Shown here piece by piece: positions 1-64,000 of a stretch of 64,000 nt of DNA. Source of the stretch: Ditylenchus dipsaci (lineage: Eukaryota; Nematoda; Chromadorea; Rhabditida; Anguinidae). Both the position numbers and the translations under genes were made by a program. Each line of letters begins with the position of its first letter. Positions within the stretch are counted from its first letter, which is position 1. The notes under the pieces are model-generated. The model was given only the letters and a program-made list of their open reading frames with translations. It did no database searches and was not told the origin of the DNA. The stretch covers positions 744,001-808,000 of the forward strand of contig SADC01001184.1 in assembly GCA_004194705.1 (NCBI GenBank), given 5' to 3'.

Positions 1-673
1 AAAATTCAGATATGCGATTGGAAATTTTCTATTGTGTAGCCCCGCATCTCACACATAATGGTACCAACAGAGAAAAAATTAGTCCGAGAAAAAATTTACA
101 GCCGTTTTTTGCAATTTACATCGCACTCTATATTGCACTCATTGGGGACGCATCCAAGACGCGTTAAGCTCAATATCTTTAGGTTTAGGCTCAGGGCCTG
201 GCCATTACTGACTAGCGCCTTTGCACAATTTTTTTTCTTCAAAATAGTAGTTTTAATCACCCTCTAAAAATTATTGGGGAGGGTATATTACACCAGCTTT
301 TTTGGGGAGGGTATATTTTTTTCAATTTGAGCTCTAACAACAACATGTTACCTTTTTTAAAATTCCACGTTTTTTCCAGCAAAACGTTTTATCAAGCTTT
401 GAATTTAGTTCAGAAATTTTTCGGTCAAACCTAGTCTTTACTTATCAGAAACCATTTTAAGTCGTTTTTTGGCGCTACTTGCGAATAAAATTCGCGCCTT
501 TTTCTATTTACTTAATTTCAAGGCCATTTTTCAAATTATTCTACATTTCACTAGCAAAAAATTTGTCGACTAATTCTTCATCAATAAATTCGCCGTTTGC
601 CATAAATGTCAAACGGTAAACTGTCGATCATTCATATAGCTTTGAAAATATCAATATTTTTTTACAACTTTAG
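1..673. other. Left flank with repeat remnant, no gene seen
   Basis: No convincing exon is visible before 674, although the RPB5 N-terminus should lie upstream (here or outside the window). The stretch about 170-310 (GGGGAGGGTATATT motifs) recurs in inverted orientation at about 9060-9260, so it is a dispersed repeat related to the G/C-tract elements described further on. 600-660 is AT-rich, consistent with intron sequence before the acceptor at 671-673. Confidence 0.5.
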
Positions 674-2899
674 GAAGGATCTTACAATTCAGTTGGCGAA
701 TGGAAGTGACCCAGAAGGCAATCGGTTTTTTTCCAAAAATGGGTTTTCTTACTAATGCTTTTTGTAGATCGAATTTTTGTGTTCTTTACACAAGAAGCTC
801 GAGTCAATGTCAACTTTATAAATGAAGTGACTGAGAAGCTGCGTGAATCAAATGCTCATCGTGTAATTCTTATTATTCGACAAACTATTTCATCCCATGC
901 TAAAGAGGTAATTTTGGGTAGTTTTTGGTTTTTATCAGTAAGAATATTTTCAAGAATATTCTTCCTAATAAAATACTTCTTCTGTGAAAATTGCTTAACA
1001 CTCCATGCATGCATATTTCATCCATCCAGAGTCACTTACGGGCTTCATAAACTATATACTATTTTAAAACTGTGATTTTAGGCTTTCGAAAAGTGAATAT
1101 TTAGTTATCCGTAAAGTTAAGCGTGTACACATACTTATGACCACTTACCGTATTTCCTCTAATAGAGCCCCCGGGGGCTTTATTTTTCGGATGCCCAAAA
1201 ATTTTGAAATTGTAAATCGAAAATGGCTCTTACTCTGAAGTTCTACAGTGTCCGAAATTTTAAACATTTTAAACATTTTAAAAACATTTTAAAATAAAAA
1301 TATTGTCTACGTAGCTCTTTGCGCGGTCGATTTCTGTTTTCGGGACCCTTATCCGCGGAAATCTCCAGAATTGTGGGTTTTTTCTAAAAAAAATTCAGTC
1401 TGACATTAGGCCTGAATAGTCTAAATTGTGTTGTCAGTTTGATTCGCTTTATAACTCATTAGAAAGCCATGTCACTGCTTTATCCAGTGATATACAGACT
1501 TTTGAGAAAAGGTCTGCCCGAAAGGGTTTTACGTAACATTTTCAAAGAACACCTACGAAATAATGTGAGACCTTCTCAAAGACCCCATTTCACCTTTAAA
1601 ACGCTTTTTTAAATTTTAATGAAAGATTCGGAATCAGCATAAAAAAAATAGTTCAGGATGGGCACTTACCATAGTCGGCTCTCGGAATGTTAAAAGAGAA
1701 GTTTTGTAATTCTGTACATGGGTCGGATCGCTCAGAAAATTCAAAATGGAGTGTTTGGGCTCAGACAAAAGCCTACGATGTGCTGAGTACGATAGCATCA
1801 AATTCAGTCCGCTTTTCTCTATAATTCACCTAGCTGTGGCCTCCCGAAGTTGGGCACTCAGAAAAACAAGTACATTTATTAAAACAATTTATACTCAGTG
1901 AAAGTTTGATGACTCCCAAGTACATTTATTAAAACAATTTATACTCAGTGAAAGTTTGATGACTCACAGTTTCTTAAAAGCTTATTCGACGCAGAATGAG
2001 TTATTATTGTTAATGAGCACAAAAACTTGATGTCCATTTCTGCCATACTATAAAACAGATTGTGAAGTTTTTGTGCTCACTAAGAAAAAAAACTCATTCT
2101 GAGTAGAAAAAGCTTTTGAAGGGCCATTGCCGTCTCTGACAACGGTTGCCCCCCGCCAATTCAAAAAAATTTCCTAATCATTTAACTTCTGCACGTAATT
2201 TTCAACTTGGTTTTAAAAACAACTATACCTGAAATTAAATTCTAGGCCTTGTTTTGTTAAAAAACCAAGCTGAAAAATCTGCACAGAAGTTAAATGATTG
2301 GGCGAAAAAATTTGAATTGACGGCGGACAATTTAAAACAGGTAGCAATGGCCCTTTAAAAAACTGTGAGTCATCAAACTTTCACTGCGTATAAATTGTTT
2401 TAAGAAATGTACTGGTTTTTCTGAGTGCCAAACTTCAGGAGGCCATAGCTTGGTTAATTTCTAAGAAAAGATGGCCGAATTCGGTGCTATCATACTCAGC
2501 ACATCGTAGGTTTTTTTAAGCCCAAACACTCAATTTCCAACTTCCCGAGGGATCGAGGTGGTAAAAATAAAAAATAAATAAAAATCTTTAAAAAAATAAT
2601 TTATTAGCAATTCAATAACAACTGAATACGTTAAAAAAATTTTAGAAATGTTAATTTTTTGCTTTGTTAATTCAATCAAGAAGTTACAGTCTTATTTTAC
2701 TTATCTCCGATTTTCAGCTTATTTCTGAGCTATCGAATAAATACACATTTGAAATGGTCCCTGAGGCAGAATTGGTGGGTAATGTAACTGATGATGATGT
2801 CATGCCCGAGGGTCTGTCTGTTTACACAGGGATTTTACTTTTTACAGTTTTTATTTAAGGAATGACAACTAATGAAAAAGCAGAACTGCTCTCAAGATA
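674..2899 (+). CDS. RNA polymerase I/II/III subunit RPB5 (RPABC1), partial
   Basis: RPB5 is the shared subunit of RNA polymerases I, II and III (jaw-lobe plus assembly domain). Four exons read in a consistent frame: 674-717, 768-907, 2718-2811 and 2860-2899. They give the family pattern D-L-T...S-D-P-E-D-R-I-F-V-F-F, then I-L-I-I-R-Q..S-S-H-A-K-E, then the Y-T-F-E.V-P-E-A-E-L-V.N-V-T segment and [10 protein letters not shown]. The first intron is 50 bp and starts GC, not GT; joining there gives E-D-R-I with no gap against the family. Intron 2 (908-2717) holds nested repeats. The N-terminus and the last ~45 residues (the part after S-R-Y, including the G-D-P-V-A-R-Y motif) are not found; instead the last exon ends in a phase that splices cleanly to the CLC gene. 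It may be a truncated copy, a fusion, or an assembly chimera. A functional copy should exist elsewhere. Confidence 0.8.
1146..1300 (+). mobile_element. TACCGTATTT-family element, one end only
   Basis: Begins TACCGTATTTCCTCTAATAG followed by GCCCCCGGGGGC, then a T-rich tract. This is the diagnostic end of the family seen complete at 16569-16823, 38512-38651, 46240-46396 and 47181-47436. I could not find the matching AAATACGGTA end, so this copy is truncated. It lies in RPB5 intron 2. The copy-specific word here is AGCCCCC. Confidence 0.6.
1738..2549. repeat. Nested palindromic repeats in RPB5 intron 2
   Basis: The outer inverted repeat pairs about 1780-1980 with 2350-2520 (motif ACGATGTGCTGAGTACGATA on the left, its complement on the right). 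A 60 bp unit beginning TACATTTATTAAAACAATTT is directly duplicated at 1870 and 1920. Inside lies a hairpin (about 2000-2100, AGCACAAAAACTT and complement) and a copy of a 240 bp foldback (2118-2357) with ends GGGCCATTGCC...GGCAATGGCCC that recurs at 8596-8836 and 10544-10786. Confidence 0.7.
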
Positions 2900-2950
2900 G
2901 TAAGCTGTTTAAGCTTCATCAAATCCACATATGCATTTTACCAACTTCAG

Positions 2951-5900
2951 TAAATATGGAGATTTTCATACGATTGATTGGCCCAGAGATTTAGCCAGAG
3001 ACAGAATGAGGCATAAATTTATAGCCAACCAGAAGCAAGACTTTCCATGGTCTGTTATTTTCTTTTAATTTTTTGGCTAGTTAGTAGCACTTTTGGGTTA
3101 CAGGGGGCTCCTTAATGCTGTTTGGGATGCTGGAAGTGGGTGGATATGTGTGTTACTTGTTGGATTAGCTGCTGGTGCGGTTGCTGGAGTTATTGATATC
3201 GGTGCTAGATGGATGAGTGATTTAAAGGACGGAATATGTGCTGACAGGTTTGGCTGGACAGGTTAGATTTGATAAAGACTATATCTTCCTAATCAATGTG
3301 TTTTAACACCTTATAAGAAATTGTAAGGTTTTCTGGCTACAAAATAGGCTAGAATTTGTTCACTCAATTTGGCGAATCCGTTTACCGTTAAAAAAAGTTT
3401 TTGCAAAGCTTTTTTAGCTTTTAGGGGCACTCTACCCCATTTATGGTTATTTAAAAACAAATTAAATTTTAATGTAAGAAAAAGTTATACAGTAGCCTTA
3501 TTCAAGTTTGTAGTGCAGTGCCTGAGGGCCAGATCTCTCAGAGGCCGATTCGAGGGATTTTAAAATCACCGTTTTGTTTGAAATCACCGTTATGTTTGCT
3601 ATGAAATTCTGCCTAAGAAGGGGCAAAAATCAGGATCGGAGTGTTAACAAAGTTATTTTACCTATCCTTTATCGTTTTTTCGAATATGAGTCGTGTAAAA
3701 GGACATGTCCTAGCCTACTAAAATTGTCGAACTTGCAGAGCAGTCCTAATGAAAAAGCAGAACTACTCTCAAGATAGCAAAAACAAATTAAATTTGAATG
3801 TGGGAAAAAGTCTTTAAACAAATAATTTTATTAGCAATTCAATAACAACTGAATACGTTAAAAAAAATTTTAGAAATGTTAATTTTTTGCTTTGTTAATT
3901 CAATCAAGAAGTTACAGTCTTATTTTACTTATCTCCGATTTTCAGCTTATTTCTGAGCTATCGAATAAATAAATACGATACATAAATAAATAATAATAAA
4001 TGCAAATAAATAAATACGAACTTGCAGAGCGGTCATTTCATAAATTTTTAACTGTAAATATTAAACTAAATTAACCAATTGTCTTAAAGAGAACATTGCT
4101 GCTGGTCGGCTCATGACACCGCTTACAAAGACAATGACTGTAGTAGTTGGACAACATGGCCGGGTAAGCACTGTTAAATAATGTAAAAGTCATAGAAACC
4201 CATTTTGCAGAAATGTTGCATTATTATGAAAAAGACTACCTTTGTACTTTTTTTGATTTTATTTCGTATGTGTCCTGGTCAGGTAACATTGGCCTTTTTT
4301 AAACTTATATAAGCCATAAAATTTGTCTTACAGTCTTGATGGCTGGCTTGGCTGTAACTTTGGTAAAAACATTTGCGCCATATGCTTGCGGGTCTGGAAT
4401 ACCTGAAATTAAATGGTAGGGTTTTACTTATTTCTTGTGTATTTTGAATTTCCTACTCTTTTATTTAAGTATTCTATCTGGCTTTGTGATTAGAGGCTAC
4501 TTAGGAAAATGGACCTTTCTGATCAAATCCGTTGGTCTTATACTCGCTTCTGCTTCCGGTAATTACTTATATCATCTTTTGATTAAGGCAAAATATATGT
4601 GTTTAGGGCTGAGCCTTGGGAAAGAAGGTCCTATGGTTCATTTGGCTTGCTGGTAACTATTTTTATGCCAGTTATGCATTTGTGTTTACTTTAATTCCAA
4701 CTTTACAGCATTGGAAACATTTTCTCCTATATATTCCCAAAGTACGGACTAAACGAAGCCAAAAAGAGAGAAATATTGAGTGCATCGGCTGCTGCAGGTG
4801 TTTCAGTTGCCTTCGGTGCTCCCATAGGTTTACTTTTTATTTATATTTTCTGAACCCGAATTTAAAACGTTTCAATTATTTGTAGGAGGTGTTATGTTCA
4901 GGTAATGTAACAAGAATAGCAGTAATACGAGTCCCTTAAAATTTTTCTATTTATTTATAGCTTAGAGGAAGCGAGTTACTACTTTCCATTGAAAACTATG
5001 TGGAGGAGCTTCTTTTGTGCTCTGGTTGCCGGAGTGGTACTTAGATTTGTAAGTCCTTAAAATAAAAAGTCGTTGGTTGCCCGGGCTTTTGTAAGCTAGG
5101 CAGTTAACTATAGATGTGTCTCCCACATAATCTCTTATTTAGGTGAACCCTTTTGGAAGTGATCAGGTATTCACTAAAAATTTAACTGGTGCGCTTTGTA
5201 AAGTATAAAATGTCTTTATATAGACATCCCTTTTCCATGTGGACTATAGCATGAAGTGGACTTTTATGGAGCTTTTCCCTTTTGCCTTACTAGGAATTTT
5301 CGGAGGTGTTCTCGGCAGTTTGTTTATTTGGTATAAAAAAGGTGTGAATACAAATTTCAAATATTCGAATTTGATTTTCAGGGCCAACATAAAGTGGTCC
5401 TCCTACCGAAAAAATAGCCGGATGCTTGGACAAAACCCTATTTATGAAGTACTTATTGTAACACTTGTAACCTCTTCTATGGCTTTCTTCAACCCTTATA
5501 CCAGGAAATCCGCGAGTGCATTAATTAAACAGGTAGCAATTTTTTTAAAAATTCTTTTTAAGTTGATTTGTTTACAGTTGTTTGATCGGTGTGGACCAGA
5601 GGGTAATTTGGTTTTACTGTTTTCAAAACAAATATTTCCTTAACACTCCGAGCCTCATGCGTGACTTTTGCCATTTCTGAAGCAGAATTTCATGGAGAAC
5701 ACGATGGCTTTTTCAGATTTTCTTTTCAAATCTAAAAAGCGGTTCAAATCGACCTTTGAAACATGTGACCCATATGCCGGGCTCTACAAACTTAGATCAG
5801 GCTATAACTTTTTTACAGATATGATTTTAATGTGTTTCAAAACTATAAATGCTTCTAATTAGCTTTTCTATCTTTCTGTAGATTAATAATTATCACTTAG

Positions 5901-8900
5901 ACCAAAAATAAAAATTAAATTCATCAAAGATCCCTAAAATGTGAGTTTTGAAAATCGCAGTTATTTCACAAAAATGCCTATAACTTTCACTGTATCGATT
6001 TTTTTGAAGCATACTTCACGGCATCTGAAAAATCACATTCTGCGCTAGAAAATAACGTGTTACGTTATTATACGTGCCTCCCAGCCCGACTCACAATACA
6101 GTGTTATAAGTCCGTCTGAGGAATATAAGGATTTTAAGGATTATGTTTTAGATAGCATATTCGTAAGCACTGCACACCCTGTAAAGACAATAAAACATTC
6201 TGTGTTTTTTAAAGTATTAAGAATAGTTTTGCACTATTTTCTGTCCTATTTGTTCGAAAAAAATTTCAAAAGGCGCGCATTTAAATTTTTGGTCAAAAAT
6301 TTTAGTGATATTTTGTATTTTTGTTCATATCTTCGAGTTGGTTCATGACAAAATCATATTCTATAGTTTATTTTGTAGCTAAACGAACAATCTTTTTTAT
6401 GAATATCAGTTTCTTTCCATACATTCTGAATTTCGAGACCAAAAAAGCATTTCAAAACTACTTTACATTTTTTGAAATATACATTTTTGGGATAAACTTC
6501 TATAATTATCTGTTTTTCTGTGATTTTTTCAAAGACCTGATTATGGATTCATATTCTACATGAGAAACTGGTTCTAAGGTTGCTGTGGTCTGATGTAATC
6601 TATGCTTTCTTATGAATAATTTTCAAATGAGTATAATGGTATGCATGAATTTCTGAACACCAACCCAATTAGTCCACTTAACATTCTCCGGGGTCTAGTG
6701 CATCAAAAGTTTATTGAACTAGAAGAAAACAATACCTTGTTCGACGCGCCACACTTCGAGGATTCGTCCGGTGCAAATAAACTATAGAATATGATTTTGT
6801 CATGAACCAACTCGAAGATATGAACAAAAATACAAAATATCACTAAAATTTTTGACCAAAAATTTAAATGCGCGCCTTTTGAAATTTTTTTTCGAACAAA
6901 TAGGACAGAAAATAGTGCAAAACTATTCTTAATACTTTAAAAAACACAGAATGTTTTATTGTCTTTACAGGGTGTGCAGTGCTTACGAATATGCTATCTA
7001 AAACATAATCCTTAAAATCCTTATATTCCTCAGACGGACTTATAACACTGTATTGTGAGTCGGGCTGGGAGGCACGTATAATAACGTAACACGTTATTTT
7101 CTAGCGCAGAATGTGATTTTTCAGATGCCGTGAAGTATGCTTCAAAAAAATCGATACAGTGAAAGTTATAGGCATTTTTGTGAAATAACTGCGATTTTCA
7201 AAACTCACATTTTAGGAATCTTTGATGAATTTAATTTTTATTTTTGGTCTAAGTGATAATTATTAATCTACAGAAAGATAGAAAAGCTAATTAGAAGCAT
7301 TTATAGTTTTTGAAACACATTAAAATCATATCTGTGAAAAAGTTATAGCCTGATCTAAGTTTGTAGAGCCCGGCATATGGGTCACATGTTTCAAAGGTCG
7401 ATTTGAACCGCTTTTTAGATTTGAAAAGAAAATCTGAAAAAGCCATCGTGTTCTCCATGAAATTCTGCTTCAGAAATGGCAAAAGTCACGCATGAGGCTC
7501 GGAGTGTTAAATTATAGTTTATACGCAGGGCTGCAAAACTTACTTTATATAAAAATCTATACTTTATTTGGGACCCCAAATTTTAAGAACTTTTAAGATT
7601 TTACGTTAAAATATTTATTTATTGAACGCTTGAAACTTAAAAAGCATTGGATTAAATGGTACCTTTTCACGAAAAGTGATCGAATTGTACTTTATTTCGC
7701 AAAATGTACTTTATTCTAGAATTTTGAGTTCGCAGCCCTGTTTTTACGGCTTTCTCATCTAACACCTGTATGTTAATACTATTTTCCAAAAATACAGCCC
7801 AGATCTAAGGACCCTTTTAAGCATCAGGTCTCTTTAACAATTTAAAAAAATTAGCCGAAAAAGTGGGACACAACCGACACGTCATTGCCATAACTCACAA
7901 ACGCAGAATACTGGCCAACAACAAAACTCGCCAACGCAAAAATTCGCTTACGTCAAATTTCGCCAACGGCGAAACTAGCTATCGGAAAACTCGCCAACGA
8001 AAAACTCGCCGAAGAAAAATTCAATTTAACGGCATTCTTGAGACCGGTTATAGCTGGTCGTTAAATCGAATTTTTAGCTAGCAAGTTTTTGTTGCCGAGT
8101 TTTGCCGTTGGCAAGATTTGACGTTGGCGAGTTCTGATGTTGGCGAGTCTTTTGCGCTGCTGAGTTTTTTTGTTGGCGAGTTGGTTACGTCCCGAAAAAG
8201 TATAAGCTCAGGTGTTCGCGAAAGTGGAGTATTTGAGAAAATTCTATAAGAATTTGATTTTGATCAATTTCTTTCACATAACTAGAAAACAGTTTTCCAG
8301 ATTATATGATGGATTTGTGTGACTACAACAAAAATATTTCTGATGGCACACAAATTGACAAAGTCGATGACAACTATCATACAGGAAATTTTGGATCTGG
8401 CGTTCATGTAAGCTGTCTTTATGAAAGGGGTTAGCTGCACAAATCAAATAATGACGCTACTGGAATGTATACCTCCCGAAAAAGACACTGGAATATAACA
8501 CGAGAGAGTCCAAAATGGGCTGAAAACCATGATACCTGTATCATGGTTTTTCGGAAACTTCGAGGAGCTCTCTCCCCCAAATTTTTTAAAGGGACATCTT
8601 AAAGGGCCATTGCCCCCTGTTTTGAATTGTCCCCGCCAATTCAAATTTTCTTGCCTAATCATTCAACTTCTGTACGGATTTTTCAACTTGGTTTCTAACA
8701 AAACAAGGCCTAGAATTTAATTTTAGGTATAGGTTTGTTAAAGACCAAGTTGAAAATTTCGTACGTAAATCCAACGATAAGAAAAAAAAGATTGATTTGG
8801 CGGGGGGCAACCGTTGTCGGAGACGGCAATGGCCTGTTAAAAGGGCAGCATTTCATAATATAAGTCTTGGGTGCTCTCAGAGGCGTATCTATTTCAGAGG

Positions 8901-11900
8901 GGGGCGGGCTGAAGCCCCCAAAATGTCATTTTATCTACACCTTTTTCGACTTTAATGCTGTTTTTAGAAGGGAATAAAAAATTTCAGGGGGGGGGGGTAG
9001 CTAAAGCCCGGTTAGCCCTCTTGGATACGTGCCTGGGTGCTCTACAAGAATCTGCAAAAAACCTCTCAATGAAGTATATACCCTCCCCAATAATTTCGGA
9101 GGGTACCTTAAACCACCATTTTTGAAAAAAGAAGTTGTGCAAAAGCTTTTGTTAGTAATGAATAGGCCCTGAGCCTAAACCCGAGCCTACGAGCCTAAGT
9201 CTAAGTCTGATCCTAAATTATTGGGTGGGGTATATTCCAGTAGCTTTTTGGGAGTGGTATATTTCAGTAGCGCCAAATATTTTAATTTTGCTTTTTATAC
9301 CGGGTAAACTAATCTGTTTGATAATGCCTAATCTATGATTTTTCGAAATGTTTCTTGAGAGAGGGGACCTCCTACGGAGACCAGTTATTATTAGAGGGAA
9401 TCTAATATCAGACATTATGCGTTTCTCCTCAGTCTCTTAATTGCGTCTCGCAGAAATCTAAGCCTCAGTTTTTTGCAGACGGCTTTTCTTCAATTAGTAC
9501 TTGCACTGTTAGCCAAACTACTCTTCACAATCTTTACTTTTGGTGTTAAAGTGCCATCGGGTTTGTTCGTACCGTCTCTTGTAATCTTTCTTTATGTTAA
9601 ATATCTATTTGTTTATAGCAGTATTTTTAGGCAATGGGTGCAATTGCCGGGCGATTGCTAGGCATCAAGGTGGAGGGTATAACCTATGCTCTTCAAGTAA
9701 ATTATTTTACCCTTTAGTTCACACTCGCATATTGGTGAAAATTTAGCAAAGCTCTGAATACAGTGAGTTTTGGAGCTGTCAAATAGGAAAAGATTGTGTA
9801 ATGCCTGGCTTGTATGCTATGGTTGGCGCTGCCGCTGTGCTTGGTGGAGTTACTAGGTTAGATATGTCTATAACTTTTATAATTTAGTGTCAAAAATTGA
9901 AGCACAGCCGATTTTGAAATATTTGGTCAATATTTTCAAAACTTTCGAGTTAGAAGCCGAGCCGAGATATAGGTCGAAATTTCGACCGAGCGAGCGAGAT
10001 TTTTGAGATGAGATCTCGCTCAGGCATAATACTTCATCAAATTAGAACAAATAGATTTACGACAAACTTTTAAATAATCTACAAACATTCTGAATTCTTT
10101 ATCGCCGCTCTTTATTTTGACCGAGAATTTGACTTGAACCGCGTCAAATTATCACCGTACAACTCTAAGTTTTATAATCACATAAAAATTGATTTCAAAT
10201 GTTACAAATCACAAAAAGTGATTTTTTGCAGAATGACTGTGTCTCTAGTAGTGATAATGTTCGAGTTAACAGGCAGTTTGGAGTTCATAGTGCCAACAAT
10301 GGTTGCTGTTATGTTTGCCAAATGGGTGGGAGATGCTATTCTTAAGCTAGTAAGAACTTGTTTGATTAAATGTTCAGATCTTTATCGTAATTTATATATT
10401 GATTTCAGGGTATTTATGATGCTCATATCGAGTGAGGATTTTATGAATTTTAACTGGTGAACCTCGAGTAATGTCTTTTTTCAAAGACTTAATTGCAGAT
10501 TCTTGTAGAGCACCCAAGACTTACATAATGAAATGCTGCCCTTTTTAAAGGGCTATTGTTGTCTCCGACAACGGTTGTCCCCCGCCAAATCAATCTTTTT
10601 TTCTTATCGTTGGATTTACGTACGAAATTTTCAACTTGGTCTTTAACAAACCTATACTTAAAATTAAATTCTAGGCCTTGTTTTGTTAGAAACCAAGTTG
10701 AAAAATCCGTACAGAAGTTGAATGATTAGGCAAGAAAATTTGAATTGGCGGGGGACAATTCAAAACAGGGGGCAATGGCCCTTTAAGATGTCCCTTTAAA
10801 AAATTTGGGAGAGAGAGAGCTCCTCGAAGTTCCCGAAAAACCATGATACAGGTATCATGGTTTTCAGCCCATTTTGGACTCTCTCGTGTTATACATTATT
10901 TTGAGTTTCCAAAGTTACGTGTGGTATTTTATCACATATTACACTTTTGCTGATCAGCACTTCAAAAATTAGGACATGACTTTTGAGAACTTGGAAAAGA
11001 GGCCGGTACCTAAGTGTGGCGGGAAGTAAAGACTTCTATAATGAAGTGGGAAGTAAAATTCCCGCCACACTCAGGTGCCGGCCTGTTTTGGAAGTTCTCA
11101 AAAGTCATGTCCTAGTTTTCAAAGTGCTGGTTAGCAAAAGTGTAATATGTGATAAAATATCTTTGGAAACTCAAGTAATTTTAGGGACTTAAAATAATGT
11201 ATAACACGAGAGAGTACAAAATAGGCTGAAAACCATGGTACCTGTATCATGGTTTTTCGGGAATTTCGAAAAGCTCTCTCCCGAATTTTTTTAAAGTAAA
11301 ATGTTAAAGGGAGCAGCACTTCATTATAGAAGTCTCGGGTACTCTATACGAATCTGCAAAAAAACCTCTCAATGAAGTTATTGAAAATAGACACTGGCTT
11401 CCTAGCAAGAAAATATTTTCGGAATTTTTTTTATAAATGTCTTCCACAAAGTTATCAAAACAGAATCCTGACCTCAAGGGCCGTTGTAAACATTATTGCT
11501 TGACTTATGGAATATTTCAGAGCTCGTTTCTCGTTTCCACGTTTTAAAAGCGCTTTTTCACGAACAAAAATAGAGATGTAATATTTTTAGATTGTAGAGT
11601 ACCGATCTAACAAGTTCCTCTTTTTCTAGGTTATTCTTAACTCAAATATATTTCATCGAAAACCCTTTAAAAAGTTACATCGTAACTGACAAACACTCGC
11701 ATAAAAACTTTTTTACGCATTTTTCATAATTAATTGTCAACTGTTTAAGATTAAATGGTTACCCCTTCTTGGATAACAAAGGCGAATACCCATTCTCGAC
11801 GGTAGCGTCACAAGGTGAAACTGTCAACAAAATAAAAATCTTAGGTAGGAATAAACTTTTAGTGATGAGGCCGGGAACAGACAAGTCAGCCCTCAAAATA

Positions 11901-12486
11901 ATCAACCAAGATCAGATGACAATTGGCGAGCTAGAATCCTTGCTTCGCGATACCAACTACAATGGTTTTCCTGTAGTAGTAGGTGAAGAGGATATGTTTG
12001 TTATTGGCTTCTGTACAAGGTATTTGGGTTAATCAACTTTCAAAAATAAACAAATAAAATTATCTAGGAGAGATTTGCATGGAGCGCTGAGGAACGCTAG
12101 GAAAACCCATCCCTACGTGACCACAAATTCAAAGGTGTATTTCTCCAACAAGTTTCCTGAATTTGAGCCGTCTACGAGCGCACCAGCACCGTTAAGAATC
12201 AAGAAAATCATGGATATGGCGCCTATCACAGTAAATTTCAACATTTTGATCATTTTTTTGTAATTTTTTGCAAAATTTTCAAGGTAACTGACCAAACACC
12301 TATGGAAACGGTTAATATTTGGATATTGTAATTGTGTGGATCCTTATATGCTTATTTTAGGTCATTGATATGTTCCGAAAGTTGGGCCTACGCCAGGTTC
12401 TAGTTACAAAACACGGAAGACTACTCGGGATAATAACCAAAAAAGACATACTTAAATTTATGAAGGAAGGAGAGGCAAACATGTGA
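2951..12486 (+). CDS. CLC-3/4/5-type chloride/proton exchanger
   Basis: Endosomal Cl-/H+ antiporter of the ClC-3/4/5 branch (C. elegans clh-5 type). Exons: 2951-3049, 3104-3261, 4092-4163, 4211-4282, 4334-4415, 4470-4558, 4607-4652, 4709-4827, 4886-4901, 4961-5048, 5143-5166, 5224-5330, 5382-5532, 5578-5602, 8301-8407, 9479-9580, 9631-9696, 9747-9856, 10232-10349, 10409-10431, 11750-12019, 12068-12230, 12284-12310, 12361-12486. All phases agree, giving about 752 residues, close to family length. Visible landmarks: D-F-H-T-I-D-W near the start, G-S-G-I-P-E-I-K, the gating glutamate in G-K-E-G-P, the proton-glutamate region [21 protein letters not shown], and two CBS domains (exons 21-24; second ends [13 protein letters not shown]). 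No frameshift is needed. The start codon is uncertain: exon 1 begins in phase 2, and the only adjacent phase-2 exon with an ATG (2862) is the RPB5-like exon 2860-2899. Large introns 14, 15, 17 and 20 carry transposons. Confidence 0.95.
3728..3970 (+). pseudogene. Scrambled second copy of two RPB5 exons
   Basis: Inside CLC intron 2, 3729-3776 repeats the N-E-K-A-E-L-L-S-R exon of 2860-2899 with one synonymous change, and about 3820-3970 repeats 2595-2745 including the intron acceptor and the start of the L-I-S-E-L-S-N-K exon. The second fragment then dissolves into AATAAATAAATA repeats with stops, and the two pieces are in reversed order relative to the first copy. This is a non-functional local duplication of the RPB5 tail. 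Confidence 0.75.
5644..7506. mobile_element. TTAA-flanked long palindromic element (1.86 kb)
   Basis: Near-perfect inverted arms of about 735 bp (5644-6378 and about 6772-7506) surround a ~390 bp centre. Ends read CACTCCGAGCCTCATGCG and its complement, with TTAA on both sides (5640-5643 and 7507-7510). TTAA duplications are typical of piggyBac and of TTAA MITEs. No transposase is visible; identical 63-64 codon ORFs in the two arms are just the palindrome read on each strand. It sits in CLC intron 14. Compare the TTAA element at 51293-54558, whose ends also start CAC. Confidence 0.85.
7865..8192. mobile_element. Tandem-word element, word like ACTCGCCAACG
   Basis: Short element in CLC intron 14. 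Left part carries repeats of AACTCGCCAACG-like words (about 7890-8020), the right part the complement (CGTTGGCGAGTT-like, about 8095-8185). Flanks carry the same 9 bp CGAAAAAGT (7856-7864 and 8193-8201), consistent with an 8-9 bp target duplication. No ORF. Confidence 0.7.
8494..9078. mobile_element. Composite MITE (family A) with two nested insertions
   Basis: Starts TATAACACGAGAGAGTCC and ends near GAATCTGCAAAAAACCTC, a family found again inverted at 10459-10895, at 11200-11398 and at 45216-45690. It contains a short palindrome CATGATACCTGTATCATG. Two insertions are nested: the GGGCCATTGCC foldback at 8596-8836, and an element with ends AGAGGCGTATC...GATACGTGCC at about 8879-9036 (same family as 25630-25797). 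Confidence 0.7.
10459..11398. mobile_element. Two family-A MITEs flanking a foldback
   Basis: CLC intron 20 holds a family-A copy in reverse orientation (about 10459-10895, with the GGGCCATTGCC foldback nested at 10544-10786), then an independent inverted repeat (about 10905-11188, arms containing TTGAGAACTTGGAAAAG... and GGCCGGTACCT, GTGTGGCGGGAA), then a second family-A copy in forward orientation (11200-11398). The symmetric arrangement makes the whole block a large palindrome-like structure. Confidence 0.65.
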
Positions 12487-12800
12487 TAAAGCAAAAGCTT
12501 TTGCCAAAAAGTTGTCTATAATGCTTTTCTGTAATTTTAATTTGATGGTTGGCACTCAAGATTTCGCCTGTGTGTTTCATACACCAATGAAATTAAAGGG
12601 TGAAAGAAATTTGAAAACATTTATCTTAAAGGAGTATGAAACTTAATAAACACAACAATTTGCGGAATTCGAATTCGAACCCTAATTTTGTCCATAATGT
12701 TTTCGAACTAACTTTTTTATGTGTATTTAAAATATTTGAATTCCATTTATAAGTCAATTTTTAGCTCTGACTCATATGAGACAGTTATAGAGCCGTGTAA

Positions 12801-13009
12801 CGCTACGTACACAATGGTCCGTTTTTCGCCCGCACTTCAAAGCACAGTAAAGAAAAAGCAATGAAATTTGTTTCCGTGTGTGCATTTAATGTAGTTCGCA
12901 ATGCGCGATGCGAACTACATTAAATGCATATACGGAAACAAATTTCATTGCTTTTTCTTTACTGTACTTTGAAGTGCGGGCGAAAAACGGATCATTGTGT
13001 ACGTAGCGT
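12801..13009. repeat. 209 bp foldback (MITE)
   Basis: Near-perfect palindrome starting CGCTACGTACACAATGG with its complement at the right end; the arms meet around 12904 in GCAATGCGCGATGCGAAC. It lies just downstream of the CLC stop codon. No ORF. 12487-12800 holds the presumed 3' UTR and nothing else recognised. Confidence 0.8.
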
Positions 13010-13259
13010 AAGACGACTAATCGTCCGATCTGGCAATGTGAAGCAACGTTGGGCTCGAGTAGTAAACAGTTCGATATTTTGAAAAAAAAATTCATGCAAA
13101 CAAAAAATAATTCATAAACATCATTAACAAAATTAGGGTGGTCCCGCGCTAATTGAAATTTCGCAAATTGCTGTGCTAATCAAGTTGCATGGTTCTTTTA
13201 AGTTAATTGAATTTCTTAATAAAATAATTTATTGACAAAAGTGTTTTCAATTTTTTAAT

Positions 13260-13680
13260 ATAGTGGACGTAGGTATAGTCGGGGTCAACATTTAGAATCA
13301 AGATTTTCTTGAATTCAAAACATGTAATTGTTTTTTGCATAATATGTGTTTGTTTTAATACTTATGACCCTAGGGCAACTTTTTGAGCTCTACACGAAAA
13401 TATGGGCAATTTTTCCGAGTGACTAATGAAACTTCGATGTATACAATTCGGTCGGTGAAAAATGGTGAGGGGTCAACATAGGGATCAACATTTGCCAAAA
13501 CTTTGTATAGACGAGATGTCGAATGTTTGTTAATGCCATCTTGTAGAGCTCGAAAAGTTGAGTGAAGATCACAAATATTAGATTTGGCAGTTTCCGCTCA
13601 AAAAATTGATATTTCAGTATTTTTCAAAAATGTTGACCTCTAAAATGTAGACCCCTCAACACGACTATACTTACAGCCAA
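13260..13680. repeat. Imperfect inverted repeat, GTATAGTCG ends
   Basis: Ends read GTATAGTCGGGGTCAACATTT and AATGTAGACCCCTCAACACGACTATAC, imperfectly complementary; GGTCAACAT recurs at 13260-13290, 13475-13490 and, complemented, near 13630. A degenerate non-autonomous element. No gene seen. Confidence 0.55.
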
Positions 13681-13810
13681 TAAGTACACAAAAAGAGGAG
13701 GAAAAGAGAAATCTACAAAATGTAGGTGGGAATGATGAATGCTAGGATTTAAAACATAGAATTTTAAAACTTTCAAAACATTGGATTTTAAACCTTTTAA
13801 ACGGTTTTTA

Positions 13811-13914
13811 ATGGCTCATTTATAAACGTTGTCGTCGTCGTTGTCGTTGGAAAAAATGTTTTTATAAGGGCGTTTTCACGCCGACGACAACGACAACGTT
13901 TATAAATGAGCCAT
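13811..13914. repeat. 104 bp foldback with GTCGTTGTCG arms
   Basis: AATGGCTCATTTATAAACG at the left is complemented by CGTTTATAAATGAGCCAT at the right, enclosing ACGACAACG triplet-like repeats on both arms. A small complete MITE, no ORF. Confidence 0.8.
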
Positions 13915-14078
13915 AAAAAACTAACAAACACACCATTTTATATCAATCATATTGATATTGTGAGAGTGGGAGTGGGATGTTGTTTGTCCAAGTTTTTTGA
14001 AAGGAACTTGTCGCTAACATACTCGTTCACTCATTTTTGTCACATTTTGTGGAGGTAATCCATTTTATCAGAAAATTC

Positions 14079-14802
14079 GACCCTACCGGAGTATACCCCC
14101 CCCCCAAATGAAATTTTTTTAAAGTGTTTTTAAACACCCTATATCGACCCAAAATTGCCTCGGGAGTTCAAAAAAGACATTATTTTGAGTTATGGTTAAT
14201 AAAAAATTGAGTTCTGGTTAATAAAAAAAATTGAGTTTTGGACATTTTGAAATTTTGACCATTTGCCTGTTTTGGCATGTTTTGGTCACTGGAGCTGGGC
14301 AAAAATAGTCTCTAAATGCATTTTTGTTCAAGAGTCTTCTCGGAATTATGTCTAAGGTAAGTGAGTGCGCGCATCTCTAACCAACCAAGCCCCCTGCGCC
14401 CCGAAGGGGCGCAGGGGGCTTGGTTGCTTGGGGTTGAGATGCGCACACCCACATACCTTAGACGCAAATCACTCGAAAGTGACTCTGGATGCATAAAAAA
14501 TGTATGCATACCAGAGTTTATTTATGCGGTAGGCCCCAGTCAACAAAACTATGTTCAACATCTTCCTCTTCACACTAAATTGGCCCTTTTTTGGTCCTTT
14601 CCCACCCTAATATGGCCCTAAATCCCTTCAAAAATGGTCAAAATAGGTATATTTGGGTGGTCCCAAAACTCAATTTTTTATTGACTAGAACACAAAAATA
14701 ATGCCTTTTTCGAGCTTCTGAGGCGATTTTGAGTCGATATAGGGTCTTTGGAAACACTTTAAAAAAAATTCCATTTGGGGGGGGGGGGTATACTCCGGTA
14801 GC
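14079..14802. mobile_element. G/C-tract foldback (family D), copy 1
   Basis: Long inverted repeat with ends of type GGCGCTACCGGAGTATACCC followed by a run of C (G at the other end). The centre (about 14345-14530) is highly conserved between copies: TGTCTAAGGTAAGTG, the hairpin CCCCCTGCGCC/GGCGCAGGGGG with GATGCGCGCAC on its outside, and a second hairpin GACTCTGGATGCAT/ATGCATACCAGAG. Other copies: 30944-31644, 36866-37826, 48035-49013 and a broken one around 47140-47760. No ORF of interest. Confidence 0.8.
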
Positions 14803-15966
14803 GCCGAAAATTCGAATCCTAGTAGTCGTCAACCATTTTTTATAGTCTTGGTCCACCTTAAAGGTCCAAACCTTAAAATTTGACTGGGTATCTTCGGGTA
14901 GGTGACCACCTACCCAGGCGACCTAGAAAAATTAATCGAATTTGAAAAAAATAGTCCTATCATACGTAAGATAATGTGAGAAATCATGTTTGATAGGACA
15001 AAGAGTGCGACCGGACCCTGAAACATGGGGTGAGTTACCTGGGCTCAGGTGGATCCGGCCTGTAAAATCAAAGTTTGTTAAAAATCAAAAACAAATCATC
15101 TTTCTTCACCCAAAATTTTATGGGTTCAACAGGATTAAAATTGCAAACTTCGTTACTCGAATTCCAAAAATCTAGCTGGGTATCACCTGGTCATGGGGAG
15201 GAAATACCTTGGATATTTTTCGGGTAGGTGGATATCCACCTGACTGCCCGATAAAAATGAAACTCTGCCAAAGTCAAAAATTGCCTTTTAGGGCAAAAAA
15301 GGCAAATTTTTTGCCCTTTTTTGCTCTATTTAATTTACAAAAAGGCCAAATGCTCATCCCTGGGTCAGGTAGGGTATGTAGGTGGCCAAGTAGGGTAGGT
15401 CGGTGGCCAGGTAAAGCTAGTAGGTGGCCGAATGGGTTTTCAAGGCAAAAATGGCTAAGTGGCTCTTTTGAGATTTTTATTTATATATACAGGCCACTTT
15501 GAGAGAAAAATGACCAATTTTGAAAGTGTTTGGTCACCGCTGTTGTTCTGACTAAATCTGTGACAAAAAAAGTTTTGTATCTACTCACATGAAGGTATCT
15601 AACATGGTTGCTAGAACATGACAAAATAGACAAAAAGTCAAAAAATTTTATTTTATTTATTTTATTTTTTTGCACCAGCATGTAACCCTGAATCTCTAGT
15701 TTCTAGAGCTATCAACTGGCTGACTAAAATATTGAAAAGTGGGAGAAACAATTCCTTTAGAACTCAAAAATAATGTCTGCGTTAAAATCGATGGCCAGAC
15801 CCAACGGAGCACGATATTGGGCCAAACTTTTTTCAAAAGATGGCCAAGATTTTTTGCTACAACGTAACAGAGAGTTTTTTTAAAAATTGTTGAGATAAAT
15901 GCTATAAAAAGTCAAATTAAAAAAGACATGGTTGGACGGACAAATGGCAAATACTATATAAAGATT
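14803..15966. other. Repetitive intergenic DNA, GGTAGGTGG-rich
   Basis: About 14885-14920, 15205-15240 and 15360-15440 carry repeated GGTAGGTGGCC / GGCCACC-like words, a degenerate tandem array also related to motifs at 18330-18360 and 33780-33830. No exon with splice signals is visible. Confidence 0.5.
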
Positions 15967-16105
15967 GGCTGTACAGTAGCGTCCAAAAAATGGATCACTC
16001 ATTTTTTGTATCAATTTTTTTAAATCCCACCAGTTTTTCTCGGTTTAACCGTCGCACGTATTTTTTAGAAACGCAGTTTTGTAGCATTTTTCCTGCTCTT
16101 AAGAT

Positions 16106-16556
16106 GGAAAAATATCAACTCGCGACAGTCTCGACTCGCGACACTCAACTCGCGACACTTTTTTCTACGATTTTTTTTAACTTCTGAAAAAATTATCAAA
16201 CATTTGCCAAAAAGTCTTTTGAATACCAACGTTTCATACCAAAATGTCTTTCTGAACCGAATCTGTTGAGATCAGATCCGAAAATTTTCAGGGAGCTGAG
16301 ATATCCTTCAAATTGGGTAAGTGGTGCAAATTTCAAGGTGGTCTGTTCAAAACAGATATATCTCAGTCCCTGTGGTTTTGTTGACTTGATCTCAACGGAT
16401 TCAGGTTTAGGAAGACATTTTGGTATGGGAAAATGCTACTCAAAAGACTTTTCGGAAAATATTTGACGATTTTTTCAGAAGTTTAAAAAAATCGTCGAAA
16501 ACAGTGTCGCGAGTTGAGTGTCGCGAGTCGAGACTGTCGCGAGTTGATAACCGTCC
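16106..16556. mobile_element. Tandem-word element, word AACTCGCGACA
   Basis: Three copies of (A)CTCGCGACA at the left end (16118-16160) and three complements TGTCGCGAG at the right (16503-16545). Inner arms are also complementary (GATTTTTTTTAACTTCTGAA). Flanked by the exact 8 bp CTTAAGAT on both sides (16098-16105 and 16557-16564), a clear target-site duplication. Outer ends are GGAAAAATATCAACTCG and GGACGGTTATCAACTCG. No transposase. Confidence 0.85.
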
Positions 16557-16568
16557 CTTAAGATTGCA

Positions 16569-16823
16569 TACCGTATTTCCTGTAATAAGGCGGCACCCTC
16601 TAATAAGACGGCACCCCCAACTTCGAGGGTCTATATCTCGAAGCAGAGTAAATATTTTGGTTATCTGTTTGATGCGTTTTCTTAACTCCCACGAGCTCTA
16701 CTGATTCTAATTTCTAGATTTTGGTTGAGCACCCGAAAATCTCGAGGTTGAATTCGAATTTTTCGGATTTTCAGGGGTTTGAAAAATAAGGCGGCATGCC
16801 GCCTTATTACAGGAAATACGGTA
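16569..16823. mobile_element. TACCGTATTT-family element, word AAGGCGGCA
   Basis: Complete copy: TACCGTATTTCCTGTAATAA at the left, complement at the right. The word AAGGCGGCA occurs at the left end, again as a near copy (AAGACGGCA) 18 bp later, and as the palindrome AAGGCGGCATGCCGCCTT at the right end. Interior is AT-rich with TTTTCGGATTTTCAGGGG, shared with other copies. TA at both ends suggests a TA target (Tc1/mariner style), an inference. Confidence 0.85.
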
Positions 16824-17812
16824 ATTGGTTTTTTGTGGTGTTGACCAAAAACGTCAAAATTTCGAGTTTTATCGAGATGGGTCATTTTACCATGCGTCTA
16901 AAAAATGGATCACTGCGAGATATCAACAGTTTTTTAATTTTTTCAGAACTTTTTCTGAGCTGTTTTTAAACAAATTTTGAAAGCTACAATTAAGCTACAC
17001 AAGCTACAATTTGGTAGGTCAAGATTTCATTTTAAATTTTTCTGGAAGAAGTTCTGATCCAAAATGCAAAAGTGTCGATTTATAGTCAAATCTAAGTAAA
17101 ATAGTCGTTTCATTGCATAAACAGTGGCTTCTTTCAAAATTCATATTTTCAATACTGCCATTCAATGCGTCATTTTAAAGATTTTTTATTTCTCTAAACG
17201 ATGACATATCAAGCGTTATATTAGAATCACACAAGGCTAAGTTACAGGCGGTTGAAGTTTAAAAAAGTAAAAATCTTTTCTTTTTACCTAATTTTAAGTC
17301 ATTTTTCACTTTTTTAAACTTCAACCGTCTGTAACTTAGCCCGTGGGATTCTAATATAACGCTCGGTATGTCATCGTGTAGAAAAATAAAAAAGTTTTAA
17401 AATGACGCATTGAATGGCAGTATTGAAAATATGGATTTTAGAAAGAAGCCACTGTTTATGCAATGAAACAACTATTTTACTTAGATTTGACTAGAAATCG
17501 ACACTTTTGCATTTTTGATCAAAACTTTTCCCAGGAAAATCTAAAATAAAATCTTGACCTACCAAATTTTAGCTTAGAAACAGTGCTTCAAAATTCGTTT
17601 AATAATAGCTCAGAAAAAATATGAAAAAATTAGTAACTATTAATATCCCTCAGTGATCCATTTTTTTTGGACGCATGGTGAAATGACTCATAATTTTTGG
17701 TCGGCTGTACGAAATTTGGTAACAAAATATTTTGGTAACAGCGAAATTTGGTAACAAACTTTTTGGTAAAGGGTTTAATAAGAAAGTTTTTGGTAACGGT
17801 GGATTTTAAAGG

Positions 17813-18350
17813 GCTGCACTCCGAAATTTAAGCGGAGTTATGCTAAGTGGTCGATTTGCTAAGCGGTCGTTTTGCGAAGAATTTTCTTTGCTAAGCGACA
17901 AATTGATAAGAATTTTTTCGTTAAGGCGCACATTTACTAAGAATTTATTTTCTAAGGCATTCTTTTCTTAAATTCCGATTTGCTAAGAACTTTTCTACCT
18001 TTCCGTACTCTCCCTTTTTCTGAATGTTTTAATAGGGATCGGACATTTTTCCGTCGGACATTTTTCCGCCGAATTTTTTCGTTTTTGCTGATTTCAACGT
18101 GGGAAATTAAGTAAATTGATATTTTCAGATTGTGTCCAAACTACCCAAATTATCCTAAACCACCCAAAGTACCCTAAAGCTACCCTAAATACCCAAACCA
18201 AACCCGAACCTGAAAGATAAAAAATTTCTTAAAAATAAAAAATAAGCCATTTTTTCTAACTAAAATTGTGTGGGGAATTGGGATTGTTAAGCCCAAAGTT
18301 TCGATTCCACACACCCCAACTTCAATACCTGGTGTAGGTATCACCTGTCC
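17813..18350. mobile_element. GCTAAGCGG-word element, partial copy
   Basis: Begins GGCTGCACTCCGAAATTTAA, close to the end of the complete element at 32739-36558 (GGCTGTACCCCGAAATTTAA). It carries repeats of GCTAAG(C/T)GGTCGATTTT (about 17835-17990). The remainder matches, in inverted orientation, about 33780-34240 inside that element. No right end found; truncated or rearranged. Just before it, 17700-17810 holds a separate array of TTTGGTAAC words. Confidence 0.65.
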
Positions 18351-18522
18351 CGGTGGATGTCCACCTGGATGGATTAAAGATAAAAAAAGTTAATTTGGAA
18401 ATTAAAAAAATCCATTTTTCGAAACTTTTCGAACCATTTTTCGAAATTTGTGAAGAATTGGGCTTGTTGAAACCAAAGTTTGATTTTACTTACCCAATAC
18501 CAAATTTAGGGTTGAATACTAG

Positions 18523-18860
18523 TGCTGCGTGCGATGCGATATATCGCATCGCAAACATCGCAACATCGCACGAAATTTTGCCTTAAACATCGCATCGCAA
18601 CATCGCATCGCAAAGTTTTGAAACATCGCAACATCGCATCGCAAATCTGAAACGACATCGCAACGACATCCATCTGATGTAATGATTAGTGCTGCGTGCG
18701 ATGCGATATATCGCATCGCAAACATCGCAACATCGCACGAAATTTTGCCTTAAACATCGCATCGCAACATCGCATCGCAAAGTTTTGAAGCATCGCAAAA
18801 TCGCATCGCAAGTCCTCGGACCTAAAAACATCGCATCGCAACATCGCAAAAACACAAATG
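18523..18860. repeat. CATCGCATCGCAA minisatellite around a palindrome
   Basis: Arrays of ACATCGC / ATCGCATCGCAA words in two tandem blocks (18523-18650 and 18689-18855). Each block begins with the palindrome GCGATGCGATATATCGCATC, preceded by TAGTGCTGCGTGC. The two blocks are about 90% identical and give long cysteine-rich spurious ORFs on the minus strand. Confidence 0.8.
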
Positions 18861-18959
18861 CACAGCACTATTGAATACCACCTGGACAGGTTAATATCCA
18901 GGAAACTCAAGAGTAGTAGAATATTCACCCAAATGACCTGAAAGGTCAAACGATAGTTA

Positions 18960-19400
18960 TTTTATATCTGAAATTGCGGTAAAAATAAAGTGTGCACGCA
19001 GGTGGATTCGAACCAGCAATCTCGGCGGTGGATATCCAAGTGGTCGTCCACTTGGATCAAATTTTTTTTCACGTTTTGGATTCCAAGATAATTTTTCTGA
19101 ACTAATTCGAGCATGCTGAAGATGGTTTGACAGTGGTAAAATCACGTTTTATCGAAAAAATTTTCAGTTATCGTAAATTCTTGATTTTGACTAATCAAGA
19201 GTTCACATTAACTCAGAAATTTCTCGATGAAATGTGATTTTACCATAGTCAAACCATTTTTGGCATGCTCGGATTAGTGCAGAAAAATTGATTTGGAACC
19301 CGAAAATGTAAAAAAATTCAAGTGGACGACCACTTGGATAGCCACCGCCGAGGTTGCTGGTTCGAATCCACCTAGGTGCATACCTTATTTTTATTATAAT
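18960..19400. mobile_element. GACCACTTGG foldback (family F) with tRNA-like ends, copy 1
   Basis: Inverted repeat with outer tRNA-like B-box motifs (GGATTCGAACCAGCAA left; GGTTCGAATCC right), then CCAAGTGGTCGTCCACTTGG, then arms with GCATGCTGAAGATGGTTTGA and GGTAAAATCACGTTTTATCG. Other copies with tRNA-like ends are at about 20283-20810 and 33111-33556; relatives without them at 50400-50760, 55770-56085, 56215-56570 and 62340-62530. Confidence 0.8.
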
Positions 19401-19429
19401 TTTGAGTGTTTACGTGGCGTAGAGTTCCA

Positions 19430-19545
19430 TATACTAATAAGAGGTGGTGCCCAGGAATTCAAAAAAATTTCCTTATCATTGAACTTCTGTACGGACTTTT
19501 CGACTCGGTTTCTAACAAAACAAGGCCTAGAATTCAATTCAATTG
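19430..19545 (+). mobile_element. Partial AATAAGAGGTG foldback
   Basis: ACTAATAAGAGGTGGTGCCC followed by AACTTCTGTACGGACTTTTC and GGTTTCTAACAAAACAAGGC: half of the family complete at 61829-62035 and related to the GGGCCATTGCC foldbacks. It stops where the 19566 element begins. Confidence 0.6.
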
Positions 19546-19565
19546 AATTTGACGGGTGTTTTCAA

Positions 19566-21340
19566 GGCTCTAGGTGAATTCATCCAAGGTGAATTCATCC
19601 AAGGTGAATTCATCCAAGGTGAATTCATCCAAAGGTGAATTCATCCAAAGGTGAATTCATCCAACGGTGAATTCATCCAACGGTGAATTCATCCAATTTT
19701 TGTCCCGACACGATTTCTTTTTAAATACGGTATGAAATTCTGTTTTCTCGTCAGTGTTTGTGTTGTTGCATTGTTTGTTGCGGTTGTTCGTGTTTTTTAT
19801 GATCTCTTTAAAGGGCATAGCCGTGCCCGACACGGAGAAAAGGCGCGGACCAGCACTATTTTTCTTTCTAGATCAAGTTTTACATGCGTTTTTATCCAGA
19901 TTTTTTAACTTTTCTTTCTAGTTTTTTAAACTATTATAAGGTCATCAATATTAGATTTGTCGCAAAACGAGTGAAAAATGGGGCGATTCAAAAAAAATTG
20001 CTGGACCAGGCCTTAACTTTTTTGAAATGCACGGGTATGCTCTTTTAATTTATTCACTAGAAAAGGAGCTCCGGCCAAAAGCCGGTGCTAGAACTTTCGG
20101 GTGCCACATGTGCCTTAACCGGGAAACGGTAAATTCGCTGACAGTAAATTCGCCGACAGTAAATTCGCCGATACGAATTCGCCGACAGGTAAATTCGCCG
20201 ACAACCTTTCAATTTCTCACTAGGGTACGTGGTTATGCTTGAATACACTAAAAAATATAAGATTTGAACATAGTTTTTTAACTGGGGTAATTGGGCAAAA
20301 ATAAGGTATGCGCCCGAGTGGGTTCGAACTAGCAACCTCTACATCACCCTTTAGAATCGCTCAGGACTCCATCCGTAGTGACCAAACTAAGTGATCGTCC
20401 ACTTGGATCAAAATTTTTTTTAACGTTTTCGATTTCCAAAGCAGTTTTTCTGCACTAATTCGAGCATGCTGAAGATGGTTTGACAGTGGTAAAATCACGT
20501 TTTATCGATAAATTTAGAGTTATTGCTAACGATTGATTTATCAAAATCAAGAATTCACGATAACTCAAAAATTTCTTGATAAAACGTGATTTTACCACTG
20601 TCAAACCATCTTCAGCATAGTGAAATTAGTGCAGATAAGTTGTTTTGGAACCCAAAACCGTAAAAAAAAAGAATTTTCGATCCAAGTGGACGACCACGTG
20701 GTTTGGTTTGGTCACACTGGATGATGGGATTCTTAGTGATTCTGGGGTGATGTAGAGGTTGCTGGTTCGCATCCACCTGGGCGCATACCTTTTTACCATA
20801 GTTTAAGATATAAAAAGACAAGCGTTTGACTTTTCAGGTCCTCTGGGTGATTATACCCTACTCTGGAGTTACCTGGATATCAACCTGTCCACGTGGTAGC
20901 CGTCCAGGTTAGATTTTGGGTAGGTTAAATCGCGGTTTTGGTTGTATTTGGTTTTGGTGTGCCACGTGGTGTAGGGTCCATTCTGGTGCTTCGTCGTCCA
21001 TCCTAACGGTACAAGTTATTCGCATGGTTCAAGGGCTATTTTGGTGGTTCGGGTGCATTTTCGTGGATCTTGGTCTATCATGGTGGTTGGGCCATAGCTA
21101 CCATACCTGCACTCTTATGAAAAATTGTATAAAAAAATGGTAGAATTGTATAAATTGGTTGGTTGTAATGTCAATAGAATAGGCGGAACGAAAAATATTT
21201 AAAGAAAACGTGTCAAGACAAAAAATTGGATGAATTCACCGTTGGATGAATTCACCTTTGGATGAATTCACCTTTGGATGAATTCACCTTGGATGAATTC
21301 ACCTTGGATGAATTCACCTTGGATGAATTCACCGTCGCCC
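19566..21340. mobile_element. Tandem-word element, word GGTGAATTCATCCAA
   Basis: The left end carries about eight 15-17 bp repeats GGTGAATTCATCCAA (19573-19697), the right end about seven in inverted orientation (21228-21332). The outermost bases are GGCTCTAGG on the left and, complemented, GGGCGACGG on the right. The flanks share the exact 8 bp GTTTTCAA (19558-19565, 21341-21348). The interior has a family-F foldback (20283-20810), an array of GGTAAATTCGCCGACA words (20127-20200) and no recognisable transposase. Confidence 0.85.
20283..20810. mobile_element. GACCACTTGG foldback (family F), copy 2
   Basis: Nested in the 19566-21340 element. Left outer motif GGGTTCGAACTAGCAACCTC, right outer motif GAGGTTGCTGGTTCGCATCC, both like a tRNA T-arm with B box. 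The inner arms are the same as copy 1. Confidence 0.75.
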
Positions 21341-21631
21341 GTTTTCAATTTTAACCATTAAATAATTGAACAAAAGATATTTAAAACCTGTAAAAGAGTT
21401 AACAAATCAAATGATAGACATTTTTTGTATGTACATGAAAGTTCCCCTTTTTTGATTTTAACACACCGTGGCGTGTTCTCCGTTAAATCCTGCACCAGTA
21501 TATACCAACCTGCCGACCCTACCGTGAGTGTTAAAGTCGAACCTCAATAAAACGCTGCCCCAACCCCACCCCTTGTCGCCTATCAATAGTCTACTATGGT
21601 ACTTTAACCTTGTTTACATTCAGGAACTGCA

Positions 21632-23224
21632 ATGGTCGACATGGAAGTTTCTATATCGATGAGCATTGCCATAATTACCGCTATTCTGGTCACTTGGTAT
21701 TTCTTGTTTTTATTTTCACTAAATCCACTTTACAAATTTAGCCTTTCAGCGGTTGCTGGTACATAAACAAATTTTCTAGCAAAACTAATCTTCTCGCAAA
21801 AAATTTTAGGCTACTTTTTGGAGTTCAAAACGATTTTGCAGTTGAAAAGGTTTAACGGTCATGTAAGTTGCTTTACAAACAATTATCAGATTTTATAACT
21901 TTTTAAACTTTTAGATTCAGCTTATCGGAGACAGGTACACTTTTTATCAGTGAATTTTTGCGACAATCATGCTCTATTTGACATCTCATGGCGCTTTATT
22001 TGATTATACTACTCACTAAAAATGATAATCTCCTCTTAGGAACAGAAAAAAGTACAAGAAGTTTAAAAACCGTGATGACGGCATGCAACAATTACACATT
22101 ATAACATAGCTAACAGGATGATGCGAGAATGACGAAAGTTGTTATTAGTCTTAATCTTGAATTATGTCACTCTGGAATGATTTTTCGGGCATAATTTAAT
22201 CTCACGCCAAATTTAATCTCAAAGTTCAATGATCCGCGAGATTCTGAATGGTCAACGCACGACATATTTTTATTACAGACCTGGCTTTCTTTAATTTTAA
22301 AAAAATTCATAGCGAAGTTTTGACTTTTATCATAACTAGGAAATCTGCGAAATAAATAAACAATAAACAACAAATTATAGATTGCACATTAGTCGTGCGT
22401 AAATTTTTTCACATTAGTGTTTTGCTGTGATTTTTAGGCTTGCCGAGCGACAGCTTTCCGATGAATTTCTGAGCAAGATAGCTGCACTTAACAACTCTTC
22501 GCTAGATGGTCTAAAAGCCGAACGCGAAGGTACGCTATATAAGTGTCTCTAAGGCGGCTGGTTTAGCCCAGTAGCCTTATTTATGCTTAAAAATACAAAA
22601 TAATAGCATTTTAAAGCGATTTTCGCTACTTTCAACCCCGAATCCTGACTTTAGACAACTTTGATTTTGGAACCCTGTCTGATATCCAATTGTTTGCTAA
22701 GCAATTCCTGTGGTTTTAGATTGTGCTCGTCTATGGTGTAACTTTGAAGGTATTATCGAAACTGTTTTGCTGTGTTCTTTCGGAAGGAGACGTAATTTAG
22801 TCAAGTCTGAAAGAATCCGTGCTCCAGTAAATGTGTTCACTCATGCAAGCGCGGCCGATCCCGACTACTCCACTCTGAGAATGGCACCTGATAATGCATT
22901 TGAGAGTGTGTCTGAATAATCTGAACCTATTAGTTGCGCTATTACTAAGATTTTAGAAAAAGAAAAGGTAGAAGATAAGAAAGCACAACCATCGGATGAG
23001 GGTACGGCTTTTTATTTAGAGCTCTTTGCAGTTTGATGATTCCTTTTTAAGGGCAAAATAAAAACACTCAAGAAGATCAGAAGCTCAAATCTCAGTTCGA
23101 TGACATTGGTGGTATGAGCCTGTAAATGGTATGTTAATCTGTTATTTTCTCTAAACAATATGTTTTGTTTGCAGTTGAACAAGTGGTGATTACCCCGAAG
23201 AAGTCTGAAGATAAACAAAAGTAG
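21632..23224 (+). CDS. Unrecognised small single-pass membrane protein gene
   Basis: Nine exons agree in phase: 21632-21696, 21810-21849, 21915-21934, 22438-22529, 22720-22749, 22801-22905, 22957-23001, 23052-23111, 23175-23224, giving about 168 residues. An ATTCAG acceptor-like signal stands 8 bp before the ATG, as for a trans-spliced 5' end. Residues about 6-26 are a hydrophobic segment (S-I-A-I-I-T-A-I-L-V-T-W-L-L-F), so an N-terminal membrane anchor is likely. The rest is hydrophilic, with an A-E-R-Q-L-S-D-E-F-L helical stretch, a D-P-D-Y-S-T-L motif and a charged K/E/D/Q tail ending K-S-E-D-K-Q-K. An alternative exon at 22040-22109 would end the protein early at about 64 residues. I do not recognise the family. 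Confidence 0.65.
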
Positions 23225-23339
23225 CTTTTCTGTCTCTTAGGTGCTTCCTTCTTCTACAAAGGTTTTTTCAGCAAATTGTCGGTGAAAACTTCTTGAAGCT
23301 CAAGAAGTAATCTGCCTGGCTTGATATGCTAATCATTCC

Positions 23340-23345
23340 AATAAA
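23340..23345 (+). promoter_or_regulatory. AATAAA polyadenylation signal
   Basis: AATAAA about 115 bp after the stop codon of the small membrane-protein gene. Confidence 0.6.
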
Positions 23346-23802
23346 TTTAGTTTTCTATTGTACAGGGTTGCTAATTGATGTCATTGCGTGTATATTTCAA
23401 TTCATTAAAGGTGGACTGTACGCTTAGTAAAGATTATGGAGTTAAGCTGTCGTAGGAGCCAACTGACTTTAATTAGTGTAAAAATGAAGCAAACCTTGCT
23501 TCACTCCTAGTGTCACTCTGGTATAGTAGCCAAGTCTTTCAAAAAGGGAACGGCGTGCCGTTGGCCGACCATGTGTTTTTCGTAGTATATTTTCTGAGTT
23601 TTTGTGGGTGTCAGGATGATTGACCGCTTTCCGCTATCGGCCGTGATCCGTCTGGTCAAGGCCGGCCCCGTCCAGCCGGGCCCGGAGACGGCGCGGTCAC
23701 TATGGCCCTGGGAGACTACTGAAACACGCCCTCTCATGCATCCCCATTAAAAGTTTTAATTTGGATAAAAAATTAAACGCACTTATCCGCCTACCATCCT
23801 TC

Positions 23803-24367
23803 GGCTAAGGTTTACAATACCCCCAGCACTCAGGTTTACCTGACCCCCAGCACTCAGGTTTACCTGACCCCCAGCACTCAGGTTTACTTGACCCCAGCAC
23901 TCAGATTGGTAGGAAAGGGACAAAATTTGAAAATGATATCCGATAACCCATAAGTACCCAATTATTTATTATCTCAAGCAAAATACACACACAAGCGATG
24001 AACTTAATCGATATGTTTCATTTGCGAAAATTTGTTTCGCTTATACACAGCAATGGATTTGTCATGAAAGCGAACAGTACAAAAATCTTTGAGCCATTTC
24101 CTCCCCTTCAGTGAGAGACATGATGACAGCGGGATACATTTATCCCCAGCACTCAGGTTTACCTGACCCCAGCACTTAGGTTTACCTGACCCCCAGCACT
24201 CAGGTTTACCTGACCCCCAGCACTTTGAATTGGTGTGGTTGAACCTGCGTGCTGGGGGTCAGGTAAAGCTGAGTGCTGGGGGTCAGGTAAACCTGAGTGC
24301 TGGGGTCAGGTAAACCTGAATGCTGGGGTCAAGTAAACCTGAGTGCTGGGGTATTGTAAACCTGCTC
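23803..24367. mobile_element. Tandem-word element, word CCCCAGCACTCAGGTTTACC
   Basis: Left array 23820-23905, middle array 24142-24225, and complement array 24243-24355. Outer ends GGCTAAGGTTTACAATACC and, complemented, GAGCAGGTTTACAATACC. The flanks share CCATCCTTC (23794-23802, 24368-24376), an 8-9 bp target duplication. The centre (23905-24140) has no ORF. Confidence 0.8.
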
Positions 24368-24664
24368 CCATCCTTCACAGCCAAATTGTTGTAAAGTTAC
24401 CCAAAAACACGTTTTAAGTTACTTCTTCTCTGCTCAATACAATACAAGAAACATTTTTGGACAGTTTCCGATAAAAAAATTAAAACTTTTTCAAAAAAAT
24501 ATTGACTTTAACTTATGAAGTCAAGGCCAGATGGTCTGTTTAGGTAATTTTCATCACATTTTTGACTCAACTTTGATCAGATATAACAAAAAGTGATATG
24601 TTTCGAATATTTGTTACCATTGAGGGCTAAGAAGAAGTGGCATGAAAATGTATATGATGATGTA

Positions 24665-24985
24665 TATATCCGAGCCAGAGCATGGGGCGGGCCGGGGCAT
24701 GAAAAAAAAATCCGGGGCGAGGGCTGAATTTGATGCTGAGGCGGGTATGGGGGCGCTCGGCTTTTTTAAATTTCTCTTTAACCCTTGCAAGATGGTTTCA
24801 ATTTTTAAATTTTAATCAAATTGACCTCAGAAATCGCGTAAAAGCAAAATGGGGGCTTTAAAAAATCTTTGGAGCAGCCACATGATCCGGTGCGCACTGC
24901 CCCGAGCCGGAGCATGGGGCGGTGCCGGGGCGATAATCTGGAAAACCGTGGGGCGTGGGGCGGTGCTGGGGCGAAAATTGCCTGC
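24665..24985. repeat. GC-rich GAGCATGGGGCGG repeat
   Basis: CCGAGCC(A/G)GAGCATGGGGCGG occurs at about 24670 and 24901, each followed by GCCGGGGC; GTGGGGCGGTGCTGGGGCG follows at 24955. A short inverted or direct repeat of high GC content unlike its surroundings. No gene seen. Confidence 0.5.
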
Positions 24986-25629
24986 TTACGCATCACTGGT
25001 GGAAACGGGTTCAATTGAGATGTGGGCGTAGGATTCAATTGAAATATGGGGGTAGAGTTTAATTTAGATGTGGGGGTCAGGGATGAGAATTTCGGTCTAA
25101 CTAGGCCTATTTTAGGCCTATTTTGAGGCCTAAAATAGGCCTGCAAAATTTGAGTTAGGCCTAGTCCTAACTAGGCCTTTTTCAGGCCTAGCCTAGGCCT
25201 TTTCGGTCTAACTAGGCCTTTTTTAGGCCTATTTTAGGCCTATTTTTGGCGGGAATTTGAAATAATTTTATTTTTCAAAAAAATTTTTTTGTTTTGTGAT
25301 AAGGATAATACTTTTTTCCGGCCCGAATCCACGCTTTTTTCAAATTGTTCGTTGCTCAAGGCTAGGTTATTACGATTGGCACGATTATTTGGACTAATTT
25401 CCGTAGTTCCTCTACTAATTCAACCTGTTTTCTTTTTTACAGTTAATATTCATATGTAATTTTACTTATTCAGGTATTAAAGCAAACCAAAACCAATCAA
25501 TGACTTTGTCACTGTCAGATTCACGGGTTTCCAATTTATTTCTTTTCTTCACTCTAGCGTTGTAATTTGTTGGCAGCCATCCACCGCCACCGGTGGCTAC
25601 CCAAAATTTCCCACCACCACCGGTGGATC

Positions 25630-25797
25630 CAGAGGCGTAGCCAGAAAAATCTGACGGGGGGGGCTAAAGCACCCCGAGAGGTCATTTTCCCTACACCGTT
25701 TTCGAGTTTTATAGTGTTTTTAATTAACAATTTTTTCGAAAAACCTGACGGGGAGGTGGCTATAGCCCCCTCAGCCCCCCCCCCTGGCTACGCCCAT
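25630..25797. mobile_element. MITE with AGAGGCGTAGCCAG ends
   Basis: AGAGGCGTAGCCAG...CTGGCTACGCC with a G-run then TAAAGC on one side and its complement on the other. GTGGATCC occurs on each side, a possible target duplication. A related copy sits at about 8879-9036. Confidence 0.75.
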
Positions 25798-26539
25798 GGG
25801 TGGATCCACCGGTGGATTTACCACACTGAACACAGCATATGCAAATAATGAGATTTTGGAATTTTCTAACCACGGGCTAGATTTTCTCACCAATTGATCA
25901 TCAAGCGCGATTTGTGGGGTATTCTCTTGCTCATTTTGTTCTTGTTTTCTAGTACCCTTAAATAAGAGGAGTTTAATTGAATGAGTGGTCTATAATCAAT
26001 TCCATTAGAGATAATTTGAATTTTTCACTGCAGTTAAATACTTTAGTTCACATGACCATATACACATAATCAGCTTTCTTGAAAGCTGTATGAAGCAAAA
26101 GTGTAATTTGAACGAGACATTTACCTGACTAAGAGACCTGAAAGGGGCATGGCATCGCCTTGTTAGAAAAGCAATAAAGTCGAAATAGTGCAGGGGTCGT
26201 AACTGAAGAGTACATTATGAAGCGTGTAAATTATAGGGAGAGAATACTCTTTTTGAATCATCACAGCCAATAGTTGATCGGTTGCCAGGCAAAATTTGAC
26301 AATTTTCCGGTGCCGGTGTCCAGAGCCGTTTTGTATATGGTTGGTGTTAGCACTTAGCGCTAGTACCCACCGTCAGAATCTCGCCATATGGGACATTGAC
26401 ACCGGCATCAAAATTTTCTTTTCAGCTACTGACGTATTTACTCATTTGGCGCCGGTGCCCACACTCAGCGCAAATTTTCCGCGAATCTTGAGCCAGTGTC
26501 CAGTACTTTCCACGGAGTCTATATACCCTCAGAATGGTT

Positions 26540-27010
26540 AGGGTTACTGTCTGACACAATATCCAGGTCCATTATACCTCCCGGTAGAGGCCCTGATCGA
26601 GCCGGCAAGCTGAGCCTTTCCGTAATTACGGCACATAGCAGCTAGTTCATGTTTTTAAGCAGATTATAACATCCAGTGTACATCCCGTGTAACATCTAGA
26701 TAGTTGGTGTATCTTTTTGGGGCTTAATCCAGTCCAGTTGATTAGGGCACTCTCCAGGCAGGACAGGTACCCTCCATGCGGTTAGAAAAACTTCCAGGCA
26801 GTTAGAGTATGTTTTACCACTTGGGTATCCTCCAGGTGAATGAAGTAGCGCTGATCAGTTTACGATGCTTCTAGGCAGTTTAGGTACTCTACAGATGATT
26901 GGTGTACCCTCTGTATAGATAGGTCACCCTAAAAGAACTTAAGTTATATTGTAGGCAGTTATAAACCTTCAGGTGGTTGGTGTATCCTTCAGGTGGATAG
27001 AGCACATCTT
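26540..27010. repeat. Degenerate ~25-35 bp minisatellite
   Basis: Loosely repeated phrases of the type CTCCAGGCAGTTAGGGTAC (for example at 26750, 26795, 26825, 26870, 26945 and 26985), often with GTTGGTGTA. The repeats are strongly diverged, so an old array. No exon seen. Confidence 0.55.
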
Positions 27011-28031
27011 GGTACCAAAAACTAAAGGTGCTAATTCAAAATTTAATTTTTTAATTTTTCTGTCTAGCAAAAATTATTATTTACATAGCTCGCTGGGGTG
27101 TGGGAGTATGGTTTCGCACTTTCGAGAAGGGCACATCTCCAGACAATTGTGCGTCAAACATTAAATAAAAAAAATTAGCCCTAAGGCCACTTATGCTGCG
27201 AACAAACTTTGTAGTCAAAAACCTGACGGGCATAGTCCAAATACTATATAGACATATTGACTGTAAAAAAGAAAACAGGTTGAATTAGTAGAGGAACTAC
27301 GGAAATTAGTCCAAATAATCATGCCAATCGTAATAACCTAGCCTTGAGCAACGAACAATTTGAAAAAAGCGTGGATTTGGGCCGGAAAAAAATATTATCC
27401 TTATCACAAAGCACAAAAAAATTCTTTGAAAAATAAAATTATTTCAAATTCCCGCCAAAAAATAGGCCTAAAAAAGGCCTAAAATAGGCCTAGTTAGACC
27501 GAAAAGGCCTAGGCCTAAAAAAGGCCTAGTTAGGACTAGGCCTAACTCAAATTTTGCAGGCCTATTTTGGGAATCCCAGCTATTAAGGAAAAAGGCCTAG
27601 TTAGACCGAAGTTCTCATCCCTGGTGGGGGTACAGTTCAAGTGCTCTTTTTTTCGAGAAACATGTTTGAACTTGAACCCAACATACGCTGGCCTACCCTT
27701 GACCAAGCCTTAAAATGTAAATACAATTAAAAATGACTCTCAATCTTCTAAAAAGACCATCCGACCTTCATGGGTTGAAGTCAAATTTTTATGAATTTTT
27801 TTTATTTTTTCAATCGGAAACTGTTCAGAAATGTTTCATATAAGGTGTTAACCAGGAAAAGTAGCTTATAACGTGTCTTCGGCTTATTTATCCAAAGTTG
27901 GTGATTGGGGAGAGGGTAACCGTGACAAGCACTAAACTAAAATTGTAGTTTTTATCGCAGTAAGCTTAATGGCCATGCCCAAGCAAAAACGCTTAATAAG
28001 GTGAATGCTTTTCTAAAATAAGTTTTCAATT

Positions 28032-28037
28032 TTTATT
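28032..28037 (-). promoter_or_regulatory. AATAAA polyadenylation signal (minus strand)
   Basis: TTTATT on the plus strand, AATAAA on the minus strand, about 50 bp past the stop codon of the Fcf2-type gene. Confidence 0.6.
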
Positions 28038-28088
28038 CGTAATTAACAACAACAATAACAGCTTGAATTGAAAAAAAACACTTCAATT

Positions 28089-29349
28089 TCACTTCTTGGT
28101 CCCTTGCTTCTTGCGCTGGCTCCGTTTCGAAATAAATCCTCGTTTCTGGAAAGCACCTCGTCTCGTAAGAGCTTTGGTTTTCATTATCTCTTCGTATCGG
28201 CGTCGGTTCTTAGCAATCAATTCGTGGTCATTCATCAATTCTTCAGCAATTGTTCTTTTACGCTCCTTCTTGGTCATTCGAGATGAGTAGTAGTCTGCTT
28301 TGCCCTCCACAATCTTTCCGACCTTAATTAATATGACTTATTTTAATTAATTATTGTATAAAAAATGTATAAATACACCTCAAAGTATTTTGGCAACACA
28401 TCCCTATCAGCTCTTCGGTAGTGTGTCTTGGGATCTATAAAACTGGTAAAATACGCAAACATTCTTTTTTATTGAGAACCGACCTAAGGCATCACGCATC
28501 TGAATAAGCTCCAAATCATGGCGTCGCTCATCTGTCAACTCCGTAGCTGGCATGTCTGACCATCCTTTACCTTTAGTGCGCTCTCTTTCAATCTAAATAT
28601 ATGAAATGAATATGTGCGGCATTAAAAGCAATGGACTAGTGAGTGGTCATACAAAGCTGTTAGCTCAAAATTTTTATAGAAGCTTTTTTACCTTTCTGTC
28701 TCTCTTCAACCGCGTATTTGACTTTCGATTAGCTTCCTCTACTGACAACTTCTCAAAGTCAGGCTTTATTACCGCATTAGCAAGCATCTTAAAAAAAGGA
28801 AGTTGTAAGATGTTTTATACATACCGCATTTGTTCTAATATGTTCTAACGGGGGGTTGAAAAATAGAAGGGAATGCTCTTCTATTAGAATAAATACGGTA
28901 ACTAAATTTTAATGATATAAAACTCAATCGAAAATTTTGATCATAATAAAACGTCACAAAACAAACAAAAAATAGTTGTAAAAATACCTTGGCGACTTCT
29001 GATTTCGCGTCGATTTTTTGATTGCACCATAGTAGATCTCGTTCAGACGTTTTTGTCGGAATTTCCAAATTCTTGGCTCTTGCGGCGTCGAAGCTGTCTC
29101 CACCGGCTGCATCCAGGAAAAACAATTGATCCTCACATGGATTCTCCTAAGTTGCAAAATAGGTGGGTTATTTCAACAAAAAAATACCTCAGTATTTTTA
29201 GGTCGACAACGAAAGCTGATTTTCAGGATAGGCTTTATTTTCTTGTGTCCTGTCTTCGCCCTAGCTTTGCTCTCTGAGTCTGAAGAAGAACCATCGGAAG
29301 AGGAGCTTACATCTGCAATTGAATGTATCTTTCGAACTGAAGACGACAT
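28089..29349 (-). CDS. Fcf2/DNTTIP2-type pre-rRNA processing factor
   Basis: Fcf2 is an SSU-processome factor needed for early 18S pre-rRNA cleavage in the nucleolus. Six minus-strand exons with agreeing phases: 29349-29188, 29146-28988, 28787-28692, 28592-28484, 28434-28379, 28322-28089, about 271 residues. The N-terminus is Ser/Asp/Glu-rich. The Fcf2 domain fills the C-terminal half: G-K-G-W-S-D-M-P-A-T-E-L-T, then R-R-H-D-L-E-L-I-Q-M-R-D-A-L-D, D-P-K-T-H-Y-R-R, then V-G-K-I-V-E-G-K-A-D-Y-Y-S-S-R-M-T-K-K-E-R. The tail is Lys/Arg-rich, as expected for nucleolar proteins. No frameshift is needed. Intron 2 contains a 79 bp TACCG-family element. Confidence 0.95.
28822..28900. mobile_element. 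79 bp TACCGTATTT-family mini-element
   Basis: TACCGCATTTGTTCTAATAT on the left and ATTAGAATAAATACGGTA on the right, with GGGTTGAAAAATAGAAGGG between them as in larger copies. It sits in intron 2 of the Fcf2-type gene. Probably an internally deleted copy. Confidence 0.65.
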
Positions 29350-29449
29350 TTTCTAAAATAGAAGCATTGAAAATATGTGCACAAATTATTGAGAAGAAAG
29401 AAAAGTAAAGTGATGTGATTCGGATTCGAACGATACTATGCAATAGGAA

Positions 29450-30943
29450 ACAATTATTAAATTCATTATTGCATTGTACAAGAAATTAAAGTTTATGATG
29501 ACAAATATACTAAGGGGTAGGACAATAGAATTAAGCTCCCAAGTTTAGAATTCGGCTCATATTTGCTTCTTTTTTACAATAATTAAAGTCAGTTGGCTCC
29601 TATGACATCTTAACTCCATCTTAACCTTAGATAAAACCTCATTTTGATAAAGCAGGAATTATATAATTGATATATTTTAATCAGCTTACACTCAGCCACT
29701 CTAATAAATTTAGCTGGTTTACAAAAAAATTAAGGGAACCGTAATTTAGCTACTTATCAGGTACATCATTTCATTGATAAGATTTGAAAAAGAAGGACTT
29801 ATGAAATACATAAAAGTGTGAAATCTGAATTTATTCTCAGATTAGACAAAATTAATCAACATATATTTTTTTCAAAAACAACCGTCTGTGTTCCTTGGCA
29901 CGCAAATAAAAATTATAATTCCAGTTCTTACTGAGTCGATGGCATTATGCCCATAACATTTTAGTTTTCATGAAAGCAAATACAGTTATGTATTTGAAGT
30001 ATATTTCAAAATATAAAAAAATGATTTTCTGTAATTTCCGACCGCTTCTTTATTAATTTTAATTCCTCGGATTTCGACCAAATTTTTTTACTTTTATCTT
30101 GCAGAGAAAAAAATTTCGGTGAGTTACGAGTGAGGAGGGGGGGGGGTCGCAAGTTGCGGCTCATAACGCGAATATTTTGAACTCTCAGGTTCACATCCAC
30201 TCGTGATAAGCGTGTCTGGTTTGCTTATAAAACCATTCTTAAAAGTCAGTGTTGGCTGTCAAATTTTAAATTCCCCTCGAGACAATAAGCATTTAAATTC
30301 GAATTATGAATTTGACTTTAAATAATTTTGCTCTTGCGAAGAATTTGGAAGACAAGAGTGAATTTATTTTTCCAGGAGTAGTTTCGTGAGCAAACCAGAC
30401 ACGCTGATCACGAATACGGAATTCCTGCCCAAATTATTCATTTCGTGCCATAAATGAGTGTTAGTAGAACAAATGGAGATGGTAACAGACTGTTCAATTT
30501 CTGTTATTTGCCAAATAATTGAACTGTGCTTTAATAATTTTCGACAATTGCCGAGCATTTGTCGCAGGAATTCCGTAATTTCGGGCAGGAATACCGCATT
30601 TTTGGGCAAAGCCAAATTTTGGGCAGGATTTCCGTATTTTTGGGGTCGAAATCCGTAACAACTTCAGCGAATTTGATTCTCCAGAAAGAAAGACCTTTGT
30701 CTCCTGCGTCGAACAACATATCATTTTAGCAATGCACAATGCATAATGGACCTAGAATTGGGCAAAAATAGCACTAAATCATATAAATTTTTTAACGATT
30801 ATGTTTACAAAAGTTGGCGCAACTTCACACTGTCGCCTTTTTTACAATTTTTTTTAGTTATCTGGTGCAGAAATGAACGGGTTTTCAAAATATGCAAACT
30901 AAAAGTTTGAGGCAAAATTAAAAAATTTGTGTAGAGCACTTTT
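29450..30943. other. Intergenic; one GGCAGGAATTCCG word palindrome
   Basis: 29450-30170 shows nothing recognisable. At 30200-30410 there is a foldback pairing GATAAGCGTGTCTGGTTTGC with GCAAACCAGACACGCTGATC. At 30415-30660 a small inverted structure carries the word GGAATTCCTGCCCAAA on the left and several GGGCAGGA(A/T)T(T/A)CCGTATTTTT-like repeats on the right, another word-built repeat pair. The minus-strand ORFs over it are spurious. Confidence 0.5.
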
Positions 30944-31644
30944 GACCCTACTTGGATATACCCCCCCCCCCAATCAACTTTTTTTAAAAGTGTTTCCAAA
31001 CACCTTATATCGACCTAAAATGGCCTCAGAAGTTCAAAAAAGACATTATTTTTAAGTTCTGGTCAATAAAAAATCGAGTTTTGGACACTTTTAAATTTTG
31101 ACTTTTTACCTGTTTTACCATGTTTTGGTCACTGGAGCTGGGCAAAAATAGTCTCTAAATGCATTTTTGTTCAAGAGTCTTGCTCGGAATTATGTCTAAG
31201 GTAAGTGAGTGCGCGCATCTCTAACCAACCAAGCCCCCTGCGCCCCCTTCGGGGGCGCAGTGGGCTTGGTTGCTTGGGTTGAGATGCGCACACCCACATA
31301 CCTTAGACGCAAATCACTCGAAAGGGACTCTGGATGCATGAAAATGTATGCATACCAGAGTTTATTTATGCGGTAGGCCCCAGTCAACAAAACTATGTTC
31401 AACATCTTCCTTTTTGTTAGATATTGGCACCTTTTTGGTCCATTTTAACCCAAATACAGACCTAAATCCCTTTAAAAATGGTCAAAATGAGTGATTTTGG
31501 GTGGTCCCGAAATTCGATTTTTTATTGACCAGAACTCAAAAATAATGCCTTTTTGAACTCCTGAGGCCATTTTAGGTCGATATAGGTGTTTGGAAACACT
31601 TTGAAAAAAGTTGATTGGGGGGGGGGGTATATCCAAGTAGCGCC
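30944..31644. mobile_element. G/C-tract foldback (family D), copy 2
   Basis: Ends of type GGCGCTACTTGGATATACCC plus a C run, core hairpin CCCCCTGCGCC at 31230-31262 and GACTCTGGATGCAT at 31326. The interior is nearly identical to copy 1 over about 500 bp, but the end word differs (ACTTGGATATA instead of ACCGGAGTATA). Confidence 0.8.
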
Positions 31645-33110
31645 GCACTTTTTATGTCGGAAAAATTCATAATTTTTTTACAACATTCAGACTCATTTTT
31701 GTGAAACAAATTCAACTCAATGGTAAAATCTTTTATTATCAAAAGAAAGCCCTGAAATTTCTGCGTCGAATGACATATTATACTCTGAACAAGTATGAAA
31801 AAATATTGTTGAGCGTTTGAAAATATAATATTTCTCATTTTTGGGGGGTCTCCACCACCTGCTTTTTTAAAAAGCATAATCTTCCGTGTAAGACCGACTT
31901 TTTATTATGACAGTTCTCCTCAAACTTGCTCAGAATGAGTTGCTCTAAAAGACAGGCGAAAAAAAATTGTGGTCAAAATTCTGAGGTAACAAGTTGTAGT
32001 TCAAAATTACGGAAAACGAGTTTTAAAAGGCTCATACTGATTTGGTTTGCGAAAAGGCTGAAATATGCCACGAAAAAGATTATTTCTGCCACGAAAAACG
32101 ACATACCACGAAAAAGCGGATATAAGCCACGAAAAAGCGGAAATGTGCCACGAAAAAGCTGAATTGTGCCACGAGAAAAAAAATTTATGCCTTTTTCTGT
32201 CCAAGACCAACCAAATTTTGCAATATTTTGCAAGAATTCAAATTTTTTAATCATGAAATAACTTGGACCCCTCAGAATCCCACCCGGAATGGCCAGAAGC
32301 CCCTGAAAGTTGGTTTTTTGGGGGTTTACTCAAGGGGGAGTAAACTTTTTGCGAAAATTCGATTGAGCGTATCAGAATCCCGGTCCGATCGGCTGAATCA
32401 CTCAGAATTTCAGGTTTATGGTGGTTTTGAGTGGTTCAGGGTGTAATTCTGAGTGATTATACGCTCAATCGAATTTTCGCAAAAAGTTTACTCCCCTTGA
32501 GTAAACCCCAAAAAACCAACTTTCAGGGGCTTCTGGCCGTTCCGGGGTGGGATTCTGAGGGGTCCAAGTTATTTCATGATTAAAAAATTTGAATTCTTGC
32601 AAAATATTGCAAAATTTGGTTGGTCTTGGACAGAAAAAGGCATAAATTTTTTTTTTCGTGGCACAATTCAGCTTTTTCGTGGTACATTTCAGCTTTTTCG
32701 TGGCACATTTCTGCTTTTTCGTGGTATGTCGTTTTTCGGGCTGTACCCCGAAATTTAAGCGGCGATTTGCTAAGTGGTCGATTTGCTAAGCGGTCGTTTT
32801 GCTAAGAAAAAAAATTAAAGCGCGAATTCGCTAAGAATTCACAATTTAAGCGCCAATTTGCTAAATGGTCGTTTTGCTAAGAATTTTTTTGCTAAGTAGT
32901 TGTTTTGATAAAGATCTTGTTTGTTAAGCTACCTACTTCTTCAGTTCGGTTCAATTTCGGGTACAGACCTTAAAACCCAAACGATTCAATCTAAAATAAT
33001 GTTCTAAAAATGGTTTTAATTGAATCGGGGTCTCCTACTCTGGACTGATTGCACTCAGAGGGATTCGAACCAGTAACTTTGGTGATGAGTATATGGACCT
33101 CTTCGCCAAG

Positions 33111-33556
33111 TAAACACTCAAAATTACGATAAAAAAGGTATGCACCCAGGTGGATGCGAACCAGCATCCTCGGCGGTGGCTATCCAAGTGGTCGTCCACT
33201 TGAATTTTTTTTTACATTTTCGGGTTCCAAAACAATTTTTCTGCACTAATTTGAGCATTCTAAAAATGGTTTGACAGTGGTAAAATCACGTTTTATCGAG
33301 AGATTTCTGAGTTATGGTAAATTCTTGATTTTGATAAATCAAGAGTTCACAATAACTCAGAAATCTCTCGATAAAACGTGATTTTACCACTGTCAAACCA
33401 TCTTTAGAATGCTCGAATTAGTGCAGAAAAATTGATTTGGAAACCGAAAACGTAAAAAAAAATTTTTGATCCAAGTGGACGACCACTTGGATAGCCACCG
33501 CCGAGGATGCTGGTTCGAATCCACCTGGGTGCACACTTTATTTTTTACCATAATTT
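33111..33556. mobile_element. GACCACTTGG foldback (family F), copy 3
   Basis: Outer motifs GGTGGATGCGAACCAGCATC and GGTTCGAATCCACCTGGGTG, inner CCAAGTGGTCGTCCACTTG and arms with TTTGACAGTGGTAAAATCAC. Immediately to its left, 33060-33110 holds another tRNA-like B box (GGATTCGAACCAGTAAC). Confidence 0.75.
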
Positions 33557-34382
33557 CATATATAAAAGACTAACGTTTGACCTTTCAGGACATTTGGGTG
33601 AATATACCCCTATTCTTGAGTTGCCTGGATAACAACCTGTCCAGGTGGTACTCAACCCTAGATTTGGGATCGGGTAGGTGAAATCGCACTTTTGGTCTCA
33701 CCAAATCCAATTATTCACAAATTTTTTTGGTTGGAGAAATAGATTTTTTTATTCAAATGAACTTTTTGATTTTTAAGACATCCAGGTGGGCATTCACCTG
33801 GTCAGGTGATACCTACACCAGGTATTGAAGTTGGAGTGTGTAAAATCGCAACTTTGGGCTTGACAAACCCAATTCCCCACACAATTTTAAGTTAGAAAAA
33901 ATGGCTTATTTTTTATTTTTAAGAAATTTTAATTTTTTAGGTTTGGGTTTGGTTTGGGTATTTAGGGTGGTACTTTGGGTGGTTTAGGATGGTTTGTGGT
34001 AGTTTGGACACCATCTGAAGATATCAATATACCTAGATCCCACGTTGAAATCAGTAAGAAACAAAAAAAAATCGGCGTAAAAATGTCCGTCGGAAAAACC
34101 TCTAATCTACCAGAATATTGAGAAAAAGGAAAAATACAAAAAGGCAGAAAAGTTCTTAACAAATCGGGATTTAAGAAAAGAATGCCTTAGCAAAAAATTC
34201 TTAGCAATTTGTCGCTTAGCAAAAAAAATTCTTGGCAAAACGACCCACGGCCCCTCAAAAACTGCATTCTAGTGCATTAGCGAAATTTGGCGCCAAATCA
34301 AAAATTTTGAAAAACCGCTGTTTTTTAGCTTATTTTATCCAGCACTTCTGGTTTTACTTTTTTCGCTGTACCTCATGTAAGT

Positions 34383-36215
34383 TTATTGTCAAAAAACTCA
34401 CCACATTCAGCGCTTTCGAACAAGCTATCACTTGCCCGATAAACTTAACGAATTTCAAAACTAGAAGAGCTTTTCATGAATATTTCCGAAATTTTGGTTC
34501 GATTTTTTTGACTTGATTGATATTAGCGATGTTTTTTTGACAATACATTGCTGAACCAAGACTTATGCCTGATAGAGGAGTGAATTTGCTGCATCTTGCT
34601 ACCAAGGACATATACAAAAATACAAATTTCGGGTGTCTTATACAAAAGTTAGATGGGAAACGCAAAAACCCCTATTTTTACTCGGAAAAATGCCAGTTGT
34701 TCGCTTCAAACGGTCTCTAGTTTCTAAAATAACATCTTCACGAAATTCGGCTCAAATTTTCGAGTAGCTGAATGTATGGGCTACGTTTTGGTGTATAGAA
34801 AAGCTCTAAAAATGCAAATTTGGAGCATCTCATGCAAAAATAAATTCTTCGTTTTTTAGAGCTAAAGATGGTCGCCACCAGAAGAATGTGCTCCGAGTCA
34901 GATGGTTCGTCTTTATCTGAAATTCGTGCAACTGCAGCCAAGAAAAAATGGGAAAATCAAAGGCTGAAGAAACAGAAACTAAAGGAAGGCAAAATTCAAG
35001 CTGCCGAACGAGCAATGATGATGCGTAGAGCTTGTCTATGTAAGTAAATTTTTGGTCGTTGTATTTTCCAATGTTTGCGAAATTTTGGAAACATTAAGAT
35101 TTTTGTAGCAAAATTGGCCGAAGAAAAGAAAGAGCAGTCAAAACATACTCAAAATGATGTCGAAGCCAAGGCGTTTCTTTAGCTAAACCGTCGCTTTGAA
35201 AGTCAAGTGCACGTCCAACGAATTGTTTCGAATTCGTCCGGCAGTTGGAATACTCGAACCTCAAAGGAATGAGGATGTCAAAGTAAGTCATTCATCTTCT
35301 TTAATGACCGGTTCCACACTTACCTATTCAGGTGATCTTCAATGCATGCAAGATCCTTCCGGAAGACAGCAAACACTACTCCGTCGTCTACCATATCTCT
35401 GCTAAGAATGATGTCAGTGCCAAGAAGAGAAGGATGTATGGGGAACTACGGGCAACTATGTGAAACTACTACTCGTGTGGCGCTTACAAAGGAACTCCAA
35501 CGGCTGCTCTAATTCCATCTCCTGTCGCCTCTACTCCTGATGAAAGTAATTTCGTAGTTGGATCCATTAGAGTGTCGATCGATCACGATCCAGTCATGTA
35601 CTGTTGTTCAGGTTAGATAATTCTGTAGTCAGTATTGTTAGGCTCTACACACGAACTACGAATTCAAGTCAAAAGACCATAAAAACATGTTTTTTGGTCA
35701 TTTTTCACGGAATTTAGCAGCCTGTCTATTTATAAAATGTTTATAAAATCTGCTGCCTAAAGCTTGCAAAATAGTTGGTCCTGAATGGTTGCTTTCGGAT
35801 GATATATAACTTGCTTGACGTCGAACAAAAAAGGTGGACAAAAACCCTCAGGGTAAGACCTAGTCCGGTTGAAGAACAGTCTAGTTGAAGAATTGGCAGT
35901 TAAAGAATATGTGTAAAACCCGTTGTCATTCTTTTATTCAGCTTTTCTTTCAGATTGCAATCACGACAATGTATTATTATAAGCTCCAAAGATCCAGTTC
36001 GTTCTCCTGAATGTGGCTGCAGAATCCTTTACAGGAAGCGTGGGCAAAGAAGTCAGTTAATTTTAGCATGAATTAATCGTGTGCATACCTCATTTTACAA
36101 TTGTTTAGTGCTGATGTATGACGCTCGATGAAGAGGTTGATATGATCCATCAGAAGAAAAGTTCCTAAGGCACCGTTCTTGCACATTTGTTATCCGCTAT
36201 ATTCATTTCAATAAA
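34383..36215 (+). CDS. MSP/VAP-domain gene, probably damaged, inside a transposon
   Basis: The MSP domain is an immunoglobulin-like fold of nematode sperm protein and VAP proteins. Pieces: 34400-34470 reads F-S-A-F-E-Q-A-I-T-C.I-N-L-T-N, like the first half of the fold; 34868-35039 and 35109-35177 give a basic coiled-coil-like stretch (K-K-K-W-E-N-Q-R-L-K-K-Q-K-L-K) starting with an ATG after a TTTTTTAG acceptor; about 35180-35282 reads V-A-L-K-V-K-C-T-S-N-E-L-F-R-I-R-P, and 35332-35463 reads V-I-F-N-A-C-K-I-L-P-E-D, the second half. Entry to 35180 needs one extra A in AAA at 35185-35187, or there is an intron I cannot see. Downstream (35464-36120) open stretches are unassigned. AATAAA lies at 36210-36215. 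How the pieces join is unresolved; it may be a captured pseudogene. Confidence 0.55.
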
Positions 36216-36677
36216 AAATTTACTTTAAACATTTGACTTTCTCGATATCTTTTGCATTTGACTTATTTTATGGCGAAATTCGACGCTGCACCACCTTGGT
36301 TGTATGGTGTGCTATGTGTTATAGAAAGTTAATATGGTGTAACTTTTTCGAAACTTTCGAAAAGTTCATATTTTCCTATAAAAAATTACGGGGAAAAAGC
36401 AAAAAAGAAAAAACCAATAAATTTCGAAAAAGACTCTTTCAAAAATCTTGGCGTTTTGTTTATTTTTAAATGCACTAGAATGCAGTTTTTGAGGGACCGT
36501 GGACAGCTTAGCAAATCGACCACTTAGCAAAATGCCGCTTAAATTTCGGGGTACAGCCGTTTTTCGTGGCAGAAATAATCTTTTCGTGGCATATTTCAGC
36601 CTTTTCGCAAACTAAATCAGTTTATGCCGTTTTAAAATCGATTGAAATTGACAATTTTTGGGAACCCTGTCCAAAAT

Positions 36678-38135
36678 GGGCAATACTTTTTTTGTACCAA
36701 ATTTACTTTTTTTGTACCAAAGTTTTTTGTTTTGCCTTTATTTCTTTTTTGATTTTTTCGATCGTTTTTACAAAGTGAAAAGACTTTCACAAAGAGAAAA
36801 TACTTCCACAAAGAGAAAAGACTTTCACAAAGAACAAAAAATTTTACAAAGAGAAAAGACTTTCAGACGCTACTGGCTTATACCCCCCCAAAAAAGCTAC
36901 TTTCTTATACCCCCCCGAAAAATCGGACCTACTGTCATATACCCCCCCAAAAACCGACTTTTTTGGGAGTGTCTAAAACCATTTTTATGCAATAATTTTG
37001 CCATAAAGGGACCAGAAAAGCAGTTAAAAAGGGATTATGGGCTGTATTGGGATGGGAAGGGAATAATACAGGGGCCACTTTTTTTAGCTGCTTTACCATG
37101 TTTTTCAACTCGGGCGTGGCAAAAATAGACTCTATATGCATTTTATGATCAAGTGTACTTCTCGGAATCATGTCTAAGGTAAGTGCGTGCGCGCATCTCT
37201 AACTCTCAAGCCCCCTGCGCCCCGAAGAGGTCGCAGGGGGCTTGGGGGCTTGGAGTTGAGATGCGCACACCCACATACCCTAGACACAAATCACTCTAAA
37301 GTGACTCTGGGTGCATGAAAAAACATGCATACCAGAGTTATTCATGCGGTAGGCCCCAGTACTCAAAACTATGTTCAACATCTTTGATTTTGCGACGAAA
37401 AGGGTTTACCCCCTCTTCAGGCCTGGGGCTACGAGCCAGAGGCTCAGCCGTCCAAAATTTACACGACAACCATCGGGATCCACCCGGCTGATCGGTCCGA
37501 TCATTTCGAGTCCTTATACTTTTACGTGCACCACAAGTGGCTGGGTTTGAAAGTGACTTTACGCTAAGAGAATTAATACTCTTTGGTACTTATAGGCACT
37601 ATAGAAGTGGCCCCTGTTTTGTCACTTCCCCTCCCAATACAGCCCTTGAACCCTATTTTAATTGCTTTTCTGGACCTTTTATGGCGAAATTATTGCTTAA
37701 AAATATGTTTGACCACTCCCAAAAATCTTGATTTTTGGGGGGGGTATAAGCCAGTAGGTCCGAGGATTGGGGGGGGGGGGGTATAAGAAAGTAGCTGTTT
37801 TTGGGGGGGTATAAGCCAGTAGCGCCGACTTTCAAGTAGTCCTGCGATTCTAGTTTCTTATGAAATATAACTTTTTGCAATATATTATCGAAATGCTCTA
37901 CAAAAAATCGAAAGTATGCAACACGTCAGAATAATAAGTTAGTTCACACTTTTGGTATTTTCTTAAAATTTTTGAAAATATCTTGCAAATAGTCATATGT
38001 CGTTAGAAACTAGAATTGTAGGGATACATGATGGTGTTAGAACTTTGCACAAAAACTTCAAAAATTATAGAGAAAAAAGCATAAGAAAATTTGGTACAAA
38101 AAAGAGTAAATTTGGTACAAAAAAAAGTAATGACG
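36678..38135. mobile_element. Tandem-word element, word TTTGGTACAAAAAA
   Basis: Left end GGGCAATACTTTTTTTGTAC with two word copies (36688-36722), right end with two inverted copies (38089-38125) closing GTAATGACG. The flanks share GTCCAAAAT (36669-36677, 38136-38144). Next to the left end is an array of CACAAAGAGAAAAGACTTT (36775-36860). A family-D foldback (36866-37826) fills the middle. Confidence 0.8.
36866..37826. mobile_element. G/C-tract foldback (family D), copy 3
   Basis: Ends GGCGCTACTGGCTTATACCC with several C-run repeats (CTACTGGCTTATACCCCCCC appears repeatedly at the left; complements at the right). The core hairpin with CCCCCTGCGCC lies at 37210-37245. The arms belong to the same subfamily as 48035-49013, not to copies 1 and 2. 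Confidence 0.75.
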
Positions 38136-38167
38136 GTCCAAAATTACAGAAAATTGGTTTTGATCAT

Positions 38168-39023
38168 GGCATAATATGTTTTGGTTCACCAAAAAGATGA
38201 AATATGCCACCAAAAAGATTATTTCTGTCAGCAAAAGGAGTTGCCACCAAAAAGATGAAATCTGCCACCAAAAGGATTATTTATGCCACCAAAAAGATTA
38301 TTTCTGCCACCAAAAGATTATTTCTACCGCCAAAAAGATTATTTCTACCGCCAAAAAGATTATTTTTGCCACCAAAAACTAAAATTGGCCATAAAAAGGC
38401 TGACTAGTACCATGTAACGTCTATAGTGTATGAGCTTATATGTTTTTTCATAGCAAAATATGCCCGAAACGGGTTAAAAAATGACTCGAGCGACGGTCTT
38501 TAGCTGGTATATACCGTAAATCCTCTATAGAGCCCCCCCCCTCGATATTTGACTAGAGTTTCAGAATTAGCACCATTTTTGATTGAAAATTTCAAGATTT
38601 TTCAGGGATTGAAAAATAAAGCCCCCGGGCTCTATTAGAGGATTTACGGTACTTACTCATGACTTATTTTCTTTTTTTTCATGTTATAATCTCGGACTAG
38701 GTGACAAAACTTCAGAAGTAAGATGCAGCCAAGAATGTCCGAAAATCGGGGGAATAATTTGGCTTAATTTTTGCTACGAAAGTACTTTTCGGCACCGATC
38801 TCTGAAATCAGCCATGAAAAAGTTCATTGATAGTAACCCGTTTCGGGCATATTTTTCTACGAAAAAACATATAAGCTCATACACTATAGACGTTAAATGC
38901 TACTAGTCAGCCTTTTTATGGCCAATTTTAGTTTTTGGTGGCAGAAATAATCTTTTTGGTGGCAGATATAATCCTTTTAGTGGCATATTTCATCTTTTTG
39001 GTGAACCAAATCACTATCCGCCC
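38168..39023. mobile_element. Tandem-word element, word CCACCAAAAAGATTATTTCT
   Basis: Left array 38185-38390, right array inverted 38935-39005. Ends GGCATAATATGTTTTGGTTC and, complemented, GGGCGGATAGTGATTTGGTT. The flanks share TTTGATCAT (38159-38167, 39024-39032). The framework matches the 32029-36628 element except that CACGAAAA is replaced by CACCAAAA in nearly every copy. A TACCG-family element (38512-38651) is nested. It ends about 140 bp before the OPA1 start codon. Confidence 0.85.
38512..38651. mobile_element. TACCGTAAAT-family element, word AGCCCCC
   Basis: TACCGTAAATCCTCTATAGA with GCCCCCCCC at the left; GCCCCCGGGCTCTATTAGAG then ATTTACGGTA at the right. Interior GGTTTCAGAATTAGC / TTTTTCAGGGATTGAAAAA as in other copies. 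The end is TACCGTAAAT here rather than TACCGTATTT, and the change is present at both ends. Confidence 0.8.
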
Positions 39024-39164
39024 TTTGATCATTTGGCAATTAATGTCGCTTTGTAAATTTTTATAACTAAATTTTTTCGCAACAGTGAGACTTTTCTGAA
39101 TATTTCTATTCATTTTTGGAATGATTCAGCCGGCATTCTGGGAGTGAATTTGTCACCTGTGAAA

Positions 39165-42100
39165 ATGAAGAACTGCCGTCATACTCGTAATAATGATGGA
39201 GGTATTAAAGACACCGAGATACAAGTTCAAGTGCTAAAATTCTCTAGAAGTCTGCATACTTCGCAAATAGGTCGGAGGTTTGAATTTGTGCTATTTTGCG
39301 TGTACTAGTATTAATTTTATTATTGAACCCTAGACTGCTCACTGTGAACAGATCTTCCATGCTTTCCAAAAGAGCCTTCGTCACTGTTCTTCTTCGTCAT
39401 GCTTTGAAGCTGCGCTACTGGGTTGTTGGTGGTCTACTAGGCGGAGGCATAACAGCTGGGAATGTGAGTCTTTTTTGTAAAATTTGCGCCTGGGTTCTTC
39501 CGAAAATTCGAATCATTATATTAAGAAAAATTTAATTACGACATCTTAGTGGTATGAAGAATGGAAGAAATCGCTGCCTAAATTCTCTGTTCCTGAGTGG
39601 GTCAACTTCGATGAGAACTCCAAATTTTCTCAAACAATTGAACAGCTCAAAACAAAATGGTCAGAGCGGGATCGCGTCGATCTTGAGCGCTGGATGGACA
39701 AAGTAAAGACTTTAAACAACTACTGGAGGCAAGATTTGGCCGACAAAAGTTGGTTGCACATACAATACGCTCTTTCACCGACAGTGTATAATGGTCAAAC
39801 TGTAGGTTTGGTGGCAAGCGATGATTTGAATGGTTCATCTGATAGTCCAAAAAGTTAGTGTTAACTTTTTTTGTTTTCTTTGCATCTGGCTGTCAAGTTA
39901 GTTCTAAATTGTATTCTTTGAGGTGAAAACGCTTTGCTTTCAATGTTTTCTGCCCGCTTCGCTGCAAATAAAGATGAAAATTTGGCCGAGGTTTTCGTTT
40001 TTGTCAATTGCTAAAGAGTAAAGTTTTCTTTAGCTCAGTGATGCGGATAGAATTCAGAAGTTACAGGAGGAAATGCTGAAAACCCAGGTATAATACTCTA
40101 GTTTTATCTGTGTGTGCAAAAGTTGTCATTTATAGATGCAATATCAAAGAGAACTCGAATTGCTTGAAAAAGAAAACAAGATTTTGAAACAAAGAATGCT
40201 ATTGAAGGATTCCGGTGAACAGAAGAGGCAAAAGAAGCTGAAAGTAACAGTGTTTTATGTTGAAGCCCTTTTAAAGTATTTGTCTTGCAGCAAAGCCTGA
40301 TTGACGTCTACTCTGATATGCTTGATCTTTTGACAGAGTACGACAGCTCATATAGTACCCAGGATAACTTACCTCGAGTCGTCGTTGTGGGAGACCAAGT
40401 AATTTTTTTAACTAATATGCCTCTCGTAAATTAATGTATATAACAAATTTCTAGTCGGCTGGTAAGACTTCGGTCTTGGAGATGATTGCACAGGTCAGTA
40501 TAACCTTAGTCAAACCTGGGGAATTTAATTAAAGAATTGTGCAGGCGAGAATATTCCCCGAGGTTCTGGTGAGATGATGACGCGAGCTCCTGTTAAAGTA
40601 AGCTTGCCATTATATCTTCTATTTATTTAAATTATTATTGAAGGTTACGCTCAGTGAAGGTGATTTAAAATTCTATATCTTCGTATGCTTAATGGTGCGC
40701 TCTCCCATTATTAAAATCGTGTTAATTTTTGTGTGAATTCTGAGTATAGGAAATAAGCCACAAGAGTATTCCCTCAACTGTGGCGCTGAACCTGGGATAT
40801 GTTTCGAGGTTCACACTCTTTAAAGTATTTAAGATATTTTTGTTGATAAAAAAAACCTTAAAACCACTCGTTTGAATATGAAAGCGCATTTTTAGTATAT
40901 GTGGTGAATGCCGTTTTTATCTAAGCTTGTCTTTTTGTAGGTCCCTACCACGTTGCTCAGTTTAAAGTTTGTTAATCATAATTTAAGTATCTGATTTCAC
41001 GTCTCATTTTTTAATCTCAGGACAGTGGAAGAGAATACGATTTAACTAAAGAAAGTGATTTGGCATCTCTTCGCGCTGAAATTGAAGTGAGAATGAGAAA
41101 TTCCGTTGGGGATAACAAGACAGTGTCAAACGAAGTAATTGCGCTTACAGTGAAAGGTAGTTTTTACTTATGAAGAGTAAATGAAAATATTTAATTAGGT
41201 CCCTCGCTGCCTCGTATGGTTCTAGTCGATCTACCTGGTGTAATATCAACTGTTACCACTGACATGGCTAAAGAAACTAAGGATGACATTGTGAAGATCT
41301 GCAAACAGTATATGGTGCGTGTTATTCTTTCCCAGAACTGGACAACAGAAATTGTTTTAGGAGAACCCTAACGCCATTATTTTATGTATCCAAGATGGCT
41401 CTGTTGATGCTGAGAGGTTAGCTTTTAATCATAAAAAACATTCGTATCTAATATTTTGCTAATTCTAAGATCCAATGTTACGGACTTGGTGAGCAATGTG
41501 GATCCTAGTGGCCAGAGAACGATTCTAGTTTTGACAAAGGTAATAAAGTCAATTTAAAGCATTGATTAGATTTGTGTGTTTTAAGGTCGACTTGGCTGAA
41601 AAGAACCTGAGTAATCCTGACAGAATAAAGAAAATTCTTGAAGGCAAACTGTTTCCCATGAAAGCTTTGGGTGAGCTAATCCTCGTGTCTCGTATGTTAT
41701 CTTGCGGTTGTTTACAGGATACTATGGCGTTGTAACTGGTCGAGGAACTCAAGGAAGCAGCATTGAAGAAATCAGAAAATACGAAGAGGAATTTTTCGAA
41801 AATTCGAGACTGTTCAGGTACAATTTCACATTTGAGTCTTATGAAGTGCGCAAAAAAAATCAGGCGAATTGCCGCCCCGGAGCGGCAATTAGAGGAAATA
41901 CGGTATATAAGGAATTGTGTTCGATTAGAAAGGGGACCAAGGGGACTAAACTTTAAATAAGAGCAATCTGCGGTTTGGTTCATCACCAGTAATCCTCAAC
42001 CTTTACGGCTAAAACGAAGTCCAAAACTTTTGGGTTCGATATTACATACTATGAGAACCCTGATGCTGCTCTTGGTCGATTTATAAAAACATTGTCTATC

Positions 42101-45100
42101 TTTAGATAGTTATTTTCCGATTTTTTAGTAGTTGAAGAATAACTCCCCATTTGGACAAAATAAAGGAACTATTTAACTTAATAAAGGAAGTGGTTGTGTC
42201 ACTTTGTCCTAGTCTCTCCCAAGAATTGTCTAGAGGGGGTTGAGGCGTAGTGAAATGCAGCCGAAATCCTCCGGCTTTGTCTTTTTTTAATCGTCTATGA
42301 GGCCTAATAAGAGAACTCGGGTATGTTATGGTCCCCAACGATAAAGTGGGTTGCAGTCTTTTTGTAAATTTGGCATCCAAGACTGGCCAGAAAACCAAGA
42401 CCAAGATTTCTAGACAGGACCAAGCAAGGTTCCAAGACAAGGTTTTTAGTCAAAATTGGGGCAAGACAAGATCTGGTCTTGTTTCTGTCTCTACTTTTTA
42501 TCGCTTTTGACATCCATGATTTGCACCGAGAACAGGGGCTCTACCCTTATTCTTCAACCTACAGTCCTCCACCGGTAAATTCTCGACCAACAAATTATTC
42601 AACCGGTAAGTTCTTCAACCGGTAAGTTCTTCAACCGGTAAGTTCTTCGACCGGTAAATTCTTCAACCGGTAAATTCTTCAACCGGTAAATTCTTCAACT
42701 GGGTTGTTCCCTATATATTGATAAAACGGGTAATTCTTCAACCTACTATTCTTCAACTGGGTTGTTCTTCAACTAAATTAATGGAATCAAACTGGAACGC
42801 TAATTGAGATGAGATCAGATGACGCTAGTAGCGAATACCCTTCCCCCAAGCATCCGACCTTTAAAAATTGCTGTAAATACCCTTGCAAACAACAAGTTTA
42901 GGCTTAGCCCTTAGGCTTGGGGGTAGGCCAGCGTACGGAAGTTGTGACCAATGAAGAGTTTGCGCACATTTTCCGGGTCTGGGACATAAATTTGGATACT
43001 TTTTACTAAGTAAAAAAGATGAAAATCGTTGGGGGTATCCGCTACTAGCGTCGATCAGATAATTGAGTGAAATTCAGATAAAAAGGATCGAAGAACAACC
43101 CAGTTGAAGAACAGCTGGTTGAAAAACTAACCGGTGAAAAACTAACCAGTTGAAAAACTAACCGGTTGAAGAATTTACCGGTTGAAGAACTTACCGTTTG
43201 AAGAATTACCGGTCGAGAATACGCGGTTGAAGATTAAGGGTAGAGCCAGAACAGGTCTTTTTGCAGCAACAATATATACGGTAGGAAAAAGTCTTTTCGG
43301 TAGCAGAAGAAAGCGTTGTCCTATTTGAAAATGTAGCGGCTGCACCTAAGAGTACCGCCCTGTTTACCCCCAGCGGGTATAATTTCTTCACTACAAAAAT
43401 TGTTATTTAGAGATGGAATTTTGAAACCCTCCAAATGACTACTCGTAATATGTCGCTAGCAGTATCAGGTTGGTTAGATATTCCTCCCGCAGTAAGCATT
43501 TATTCTTTGTATTCTAGATTGTTTTTGGCGCATGGTTCGTTTGATTAAATCTTAATTTTCGGCAGTATTGGTAGTTAAATTAAGGTGCGAGACTCAATTG
43601 AAGCGCAAGCTGATGCATTCAGGGCTACGCGATTTAACCTCGAGACTGAGTGGAAAAATACATTTGGAAGATTTAGAGAGTTGAATCGGGATGAACTCTG
43701 TGAGTTAAAGCCATTTATAGTTTTCTTTAACATTTATTCAATATTCAGTTGAAAAAGCACGTGGTCACATATTAGACGGTGCCTTTTCGTTTTTCCAAAA
43801 TTATTTTCCGAGTAATTAAGAGCGCTTTTAGAGATAGTGAACCTTTCTTTGGTGGGAGCTGATGATTGGGAGTCTCTATTGAAAAAGCAGCTGCGAAAAG
43901 CCATATCTAGTCATGTCCTCGATCACATTCTGATGCCAGCATCGTCAGTTGATAATGCGGGATCGTTCAACACGCTAATCGACATAAAGTTGAAGCATTG
44001 GGCCGATAAAGAGCTGCCACTAAAATCGCTTGCTGTAGGCTATTTAGTGATTTATTTTTCTTATTGATTGCCAAGCTTGTAGATTGGATGGGAAACGCTC
44101 GCTCAAAAATTTCGAGACCAAATTAAAGGAGGGGATGATAAAAATGAAAAGATTTTCGAGCCTCTAAAGAATGCTGTCGCAGAAGCCGCAGTAGAAAAGC
44201 ACACTTGGGACAACAAAGCATTGGACTATCTTCGAATTATTCAGCTTAATGCAATTGCAGGTGAGTATTTTGTTCTTCAAAGAATTAGGATTGCTTTGTT
44301 TGAACATCTCATTTAGATAGACTGGTGCCCGATCGTCGTTCCTGGGTAAACTTTGACGTGCTAAAAACTTTTTGAATTTTTTTATACTGCTCGTTCAAGC
44401 TGCATTGTTTTAATTTAGACAAATCGTGCAAATTTATGGGTGATGTAGCGGCCGATTTGTTGGTGGAGGTTAATAACTGGCTTGAAAAGTCTCGAGGTCC
44501 ATCCTTATTCCAACGGTGGACTAGCTGGCAGAGTAAGCTGCACCGATTATGCTTTTGATCATTTTATTTTTTTCTAGGCGTGTCGCATGGTACGTCAGTT
44601 TTCCTTCGAGAATGTCAATTTTATTTTATAAATTGTTGTTTTAAGAGCAAAGTATCAATCAGGCTGTGCAAAACGAGCTCAAAAATATTTTGTCCAGCAA
44701 CCCTGTAATCCACATTCTGATTTTTTAGCTACTCAGCTACTTATTGTTTGACTTAATTGCAGGATCACAAACAGTCTTTGATGGACGATGATGTAACGAT
44801 TGTTCGACGAAATTTAGAGACGAAGCACCTATCTGATGTTCCGAATGAAGTGATAAGGCAGCAGTGGCGCATGGTCTTCAGGCAACACTTTCTTGTAAAT
44901 TTTTTTCGAAAATTTGCAGACTTTTGTATCATGAACTTTAAGGAAAGGATGCTGCAATCAAGTCAGGACTGTCAGAACTTTTACCAGGTGCGGTTATTTT
45001 AGAATTTTATTAGGTTATTTTTTAATGCGCAAGCAGCTTTTTTATAGAATTACAAGCAAGGTTTTAACGATGCCGATATTGATTGCCATGCTGTCGTATT

Positions 45101-45983
45101 TTCTATCGAATAAATAAGATGCTAAACCTGAGCTGTAATGCCTTAAGGCAACAGATCACGAATACTGAGCAAAGGAGACTGGAAAAGGAAGTCAAGGTTT
45201 GTTACTAACCAGGGAACCTCAAGTAGTGTTTTTTTTCGAAGACTCCACTGAGAGACTTTTTTTTAGAAGATTCTTGTAGAGCACCCCGAAGTTATATTAT
45301 AAGGTGCTGCTGATATGTCCAGGTCCTTAGCGAGGTCACGGAGAACGAGCTACCCGAAGTAGCCGAGAACCCATGATACAGGGTATGATGGATTCTAGTC
45401 TATTTTTGAGTCTGTCTTGTAGTATGAATATTTTTATTGCCCAACTTGTATTGGGCATTTTTTATGCATATGGTAATTATAGCAACAAGTAATTTTATAA
45501 GCCCATCCCGGATTTTCAAAATGTGAATTGTGGCAAGGATTTTAATAAGAAAAATCAAAAAAATAGCTACTGGATGAATTCGGGCAGATCACGAATACTG
45601 AGCACTTCATAATATAACTTCGGGTGCCCTACAAGAATTTTCAAAAAAAATCTCTCAGTGAAGTCTGAAAAAGCACTACTTGAGATTCCCTGTTAAGTGT
45701 ATCACGGTTTGCGATTTGTAAATTTATGATTTTTAGGAAATCCTCGATGATTGGTCACAGGAAACGGACAAAAAGAAGCTCTACTTAACTGGTATCAATT
45801 TTTCGGGTCTTTGATGATTTCTATATCTTTAACTTTAGGAAAGCAGGTCGAGTTAGCTGAAGAGCTTTGTCAAGGTAGATTCAGTTCGTTTCGTGCCAAA
45901 ATTTCTAAATATAAAATTTAGTTCGCTACATCCAAGAGAAGCTTGAGCAATTCATCGTCCAGCTGCACGCTGAAAAAAATTAG
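39165..45983 (+). CDS. eat-3: Mitochondrial dynamin-like GTPase OPA1/EAT-3
   Basis: Inner-membrane GTPase for mitochondrial fusion and cristae shape. Exons: 39165-39277, 39334-39463, 39550-39853, 39923-39990, 40034-40087, 40136-40243, 40291-40398, 40455-40493, 40545-40597, 40644-40659, 40941-40966, 41021-41156, 41199-41314, 41361-41416, 41470-41539, 41586-41670, 41718-41817, 43413-43491, 43585-43699, 43749-43778, 43832-44034, 44083-44260, 44317-44345, 44419-44532, 44578-44589, 44646-44704, 44763-44894, 44943-44987, 45048-45196, 45737-45791, 45839-45874, 45922-45983. A basic targeting-type N-terminus is followed by a membrane helix ([10 protein letters not shown]), a coiled coil, the GTPase domain (G-D-Q-S-A-G-K-T-S; D-L-P-G-V; T-K-V-D), then stalk and C-terminal coil. 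Three one-base gaps break the frame: CCCC at 40556-40559, GGG at 44344-44346, TTTT at 45099-45102. For the first, an acceptor 10 bp upstream (ATTAAAG) would also restore frame. The first exon is the least certain. Confidence 0.93.
41860..41905. mobile_element. TACCGTATTT-family remnant in OPA1 intron 17
   Basis: GGCGAATTGCCGCCCCGGAG then GCGGCAATTAGAGGAAATACGGTA: only the right end remains, with the palindromic word TTGCCGC...GCGGCAA. Confidence 0.6.
42537..43247. mobile_element. Tandem-word element, word CCGGTAAATTCTTCAA
   Basis: Seven or eight copies at the left (42560-42785), about seven inverted at the right (43088-43225). Ends GGCTCTACCCTTATTCTTCA and GGCTCTACCCTTAATCTTCA. The exact 8 bp AGAACAGG is on both sides (42529-42536, 43248-43255). 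It lies in OPA1 intron 17. The interior has no ORF. Confidence 0.9.
45216..45690. mobile_element. Family-A MITE in OPA1 intron 29
   Basis: GGGAACCTCAAGTAGTG at the left and CACTACTTGAGATTCCC at the right; the interior has TTCTTGTAGAGCACCC on one arm and its complement on the other, and the short palindrome around CATGATACAGGGTATGATGG. Same family as 8494-9078 and 10459-11398. Confidence 0.7.
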
Positions 45984-46136
45984 TTGATTGACCGATAGAA
46001 TCTTATCACATGTATTTTGATAATGTATATCGCATGTAACATTGTAAATCGCTATAAAATGTCAGATTACATTGGCTGGCTCTTCTTAATTATTTTTTCG
46101 TCATAATTCTTTGACCATTGGCTTAGTAGGTTGCTC

Positions 46137-46142
46137 AATAAA
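46137..46142 (+). promoter_or_regulatory. AATAAA polyadenylation signal of OPA1
   Basis: AATAAA 154 bp after the OPA1 stop codon and about 315 bp before the eIF3F start. Confidence 0.6.
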
Positions 46143-46239
46143 CGTTAAGACGTGATGAATGGTTGTTAACAAGATTCATTTTTTTTTGATAATTTGACTT
46201 TACCGTGTTAATTTAATTCGAGAATTGTTAACAGCTATG

Positions 46240-46396
46240 TACCGTATATTCTCTAAAATCCCCCACTTTCTAATAATCCCCCACCCCCACTTTTTTTACT
46301 AGGATTTTAGAGTTGATGCCATTTTCGATTGACAATTTCCGGATTTTTCGAGGGTTGAAAAATAATCCCCCATGGGGGATTAATAGAGAATATACG
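46240..46396. mobile_element. TACCGTATAT-family element, word AATCCCCCA
   Basis: TACCGTATATTCTCTAAAAT...ATTAATAGAGAATATACGGTA. The word AATCCCCCA appears at the left end, again as TAATCCCCCACCCCC, and as the palindrome ATCCCCCATGGGGGAT at the right. It lies between OPA1 and eIF3F; without it the two genes are only about 315 bp apart. Confidence 0.85.
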
Positions 46397-46455
46397 GTAG
46401 CTGCTGTTGTGAACATTGTGAAAGTCGACAATTATTATTATTTTTCCTCAGGCAA

Positions 46456-49400
46456 ATGGCTTCTTCTTTGACGGTTAAAGTTCACCCGGTGGTTTACATG
46501 ACTATGGTTGACAGTTATGAGAGGAGATCCCAAAAAGCAGCCTGCAACAACCGAGCTTTGGGTATTATTTTTCTTAATGCATACACGCGCTGTTTATATG
46601 GTTTTAAAGGTACTTTGTTGGGATTTTACGAGAAGAATGTTGTGCAGGTAGCTTGAATATTTTTAATGATCAATCTTCAATATCAAATTGCTTGTAGGTG
46701 ACTAACTGCTATGCTATTCCTTTCCGTGAGGCACCTGATGGTCAGACTCCAGAAATTAATGATTCCTTCAATCAACAAATGTGGCAGGTGGCTAAGCGTG
46801 CAGCCCCGTCTGAGACTATTGTGGGCTGGTTCTTTACTGTTCCAGATATCCCTCATAGTTGCCAGCTCTACACATCTACTACACTGTATGTTAATACGTG
46901 TAAAGAACTTTTTGAAGTTCATCGTTATCACCACACTCAAATCTTTTGAAAAGTGACCAAAACGACTCCCGAACTCATTTTGGAATGGAGCTTGTTTACT
47001 TGGGGGAGGGGTTTGGTTCTAATGAAAAAGTTGTTTCCAAATAATTTCCCTACTAAAAAGTTAGGTTTTCAAAAAAGAACTTACTAAAGATTACCAACTG
47101 CCTTGGTCCCCCAAGGTAAAAAATCGTGTATTAAGGTATCCTACCCGTTTTGGTCACTGGAGCTGGGCAAAAAGAGCATCTACCGTATTTTCTCTAATTA
47201 GCCGACATGTCGGTTTATTTTTCAACCCTTCAAAAATCGTAAGAAAATTTTGGGTCGATCTCGACATTTTCGGGTGAAGATCCGAAATCGAAAAAGCGGA
47301 ATCGATAGAGCTCATGGGAGCTAAGAAAACGCAATAAACAGAGATGTAAATTTTTTTCTTTAGACTGAGATACGGACCTTCAAAGTAGGGGGTGTCGTTT
47401 ATTAGAGGGTGTCGGCTAATTAGAGAAAATACGGTATATGCATTTTCTGATCAAGAGTACTTCTCGGAGTCATGTCTAAGGTAAGTGAGTGCGCGCATCT
47501 CTAACCCATCTATCCCCCTGCGCCCTAAAGCGGCCGCAGGAAACCCATTTAGCAGGAAACCCTGCTTCGGGGTGCAGGGGGCTAAATGGGTTAGAGATGC
47601 GCGCACTCACTTACCTTAAACACAAATTACTCGAAAGTGACTCTGGATGCATAAAGACAATACGCATACCAGAGTTTCTTTATGCAATAGTCTCCAGAGA
47701 ACAAAACTATGTTCAAATCCCATCTTTTCGGTATTTTTTAGTTATATCAAGGTACTCTTTTTGGTTTATTTAGCTTGGGGATCAAGGCAATTGGTCGACT
47801 TTTGGTAACCAAAATTTTTTGAAACCCTAACTTTTTAGTACGTAAATTGTTGGGAAACAACTTTTTTTTCGCTTTGTTGGTTTTTTTTATGTATTTTTAA
47901 GCTTCAAATGTTTTTTTAAAAATGAGTTTATTAACCCATTATTCCCCAAATTTCGATAAATTCCGGTCAATTTTGGTGAAAATTTTGTTCTGCTCTAAAA
48001 CACTTTTCTAGACGTATTTCATCCCGAGAAACACGAATTCGGGCACTATTCCATTGCACACCTCCCTCCCCCCCCCCAAAAGCTATTCCAGTGTACCCCC
48101 CCCCCCCAAAAACCAACTTTTTTATATGCACTCAAAACCATTTTTATGTAATAATTTTGCCATAAAAGGACCAGAAAAGCCATTTAAATAGGGTTCAAGG
48201 GCTGTATTGGAGGGGAAGGGAATAACACAGGGGCCACTAATAAAAAAGGGTGTAAGGCACTCTCAAACCCAGCAACTTGGGGTCCACCATTTAATATATA
48301 CGTTCGAAGGCACGTCAAACCCAGCAACTTATGGAGGACCCAAATAATTAAGTACTCAAAAGCCTCTCAATGGCCATCCGGGTGGGTCCCGAGGTGATTG
48401 TGCCTGAGCCAGGACCCTGTGGGGGTGAATTTTTGGATGGCTGAGCCTATGGCTCGTAGCCAAAGGCGGAAAAGGGAGGAAACCTTTTTCGGCCGAGAAT
48501 TGAAGATGTTGAACATAGTAATGAATACTGGGGCCTACCGCATAAATAAACTCTGGTATGCATGCTTTTTCATGCATCCAGAGTCACTTTCGAGTGATTT
48601 GTGTCTAAGGTATGTGGGTGTGCGCATCTCAACTCCAAGCCTCCAAGCCCCTGCGCCTCTTTCGGGGGCGCAGGGGATTGAGAGTTAGAGATGCGCGCAC
48701 TTACCTTAGACATAATTCCGAGAAGTACACTTGATCGTAAAATGCATATAGAGTCTATTTTTGCCACGGCCCGAGTTGAAAAACATGGTAAAGCAGCCAA
48801 AAAAAAGTGGCCCCTGTGTTATTCCCTTCCCCTCCCAATACAGCCCTTGAACCCTATTTAAATGGCTTTTCTGTTCCTTTTATGGCGAAATTATTACATA
48901 AAAATGGTTTTGAGTGCATATAAAAAAGTTGGTTTTTTTGGGGGTACAATGAATAGGTCATTATTTTTGGGGGGAGGGGGGGGGGGTTACAATGGAATAG
49001 CGGCCGAATTCGTTATTATTCAGGCAGGTAAAACCTAAATGTAGAATAAAGCGCAACACAATAGGTAACAAATAACAAAATTATTCTCCTACATAAAACG
49101 CCTTCAAACATTTTTCATGAAGCCCTACGCCGCATTTTTCGGACATCTTCATTGCTCGACCATTGCAAAGAGCGCGTTGTGGTCTCGAATCCGCATCAAC
49201 CGTCCAATGGTTAGTTCGTACTATTGTACCGCACCGCATCAGTCACTCGCTTTGACCTCTTTGCCTTTGGCTCACTTGACTTGCGGCCAGCCGGAGATGG
49301 AGCAACAGCATTTGAGCGAAGGTAAGATGTTGTTACGTAACGTCGAGAGTCGAGGTAGCTCATCGTCCCACCGAACTTGCGATGCCAGACGTTGTAAATT

Positions 49401-52400
49401 GAAGAATTGAGTACAAATGAGGGCTTGAGTGAAGAACATTCCCCGCAGAGTGCTCGGATGAAGAAGATAACCTCCTATTCGTGTTTCTCGACTTGATTTC
49501 ATGAAAAAGCAGGCTGTTTTTTTGATTCTGAGACAAAAAATTTCGAACCACAGAGGGCCCCAATAAGTTAGCTCGCTACACATTGCAAAAAGAAAACTTC
49601 AAAAAATTAAGGGACCCAAAATTAATCTTCGGAGGGGGGGGGGCGGTCACTTGGGCTTTCATTATGCTTCACTCAATTTTTCGCTAGTGACCAGTATCAT
49701 CATGTCATTCAATTTTGCATTTTTCCATTTCTTACCAAAACACCACCATAGCAATGAAATTTCATGCAAAAAAGCATTTGAAGCTGTAACAAAAACAAAA
49801 AGCGGATGGAGAGAGTCGAACTCGAGAGCATCACCACGACACTAACTCACTACCCACTCCACCACCAGTCGTATATTTGACTGGTACTATAAAACTATAT
49901 TTTTTTCAATGCAGCTATATATTTTCAAACGCATTTTCAACACTTTAAATTTAGCTCAGTGCAAAAACGGATGTCTAAGTCTAATAAGGATTTTTGAAGA
50001 ATTATGGAATCGTATATACCGTTTGTCAATAGGCCACGGAAACTATTTGAGGTTCCCTGGTTAGAAGATGTTAAAACACTATTATCATAGTTCACCAAAA
50101 AAGGCCGCCCCAAGTAAACAAGTGCCCTCATTTTTGCTACTCAACGCGATAAAAGAGACATTTCTAACAAAAAAAAATTATTTTGCAAAAAAATTGCTGC
50201 CAGGGAATGACGGGCGTGCGGTCAATTGGTCCACGGTCAATTGGTCCACGGTCAATTGATCCACGGTCAATTGGTCCACAGGTCAATTGCTCCACAGGTC
50301 AATTGCTCCACAAAAATATTTTCAAATTAATCTTTTTTGTCTTGTGAAGAACTTCTGTTATTTTAACAGTTTTTCGATAATTCAGCCTTAACCCTACTGG
50401 TTAATCCACGCACCAACCAAACCAAGTGGTCATCCTTTGTTGTTAAATTATTTTTATGTTTTTCGGGTTCTAATACCTGTTTCTTACACTAATTCGAGCA
50501 TTCTAAAGAGGGTTTGATAATAGTTTCAGGAGTAGAAGTGCCTAGGTAGTAGTGCTTGGCTGGTGGTTGTTTCTAGGTGGTACCCAGGTTGTTTATTAGA
50601 CCATTTTTCATTGGTAGCTCGATCTTCTGGATATTCCAAGTACCAACAAAAACCGAGTGGTTGCTCAATTTTTTATGTTTTTAGGTTCCAAAAACTGTTT
50701 TCTGCATTAATTCGAGCATGCTAAAGATGTTTTGACAGTAGTGAATTCACGTTATACAAGATTTACAAAAACTGTACACGGATAAAAAAATTCCAGTGAG
50801 ATCCACCTAATTCCTCCTGGTTCACCACAAATCACCAGTGGGAGTGCCATCGGATGCGTGAGGGAATTCGGTGGTGTTCCAGTGGCAATAAGGTGGGATT
50901 CCAGTGGAATTTAGGTGGTATTCCACTGGAATCGAGGTGGTATTCCACTGGAATCAAGGTGGAATAACAGTGAAAAAAAGTATACCTGCCACTGTCCGGA
51001 TTCGCATCGACCACCGAGTGGTAAGACCCTGAGCCACTACCCACTGAGCCAACATGTCGTTTTAATGTATTGAGGTTATTAGACGCCTATATACTCAATT
51101 TTTGAAATAATGAGTCTTTCGTTATTGAATGTGCTTTATTGGTGTGGATGAATGCAATCAAGTGATATAACTAGTGAAATTGAAGAATTAACAAGTACAA
51201 CAGCAGGAGATATTATTTGACTGACTTTAGCAATTTTATATTTAATGGGAATTATGGAGTATGAATCTCAGAAACGAAATTATATTTGTTAACACAGGAA
51301 CGGCTGTACGTCCTGATAGTATGTCCTTGTGCAGAATTTCACGCTGAGCACGATGGTGAAAAAAATTGAAAAAAAGTAACTCTACGGTGGTCAGCGGCCT
51401 TTGTGAACCATCAATGTCACGACTTTTGCCTATGCACTTCAAAGAGGTAAAGAATGCCACTGTTTTAATATATTTTTTATATTTCATGTGCAAAAGAAAG
51501 CGCAGATTGCGAGCTTTCAAATGACATATTGTGGAGGTATTTTATGACAATCATATGATAATTTTTTGGCTCATAGAAACCATTGTGTTTTTTTTCAAAA
51601 ACGTTGTTCATACAAAAATATGTACAAATAAATGTGGAAAGGCCGTTTTTAAATTTATGGTTGATACTGTTCGATAGAGCAAGAAAAACTGCACCAGATA
51701 GTGCTTTAAAGTAGCCTGCAACCAAGCTTTTTGAGTGTTTAGCAAAGGTTCAAACGTAAATCCCAAAATGCATCTTGACCTGAAACTTCGATTTCGCTAC
51801 ATAAATCTGAAATTCTGACACTTGATTCGAGTTCAGCATGGTCGATTTACTTGAAAAACTGTCAATTGATTATCCAATCATTGTCAAATTTCAAATTCCG
51901 CCGAGACAAAAATTATTTAAATTCAATATTTTTCAAATTTCAAATAATTTTTGTCTTGAGCGGAATTTGAAATTTGACAATGATTGTGATAATCAAGGCT
52001 CAAATTGATTTCACACCCCAAAATACTGATTTCCCGCAGTAAATTTATTTTTTCCCGCAGTAAATTTGAATTTCAAACAAAGTACTGATTTCCCGCAGTA
52101 AATTACTGATTTCCCGCAGTAAATTTCGCGGGAATTCGTATTTTATAGTGAAAAATGACTTGGATCGCTCAGAATACCACCCCCGAGTGGCCAGGAGCCC
52201 TGAAAGTTGGTTTTTTGGGGTTTACTAAAGCGGGGTAAACTTTTTGCAAAAATTCGATTGAGCGGATCAGATTTCGGGTCCAATGGGCTCAATTGCTCAG
52301 GTTTCCACCTTAATTATTCTCAACTATCTTAACCAACCTAAGCACTGATTTAGGGTAGTTAGATACTGGTCTGGAGCAGTTTGGGATGGTTTAGGGTGGT

Positions 52401-55400
52401 TTAAGATGATTGAGAATGGTTAAGGGTGGAATCCTGAGCAATTGAGCCATCGGACCCGAAATCTGATCCGCTCAATCGATTTTTCGCAAAAAGTTTACCC
52501 CCCCTTTAGTAAACCCCCAAAAAACCAACTTTCAGGGCTTCTGGCCACTCGGGTGGGATTTTGAGCGATCCAAGTCATTTTTGACTATAAAATCTGAATT
52601 CCCACAAATTTACTGCAGTATTTCACCGAAAATTCAAATTTGGCGGGGTAAACGAGTATTTTTGCTCAAAATTCAAATTTGGCGGGGTGAAAATAATTTG
52701 ACGGGGTAAATCAGTAATTTGGCGGGGTAAATTAGTTACAGCCTTTTCACGTCAAGCACGTCGGACTGGAATTCTGATTAGCCCAATCGAATTTTTGCAA
52801 AAGTTTAGGCTGGAGTTTAGAATGTGACCTTTTTCTAAAAATGGTCAAAATCAGTTTTTTTAGTTGTGTAACATTGTAAAAAATGCTCAGCATTCATTTT
52901 TATTGTTGGGAAAGCCAATTTTTCAAAAAAAAAATTTTGTCGAAAATTGTCAAAAAACGTTATATGCTCCTTAAATACCTGTTTTTCTTGTATAAAATAA
53001 GCCTAAGCCTAAGCGGTACTTATGCGGTTCCCCCCCCATATCGAAATTTTCCCAAAACAGGTATTAACCATTTCTAAGCAATTCTTACACGTTAAAACCG
53101 ATAAAAACGTTGTTTCCGACCACATAAAAATACAGAAAAGGTTTTTTTTTCCATCAGACATTTTGACTTTTTCACATTTTTTACCTGCCTGCCTTCGGCA
53201 GGCACCCTAATTCAATAGGAAGCCCCTTTGGGGTACATTGTTCGGGCCAAGGCTGACCCTTTATACACACCTGCCTGCCTTCGGCAGGCACCCTAATTCA
53301 ATAGGAAGCCCCTTAATTTCGATATGGGGGGGGGGGGGAACCGCATAAGTACCGACTAGCACTTCACATAAACGAATTATATCGTAGAAAGGGGATGACT
53401 TTTTCTTAAACACTTATTTTTATACAAGAAAAACAGGTATTTAAGGAGCATATAACGTTTTTTGACAATTTTCGACAAAAATTTTTTTTTTTGAAAAATT
53501 GGCTTTCCCAACAATAAAAATGAATGCTGAGCATTTTTTACAATGTTACACAACTAAAAAAACTGATTTTGACCATTTTTAGAAAAAGGTCACATTCTAA
53601 ACTTTAGCCAAAGTTTACCCCCCTTTAGTAAACTTCCTAAAACCATCTTTCAGGGGCTCCTGGCCACTCGGGGTGGTATTCTGAGCGATCCAAGTCATTT
53701 TTCACTATAAAATACGAATTCCGCGAAATTTACTGCGGGAAATCAGTAATTTACTGCGGGAAATCAGTACTTTGTTTGAAATTCAAATTTACTGCGGGAA
53801 AAAAATATTTACTGCGGGAAATCAGTATTTTGGGGTGTGAAATCAATTTGAGCCTTGATTATCACAATCATTGTCAAATTTCAAATTCCGCTCAAGACAA
53901 AAATTATTTGAAATTTGAAAAATATTGAATTTAAATAATTTTTGTCTCGAGCGGAATTTGAAATTTGACAATGATTGTGATAATCAATTGACAGTTTTTC
54001 AAGTAAATCGACCATGCTGAACTCGAATCAAGTGTCAGAATTTCAGATTTATGTAGCGAAATCGAAGTTTCAGGTCAAGATGCATTTTGGGATTTACGTT
54101 TGAACCTTTGCTAAACACTCAAAAAGCTTGGTTGCAGGCTACTTTAAAGCACTATCTGGTGCAGTTTTTCTTGCTCTATCGAACAGTATCAACCATAAAT
54201 TTAAAAACGGCCTTTCCACATTTATTTGTACATATTTTTGTATGAACAACGTTTTGAAAAAAAACACAATGGTTTCTATGAGCCAAAAAATTATCATATG
54301 ATTGTCATAAATACCTCCACAATATGTCATTTGAAAGCTCGCAATCTGCGCTTTCTTTGCACATGAAATATAAAAAATTATTAAAACAGTGGCATTCTTT
54401 ACCTCTTTGAAGTGGCATAGGCAAAAGTCGTGACATTGATGGTTCACAAAGGCCGCTGACCACCGTAGAGTTACTTTTTTTCAATTTTTTTTCACCATCG
54501 TGCTCAGCGTGAAATTCTGCACAAGGACATACTATCAGGACGTACAGCCGTTCCCGTGTTAAACAGGGTTTTTTAATTTTTTGCTGTATGCTAATAAGAA
54601 AATCATAAAATCATGTATAACTCAGGATTGTAACGAAAATTGTGCTAGACTTTCCATGATAAAAAATATACAGTCGACGCTCGATTTGAACGACCTGCGA
54701 CTCGCTACAATTGTGACTCGCTACAATTGCGACTCGCTACAGATTGAATTTTCTATTGTTATGTGGTACAGATTGTTGTACCAGACCAATTGTTGGCCGC
54801 TTCGCGGCCAAGACCAGCACACTCCACATTGCAAGGGATAGGGGAACATGTAGTACATGTTTTTGGGTGAAATGGACAAAAAGTTAAAGTGTAGCGAGTC
54901 GCAAAAAGTGTAGCGAGTCACAATTGTAGCGAGTCGAAGTTTTACCCTCGATTTAAGGACAGCCTGGGTACGGGCAACACTGTCCTTAAATCGAGCTGTC
55001 CTTGTATCGAGCGTCCATGGGTCGTAGACTTTAGGCCCTTTTTTCCATTTGTGGAAAAAAGGGCCAAACGACTTACGTAAGTCGTTCGGCCCTTTTTTCC
55101 ACAAATGGAAAAAAGGGCCAAACGCCCCTACGCCGCGTCCATATATCGATTTTTATTTATTTGAAAACCAAAACCAACAAAATTCTGTGTCCTTAAATCG
55201 AGCGCCGACTGTATAAAGATTTTTAATGAGGACAAAATAATACTTAACCAAACAGCTACGTGATAAAAAATACATTCCTGGTATAAAAAGGTTAAAATAA
55301 CATTATTTTAGTGTCAACTACGATAATTGGATAAAAATTGCCACTGGAATACCAGTAAGTCACAAATTCCAGTGGATTACCACTGGCATTCCACTGGTAA

Positions 55401-58400
55401 ATTGCTAGATTTCCACCAAATTGCCACTTGTATCGAATATTCCAGTGGATTGCCACTGGAATTCCAGTGGTAAATTGGTGGATTCCACCAAATTGCCACT
55501 AAATGAGCGATTTACCACTGGAATGCCACTGGCAATCCACTGGAAATTCATACTTTCTGGCATTCCAGTGGGAGTTACTGGTTGGCCAGTGGTCATTTAG
55601 TGTCTTCCACTGGACTTCATTTTTCCGTGTAAAATAGGCGTTAAGCGAATTTATCGACACCGAATTCATCGATACCGAAATCATCCACAAATTTTTTTCC
55701 TGGCACAAAATATTTTTAAACATTTTTCTGTGCAACGCCGGATCTGTGTCCATGTACCAACAAAACCAAAAATTTTGATCCATGTGGACGACCACTTGGA
55801 TCAAAAAAATTTTACGTTTCTGGGTCCAAAACGTGTTTTCTGGACTAACTCAGGCATGCTGAAGATGGTTTGATAGTGGTAAAAGGACGTTTTCTCGAGC
55901 ATTTTTATAGTTTTGTAAAATCGAGTTTTGGTGAAGTCAATTTTATCCAATTACTCGAAAATACCATGAAAAACCTTATTTTTCTATTATCAAGCCATCT
56001 TCAGCGTGTCCGAATCAGTCCAGAAAACAAGTTTTGGAACCCCAAAAAGTAAAAAAAATTTGATCCAAGTGGACGACCACTTGGTTTTGTTGTGCCCAGG
56101 TAGTCGTACCCAGGTTGGAGAACTCAGGTAGTGTACTGGTACCCGGGTAGTAATATTGTCGACTTGTAAAGAACTTTCAAAATTTACAATGTTTTTCTAT
56201 GATCCAACCTCAATTTTCATGGATAATCTATGCACCGACTAAACCAAGTGATCGTCCACTTGGATCGATTTTTTCACGTTTTATGTTGCAAAATTGTTTT
56301 TTCTGGAATAATACGGGCGAGCTGAAAATGGTTTGATAATAGTGAAATATGGGTTTATGGAATATTTTTTGAGTATTGGGGAATAATTGATTTTACCAAA
56401 ACTCTATTTCACCAAAACTCAGAAAATACTCGAGAAAATGGCATTTTACCACTATCAAACCATCTTCAGCATGTCCGAATCAGACCAGGGAACGGGTTTT
56501 GGAACATAAAAAACGTGAAAAAAAAATTCGCTCCAGGTGGACGACCACCTGATTTGGTTGGTGCGTGGATTAACCAGTAGGGTTAAGGCTGAATTATCGA
56601 AAAACTGTTGAAATAACAGAAGTTCTTCACAAGACAAAAAAGATTAATTTGAAAATAATTTTGTGGAGCAATTGACCTGTGGAGCAATTGACCTGTGGAG
56701 CAATTGACCTGTGGAGCAATTGACCTGTGGACCAATTGACCGTGGATCAATTGACCGTGGATCAATTGACCGTGGACCAATTGACCGTGGACCAATTGAC
56801 CTAGAGCCGGAATGACGATGTCGAAGTAAAGCGATATCTGGATCAATTATTTATTGATTTTGTTGCGTGTTCCACTGTTAAGAAAATTCCAAATGAAATG
56901 TTAAAAATTTACAGGAACCCCACCTTTTCAGATAATTTTTTCCGCTATTTTGTTCAGCTTGAAATTCTGAACAAAATGCTCTCATTAGGGCTGTATTGAT
57001 CTTCGGCATTCCCCGTTTCAAAAAGCGCCATTTTCAAAAGTGTCCGTTTACGTCATTCCTCGTTTTCGGCATTTCTGCTTTGAGTGATATGAGTTGAACT
57101 GACACCCTTTGGGACAACTTTTTCTCGAGATTTTCATTTTTCTCGGAAAAATTAATTTAGAAATTTCTCTTTTTCGAAAACATTTGTTTGGAAATTTGCT
57201 AATATCGGGGACCACTGTCTTCAACCACTTTTTTAGGATATCCTTGTTAAAAGAGGCATACCAGCGCGTTACACTGCAATTAAGGCGGGACCAGCAATTT
57301 AATGCTCTCATAACTGTTTTCTATGAGGGTTCTTCGTGATCAAACGAAAGTTTTCTGCCTAATTTTTAAAAGTAGGTTAGAGGGGCATGCTCGCCGCCGA
57401 TGGAATATTTTTTGATTACTCATCATCCGTAGAGCACTCAACAGAAATAATTTCAAAATAATTCTTTTTTGAATTGGCCTGGTACAGTCAACCCTCGATT
57501 TAACGTCACCCCCCTCAAGTTCGTTCCCACCTAGGGTCCGACACTTTTTTTAACCTAATTTTTGAAATCTTTTGCCAGTTGTCTTCGGTCAGTATAATCG
57601 CAAATATCGCAAGGATTTTAATTTTGCGATCGTTTTTGTGAATAAAAACAATTTTGCCGAAAGACTCGCGGGTACTCGATTTAACGTCACCCCTTTCTCA
57701 AAATAGGTGCATTTCTTCAAATATTGAAAACGCTGAAAAACCACCAGGAAAGGCCTTTTTTGAAAAAACTAAATTCAGAGACGTGTTCAGCGTGAAAAAC
57801 TGCCCAGGGTAAACTGTCGTTGCAGTAAGGGCTTCTCGTGTTAAAAACAGAAATTTATGGGGAGGGGAGGTGGTATTCTCTACTAGGGTCAATTTTTTTT
57901 TCAGAAAATGCTTAGAAATGTCTTTTTTTTTATCATGTTGAGCAGAAAAAATGAGTTTGGGAGGTGATTTGGTCACTTTTGAAAAACCGAGCACACAGTC
58001 CACGCTCTTTTTAACATAACTATATTTAGCAATCTCTATTTAACATAATTTTAAAATTTGGAGATTTGGTTCGGACATAGCTAAATTATGGGAAAGCGAA
58101 GCTCCATTCAACACGAGGTTTTCAGCGATTCCATGAATTATGTTAAATGGAGCGTGGACTGTATGGGGGGACTATAAAAGTGCCGAATTTCAGCACAAAA
58201 TAAATTTCAGCACTTGATTGGAGAAATCTCAGTGAAAAAAGAATTGCCACCAGTATATTTTAATAAATGAAAGTTTTTGAGCTCGCACTCAAGATATTCA
58301 GGTCATTCTTCTCACCATGGACGTATCTTTCTCAAACGCCGGGCAATTTCCTGGTAGTGTTAAAGCATTTATGAGAGGTGAAGCTGGAGTTCCGGTCAAA

Positions 58401-59036
58401 AGATACAGGTTTTTACCTATTTTCAATAGTGGACGACCGATAATATCGAAGAAGTTTAGGCTTCTATTTTCCAGCCCTGAAAGTTGTGTTGGATGCCTTT
58501 CATGGTGAAAATGTAGCCTTAGGCTTTATCACAGTAGGAAATTTAAATTTTTATACAAAGTCTGAAAATAATATTTCAGAAAGGAATAGACTCCGAGCGA
58601 CGAGAGATACAGCTTGACCAAGGTTCTATGATTCCCTCTTTGATTTGAAATTTATATCTATATCAGGTTTGGACCAATTAGAAGATAGCGCTGACAAAAT
58701 GGTCAAGTGGCTGGAGGAGCTTTTGGAGTACGTCAACAAAGTTATGGGAGTCCTGAACTCCTGGCTGATTCTACGATTGGTCGCAAACTTATGCAGGTAA
58801 CCTTTTGCGAAAACTTTAATCGCTCTATCTGAAAAACAAATCGTTTAAGGTAGTCACAGATGCGTCTACCCAACTTCAACCTGAAAAGCTTGAAAGTCTG
58901 GTCAAGAATTCATTGCGTGACTACATGATGGTATTTGTTAAACTAAAACTCTGAAACATAAATAGTTTAGGTTTCGTACATTTCTCACTTGGCCAAAACC
59001 CAACTTTCACTGCAAGAAAAAATGTTAAGTATCTGA
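46456..59036 (+). CDS. eif-3.F: Translation initiation factor eIF3 subunit F
   Basis: MPN-domain subunit of eIF3 on the 40S ribosome. Exons: 46456-46561, 46610-46647, 46698-46885, 58302-58408, 58452-58533, 58580-58622, 58667-58796, 58850-58930, 58971-59036. The start shows V-K-V-H-P-V-V-Y-M-T-M-V-D-S-Y-E-R-R and G-T-L-L-G, V-T-N-C-Y-A-I-P-F, F-N-Q-Q-M, G-W-F-F-T. The C-terminal part shows L-D-Q-L-E-D-S-A, P-E-K-L-E-S-L-V-K-N-S-L-R-D-Y-M-M-V-S-Y. A TTTTTCCTCAG acceptor lies 4 bp before the ATG, as for a trans-spliced gene. Intron 3 is 11.4 kb of nested elements; a few residues after H-I-Y-Y-T may be on a missed exon. One-base gaps are needed near 46869 and at GGG 58746-58748. AATAAA at 59125-59130. 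Confidence 0.93.
46960..47760. mobile_element. G/C-tract foldback (family D), broken copy
   Basis: The core (47437-47700) has TGTCTAAGGTAAGTG, CCCCCTGCGCC, AGATGCGCGCACTCACTTAC and GACTCTGGATGCAT. It is split at its left arm by the TACCG element 47181-47436: GGCAAAAAGAGCATC stands before and TATGCATTTTCTGATCAAG after, as in uninterrupted copies. Outer arms at 46985-47130 and 47770-47860 carry AACTTTTTAGT words in opposite orientation. Confidence 0.7.
47181..47436. mobile_element. TACCGTATTT-family element, word TAGCCGACA
   Basis: TACCGTATTTTCTCTAATTA at the left with the palindrome GCCGACATGTCGG; at the right GGGTGTCG twice and GGTGTCGGCTAATTAGAG before AAATACGGTA. Inserted into the family-D copy around it. 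Confidence 0.85.
48035..49013. mobile_element. G/C-tract foldback (family D), copy 4
   Basis: Outer ends CGAATTCGGGCACTATTCCA and TGGAATAGCGGCCGAATTCG; C runs at 48068-48110 and G runs at 48950-48985. The end word is CTATTCCATTG / CAATGGAATAG, unlike other copies. The core hairpin lies at 48560-48730. Includes a 60 bp direct repeat with AACCCAGCAACTT at 48270 and 48320. Confidence 0.75.
49117..49326 (+). other. Unassigned ORF with strong donor, in eIF3F intron 3
   Basis: ATG at 49117 opens about 70 codons ending at an excellent splice donor (GAAG|GTAAGA). It is richer in GC than its surroundings. The opposite strand is also open with a Pro/Ser/Lys-rich reading. I do not recognise either product. 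It could be an unrelated nested gene, a captured exon or chance. Confidence 0.25.
50820..51060. repeat. CCACTGGAAT words and tRNA-like segment
   Basis: 50875-50975 repeats GTGGTATTCCACTGGAAT. On the minus strand 50985-51055 reads TTGGCTCAGTGGGTAGTGGC (a good tRNA A box, TGGCTCAGTGG) followed 35 bp later by GGTCGATGCGAATCC (a degenerate B box), so this is tRNA-derived. The matching CCAGTGG word region is at 55340-55610, in inverted relation. Confidence 0.6.
51293..54558. mobile_element. TTAA-flanked long palindromic element (3.3 kb)
   Basis: Ends CACAGGAACGGCTGTACGTC and CACGGGAACGGCTGTACGTC in inverted orientation, TTAA on both sides (51289-51292, 54559-54562). Arms run about 850 bp (51293-52140, 53700-54558) with near identity. 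Inside, words of ACTGATTTCCCGCAGTAAAT (52025-52130; inverted 53710-53835) and an inner palindrome (52145-52600) are nested. No transposase; ORFs in both arms are the same palindrome. Confidence 0.85.
52025..53838. repeat. TTTCCCGCAGTAAA word element nested in the TTAA palindrome
   Basis: Four or five copies of (ACTGA)TTTCCCGCAGTAAATT at each end in inverted orientation, and a middle block of AATTTGGCGGGGTAAA words at 52660-52735. Inner arms at 52150-52590 and 52800-53640 form two more palindromes, the latter with a direct repeat of CTGCCTGCCTTCGGCAGGCA at 53189 and 53272. Confidence 0.75.
54670..55212. mobile_element. Mariner-like element, ACAGTCG ends, with nested word array
   Basis: Ends ACAGTCGACGCTCGATTT and ACAGTCGGCGCTCGATTT in inverted orientation with TA outside both, as for Tc1/mariner relatives. 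Nested near the left end are words CGACTCGCTACAATTG (54700-54745) and complement (54893-54935). A 55030-55115 hairpin has GGCCCTTTTTTCCA arms. No transposase. Confidence 0.75.
57484..57700. mobile_element. Partial ACAGTCAACCCTCGATTT element
   Basis: TACAGTCAACCCTCGATTTAACGTCACCCC at 57484 (split here into two motifs: TACAGTCAACCCTCGATTT then AACGTCACCCC) and a direct second copy of CTCGATTTAACGTCACCCC at 57673. This is the same end type as 54670 and 57995. No inverted partner found, so partial. Confidence 0.55.
57995..58162. mobile_element. 168 bp element with ACAGTCCACGCTC ends
   Basis: ACAGTCCACGCTCTTTTTAA and complement TTAAATGGAGCGTGGACTGT. Inner sequence AACATAA / TTATGTT complementary. 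Complete mini-element 140 bp before eIF3F exon 4. Confidence 0.8.
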
Positions 59037-59228
59037 AGTGGCCGAATAGAGCCAGTTAGAAATCATTATGATTCATTGACTTGCTTAAATTTTGTTGATT
59101 TGTGTATCGTTGTGAAGACCACTCAATAAAAGTTATCAACGTTGATCCTTGAGCGCCAAATTTACCAACCGATTTTTCGAATATGACTCAGGTTGTCCAT
59201 TTCTCTTTATCCAAAAGACGGTTCAGGT

Positions 59229-59234
59229 TTTATT
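59229..59234 (-). promoter_or_regulatory. AATAAA polyadenylation signal (minus strand)
   Basis: TTTATT on the plus strand, 57 bp past the stop codon at 59291. Together with AATAAA at 59125-59130 it marks convergent gene ends. Confidence 0.5.
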
Positions 59235-59290
59235 TACATATCAGACAATAACAATTAAACAATTAAAATTAAACAGTTAAAGAAAAAAAT

Positions 59291-59842
59291 TTAAAGTTCC
59301 AAGGAAACATCACTGTCGGTTTCATTTTTCGTGTCTTCAGTCTTTGATAAGAAAATGTCTAAAAAATGTTTCCCGACCTGAAAAGATCTATGAAATGGCT
59401 GTCGATTTTTTGTTGAGTAGTCCAAATGAACTCTTAAAAAATGTCTCACTTAATTTATCGAGTTGAAGAAGAATTTTTTTTCTAAAATGTTATATTGGGT
59501 TGTAACATAAGTCATGGGGTATACATCCAACTCGATACAAAACTGACTCGATACACCGACTCGATACATTGACAACTCGATACACCGACTCGATACATTG
59601 ACAACTCGATACACCGACTCGATACATTGACAACTCGATACAACAACTCGATACACTGAAAACTCGATACACCAACTCGATACATTGACAACTCGATACA
59701 CCGACTCGATACACTTTTTAAAATCGAGTTGAAGCGACATATTTTTTTCGTCCTTCTCTTTGACGGGTTTTTTTAGGAAAGCTGTGTCATTGTTTTTTGA
59801 TTGACACATGTCATTTACTGCAACTTTTTTAGTTTTCGCCAT
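59291..59842 (-). CDS. Short unrecognised gene, interrupted by a tandem array
   Basis: The last exon 59377-59291 follows a CTTTTCAG acceptor and encodes 28 residues beginning V-G-K-H-F-L-D-I-F-L-S-K-T-E-D and ending S-D-V-S-L-E-L. A likely first exon starts at ATG 59842 (M-A-K-T-K-K-V-A-V-N-D-M) and runs lysine-rich to about 59715, where it enters the tandem array 59521-59722 still in frame. I cannot see how it joins the last exon. A small basic then acidic protein; family unknown. Confidence 0.5.
59521..59722. repeat. ACTCGATACA tandem array
   Basis: About 13 copies of ACTCGATACA, alternately followed by CCG and TTGACA, so the higher-order unit is about 29 bp. There is no inverted partner, unlike the other word arrays. 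The minus strand is open through it and continues the M-A-K-T-K-K reading. Confidence 0.85.
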
Positions 59843-60640
59843 GACTAACGTAGAGAAGGTTGACTCACAGAAAATTTGATCGGAATCCTTGCCCGTTACC
59901 CTCTCCGAAGACCAGCTGGGTTCTATCTTTGGACAGGTCGAATAATAATCAAGAATGAAATATAACAGGCCTACTTCAGCTATTCTGGATGCAGAGCAAA
60001 AAAGCTAGAGGGTGAAAATTTTTGCTGTGTGCATTCATTGAACCGTCCATTTACAGGTTAATCAGGCATCTCTCGCTGTTGGTCCTCTCGTAAAATGGAT
60101 AAAGGCATAGTTGACATACTCTCGAAACCTGAGCAAAGTAGACCCTCTCAGAAGACAGCTGCAGAGCCTCAAAAGGGACGCAGAATTAAAGAAAAAATTT
60201 ATTTACGAAGAACTCATCTGTGAGTTATTAATTACGCTTGAAATCGTAATATTAATGCCATTATTCAGGTTGAATATCCGCCTGAAGTGTGTTCTGGAGT
60301 CAATTTCACAATAACCACGAGCTCTCTTTGAATGCAGTGCCTGAACCAAGTGCTTCGAAGCGGAAGACCAGACATTGATCGAAAGCAAAACAACCTGCTA
60401 AAACTGCAAGGTGACTTTCGGCTTTCAATTCAACGTTTATGGTAATGTAAATTTTATTCTCAGGTAACTTCTCTGCTTGTTTGCGTTAGTTAGAAGAGCT
60501 CCTTCTGAATGCCTTGAGTGGATCGAAGGGAAAAATCCGGCTGATATTAAATTTGTTTTGATTTCATTTTTTCCTTTGTTTATGCTGGTCTTATGTGTTT
60601 GTCGTAACGATAAAGAAACTTGCTTCATAATTGACTGATT
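59840..60640 (+). pseudogene. Dynein heavy chain pseudogene fragment
   Basis: Exon-like blocks match the cytoplasmic dynein heavy chain: 60057-60220 (A-S-L-A.G-P-L-V-K-W-I-K-A, stop, L-T-Y-S..L-S-K-V-D-P-L-R-R-Q-L, the stalk start), 60270-60413 (V-E-Y-P-P-E-V-C-S, then stop, then Q-C-L-N-Q-V-L-R-S-G-R-P-D-I-D) and 60466-60540 (R, stop, L-E-E-L-L-L-N-A-L). The AAA5 region between the first two is missing. In-frame TAG, TGA and TAG stand where the family has Gln, so it cannot make a normal protein. 59840-59940 (L-S-E-D-Q-L-G-S-I-F-G-Q) may be one more exon, also with an internal TGA. Confidence 0.8.
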
Positions 60641-60879
60641 CAGCAGGGTTACTTTCGTTAAATTTTAAATTTTACTAAAGCCTAAGAAGGCCATAGTTTT
60701 CGAACCAACAAAAAGATAAAATTGTCGAAGCTTTGCAAGCTTATGTCAGATATCTCACCAAAACCCTCGAATACAGTATCTTAGCTTTCTTTTAGACACA
60801 AACGCGAAGAATCAAACTTGTTTCTAATTTTTTTTGTTGCCCCCTACAAACTCGAATTGGTGGACATTTGTTTTCAAAA

Positions 60880-61075
60880 ACATAAAGCTTTCAAGTAGCT
60901 CTGCCATTCTAGTTTCTAACAGCATGTCATATGTTGCAACATTTTCTGAAGGTATAGCACGAAAAGTAAAAAGTATGAATTAAATTACTGTTCGACTTGC
61001 TTCATACTTCATTGTTTTCGCGCTACATTTTTCATAAATGTCGCAACAAATGATACGCTGTTAGAAACTACCAGA
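60880..61075. repeat. Foldback with TAGTTTCTAACAGC ends
   Basis: CTAGTTTCTAACAGCATGTC at the left and GCTGTTAGAAACTACC at the right, with GTTGCAACATTT and AAATGTCGCAAC as inner complements. A related inverted structure with TCTAGTTTCTTA / GTTAGAAACTAGA lies at 37850-38018. Confidence 0.6.
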
Positions 61076-61165
61076 TAGTATACTCACTATGGAAAATTTC
61101 GTTTAAATATCTGGCCCTGTTTAACTCTTTCTCTTAATTGAAAGAGATGGCACTTTTCAGCTATA

Positions 61166-62280
61166 GGACGGCTTTTTCATTTTTGGCCTTAATAAATCAA
61201 GTGAAAATAGTAATGTTTCGTCAGAAAAGAATGCTCAGGTTAGAGCAAACCAAAGAGCAGGTAGAGGTGGTGTTTGTAGTAACAATGGAGGCAGTGGAGG
61301 CTCTTTCAATGGAGGCTCTTTCAGTGATGGAAACTATATTGATGGGCGACCAATAACTGGTGATTCTGCCAGTGAAGGCAGCAAGCCTGATAGCAAAAAC
61401 AAAGGAACTGTCAAGGCTTTCATATCTGGTGGAGTATCCTCTATTGGCACTGGTATTGCGAGTTGGGCGGTGTGGAGTGGCTTTCCACAACTACAAGCAT
61501 TGCTAAACTCAAACGCAACACTTGTTGGTTGGTTGACCACTGGCTTAGGTGGCATGATTTTTCTCATGGTCTCGTTGATTGCTTTAAGGATGTGCATTCG
61601 CAACCGCATGCGGCATCCGGCTAAGAAAAGAGCCGCCTTAAAGCAGAGAAATATCGACCTAGAAATGAGAATGCTCAATTGCTTTGAAAAGGGAACATTT
61701 TTGGATAATGTGCCCTAAAAAGGGCACATAAATTGAAACCAAAAAATGTGCCCTAAAAAGGGCACATTGTACCCTAAAAAGTTTCACATAAATTTGGCGC
61801 GAAAAAATGTACCCTTAAAGGGGCATGCCCACGCTAATAAGAGGTGTGCCCGGAATTCAAAAATTTTTCCTAATCATTGAACTTCTGTACGGATTTTTCA
61901 ACTTGGTTTCTAACAAAACAAGGCCAGAATTAAATTTTAGGTATGGTTTTGTTAGAAACCAAGTTGAAAAATCCGTACACAAGTTCAATGATTAGGAAAA
62001 TTTTTGAGTCCCCGGGCACCACCTCTTATTAGCATGCGCATGCCCTTTAAAAGGGCACATTGTGCCTTTTCAGGGCACTTTTTTTTTCAACTGTGAAAAT
62101 GCTGAAAAAGGGCACATTTGTCGAACCCTGTGTGTGTACCTCATCCAAAACCATGAGCACTTTTTTGAAAGACCAAAATACATTTTTATCAGACAAATTT
62201 ACCAGTGGACTCGGGGCAGACCCTTCCCAGACTGCTAGAAAAAGTAGACTTACCGTATTTCTATGTTATAGTTAACCCCC
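61166..62280 (+). CDS. Unrecognised membrane-protein exon, broken by an insertion
   Basis: After a CTATAG acceptor the frame D-G-F-F-I-F-G-L-N-K-S stays open from 61166. It has a Ser/Asn-rich part, a Gly-rich part (G-G-S-G-G-S-F-N-G-G-S-F), then hydrophobic segments about V-S-S-I-G-T-G-I-A-S-W-A-V-W and G-W-L-T-T-G-L-G-G-M-I-F-L-M-V-S-L-I-A-L, followed by a basic stretch. At 61700 it enters a 419 bp insertion and stops at 61719. Past the insertion, at 62120, the same frame is open again (V-E-P-C-V-C-T-S-S-K) up to about 62250. The start exon is not identified. I do not recognise the family; the mix of Gly-rich and membrane segments does not decide between host and element origin. Confidence 0.5.
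61701..62119. mobile_element. GTGCCCTAAAAAGGGCAC word element inside an exon
   Basis: Palindromic words TGTGCCCTAAAAAGGGCACA repeat at both ends (61710-61820, 62040-62115). GGGaACATTT before and GGGcACATTT after suggest a near-exact target duplication. Nested inside is a foldback with GCTAATAAGAGGTG ends (61829-62035). Confidence 0.75.
61829..62035. mobile_element. AATAAGAGGTG foldback, complete copy
   Basis: GCTAATAAGAGGTGTGCCCGG and complement CCGGGCACCACCTCTTATTAGC (given here as ends). Arms contain TTGAACTTCTGTACGGATTT and GGTTTCTAACAAAACAAGGC, shared with the GGGCCATTGCC foldbacks at 2118, 8596 and 10544. Confidence 0.8.
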
Positions 62281-64000
62281 TGACTAAACATTTCAAATTA
62301 ATATTTTTTTGTTTGGTGAAAGACTCTTATCATTCCAAATGTTTTTCTATAACCCAGCTTCAATCCTACTGGATAATCCACGCACCAACCGAGTCAATTG
62401 GTCGTAAATTCGGTGTGAAATTATTTTTATGCTGTTCGAGTTCCAAAACCTGTTTTTAGCACTGGTTCGAGCATTCGAAAGAAAATTTTGATATTAGTAA
62501 AATGCCATTTGATAAGGTATTTTATGAGTCTTGGTAAAACTGCTCAAATGGTAGTTCTTTATGTAAAAATTATCTTGAGATTATTAGAGCAAGTACACGA
62601 AAAATCTTTTTGAAGTAAAAAATATTGGAAAAAAAATTGCCACAGGTGAACATCCAGATTGCCACTTGTACCCGAATATGGATTGAGTGGCCAAAACCGT
62701 CAACTCGCTTATTTCATCCTCTCCACTAGTATTCATATACGAGATATATCCATCCATCCACTACCTCGGCATTAGGTACCGCTACCTGGGTACTACTTCC
62801 TGAGAACTGAGTACCGATGTGTGGCATTGCCTTTGTACTAACACTTGAGTACCTCTTCTTAGGTAAAACGACCTCAGAACCACCTGGACGCTCTAGGGGC
62901 ATGAAACTACTGCAGAACTGGGGTTCCTGCAAGTCAAATCGCTGTTTTTGCATCATAAAACCGTGTTCAGGACACAATTCTGGTAAAGGTACAATGATAT
63001 TTAATTACTTACAGCTAATTCGAGGTGAATATCCATGTAAGAGAGGTACCAGGGGTTTTTCTAACGCACCCTGAGGCTTAATGGTCGACTTATGACTGTT
63101 TTTAAGAAATATGATGTCTGCTACCACCATGATTCGAACTTGTAACCTCAAAAATTTAGAGGGTGAATTTATCGGAGGGTGAATTTACCGCTACCCAAAC
63201 ATTGGTGATTTGGTGGTGCCGATCTGGTGGTTCACTTGAAGTCCAGATATGAAAATGTATTCTGGCGCGCAAATGTCTTGGCGCGCAAATGTCGGCGCGC
63301 AAATGTCGTGGCGCGCAAATGTCGGGTAACCATACATTCCTACTTCCTTTTAATCCTTGTACTTATTTAATAGCGCTGGATTTCAGCTTTCAGATGTGGC
63401 ATCGTGAGGCTGTTAGAAGCTCATTTTTACAAGTCAAAAATTAAAAATCAGTAATGGGACCATTTTTTTGTGAAATCAGTATGGTTTTAATGGATGGAGT
63501 TTTAATGATTCCACATCTGAAAGCTGAGATCAAGGGCTATTAAATTAGTAAAAGAATTATAATGAAGTACGAATGTATTGACAAAATACAGAGACTTCAA
63601 TCCGCTGAAACCAGTCTTCTGGCCTCAAAATAACAATCTTTTTAATGGCGGGAGTTGTTTTTCGACCCCTGGAAACCTGGAAATTATTAATCAAAAATGG
63701 CGCTAACTCTAGAATCCTAGTAAAAAACGAGGGGTGGTGAGTTGTTAGAGCATGGAGAGTTAATAGAAGAAATACGGTAATTGCAATTTATCAGAGATTT
63801 GATTATGTTTTAGATTCTGGGATGCACAGACAATAAAATCCGTTATGCATTTGCGCTTCATTTCCTAACTCTTTGGTTTCTTATTTAGTTCCAAAAAAAC
63901 ATTGCTCCCGAAAAGCAGGCGAATGTGTTTTTTTGGATTTGAAGAAACACTTGACTTTTTCTCCACTACTAGTCAAACCTCAATGACAAAGTAACCTTCA
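62251..64000. other. Repeat-rich right flank, no gene seen
   Basis: 62251 starts TACCGTATTTCTATGTTATA and 63779 ends AGAAATACGGTA; whether they belong to one element is unclear. Between them: a family-F relative (62340-62530), four GGCGCGCAAATGTC words (63264-63324), two GAGGGTGAATTTA words (63160-63190) and a foldback (63375-63545, CAGCTTTCAGATGTGG and complement). 63780-64000 has a TTATTTAG acceptor-like site at 63889 but no recognisable exon. Confidence 0.5.

Follow-up and report, generated by a model that had tools for sequence, protein, structure and literature searches.

Tandem-word foldback elements of Ditylenchus dipsaci are probably MULE/foldback families in which finger residues and word bases covary

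The ten elements with inverted ends of tandemly repeated words that were analyzed in a 64,000-nucleotide stretch of the Ditylenchus dipsaci genome (contig SADC01001184.1; hereafter the window) are probably MULE/foldback families, with each word serving as a transposase binding site, and in relatives with transposase genes finger residues were found to covary with word bases. The basis for the assignment to MULE/foldback families is that relatives presumed to be autonomous have genes in which a FLYWCH finger precedes a MULE core, an order also found in the Tm1 elements of root-knot nematodes. For the two words that were counted, the word is shared at the level of the family, and the families are fed by putatively autonomous transposons. 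As a joint account, it is likely that these are cut-and-paste MULE foldback transposons with small nonautonomous derivatives, that the words are bound by the element's own finger, and that selection acts on this binding.

A preliminary description of the window had regarded the elements (Table 1) as inserted units that carry the same word inverted at both ends, and both points were borne out. After element ends had been placed by eye and end repeats searched within 8 bases either way, direct repeats of at least 8 bp were found in all 10 listed elements, compared with 218 of 20,000 random end pairs under the identical search; the lack of 8- to 9-bp duplications, which that description had named as an outcome speaking against itself, was thus not observed. 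The longest match was 8 bp in three elements, 9 bp in six, and 10 bp in one, some of the longer readings sharing bases with the tip, and the 10-bp repeat of the 7865 element takes in tip bases. Arms, compared over 130 bp, matched their partner at the opposite end in 10/10 elements, and the best matches between elements were 70 to 75% for 19566/50213 and 76 to 85% for 32029/38168; values involving 32029R and 32739 are due to the overlap between these arms, one element (32739-36558) being nested in the other (32029-36628). Moreover, GG begins the left tip of all ten elements, and the long inverted ends of tandem repeats that characterize foldback elements are present. By reading, words of the GGTNAATT type occur in only three of the ten (19566, 50213, and 42537), whose membership is suggested by the word, tips, and duplications that they have in common with transposase-bearing elements. 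No transposase was found for the seven window elements with unrelated words, and the features pointing to their membership are tip bases, layout, and duplication length.

Table 1. Elements and word arrays in the window (positions are those of the window; ~, approximate word)
Feature	Position	Strand	Word	TSD	Tips and remarks
Foldback element	7865..8193		~ACTCGCCAACGACAAA (16 bp)	GAAAAAGT	Arms 7910-8010, 8091-8182; tips GGGAC..GTCCC
Foldback element	16106..16556		~TCAACTCGCGACAC (14 bp)	CTTAAGAT	
MULE-type foldback element	19566..21340		GGTGAATTCATCCAA, 8 units left, 7 right	GTTTTCAA	Tips GGCTCTA / GGGCGAC
Left word array of 19566 element	19573..19698	+			
Right word array of 19566 element	21224..21333	-			
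Second word array inside 19566 element	20129..20203	+	GGTAAATTCGCCGACA		Recurs in L015, L035, L056
Foldback element	23803..24368		AGGTTTACCTGACCCCCAGCACTC (24 bp)	CATCCTTC (8 bp; 9 bp by longest match)	
Foldback element	32029..36628		~GCCACGAAAAAGCTGAAATAT (21 bp)	GTTTTAAAA	Split by 32739 element
Element nested in 32029 element	32739..36558		~TAAGCGGTCGATTTGC	GTTTTTCG (8 bp; 9 bp by longest match)	Tips GGCTGTACCCCG at both ends
Foldback element	36678..38136		~TACTTTTTTTGTACCAAATT	TCCAAAAT (8 bp; 9 bp by longest match)	Right tip without GG start
Foldback element	38168..39023		~CACCAAAAAGATTATTTCTGC (21 bp)	TTTGATCAT	
Foldback element	42537..43247		~GGTAAATTCTTCAACC (GGTNAATT type)	AGAACAGG	GGCTCTA tip at both ends
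MULE-type foldback element	50213..56808		GGTCAATTGNTCCAC, 6 units left, 9 right	GGAATGACG	Tips GGCGTGC / GGCTCTA

Copy-specific words, as proposed in the preliminary description, were rejected on the basis of genome-wide counts. Genome-wide, the doubled 19566 word had 167 + 144 = 311 exact matches and the doubled 50213 word 415 + 253 = 668, with 0 matches for each reversed control; these counts are of neighboring word pairs and cover the full words of these two elements, for which high-copy word families, the other outcome named as adverse to the description, are therefore present. In addition, three copies of GGTNAATT at the word spacing were found 2071 + 1864 times genome-wide (control, 2). 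The uniformity of the word within an element that had been claimed is very high in 19566 and 50213 but low in 7865 (68% matches) and 32029 (76%). Among the first 100 neighbor pairs listed, a hand count gave 44 A/A, 50 C/C, 6 C with T, and no A with C, and an A followed by a different base occurred in 8 pairs, versus 936 pairs overall. Mixed arrays were encountered as well, for instance three TC and two CC units in L068, one differing unit of three in L072, AC and CC units in L049, and a mainly A array with one G and one C in L070.

An autonomous relative, for which the preliminary description had proposed a search, was found in the form of elements with transposase genes, which are putatively autonomous. 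Transposase pieces are carried by L049 (3.9 kb), L059, L060, and L062 (3.7 kb), and L061 (3.4 kb), each of which has words, duplications, and 7-bp tips that are unlike between the ends. Outside the window, a duplication of at least 8 bp was present in 16 of the 21 elements tested and was not found in the other five (L044, L046, L050, L051, and L052); four of these five have in common an inverted flank outside the tips. Among the loci L043, L046, L051, and L052, considered with both arms, a duplication was present in 1/4. Of the 15 duplication-bearing elements outside the window other than L043, 14 had the tips GGCTCTA (or GGCACTA or GGCATTA) at one end and GGGCGRC or GGCGTGC at the other, clear or one base off; the tip of L043 is GGGAAAC.

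Scores above the Pfam cutoff were obtained for FLYWCH in L061, P0002, and P0005, for MULE in P0002 (49.1 bits) and P0004, and for Ulp1 (PF02902) in L059. The L049 core matched PF10551 (E value, 6.9e-6) with 26.9 bits, slightly below the 27.6 cutoff, and had at least 150 matches. In L059, the finger and the transposase core lie in one open frame of 317 amino acids, both scoring below the Pfam cutoffs (11.8 versus 23.6 bits for the finger and 15.2 versus 27.6 bits for the core), and in P0002 the FLYWCH domain is N-terminal to the MULE domain with both above the cutoff, which is the arrangement of the Phantom subclass of Mutator. A MULE domain was thus located inside GGTNAATT-class elements, and many copies are broken. 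Examination of 20 upstream stretches revealed a word array together with a finger in 16, an array only in L070, a broken finger only in L071, and neither in L081 and L082. In the few element pieces scanned, no second DNA-binding family or anti-silencing protein was recognized; L061 contains what we take to be an OTU-like motif, for which there was no Pfam match. FLYWCH is akin to the WRKY-GCM1 fold, and a search of solved structures returned FLYWCH1 (2rpr) at an E value of only 0.073. An AlphaFold model of P0002 built from six sequences was of low confidence (mean pLDDT, 53), and by residue count it would place two candidate residues on neighboring strands. hAT, P, Merlin, and KDZ had been considered from duplication length and were dropped once MULE and FLYWCH were found.

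Residue X of the finger motif YWXC was compared with the word over 18 rows, in which R occurred with TC at word bases 7-8 in 11/11 and TC was absent in the 7 others. This was the top of 245 column pairs and was reached in 0/1000 shuffles; with the H clade (four rows of close kin) reduced to one row, leaving 15 rows, the family-wise value was 89/1000 shuffles, and it was 30/1000 when L067 was dropped in addition. On the tree, which is weakly resolved, X changes four times and the word bases five times, and in the best tree X is other than R in four lineages, in each of which bases 7-8 are not TC; well-supported branches provide one independent contrast only, which cannot reach significance. The R-with-TC hypothesis arose after about 16 lineages had been viewed, and the later checks were as expected (R with TC, otherwise not R) in 16/16. 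These comprised L040 (H, AC), L043 (R, TC), L097 (H, CC), seven A-type cases (six I and one T), and six C-type cases (R), and they count as fewer than 16 independent tests: the H clade includes both L040 and L097, and the fingers of A and C type come from two families. The finger of L097 (C768 stretch) reads YWHC, as expected from the bases CC, and no finger was found in L098 (C439 stretch), which had been chosen for its GCCCCTC word. The L092 finger has R and was left out of the count, which covered fingers beside arrays of known type. At C1252, a further A-type array adjoins a partial finger match that does not include X.

The arrays of two close families, A and C, align without gaps over 107 columns, where the same base differs in 7/7 units with 4 other differences, compared with 72/803 differing columns outside the arrays. 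The claim that related words differ not by random decay but by joint change of the units of an array was supported by this pair. The spacers keep their order between the two families and are largely conserved. Of the fingers read beside A-type arrays, X was I in 7/8 and T in 1/8, and it was R in 9/9 of those read in C-type elements. The A/C switch could go back to a single event in the past. The pair represents a near-minimal natural experiment, in which an I-for-R finger difference accompanies a one-base difference in all units.

Considering these features, we suggest that each GGTNAATT-class family is a pair, composed of a putatively autonomous transposase element and an end word. The transposase has an N-terminal FLYWCH zinc finger and a MULE core, to which a piece resembling Ulp1 protease is added in at least one family, and the word repeated at both ends is most likely the binding site of the finger. 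Selection for binding would remove and replace off-type units, so that all units would follow when the transposase specificity changes, and slippage, unequal exchange, and conversion may alter the unit number and help new units to spread. A more specific version is put forward tentatively, as quite possible: FLYWCH-MULE families of common descent, with at least 15 word types in one genome, may record a recognition code in which X of YWXC reads bases 7-8 (R-TC; H-AC/CC; C-CC; I/T-TA) and X of YWkX, two residues past the strand tryptophan, reads base 9, and after a specificity change selection would swap the corresponding base in one unit after another of every array copy while the spacers stay.

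Homogenization of the words without protein recognition, through neutral concerted evolution by slippage, unequal exchange, and conversion between arms, would account for large array expansions (67 units in L054 and 27 in L053) and for the ordered variant patterns common to the arms of a family. However, it predicts spacers as uniform as cores, whereas in 18 arrays with 117 units off-majority bases amounted to 31/1170 (2.6%) in the word core and 60/468 (12.8%) in the spacer; the gap-free order of the A and C spacers alongside an all-unit base difference and the tracking of the finger residue by the word bases also argue against it, and we consider it improbable. There is a somewhat greater, though still small, likelihood that the covariation reflects shared ancestry, one finger and one word having been inherited per family with matching changes hitchhiking. 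The weakly resolved tree with its one supported independent contrast and the close kinship of the four H-clade rows are in keeping with such descent, but hitchhiking does not give a same-base change in seven spaced units against the background divergence of the A and C families, nor does it fit the four lineages of the best tree in which X is not R and bases 7-8 are not TC.

The words might also be recognized by a different protein that the elements encode, for example, an anti-silencing factor comparable to VANC of the plant VANDAL MULEs, in place of the transposase; this appears very improbable here. In the accessible sections of PMC5735166, a DNA binder encoded by the Arabidopsis MULEs and its often tandem targets change together, the units can diverge jointly, and the motifs can differ between related elements, all of which resembles the present case. 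In contrast, VANC is an anti-silencing protein and its motif change is ascribed there to tandem repeat formation, whereas here the arrays align without gaps and differ at one base in every unit, the spacers being largely retained. Moreover, the covarying protein is the finger, in frame with the transposase core in L059, the words at both ends follow immediately inward of the 7-bp tips, and the scan for a second DNA-binding family gave a weak negative from few pieces. Least credible of all is a dedicated process that rewrites every word of one element copy, as the preliminary description had favored. The near purity of the arrays and the all-unit changes that separate related families would agree with such a process, but the words are family-wide where counted, mixed arrays exist (L070 and the 8 mixed pairs), and arm lengths are unsynchronized: one arm of an element can have 27 or 67 units and the other 4, and therefore nothing holds the two arms permanently identical. 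No special process is needed, the most economical form of "rewriting" being selection on transposase binding, perhaps with short-tract conversion.

Among known systems, Tm1 (Mutator/Foldback) is similar in the accessible sections of Gross and Williamson 2011 (PMC3169594) in having 7-bp motifs that are asymmetric and external to the repeat, a tandem unit of ca. 14 bp whose copy number is variable and unequal between ends, duplications of 8 to 10 bp, a FLYWCH plus MULE transposase, and many small derivatives. By reading, its published end motifs and units differ from the tips and words found here; it has one unit consensus per species, whereas 15 distinct 10-base word cores were present among 18 rows in this one genome, and a residue-to-base match is not described in those sections. 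Phantom likewise combines FLYWCH with MULE, some members having foldback-like ends (PMC3169594, same sections). In Galileo, a foldback of the P superfamily, some tandem repeats of the long ends hold transposase (THAP) sites and subfamilies cross-bind weakly or not at all, according to the portions available of PMC3688188 and PMC3573991; unlike here, it has a THAP finger, a P-type transposase, and long repeats rather than short words, with sites in two of four repeats.

The role of Foldback/Phantom tandem repeats as binding sites was called untested in 2013 (PMC3688188, in the portion available), and the residue-base covariation makes this role directly testable. A recognition code of FLYWCH fingers is hinted at as well; none was seen in the listed titles and abstract openings of the literature on FLYWCH/WRKY DNA binding. 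An odd repeat pattern thereby becomes a data set on joint shifts in the specificity of a transposase and of the many sites that it presumably binds, and such finger-word pairs offer a natural way to study the joint change of proteins and their DNA targets.

All ten elements listed in the window (named here by left coordinate) showed duplications of 8 bp or more at their ends, a length reached by 218 of 20,000 random end pairs, all ten left tips began with GG, and arm matched arm within the same element in 10 of 10 cases. The observation is therefore real, and the preliminary description of inserted units with flank duplications was borne out. Its idea that each word (the tandem 10- to 24-bp unit at the element ends) belongs to a single element copy did not hold for the two words counted, which proved to be genome-wide families. 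One element sits inside another, and seven of the ten have words unrelated to the GGTNAATT class; the transposases of these seven were not found. Several other features were observed in the window. A second word array, GGTAAATTCGCCGACA, lies within members of the 19566 family and recurs in loci L015, L035, and L056, perhaps as a nested element that the copies have inherited or as double ends, and the inverted pair inside the 50213 element is presumably nested, a more recent insertion. Between two voltage-gated chloride channel exons lie the 7865 element and further inverted repeats, and a minisatellite occupies a long open frame, as does a long array in L045 (table).

The genome searched comprised 226,978,389 bases in 1359 contigs (published D. 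dipsaci assembly, 227,234,012 bp and 37.5% GC; PMC6929663), and ∼0.13% of it (294,471 letters, overlaps included) was read as loci, designated by L-numbers. Elements of the GGTNAATT class usually have 7-bp tips, with GGCTCTA (or GGCACTA or GGCATTA) at one end and GGGCGRC or GGCGTGC at the opposite end, and inside the tips stand two to many words of 15 to 16 bp. The arrays have ordered variants in common; in the 19566 family, outer units are spaced at 15 bp and inner units at 16 bp, with one A and subsequently one C added. Unit number varies freely between arms, as in L054 and L053, whose arrays look satellite-like, each an expansion of one transposon end. Outside the window, 16 of the 21 elements tested had a duplication 8 bp or longer; none was found in L050 or in four members of the GGTCAATTGNTCCAC family. 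In these four, the flanks form an inverted repeat for at least 40 bases beyond both GGCGTGC tips, near-identical in all four, so the true ends appear to lie further out. Such members may be either parts of a larger composite element ending beyond the tips or an inverted end pair now moving as one.

Coordinates of arrays, elements, and neighboring features (window positions or positions within the locus read)
Feature	Location	Remark
One-sided word array	L054 868-1937	67 units, 4 at opposite end
One-sided word array	L053 592-1038	27 units, 4 at opposite end
GGTCAATTGNTCCAC-family element	L044 660-2117	no tip duplication
GGTCAATTGNTCCAC-family element	L046 694-2009	no tip duplication
GGTCAATTGNTCCAC-family element	L051 2118-2831	no tip duplication
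GGTCAATTGNTCCAC-family element	L052 1103-2372	no tip duplication
Second word array	window 20129-20203	GGTAAATTCGCCGACA
Inverted pair	window 51289-52243 and 53610-54562	∼955 bases, 97.9% identity
Voltage_CLC exons	window 5224-5643 and 10074-10460 (+)	30.6 and 29.9 bits
Minisatellite	window 59450-60004 (-)	29-bp unit
Long array in open frame	L045 2967-4284	read as YTISRVTLYRG-like repeat
Mixed word array	L070 1048-1150	mostly A-type, one G unit and one C unit
Stretch downstream of core	L061 2825-3076	same place as Ulp1 piece in L059

Members bearing transposase pieces tie the words to a gene within the element. In L049, a MULE core (PF10551) lies between word arrays; used as a query, this core returned at least 150 matches, and PF10551 itself returned 115. 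Tips, words, and duplications were all present in five such elements (L049, L059, L060, L061, and L062), and in both L059 and L060 the inverted ends match at every one of 124 bp, which suggests that these elements moved recently. A FLYWCH finger is located N-terminal of the MULE core. Downstream of the core, L059 carries a Ulp1 protease piece (E 2.5e-10), while the corresponding stretch of L061, whose family has the word GGTCAATTCGTCC, holds what we take to be an OTU-protease-like motif, for which no Pfam match was obtained; the downstream protease may thus differ between families. The closest proteins to one transposase of this genome were from Ditylenchus dipsaci in 6 of 6 matches, and by eye two of these proteins (P0003 and P0005) were letter-for-letter identical, over the finger, to fingers read here; the species is very likely D. 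dipsaci.

When 1.3-kb stretches upstream of twenty cores were fetched, a word array was accompanied by a finger in 16; of the remainder, L070 had the array only, L071 a broken finger only, and L081 and L082 neither. After repeats of families already in the set were dropped (L074, L075, and L078, as well as L060 and L062 of the L059 family) and L040, L043, L049, L059, and L061 were added, the set comprised 18 rows, among which 15 different 10-base cores occurred. Across a slightly altered selection of 18 arrays (117 units in all; L074 and L078 included, L040 and L043 excluded), off-majority bases occupied 31 of 1170 core positions versus 60 of 468 positions in the four preceding spacer bases; spacers are not homogenized and cores are kept. 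A few arrays have mixed cores (L068, L072, and L049).

Finger and word also vary together. The residue X in the YWXC strand of the finger versus word bases 7-8 ranked first among 245 column pairs (normalized mutual information, 0.82; reached in 0 of 1000 shuffles), followed by X versus base 7 (1/1000) and by the residue two positions beyond the strand tryptophan versus base 9 (22/1000). All 11 R rows had TC; H was paired with AC (three) or CC (two), C with CC (one), and I with TA (one). Phylogeny is a real limit on this evidence, because the tree is weak and supported contrasts are too few: X changes four times with only one independent contrast on supported branches, and the base-9 residue has three, all in the expected direction, neither count being able to reach significance. 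With the clade of four H rows cut to one, the signal for bases 7-8 was reached in 89 of 1000 shuffles, and in 30 of 1000 with L067 also dropped (252 and 236 of 1000 for base 9).

Two close families, A-type and C-type, differ at one word base, their units carrying AATTCATATACA in one and AATTCATCTACA in the other within a common spacer order (CCN repeated, AACG, TCG, TCG). The arrays of L067 (A-type) and L060 (C-type) align gap-free over 107 columns with 11 differences: one base position differs in all 7 units, accounting for 7 of them, and the other 4 comprise 2 in spacers and 2 at the first core base; beyond the array, the loci differ at 72 of 803 columns. Had an array regrown from one mutated unit, the spacers would be gone. 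Genome-wide, 48 AACG arms were A-type and 42 C-type, and among the first 100 of 936 neighbor pairs listed, a hand count gave 44 A/A, 50 C/C, and 6 pairs of C and T but no pairing of A and C; counted in that order, an A unit preceded a unit with a different base at 8 places genome-wide. With A-type arrays, X was I in L067, L083 to L087, and L089 and T in L088, and with C-type elements it was R in L059, L060, L062 (strand YRRC), L090, L091, and L093 to L096, the C-type arm used for L094 and L095 lying 1.9 kb and ∼3.1 kb off, within the presumed element. Some copies are dead, given the stops within the pieces read of L062, L086, L088, L095, and L096. The mixed array of L070 lies near a core with no finger between, possibly an intermediate or decayed copy.

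Known systems offer parallels. Tm1 has the same layout as the elements here, down to the asymmetry of its 7-bp motifs, its unequal numbers of units, and a FLYWCH-MULE (PMC3169594). In VANDAL MULEs, the tandem motifs targeted by VANC change together with the protein (PMC5735166), and the end tandem repeats of Galileo hold extra transposase binding sites (PMC3688188). In a survey of MULEs, aphid Phantom elements have a minisatellite downstream of their transposase gene, and Rehavkus has one ahead of the 3' end (PMC6446971). In the literature searched, we found no genome with as many word families, no residue-to-base match in a transposase finger, and no all-unit change with spacers kept.

MULE/foldback families whose words are putative transposase binding sites best explain these findings. 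The gene lies inside the element and the words are those of families, and we infer that the finger binds the words of both ends, whereupon the core would cut at the tips and insertion would create the 8- to 9-bp duplication; several words per end would provide several binding places for the transposase. The cores are constrained, finger and word covary, and two families differ in all units, and selection may have acted in the following order. If the finger drifted in specificity, copies with matching units would move more, and base by base all units would come to match, while copies losing the match would become fossils.
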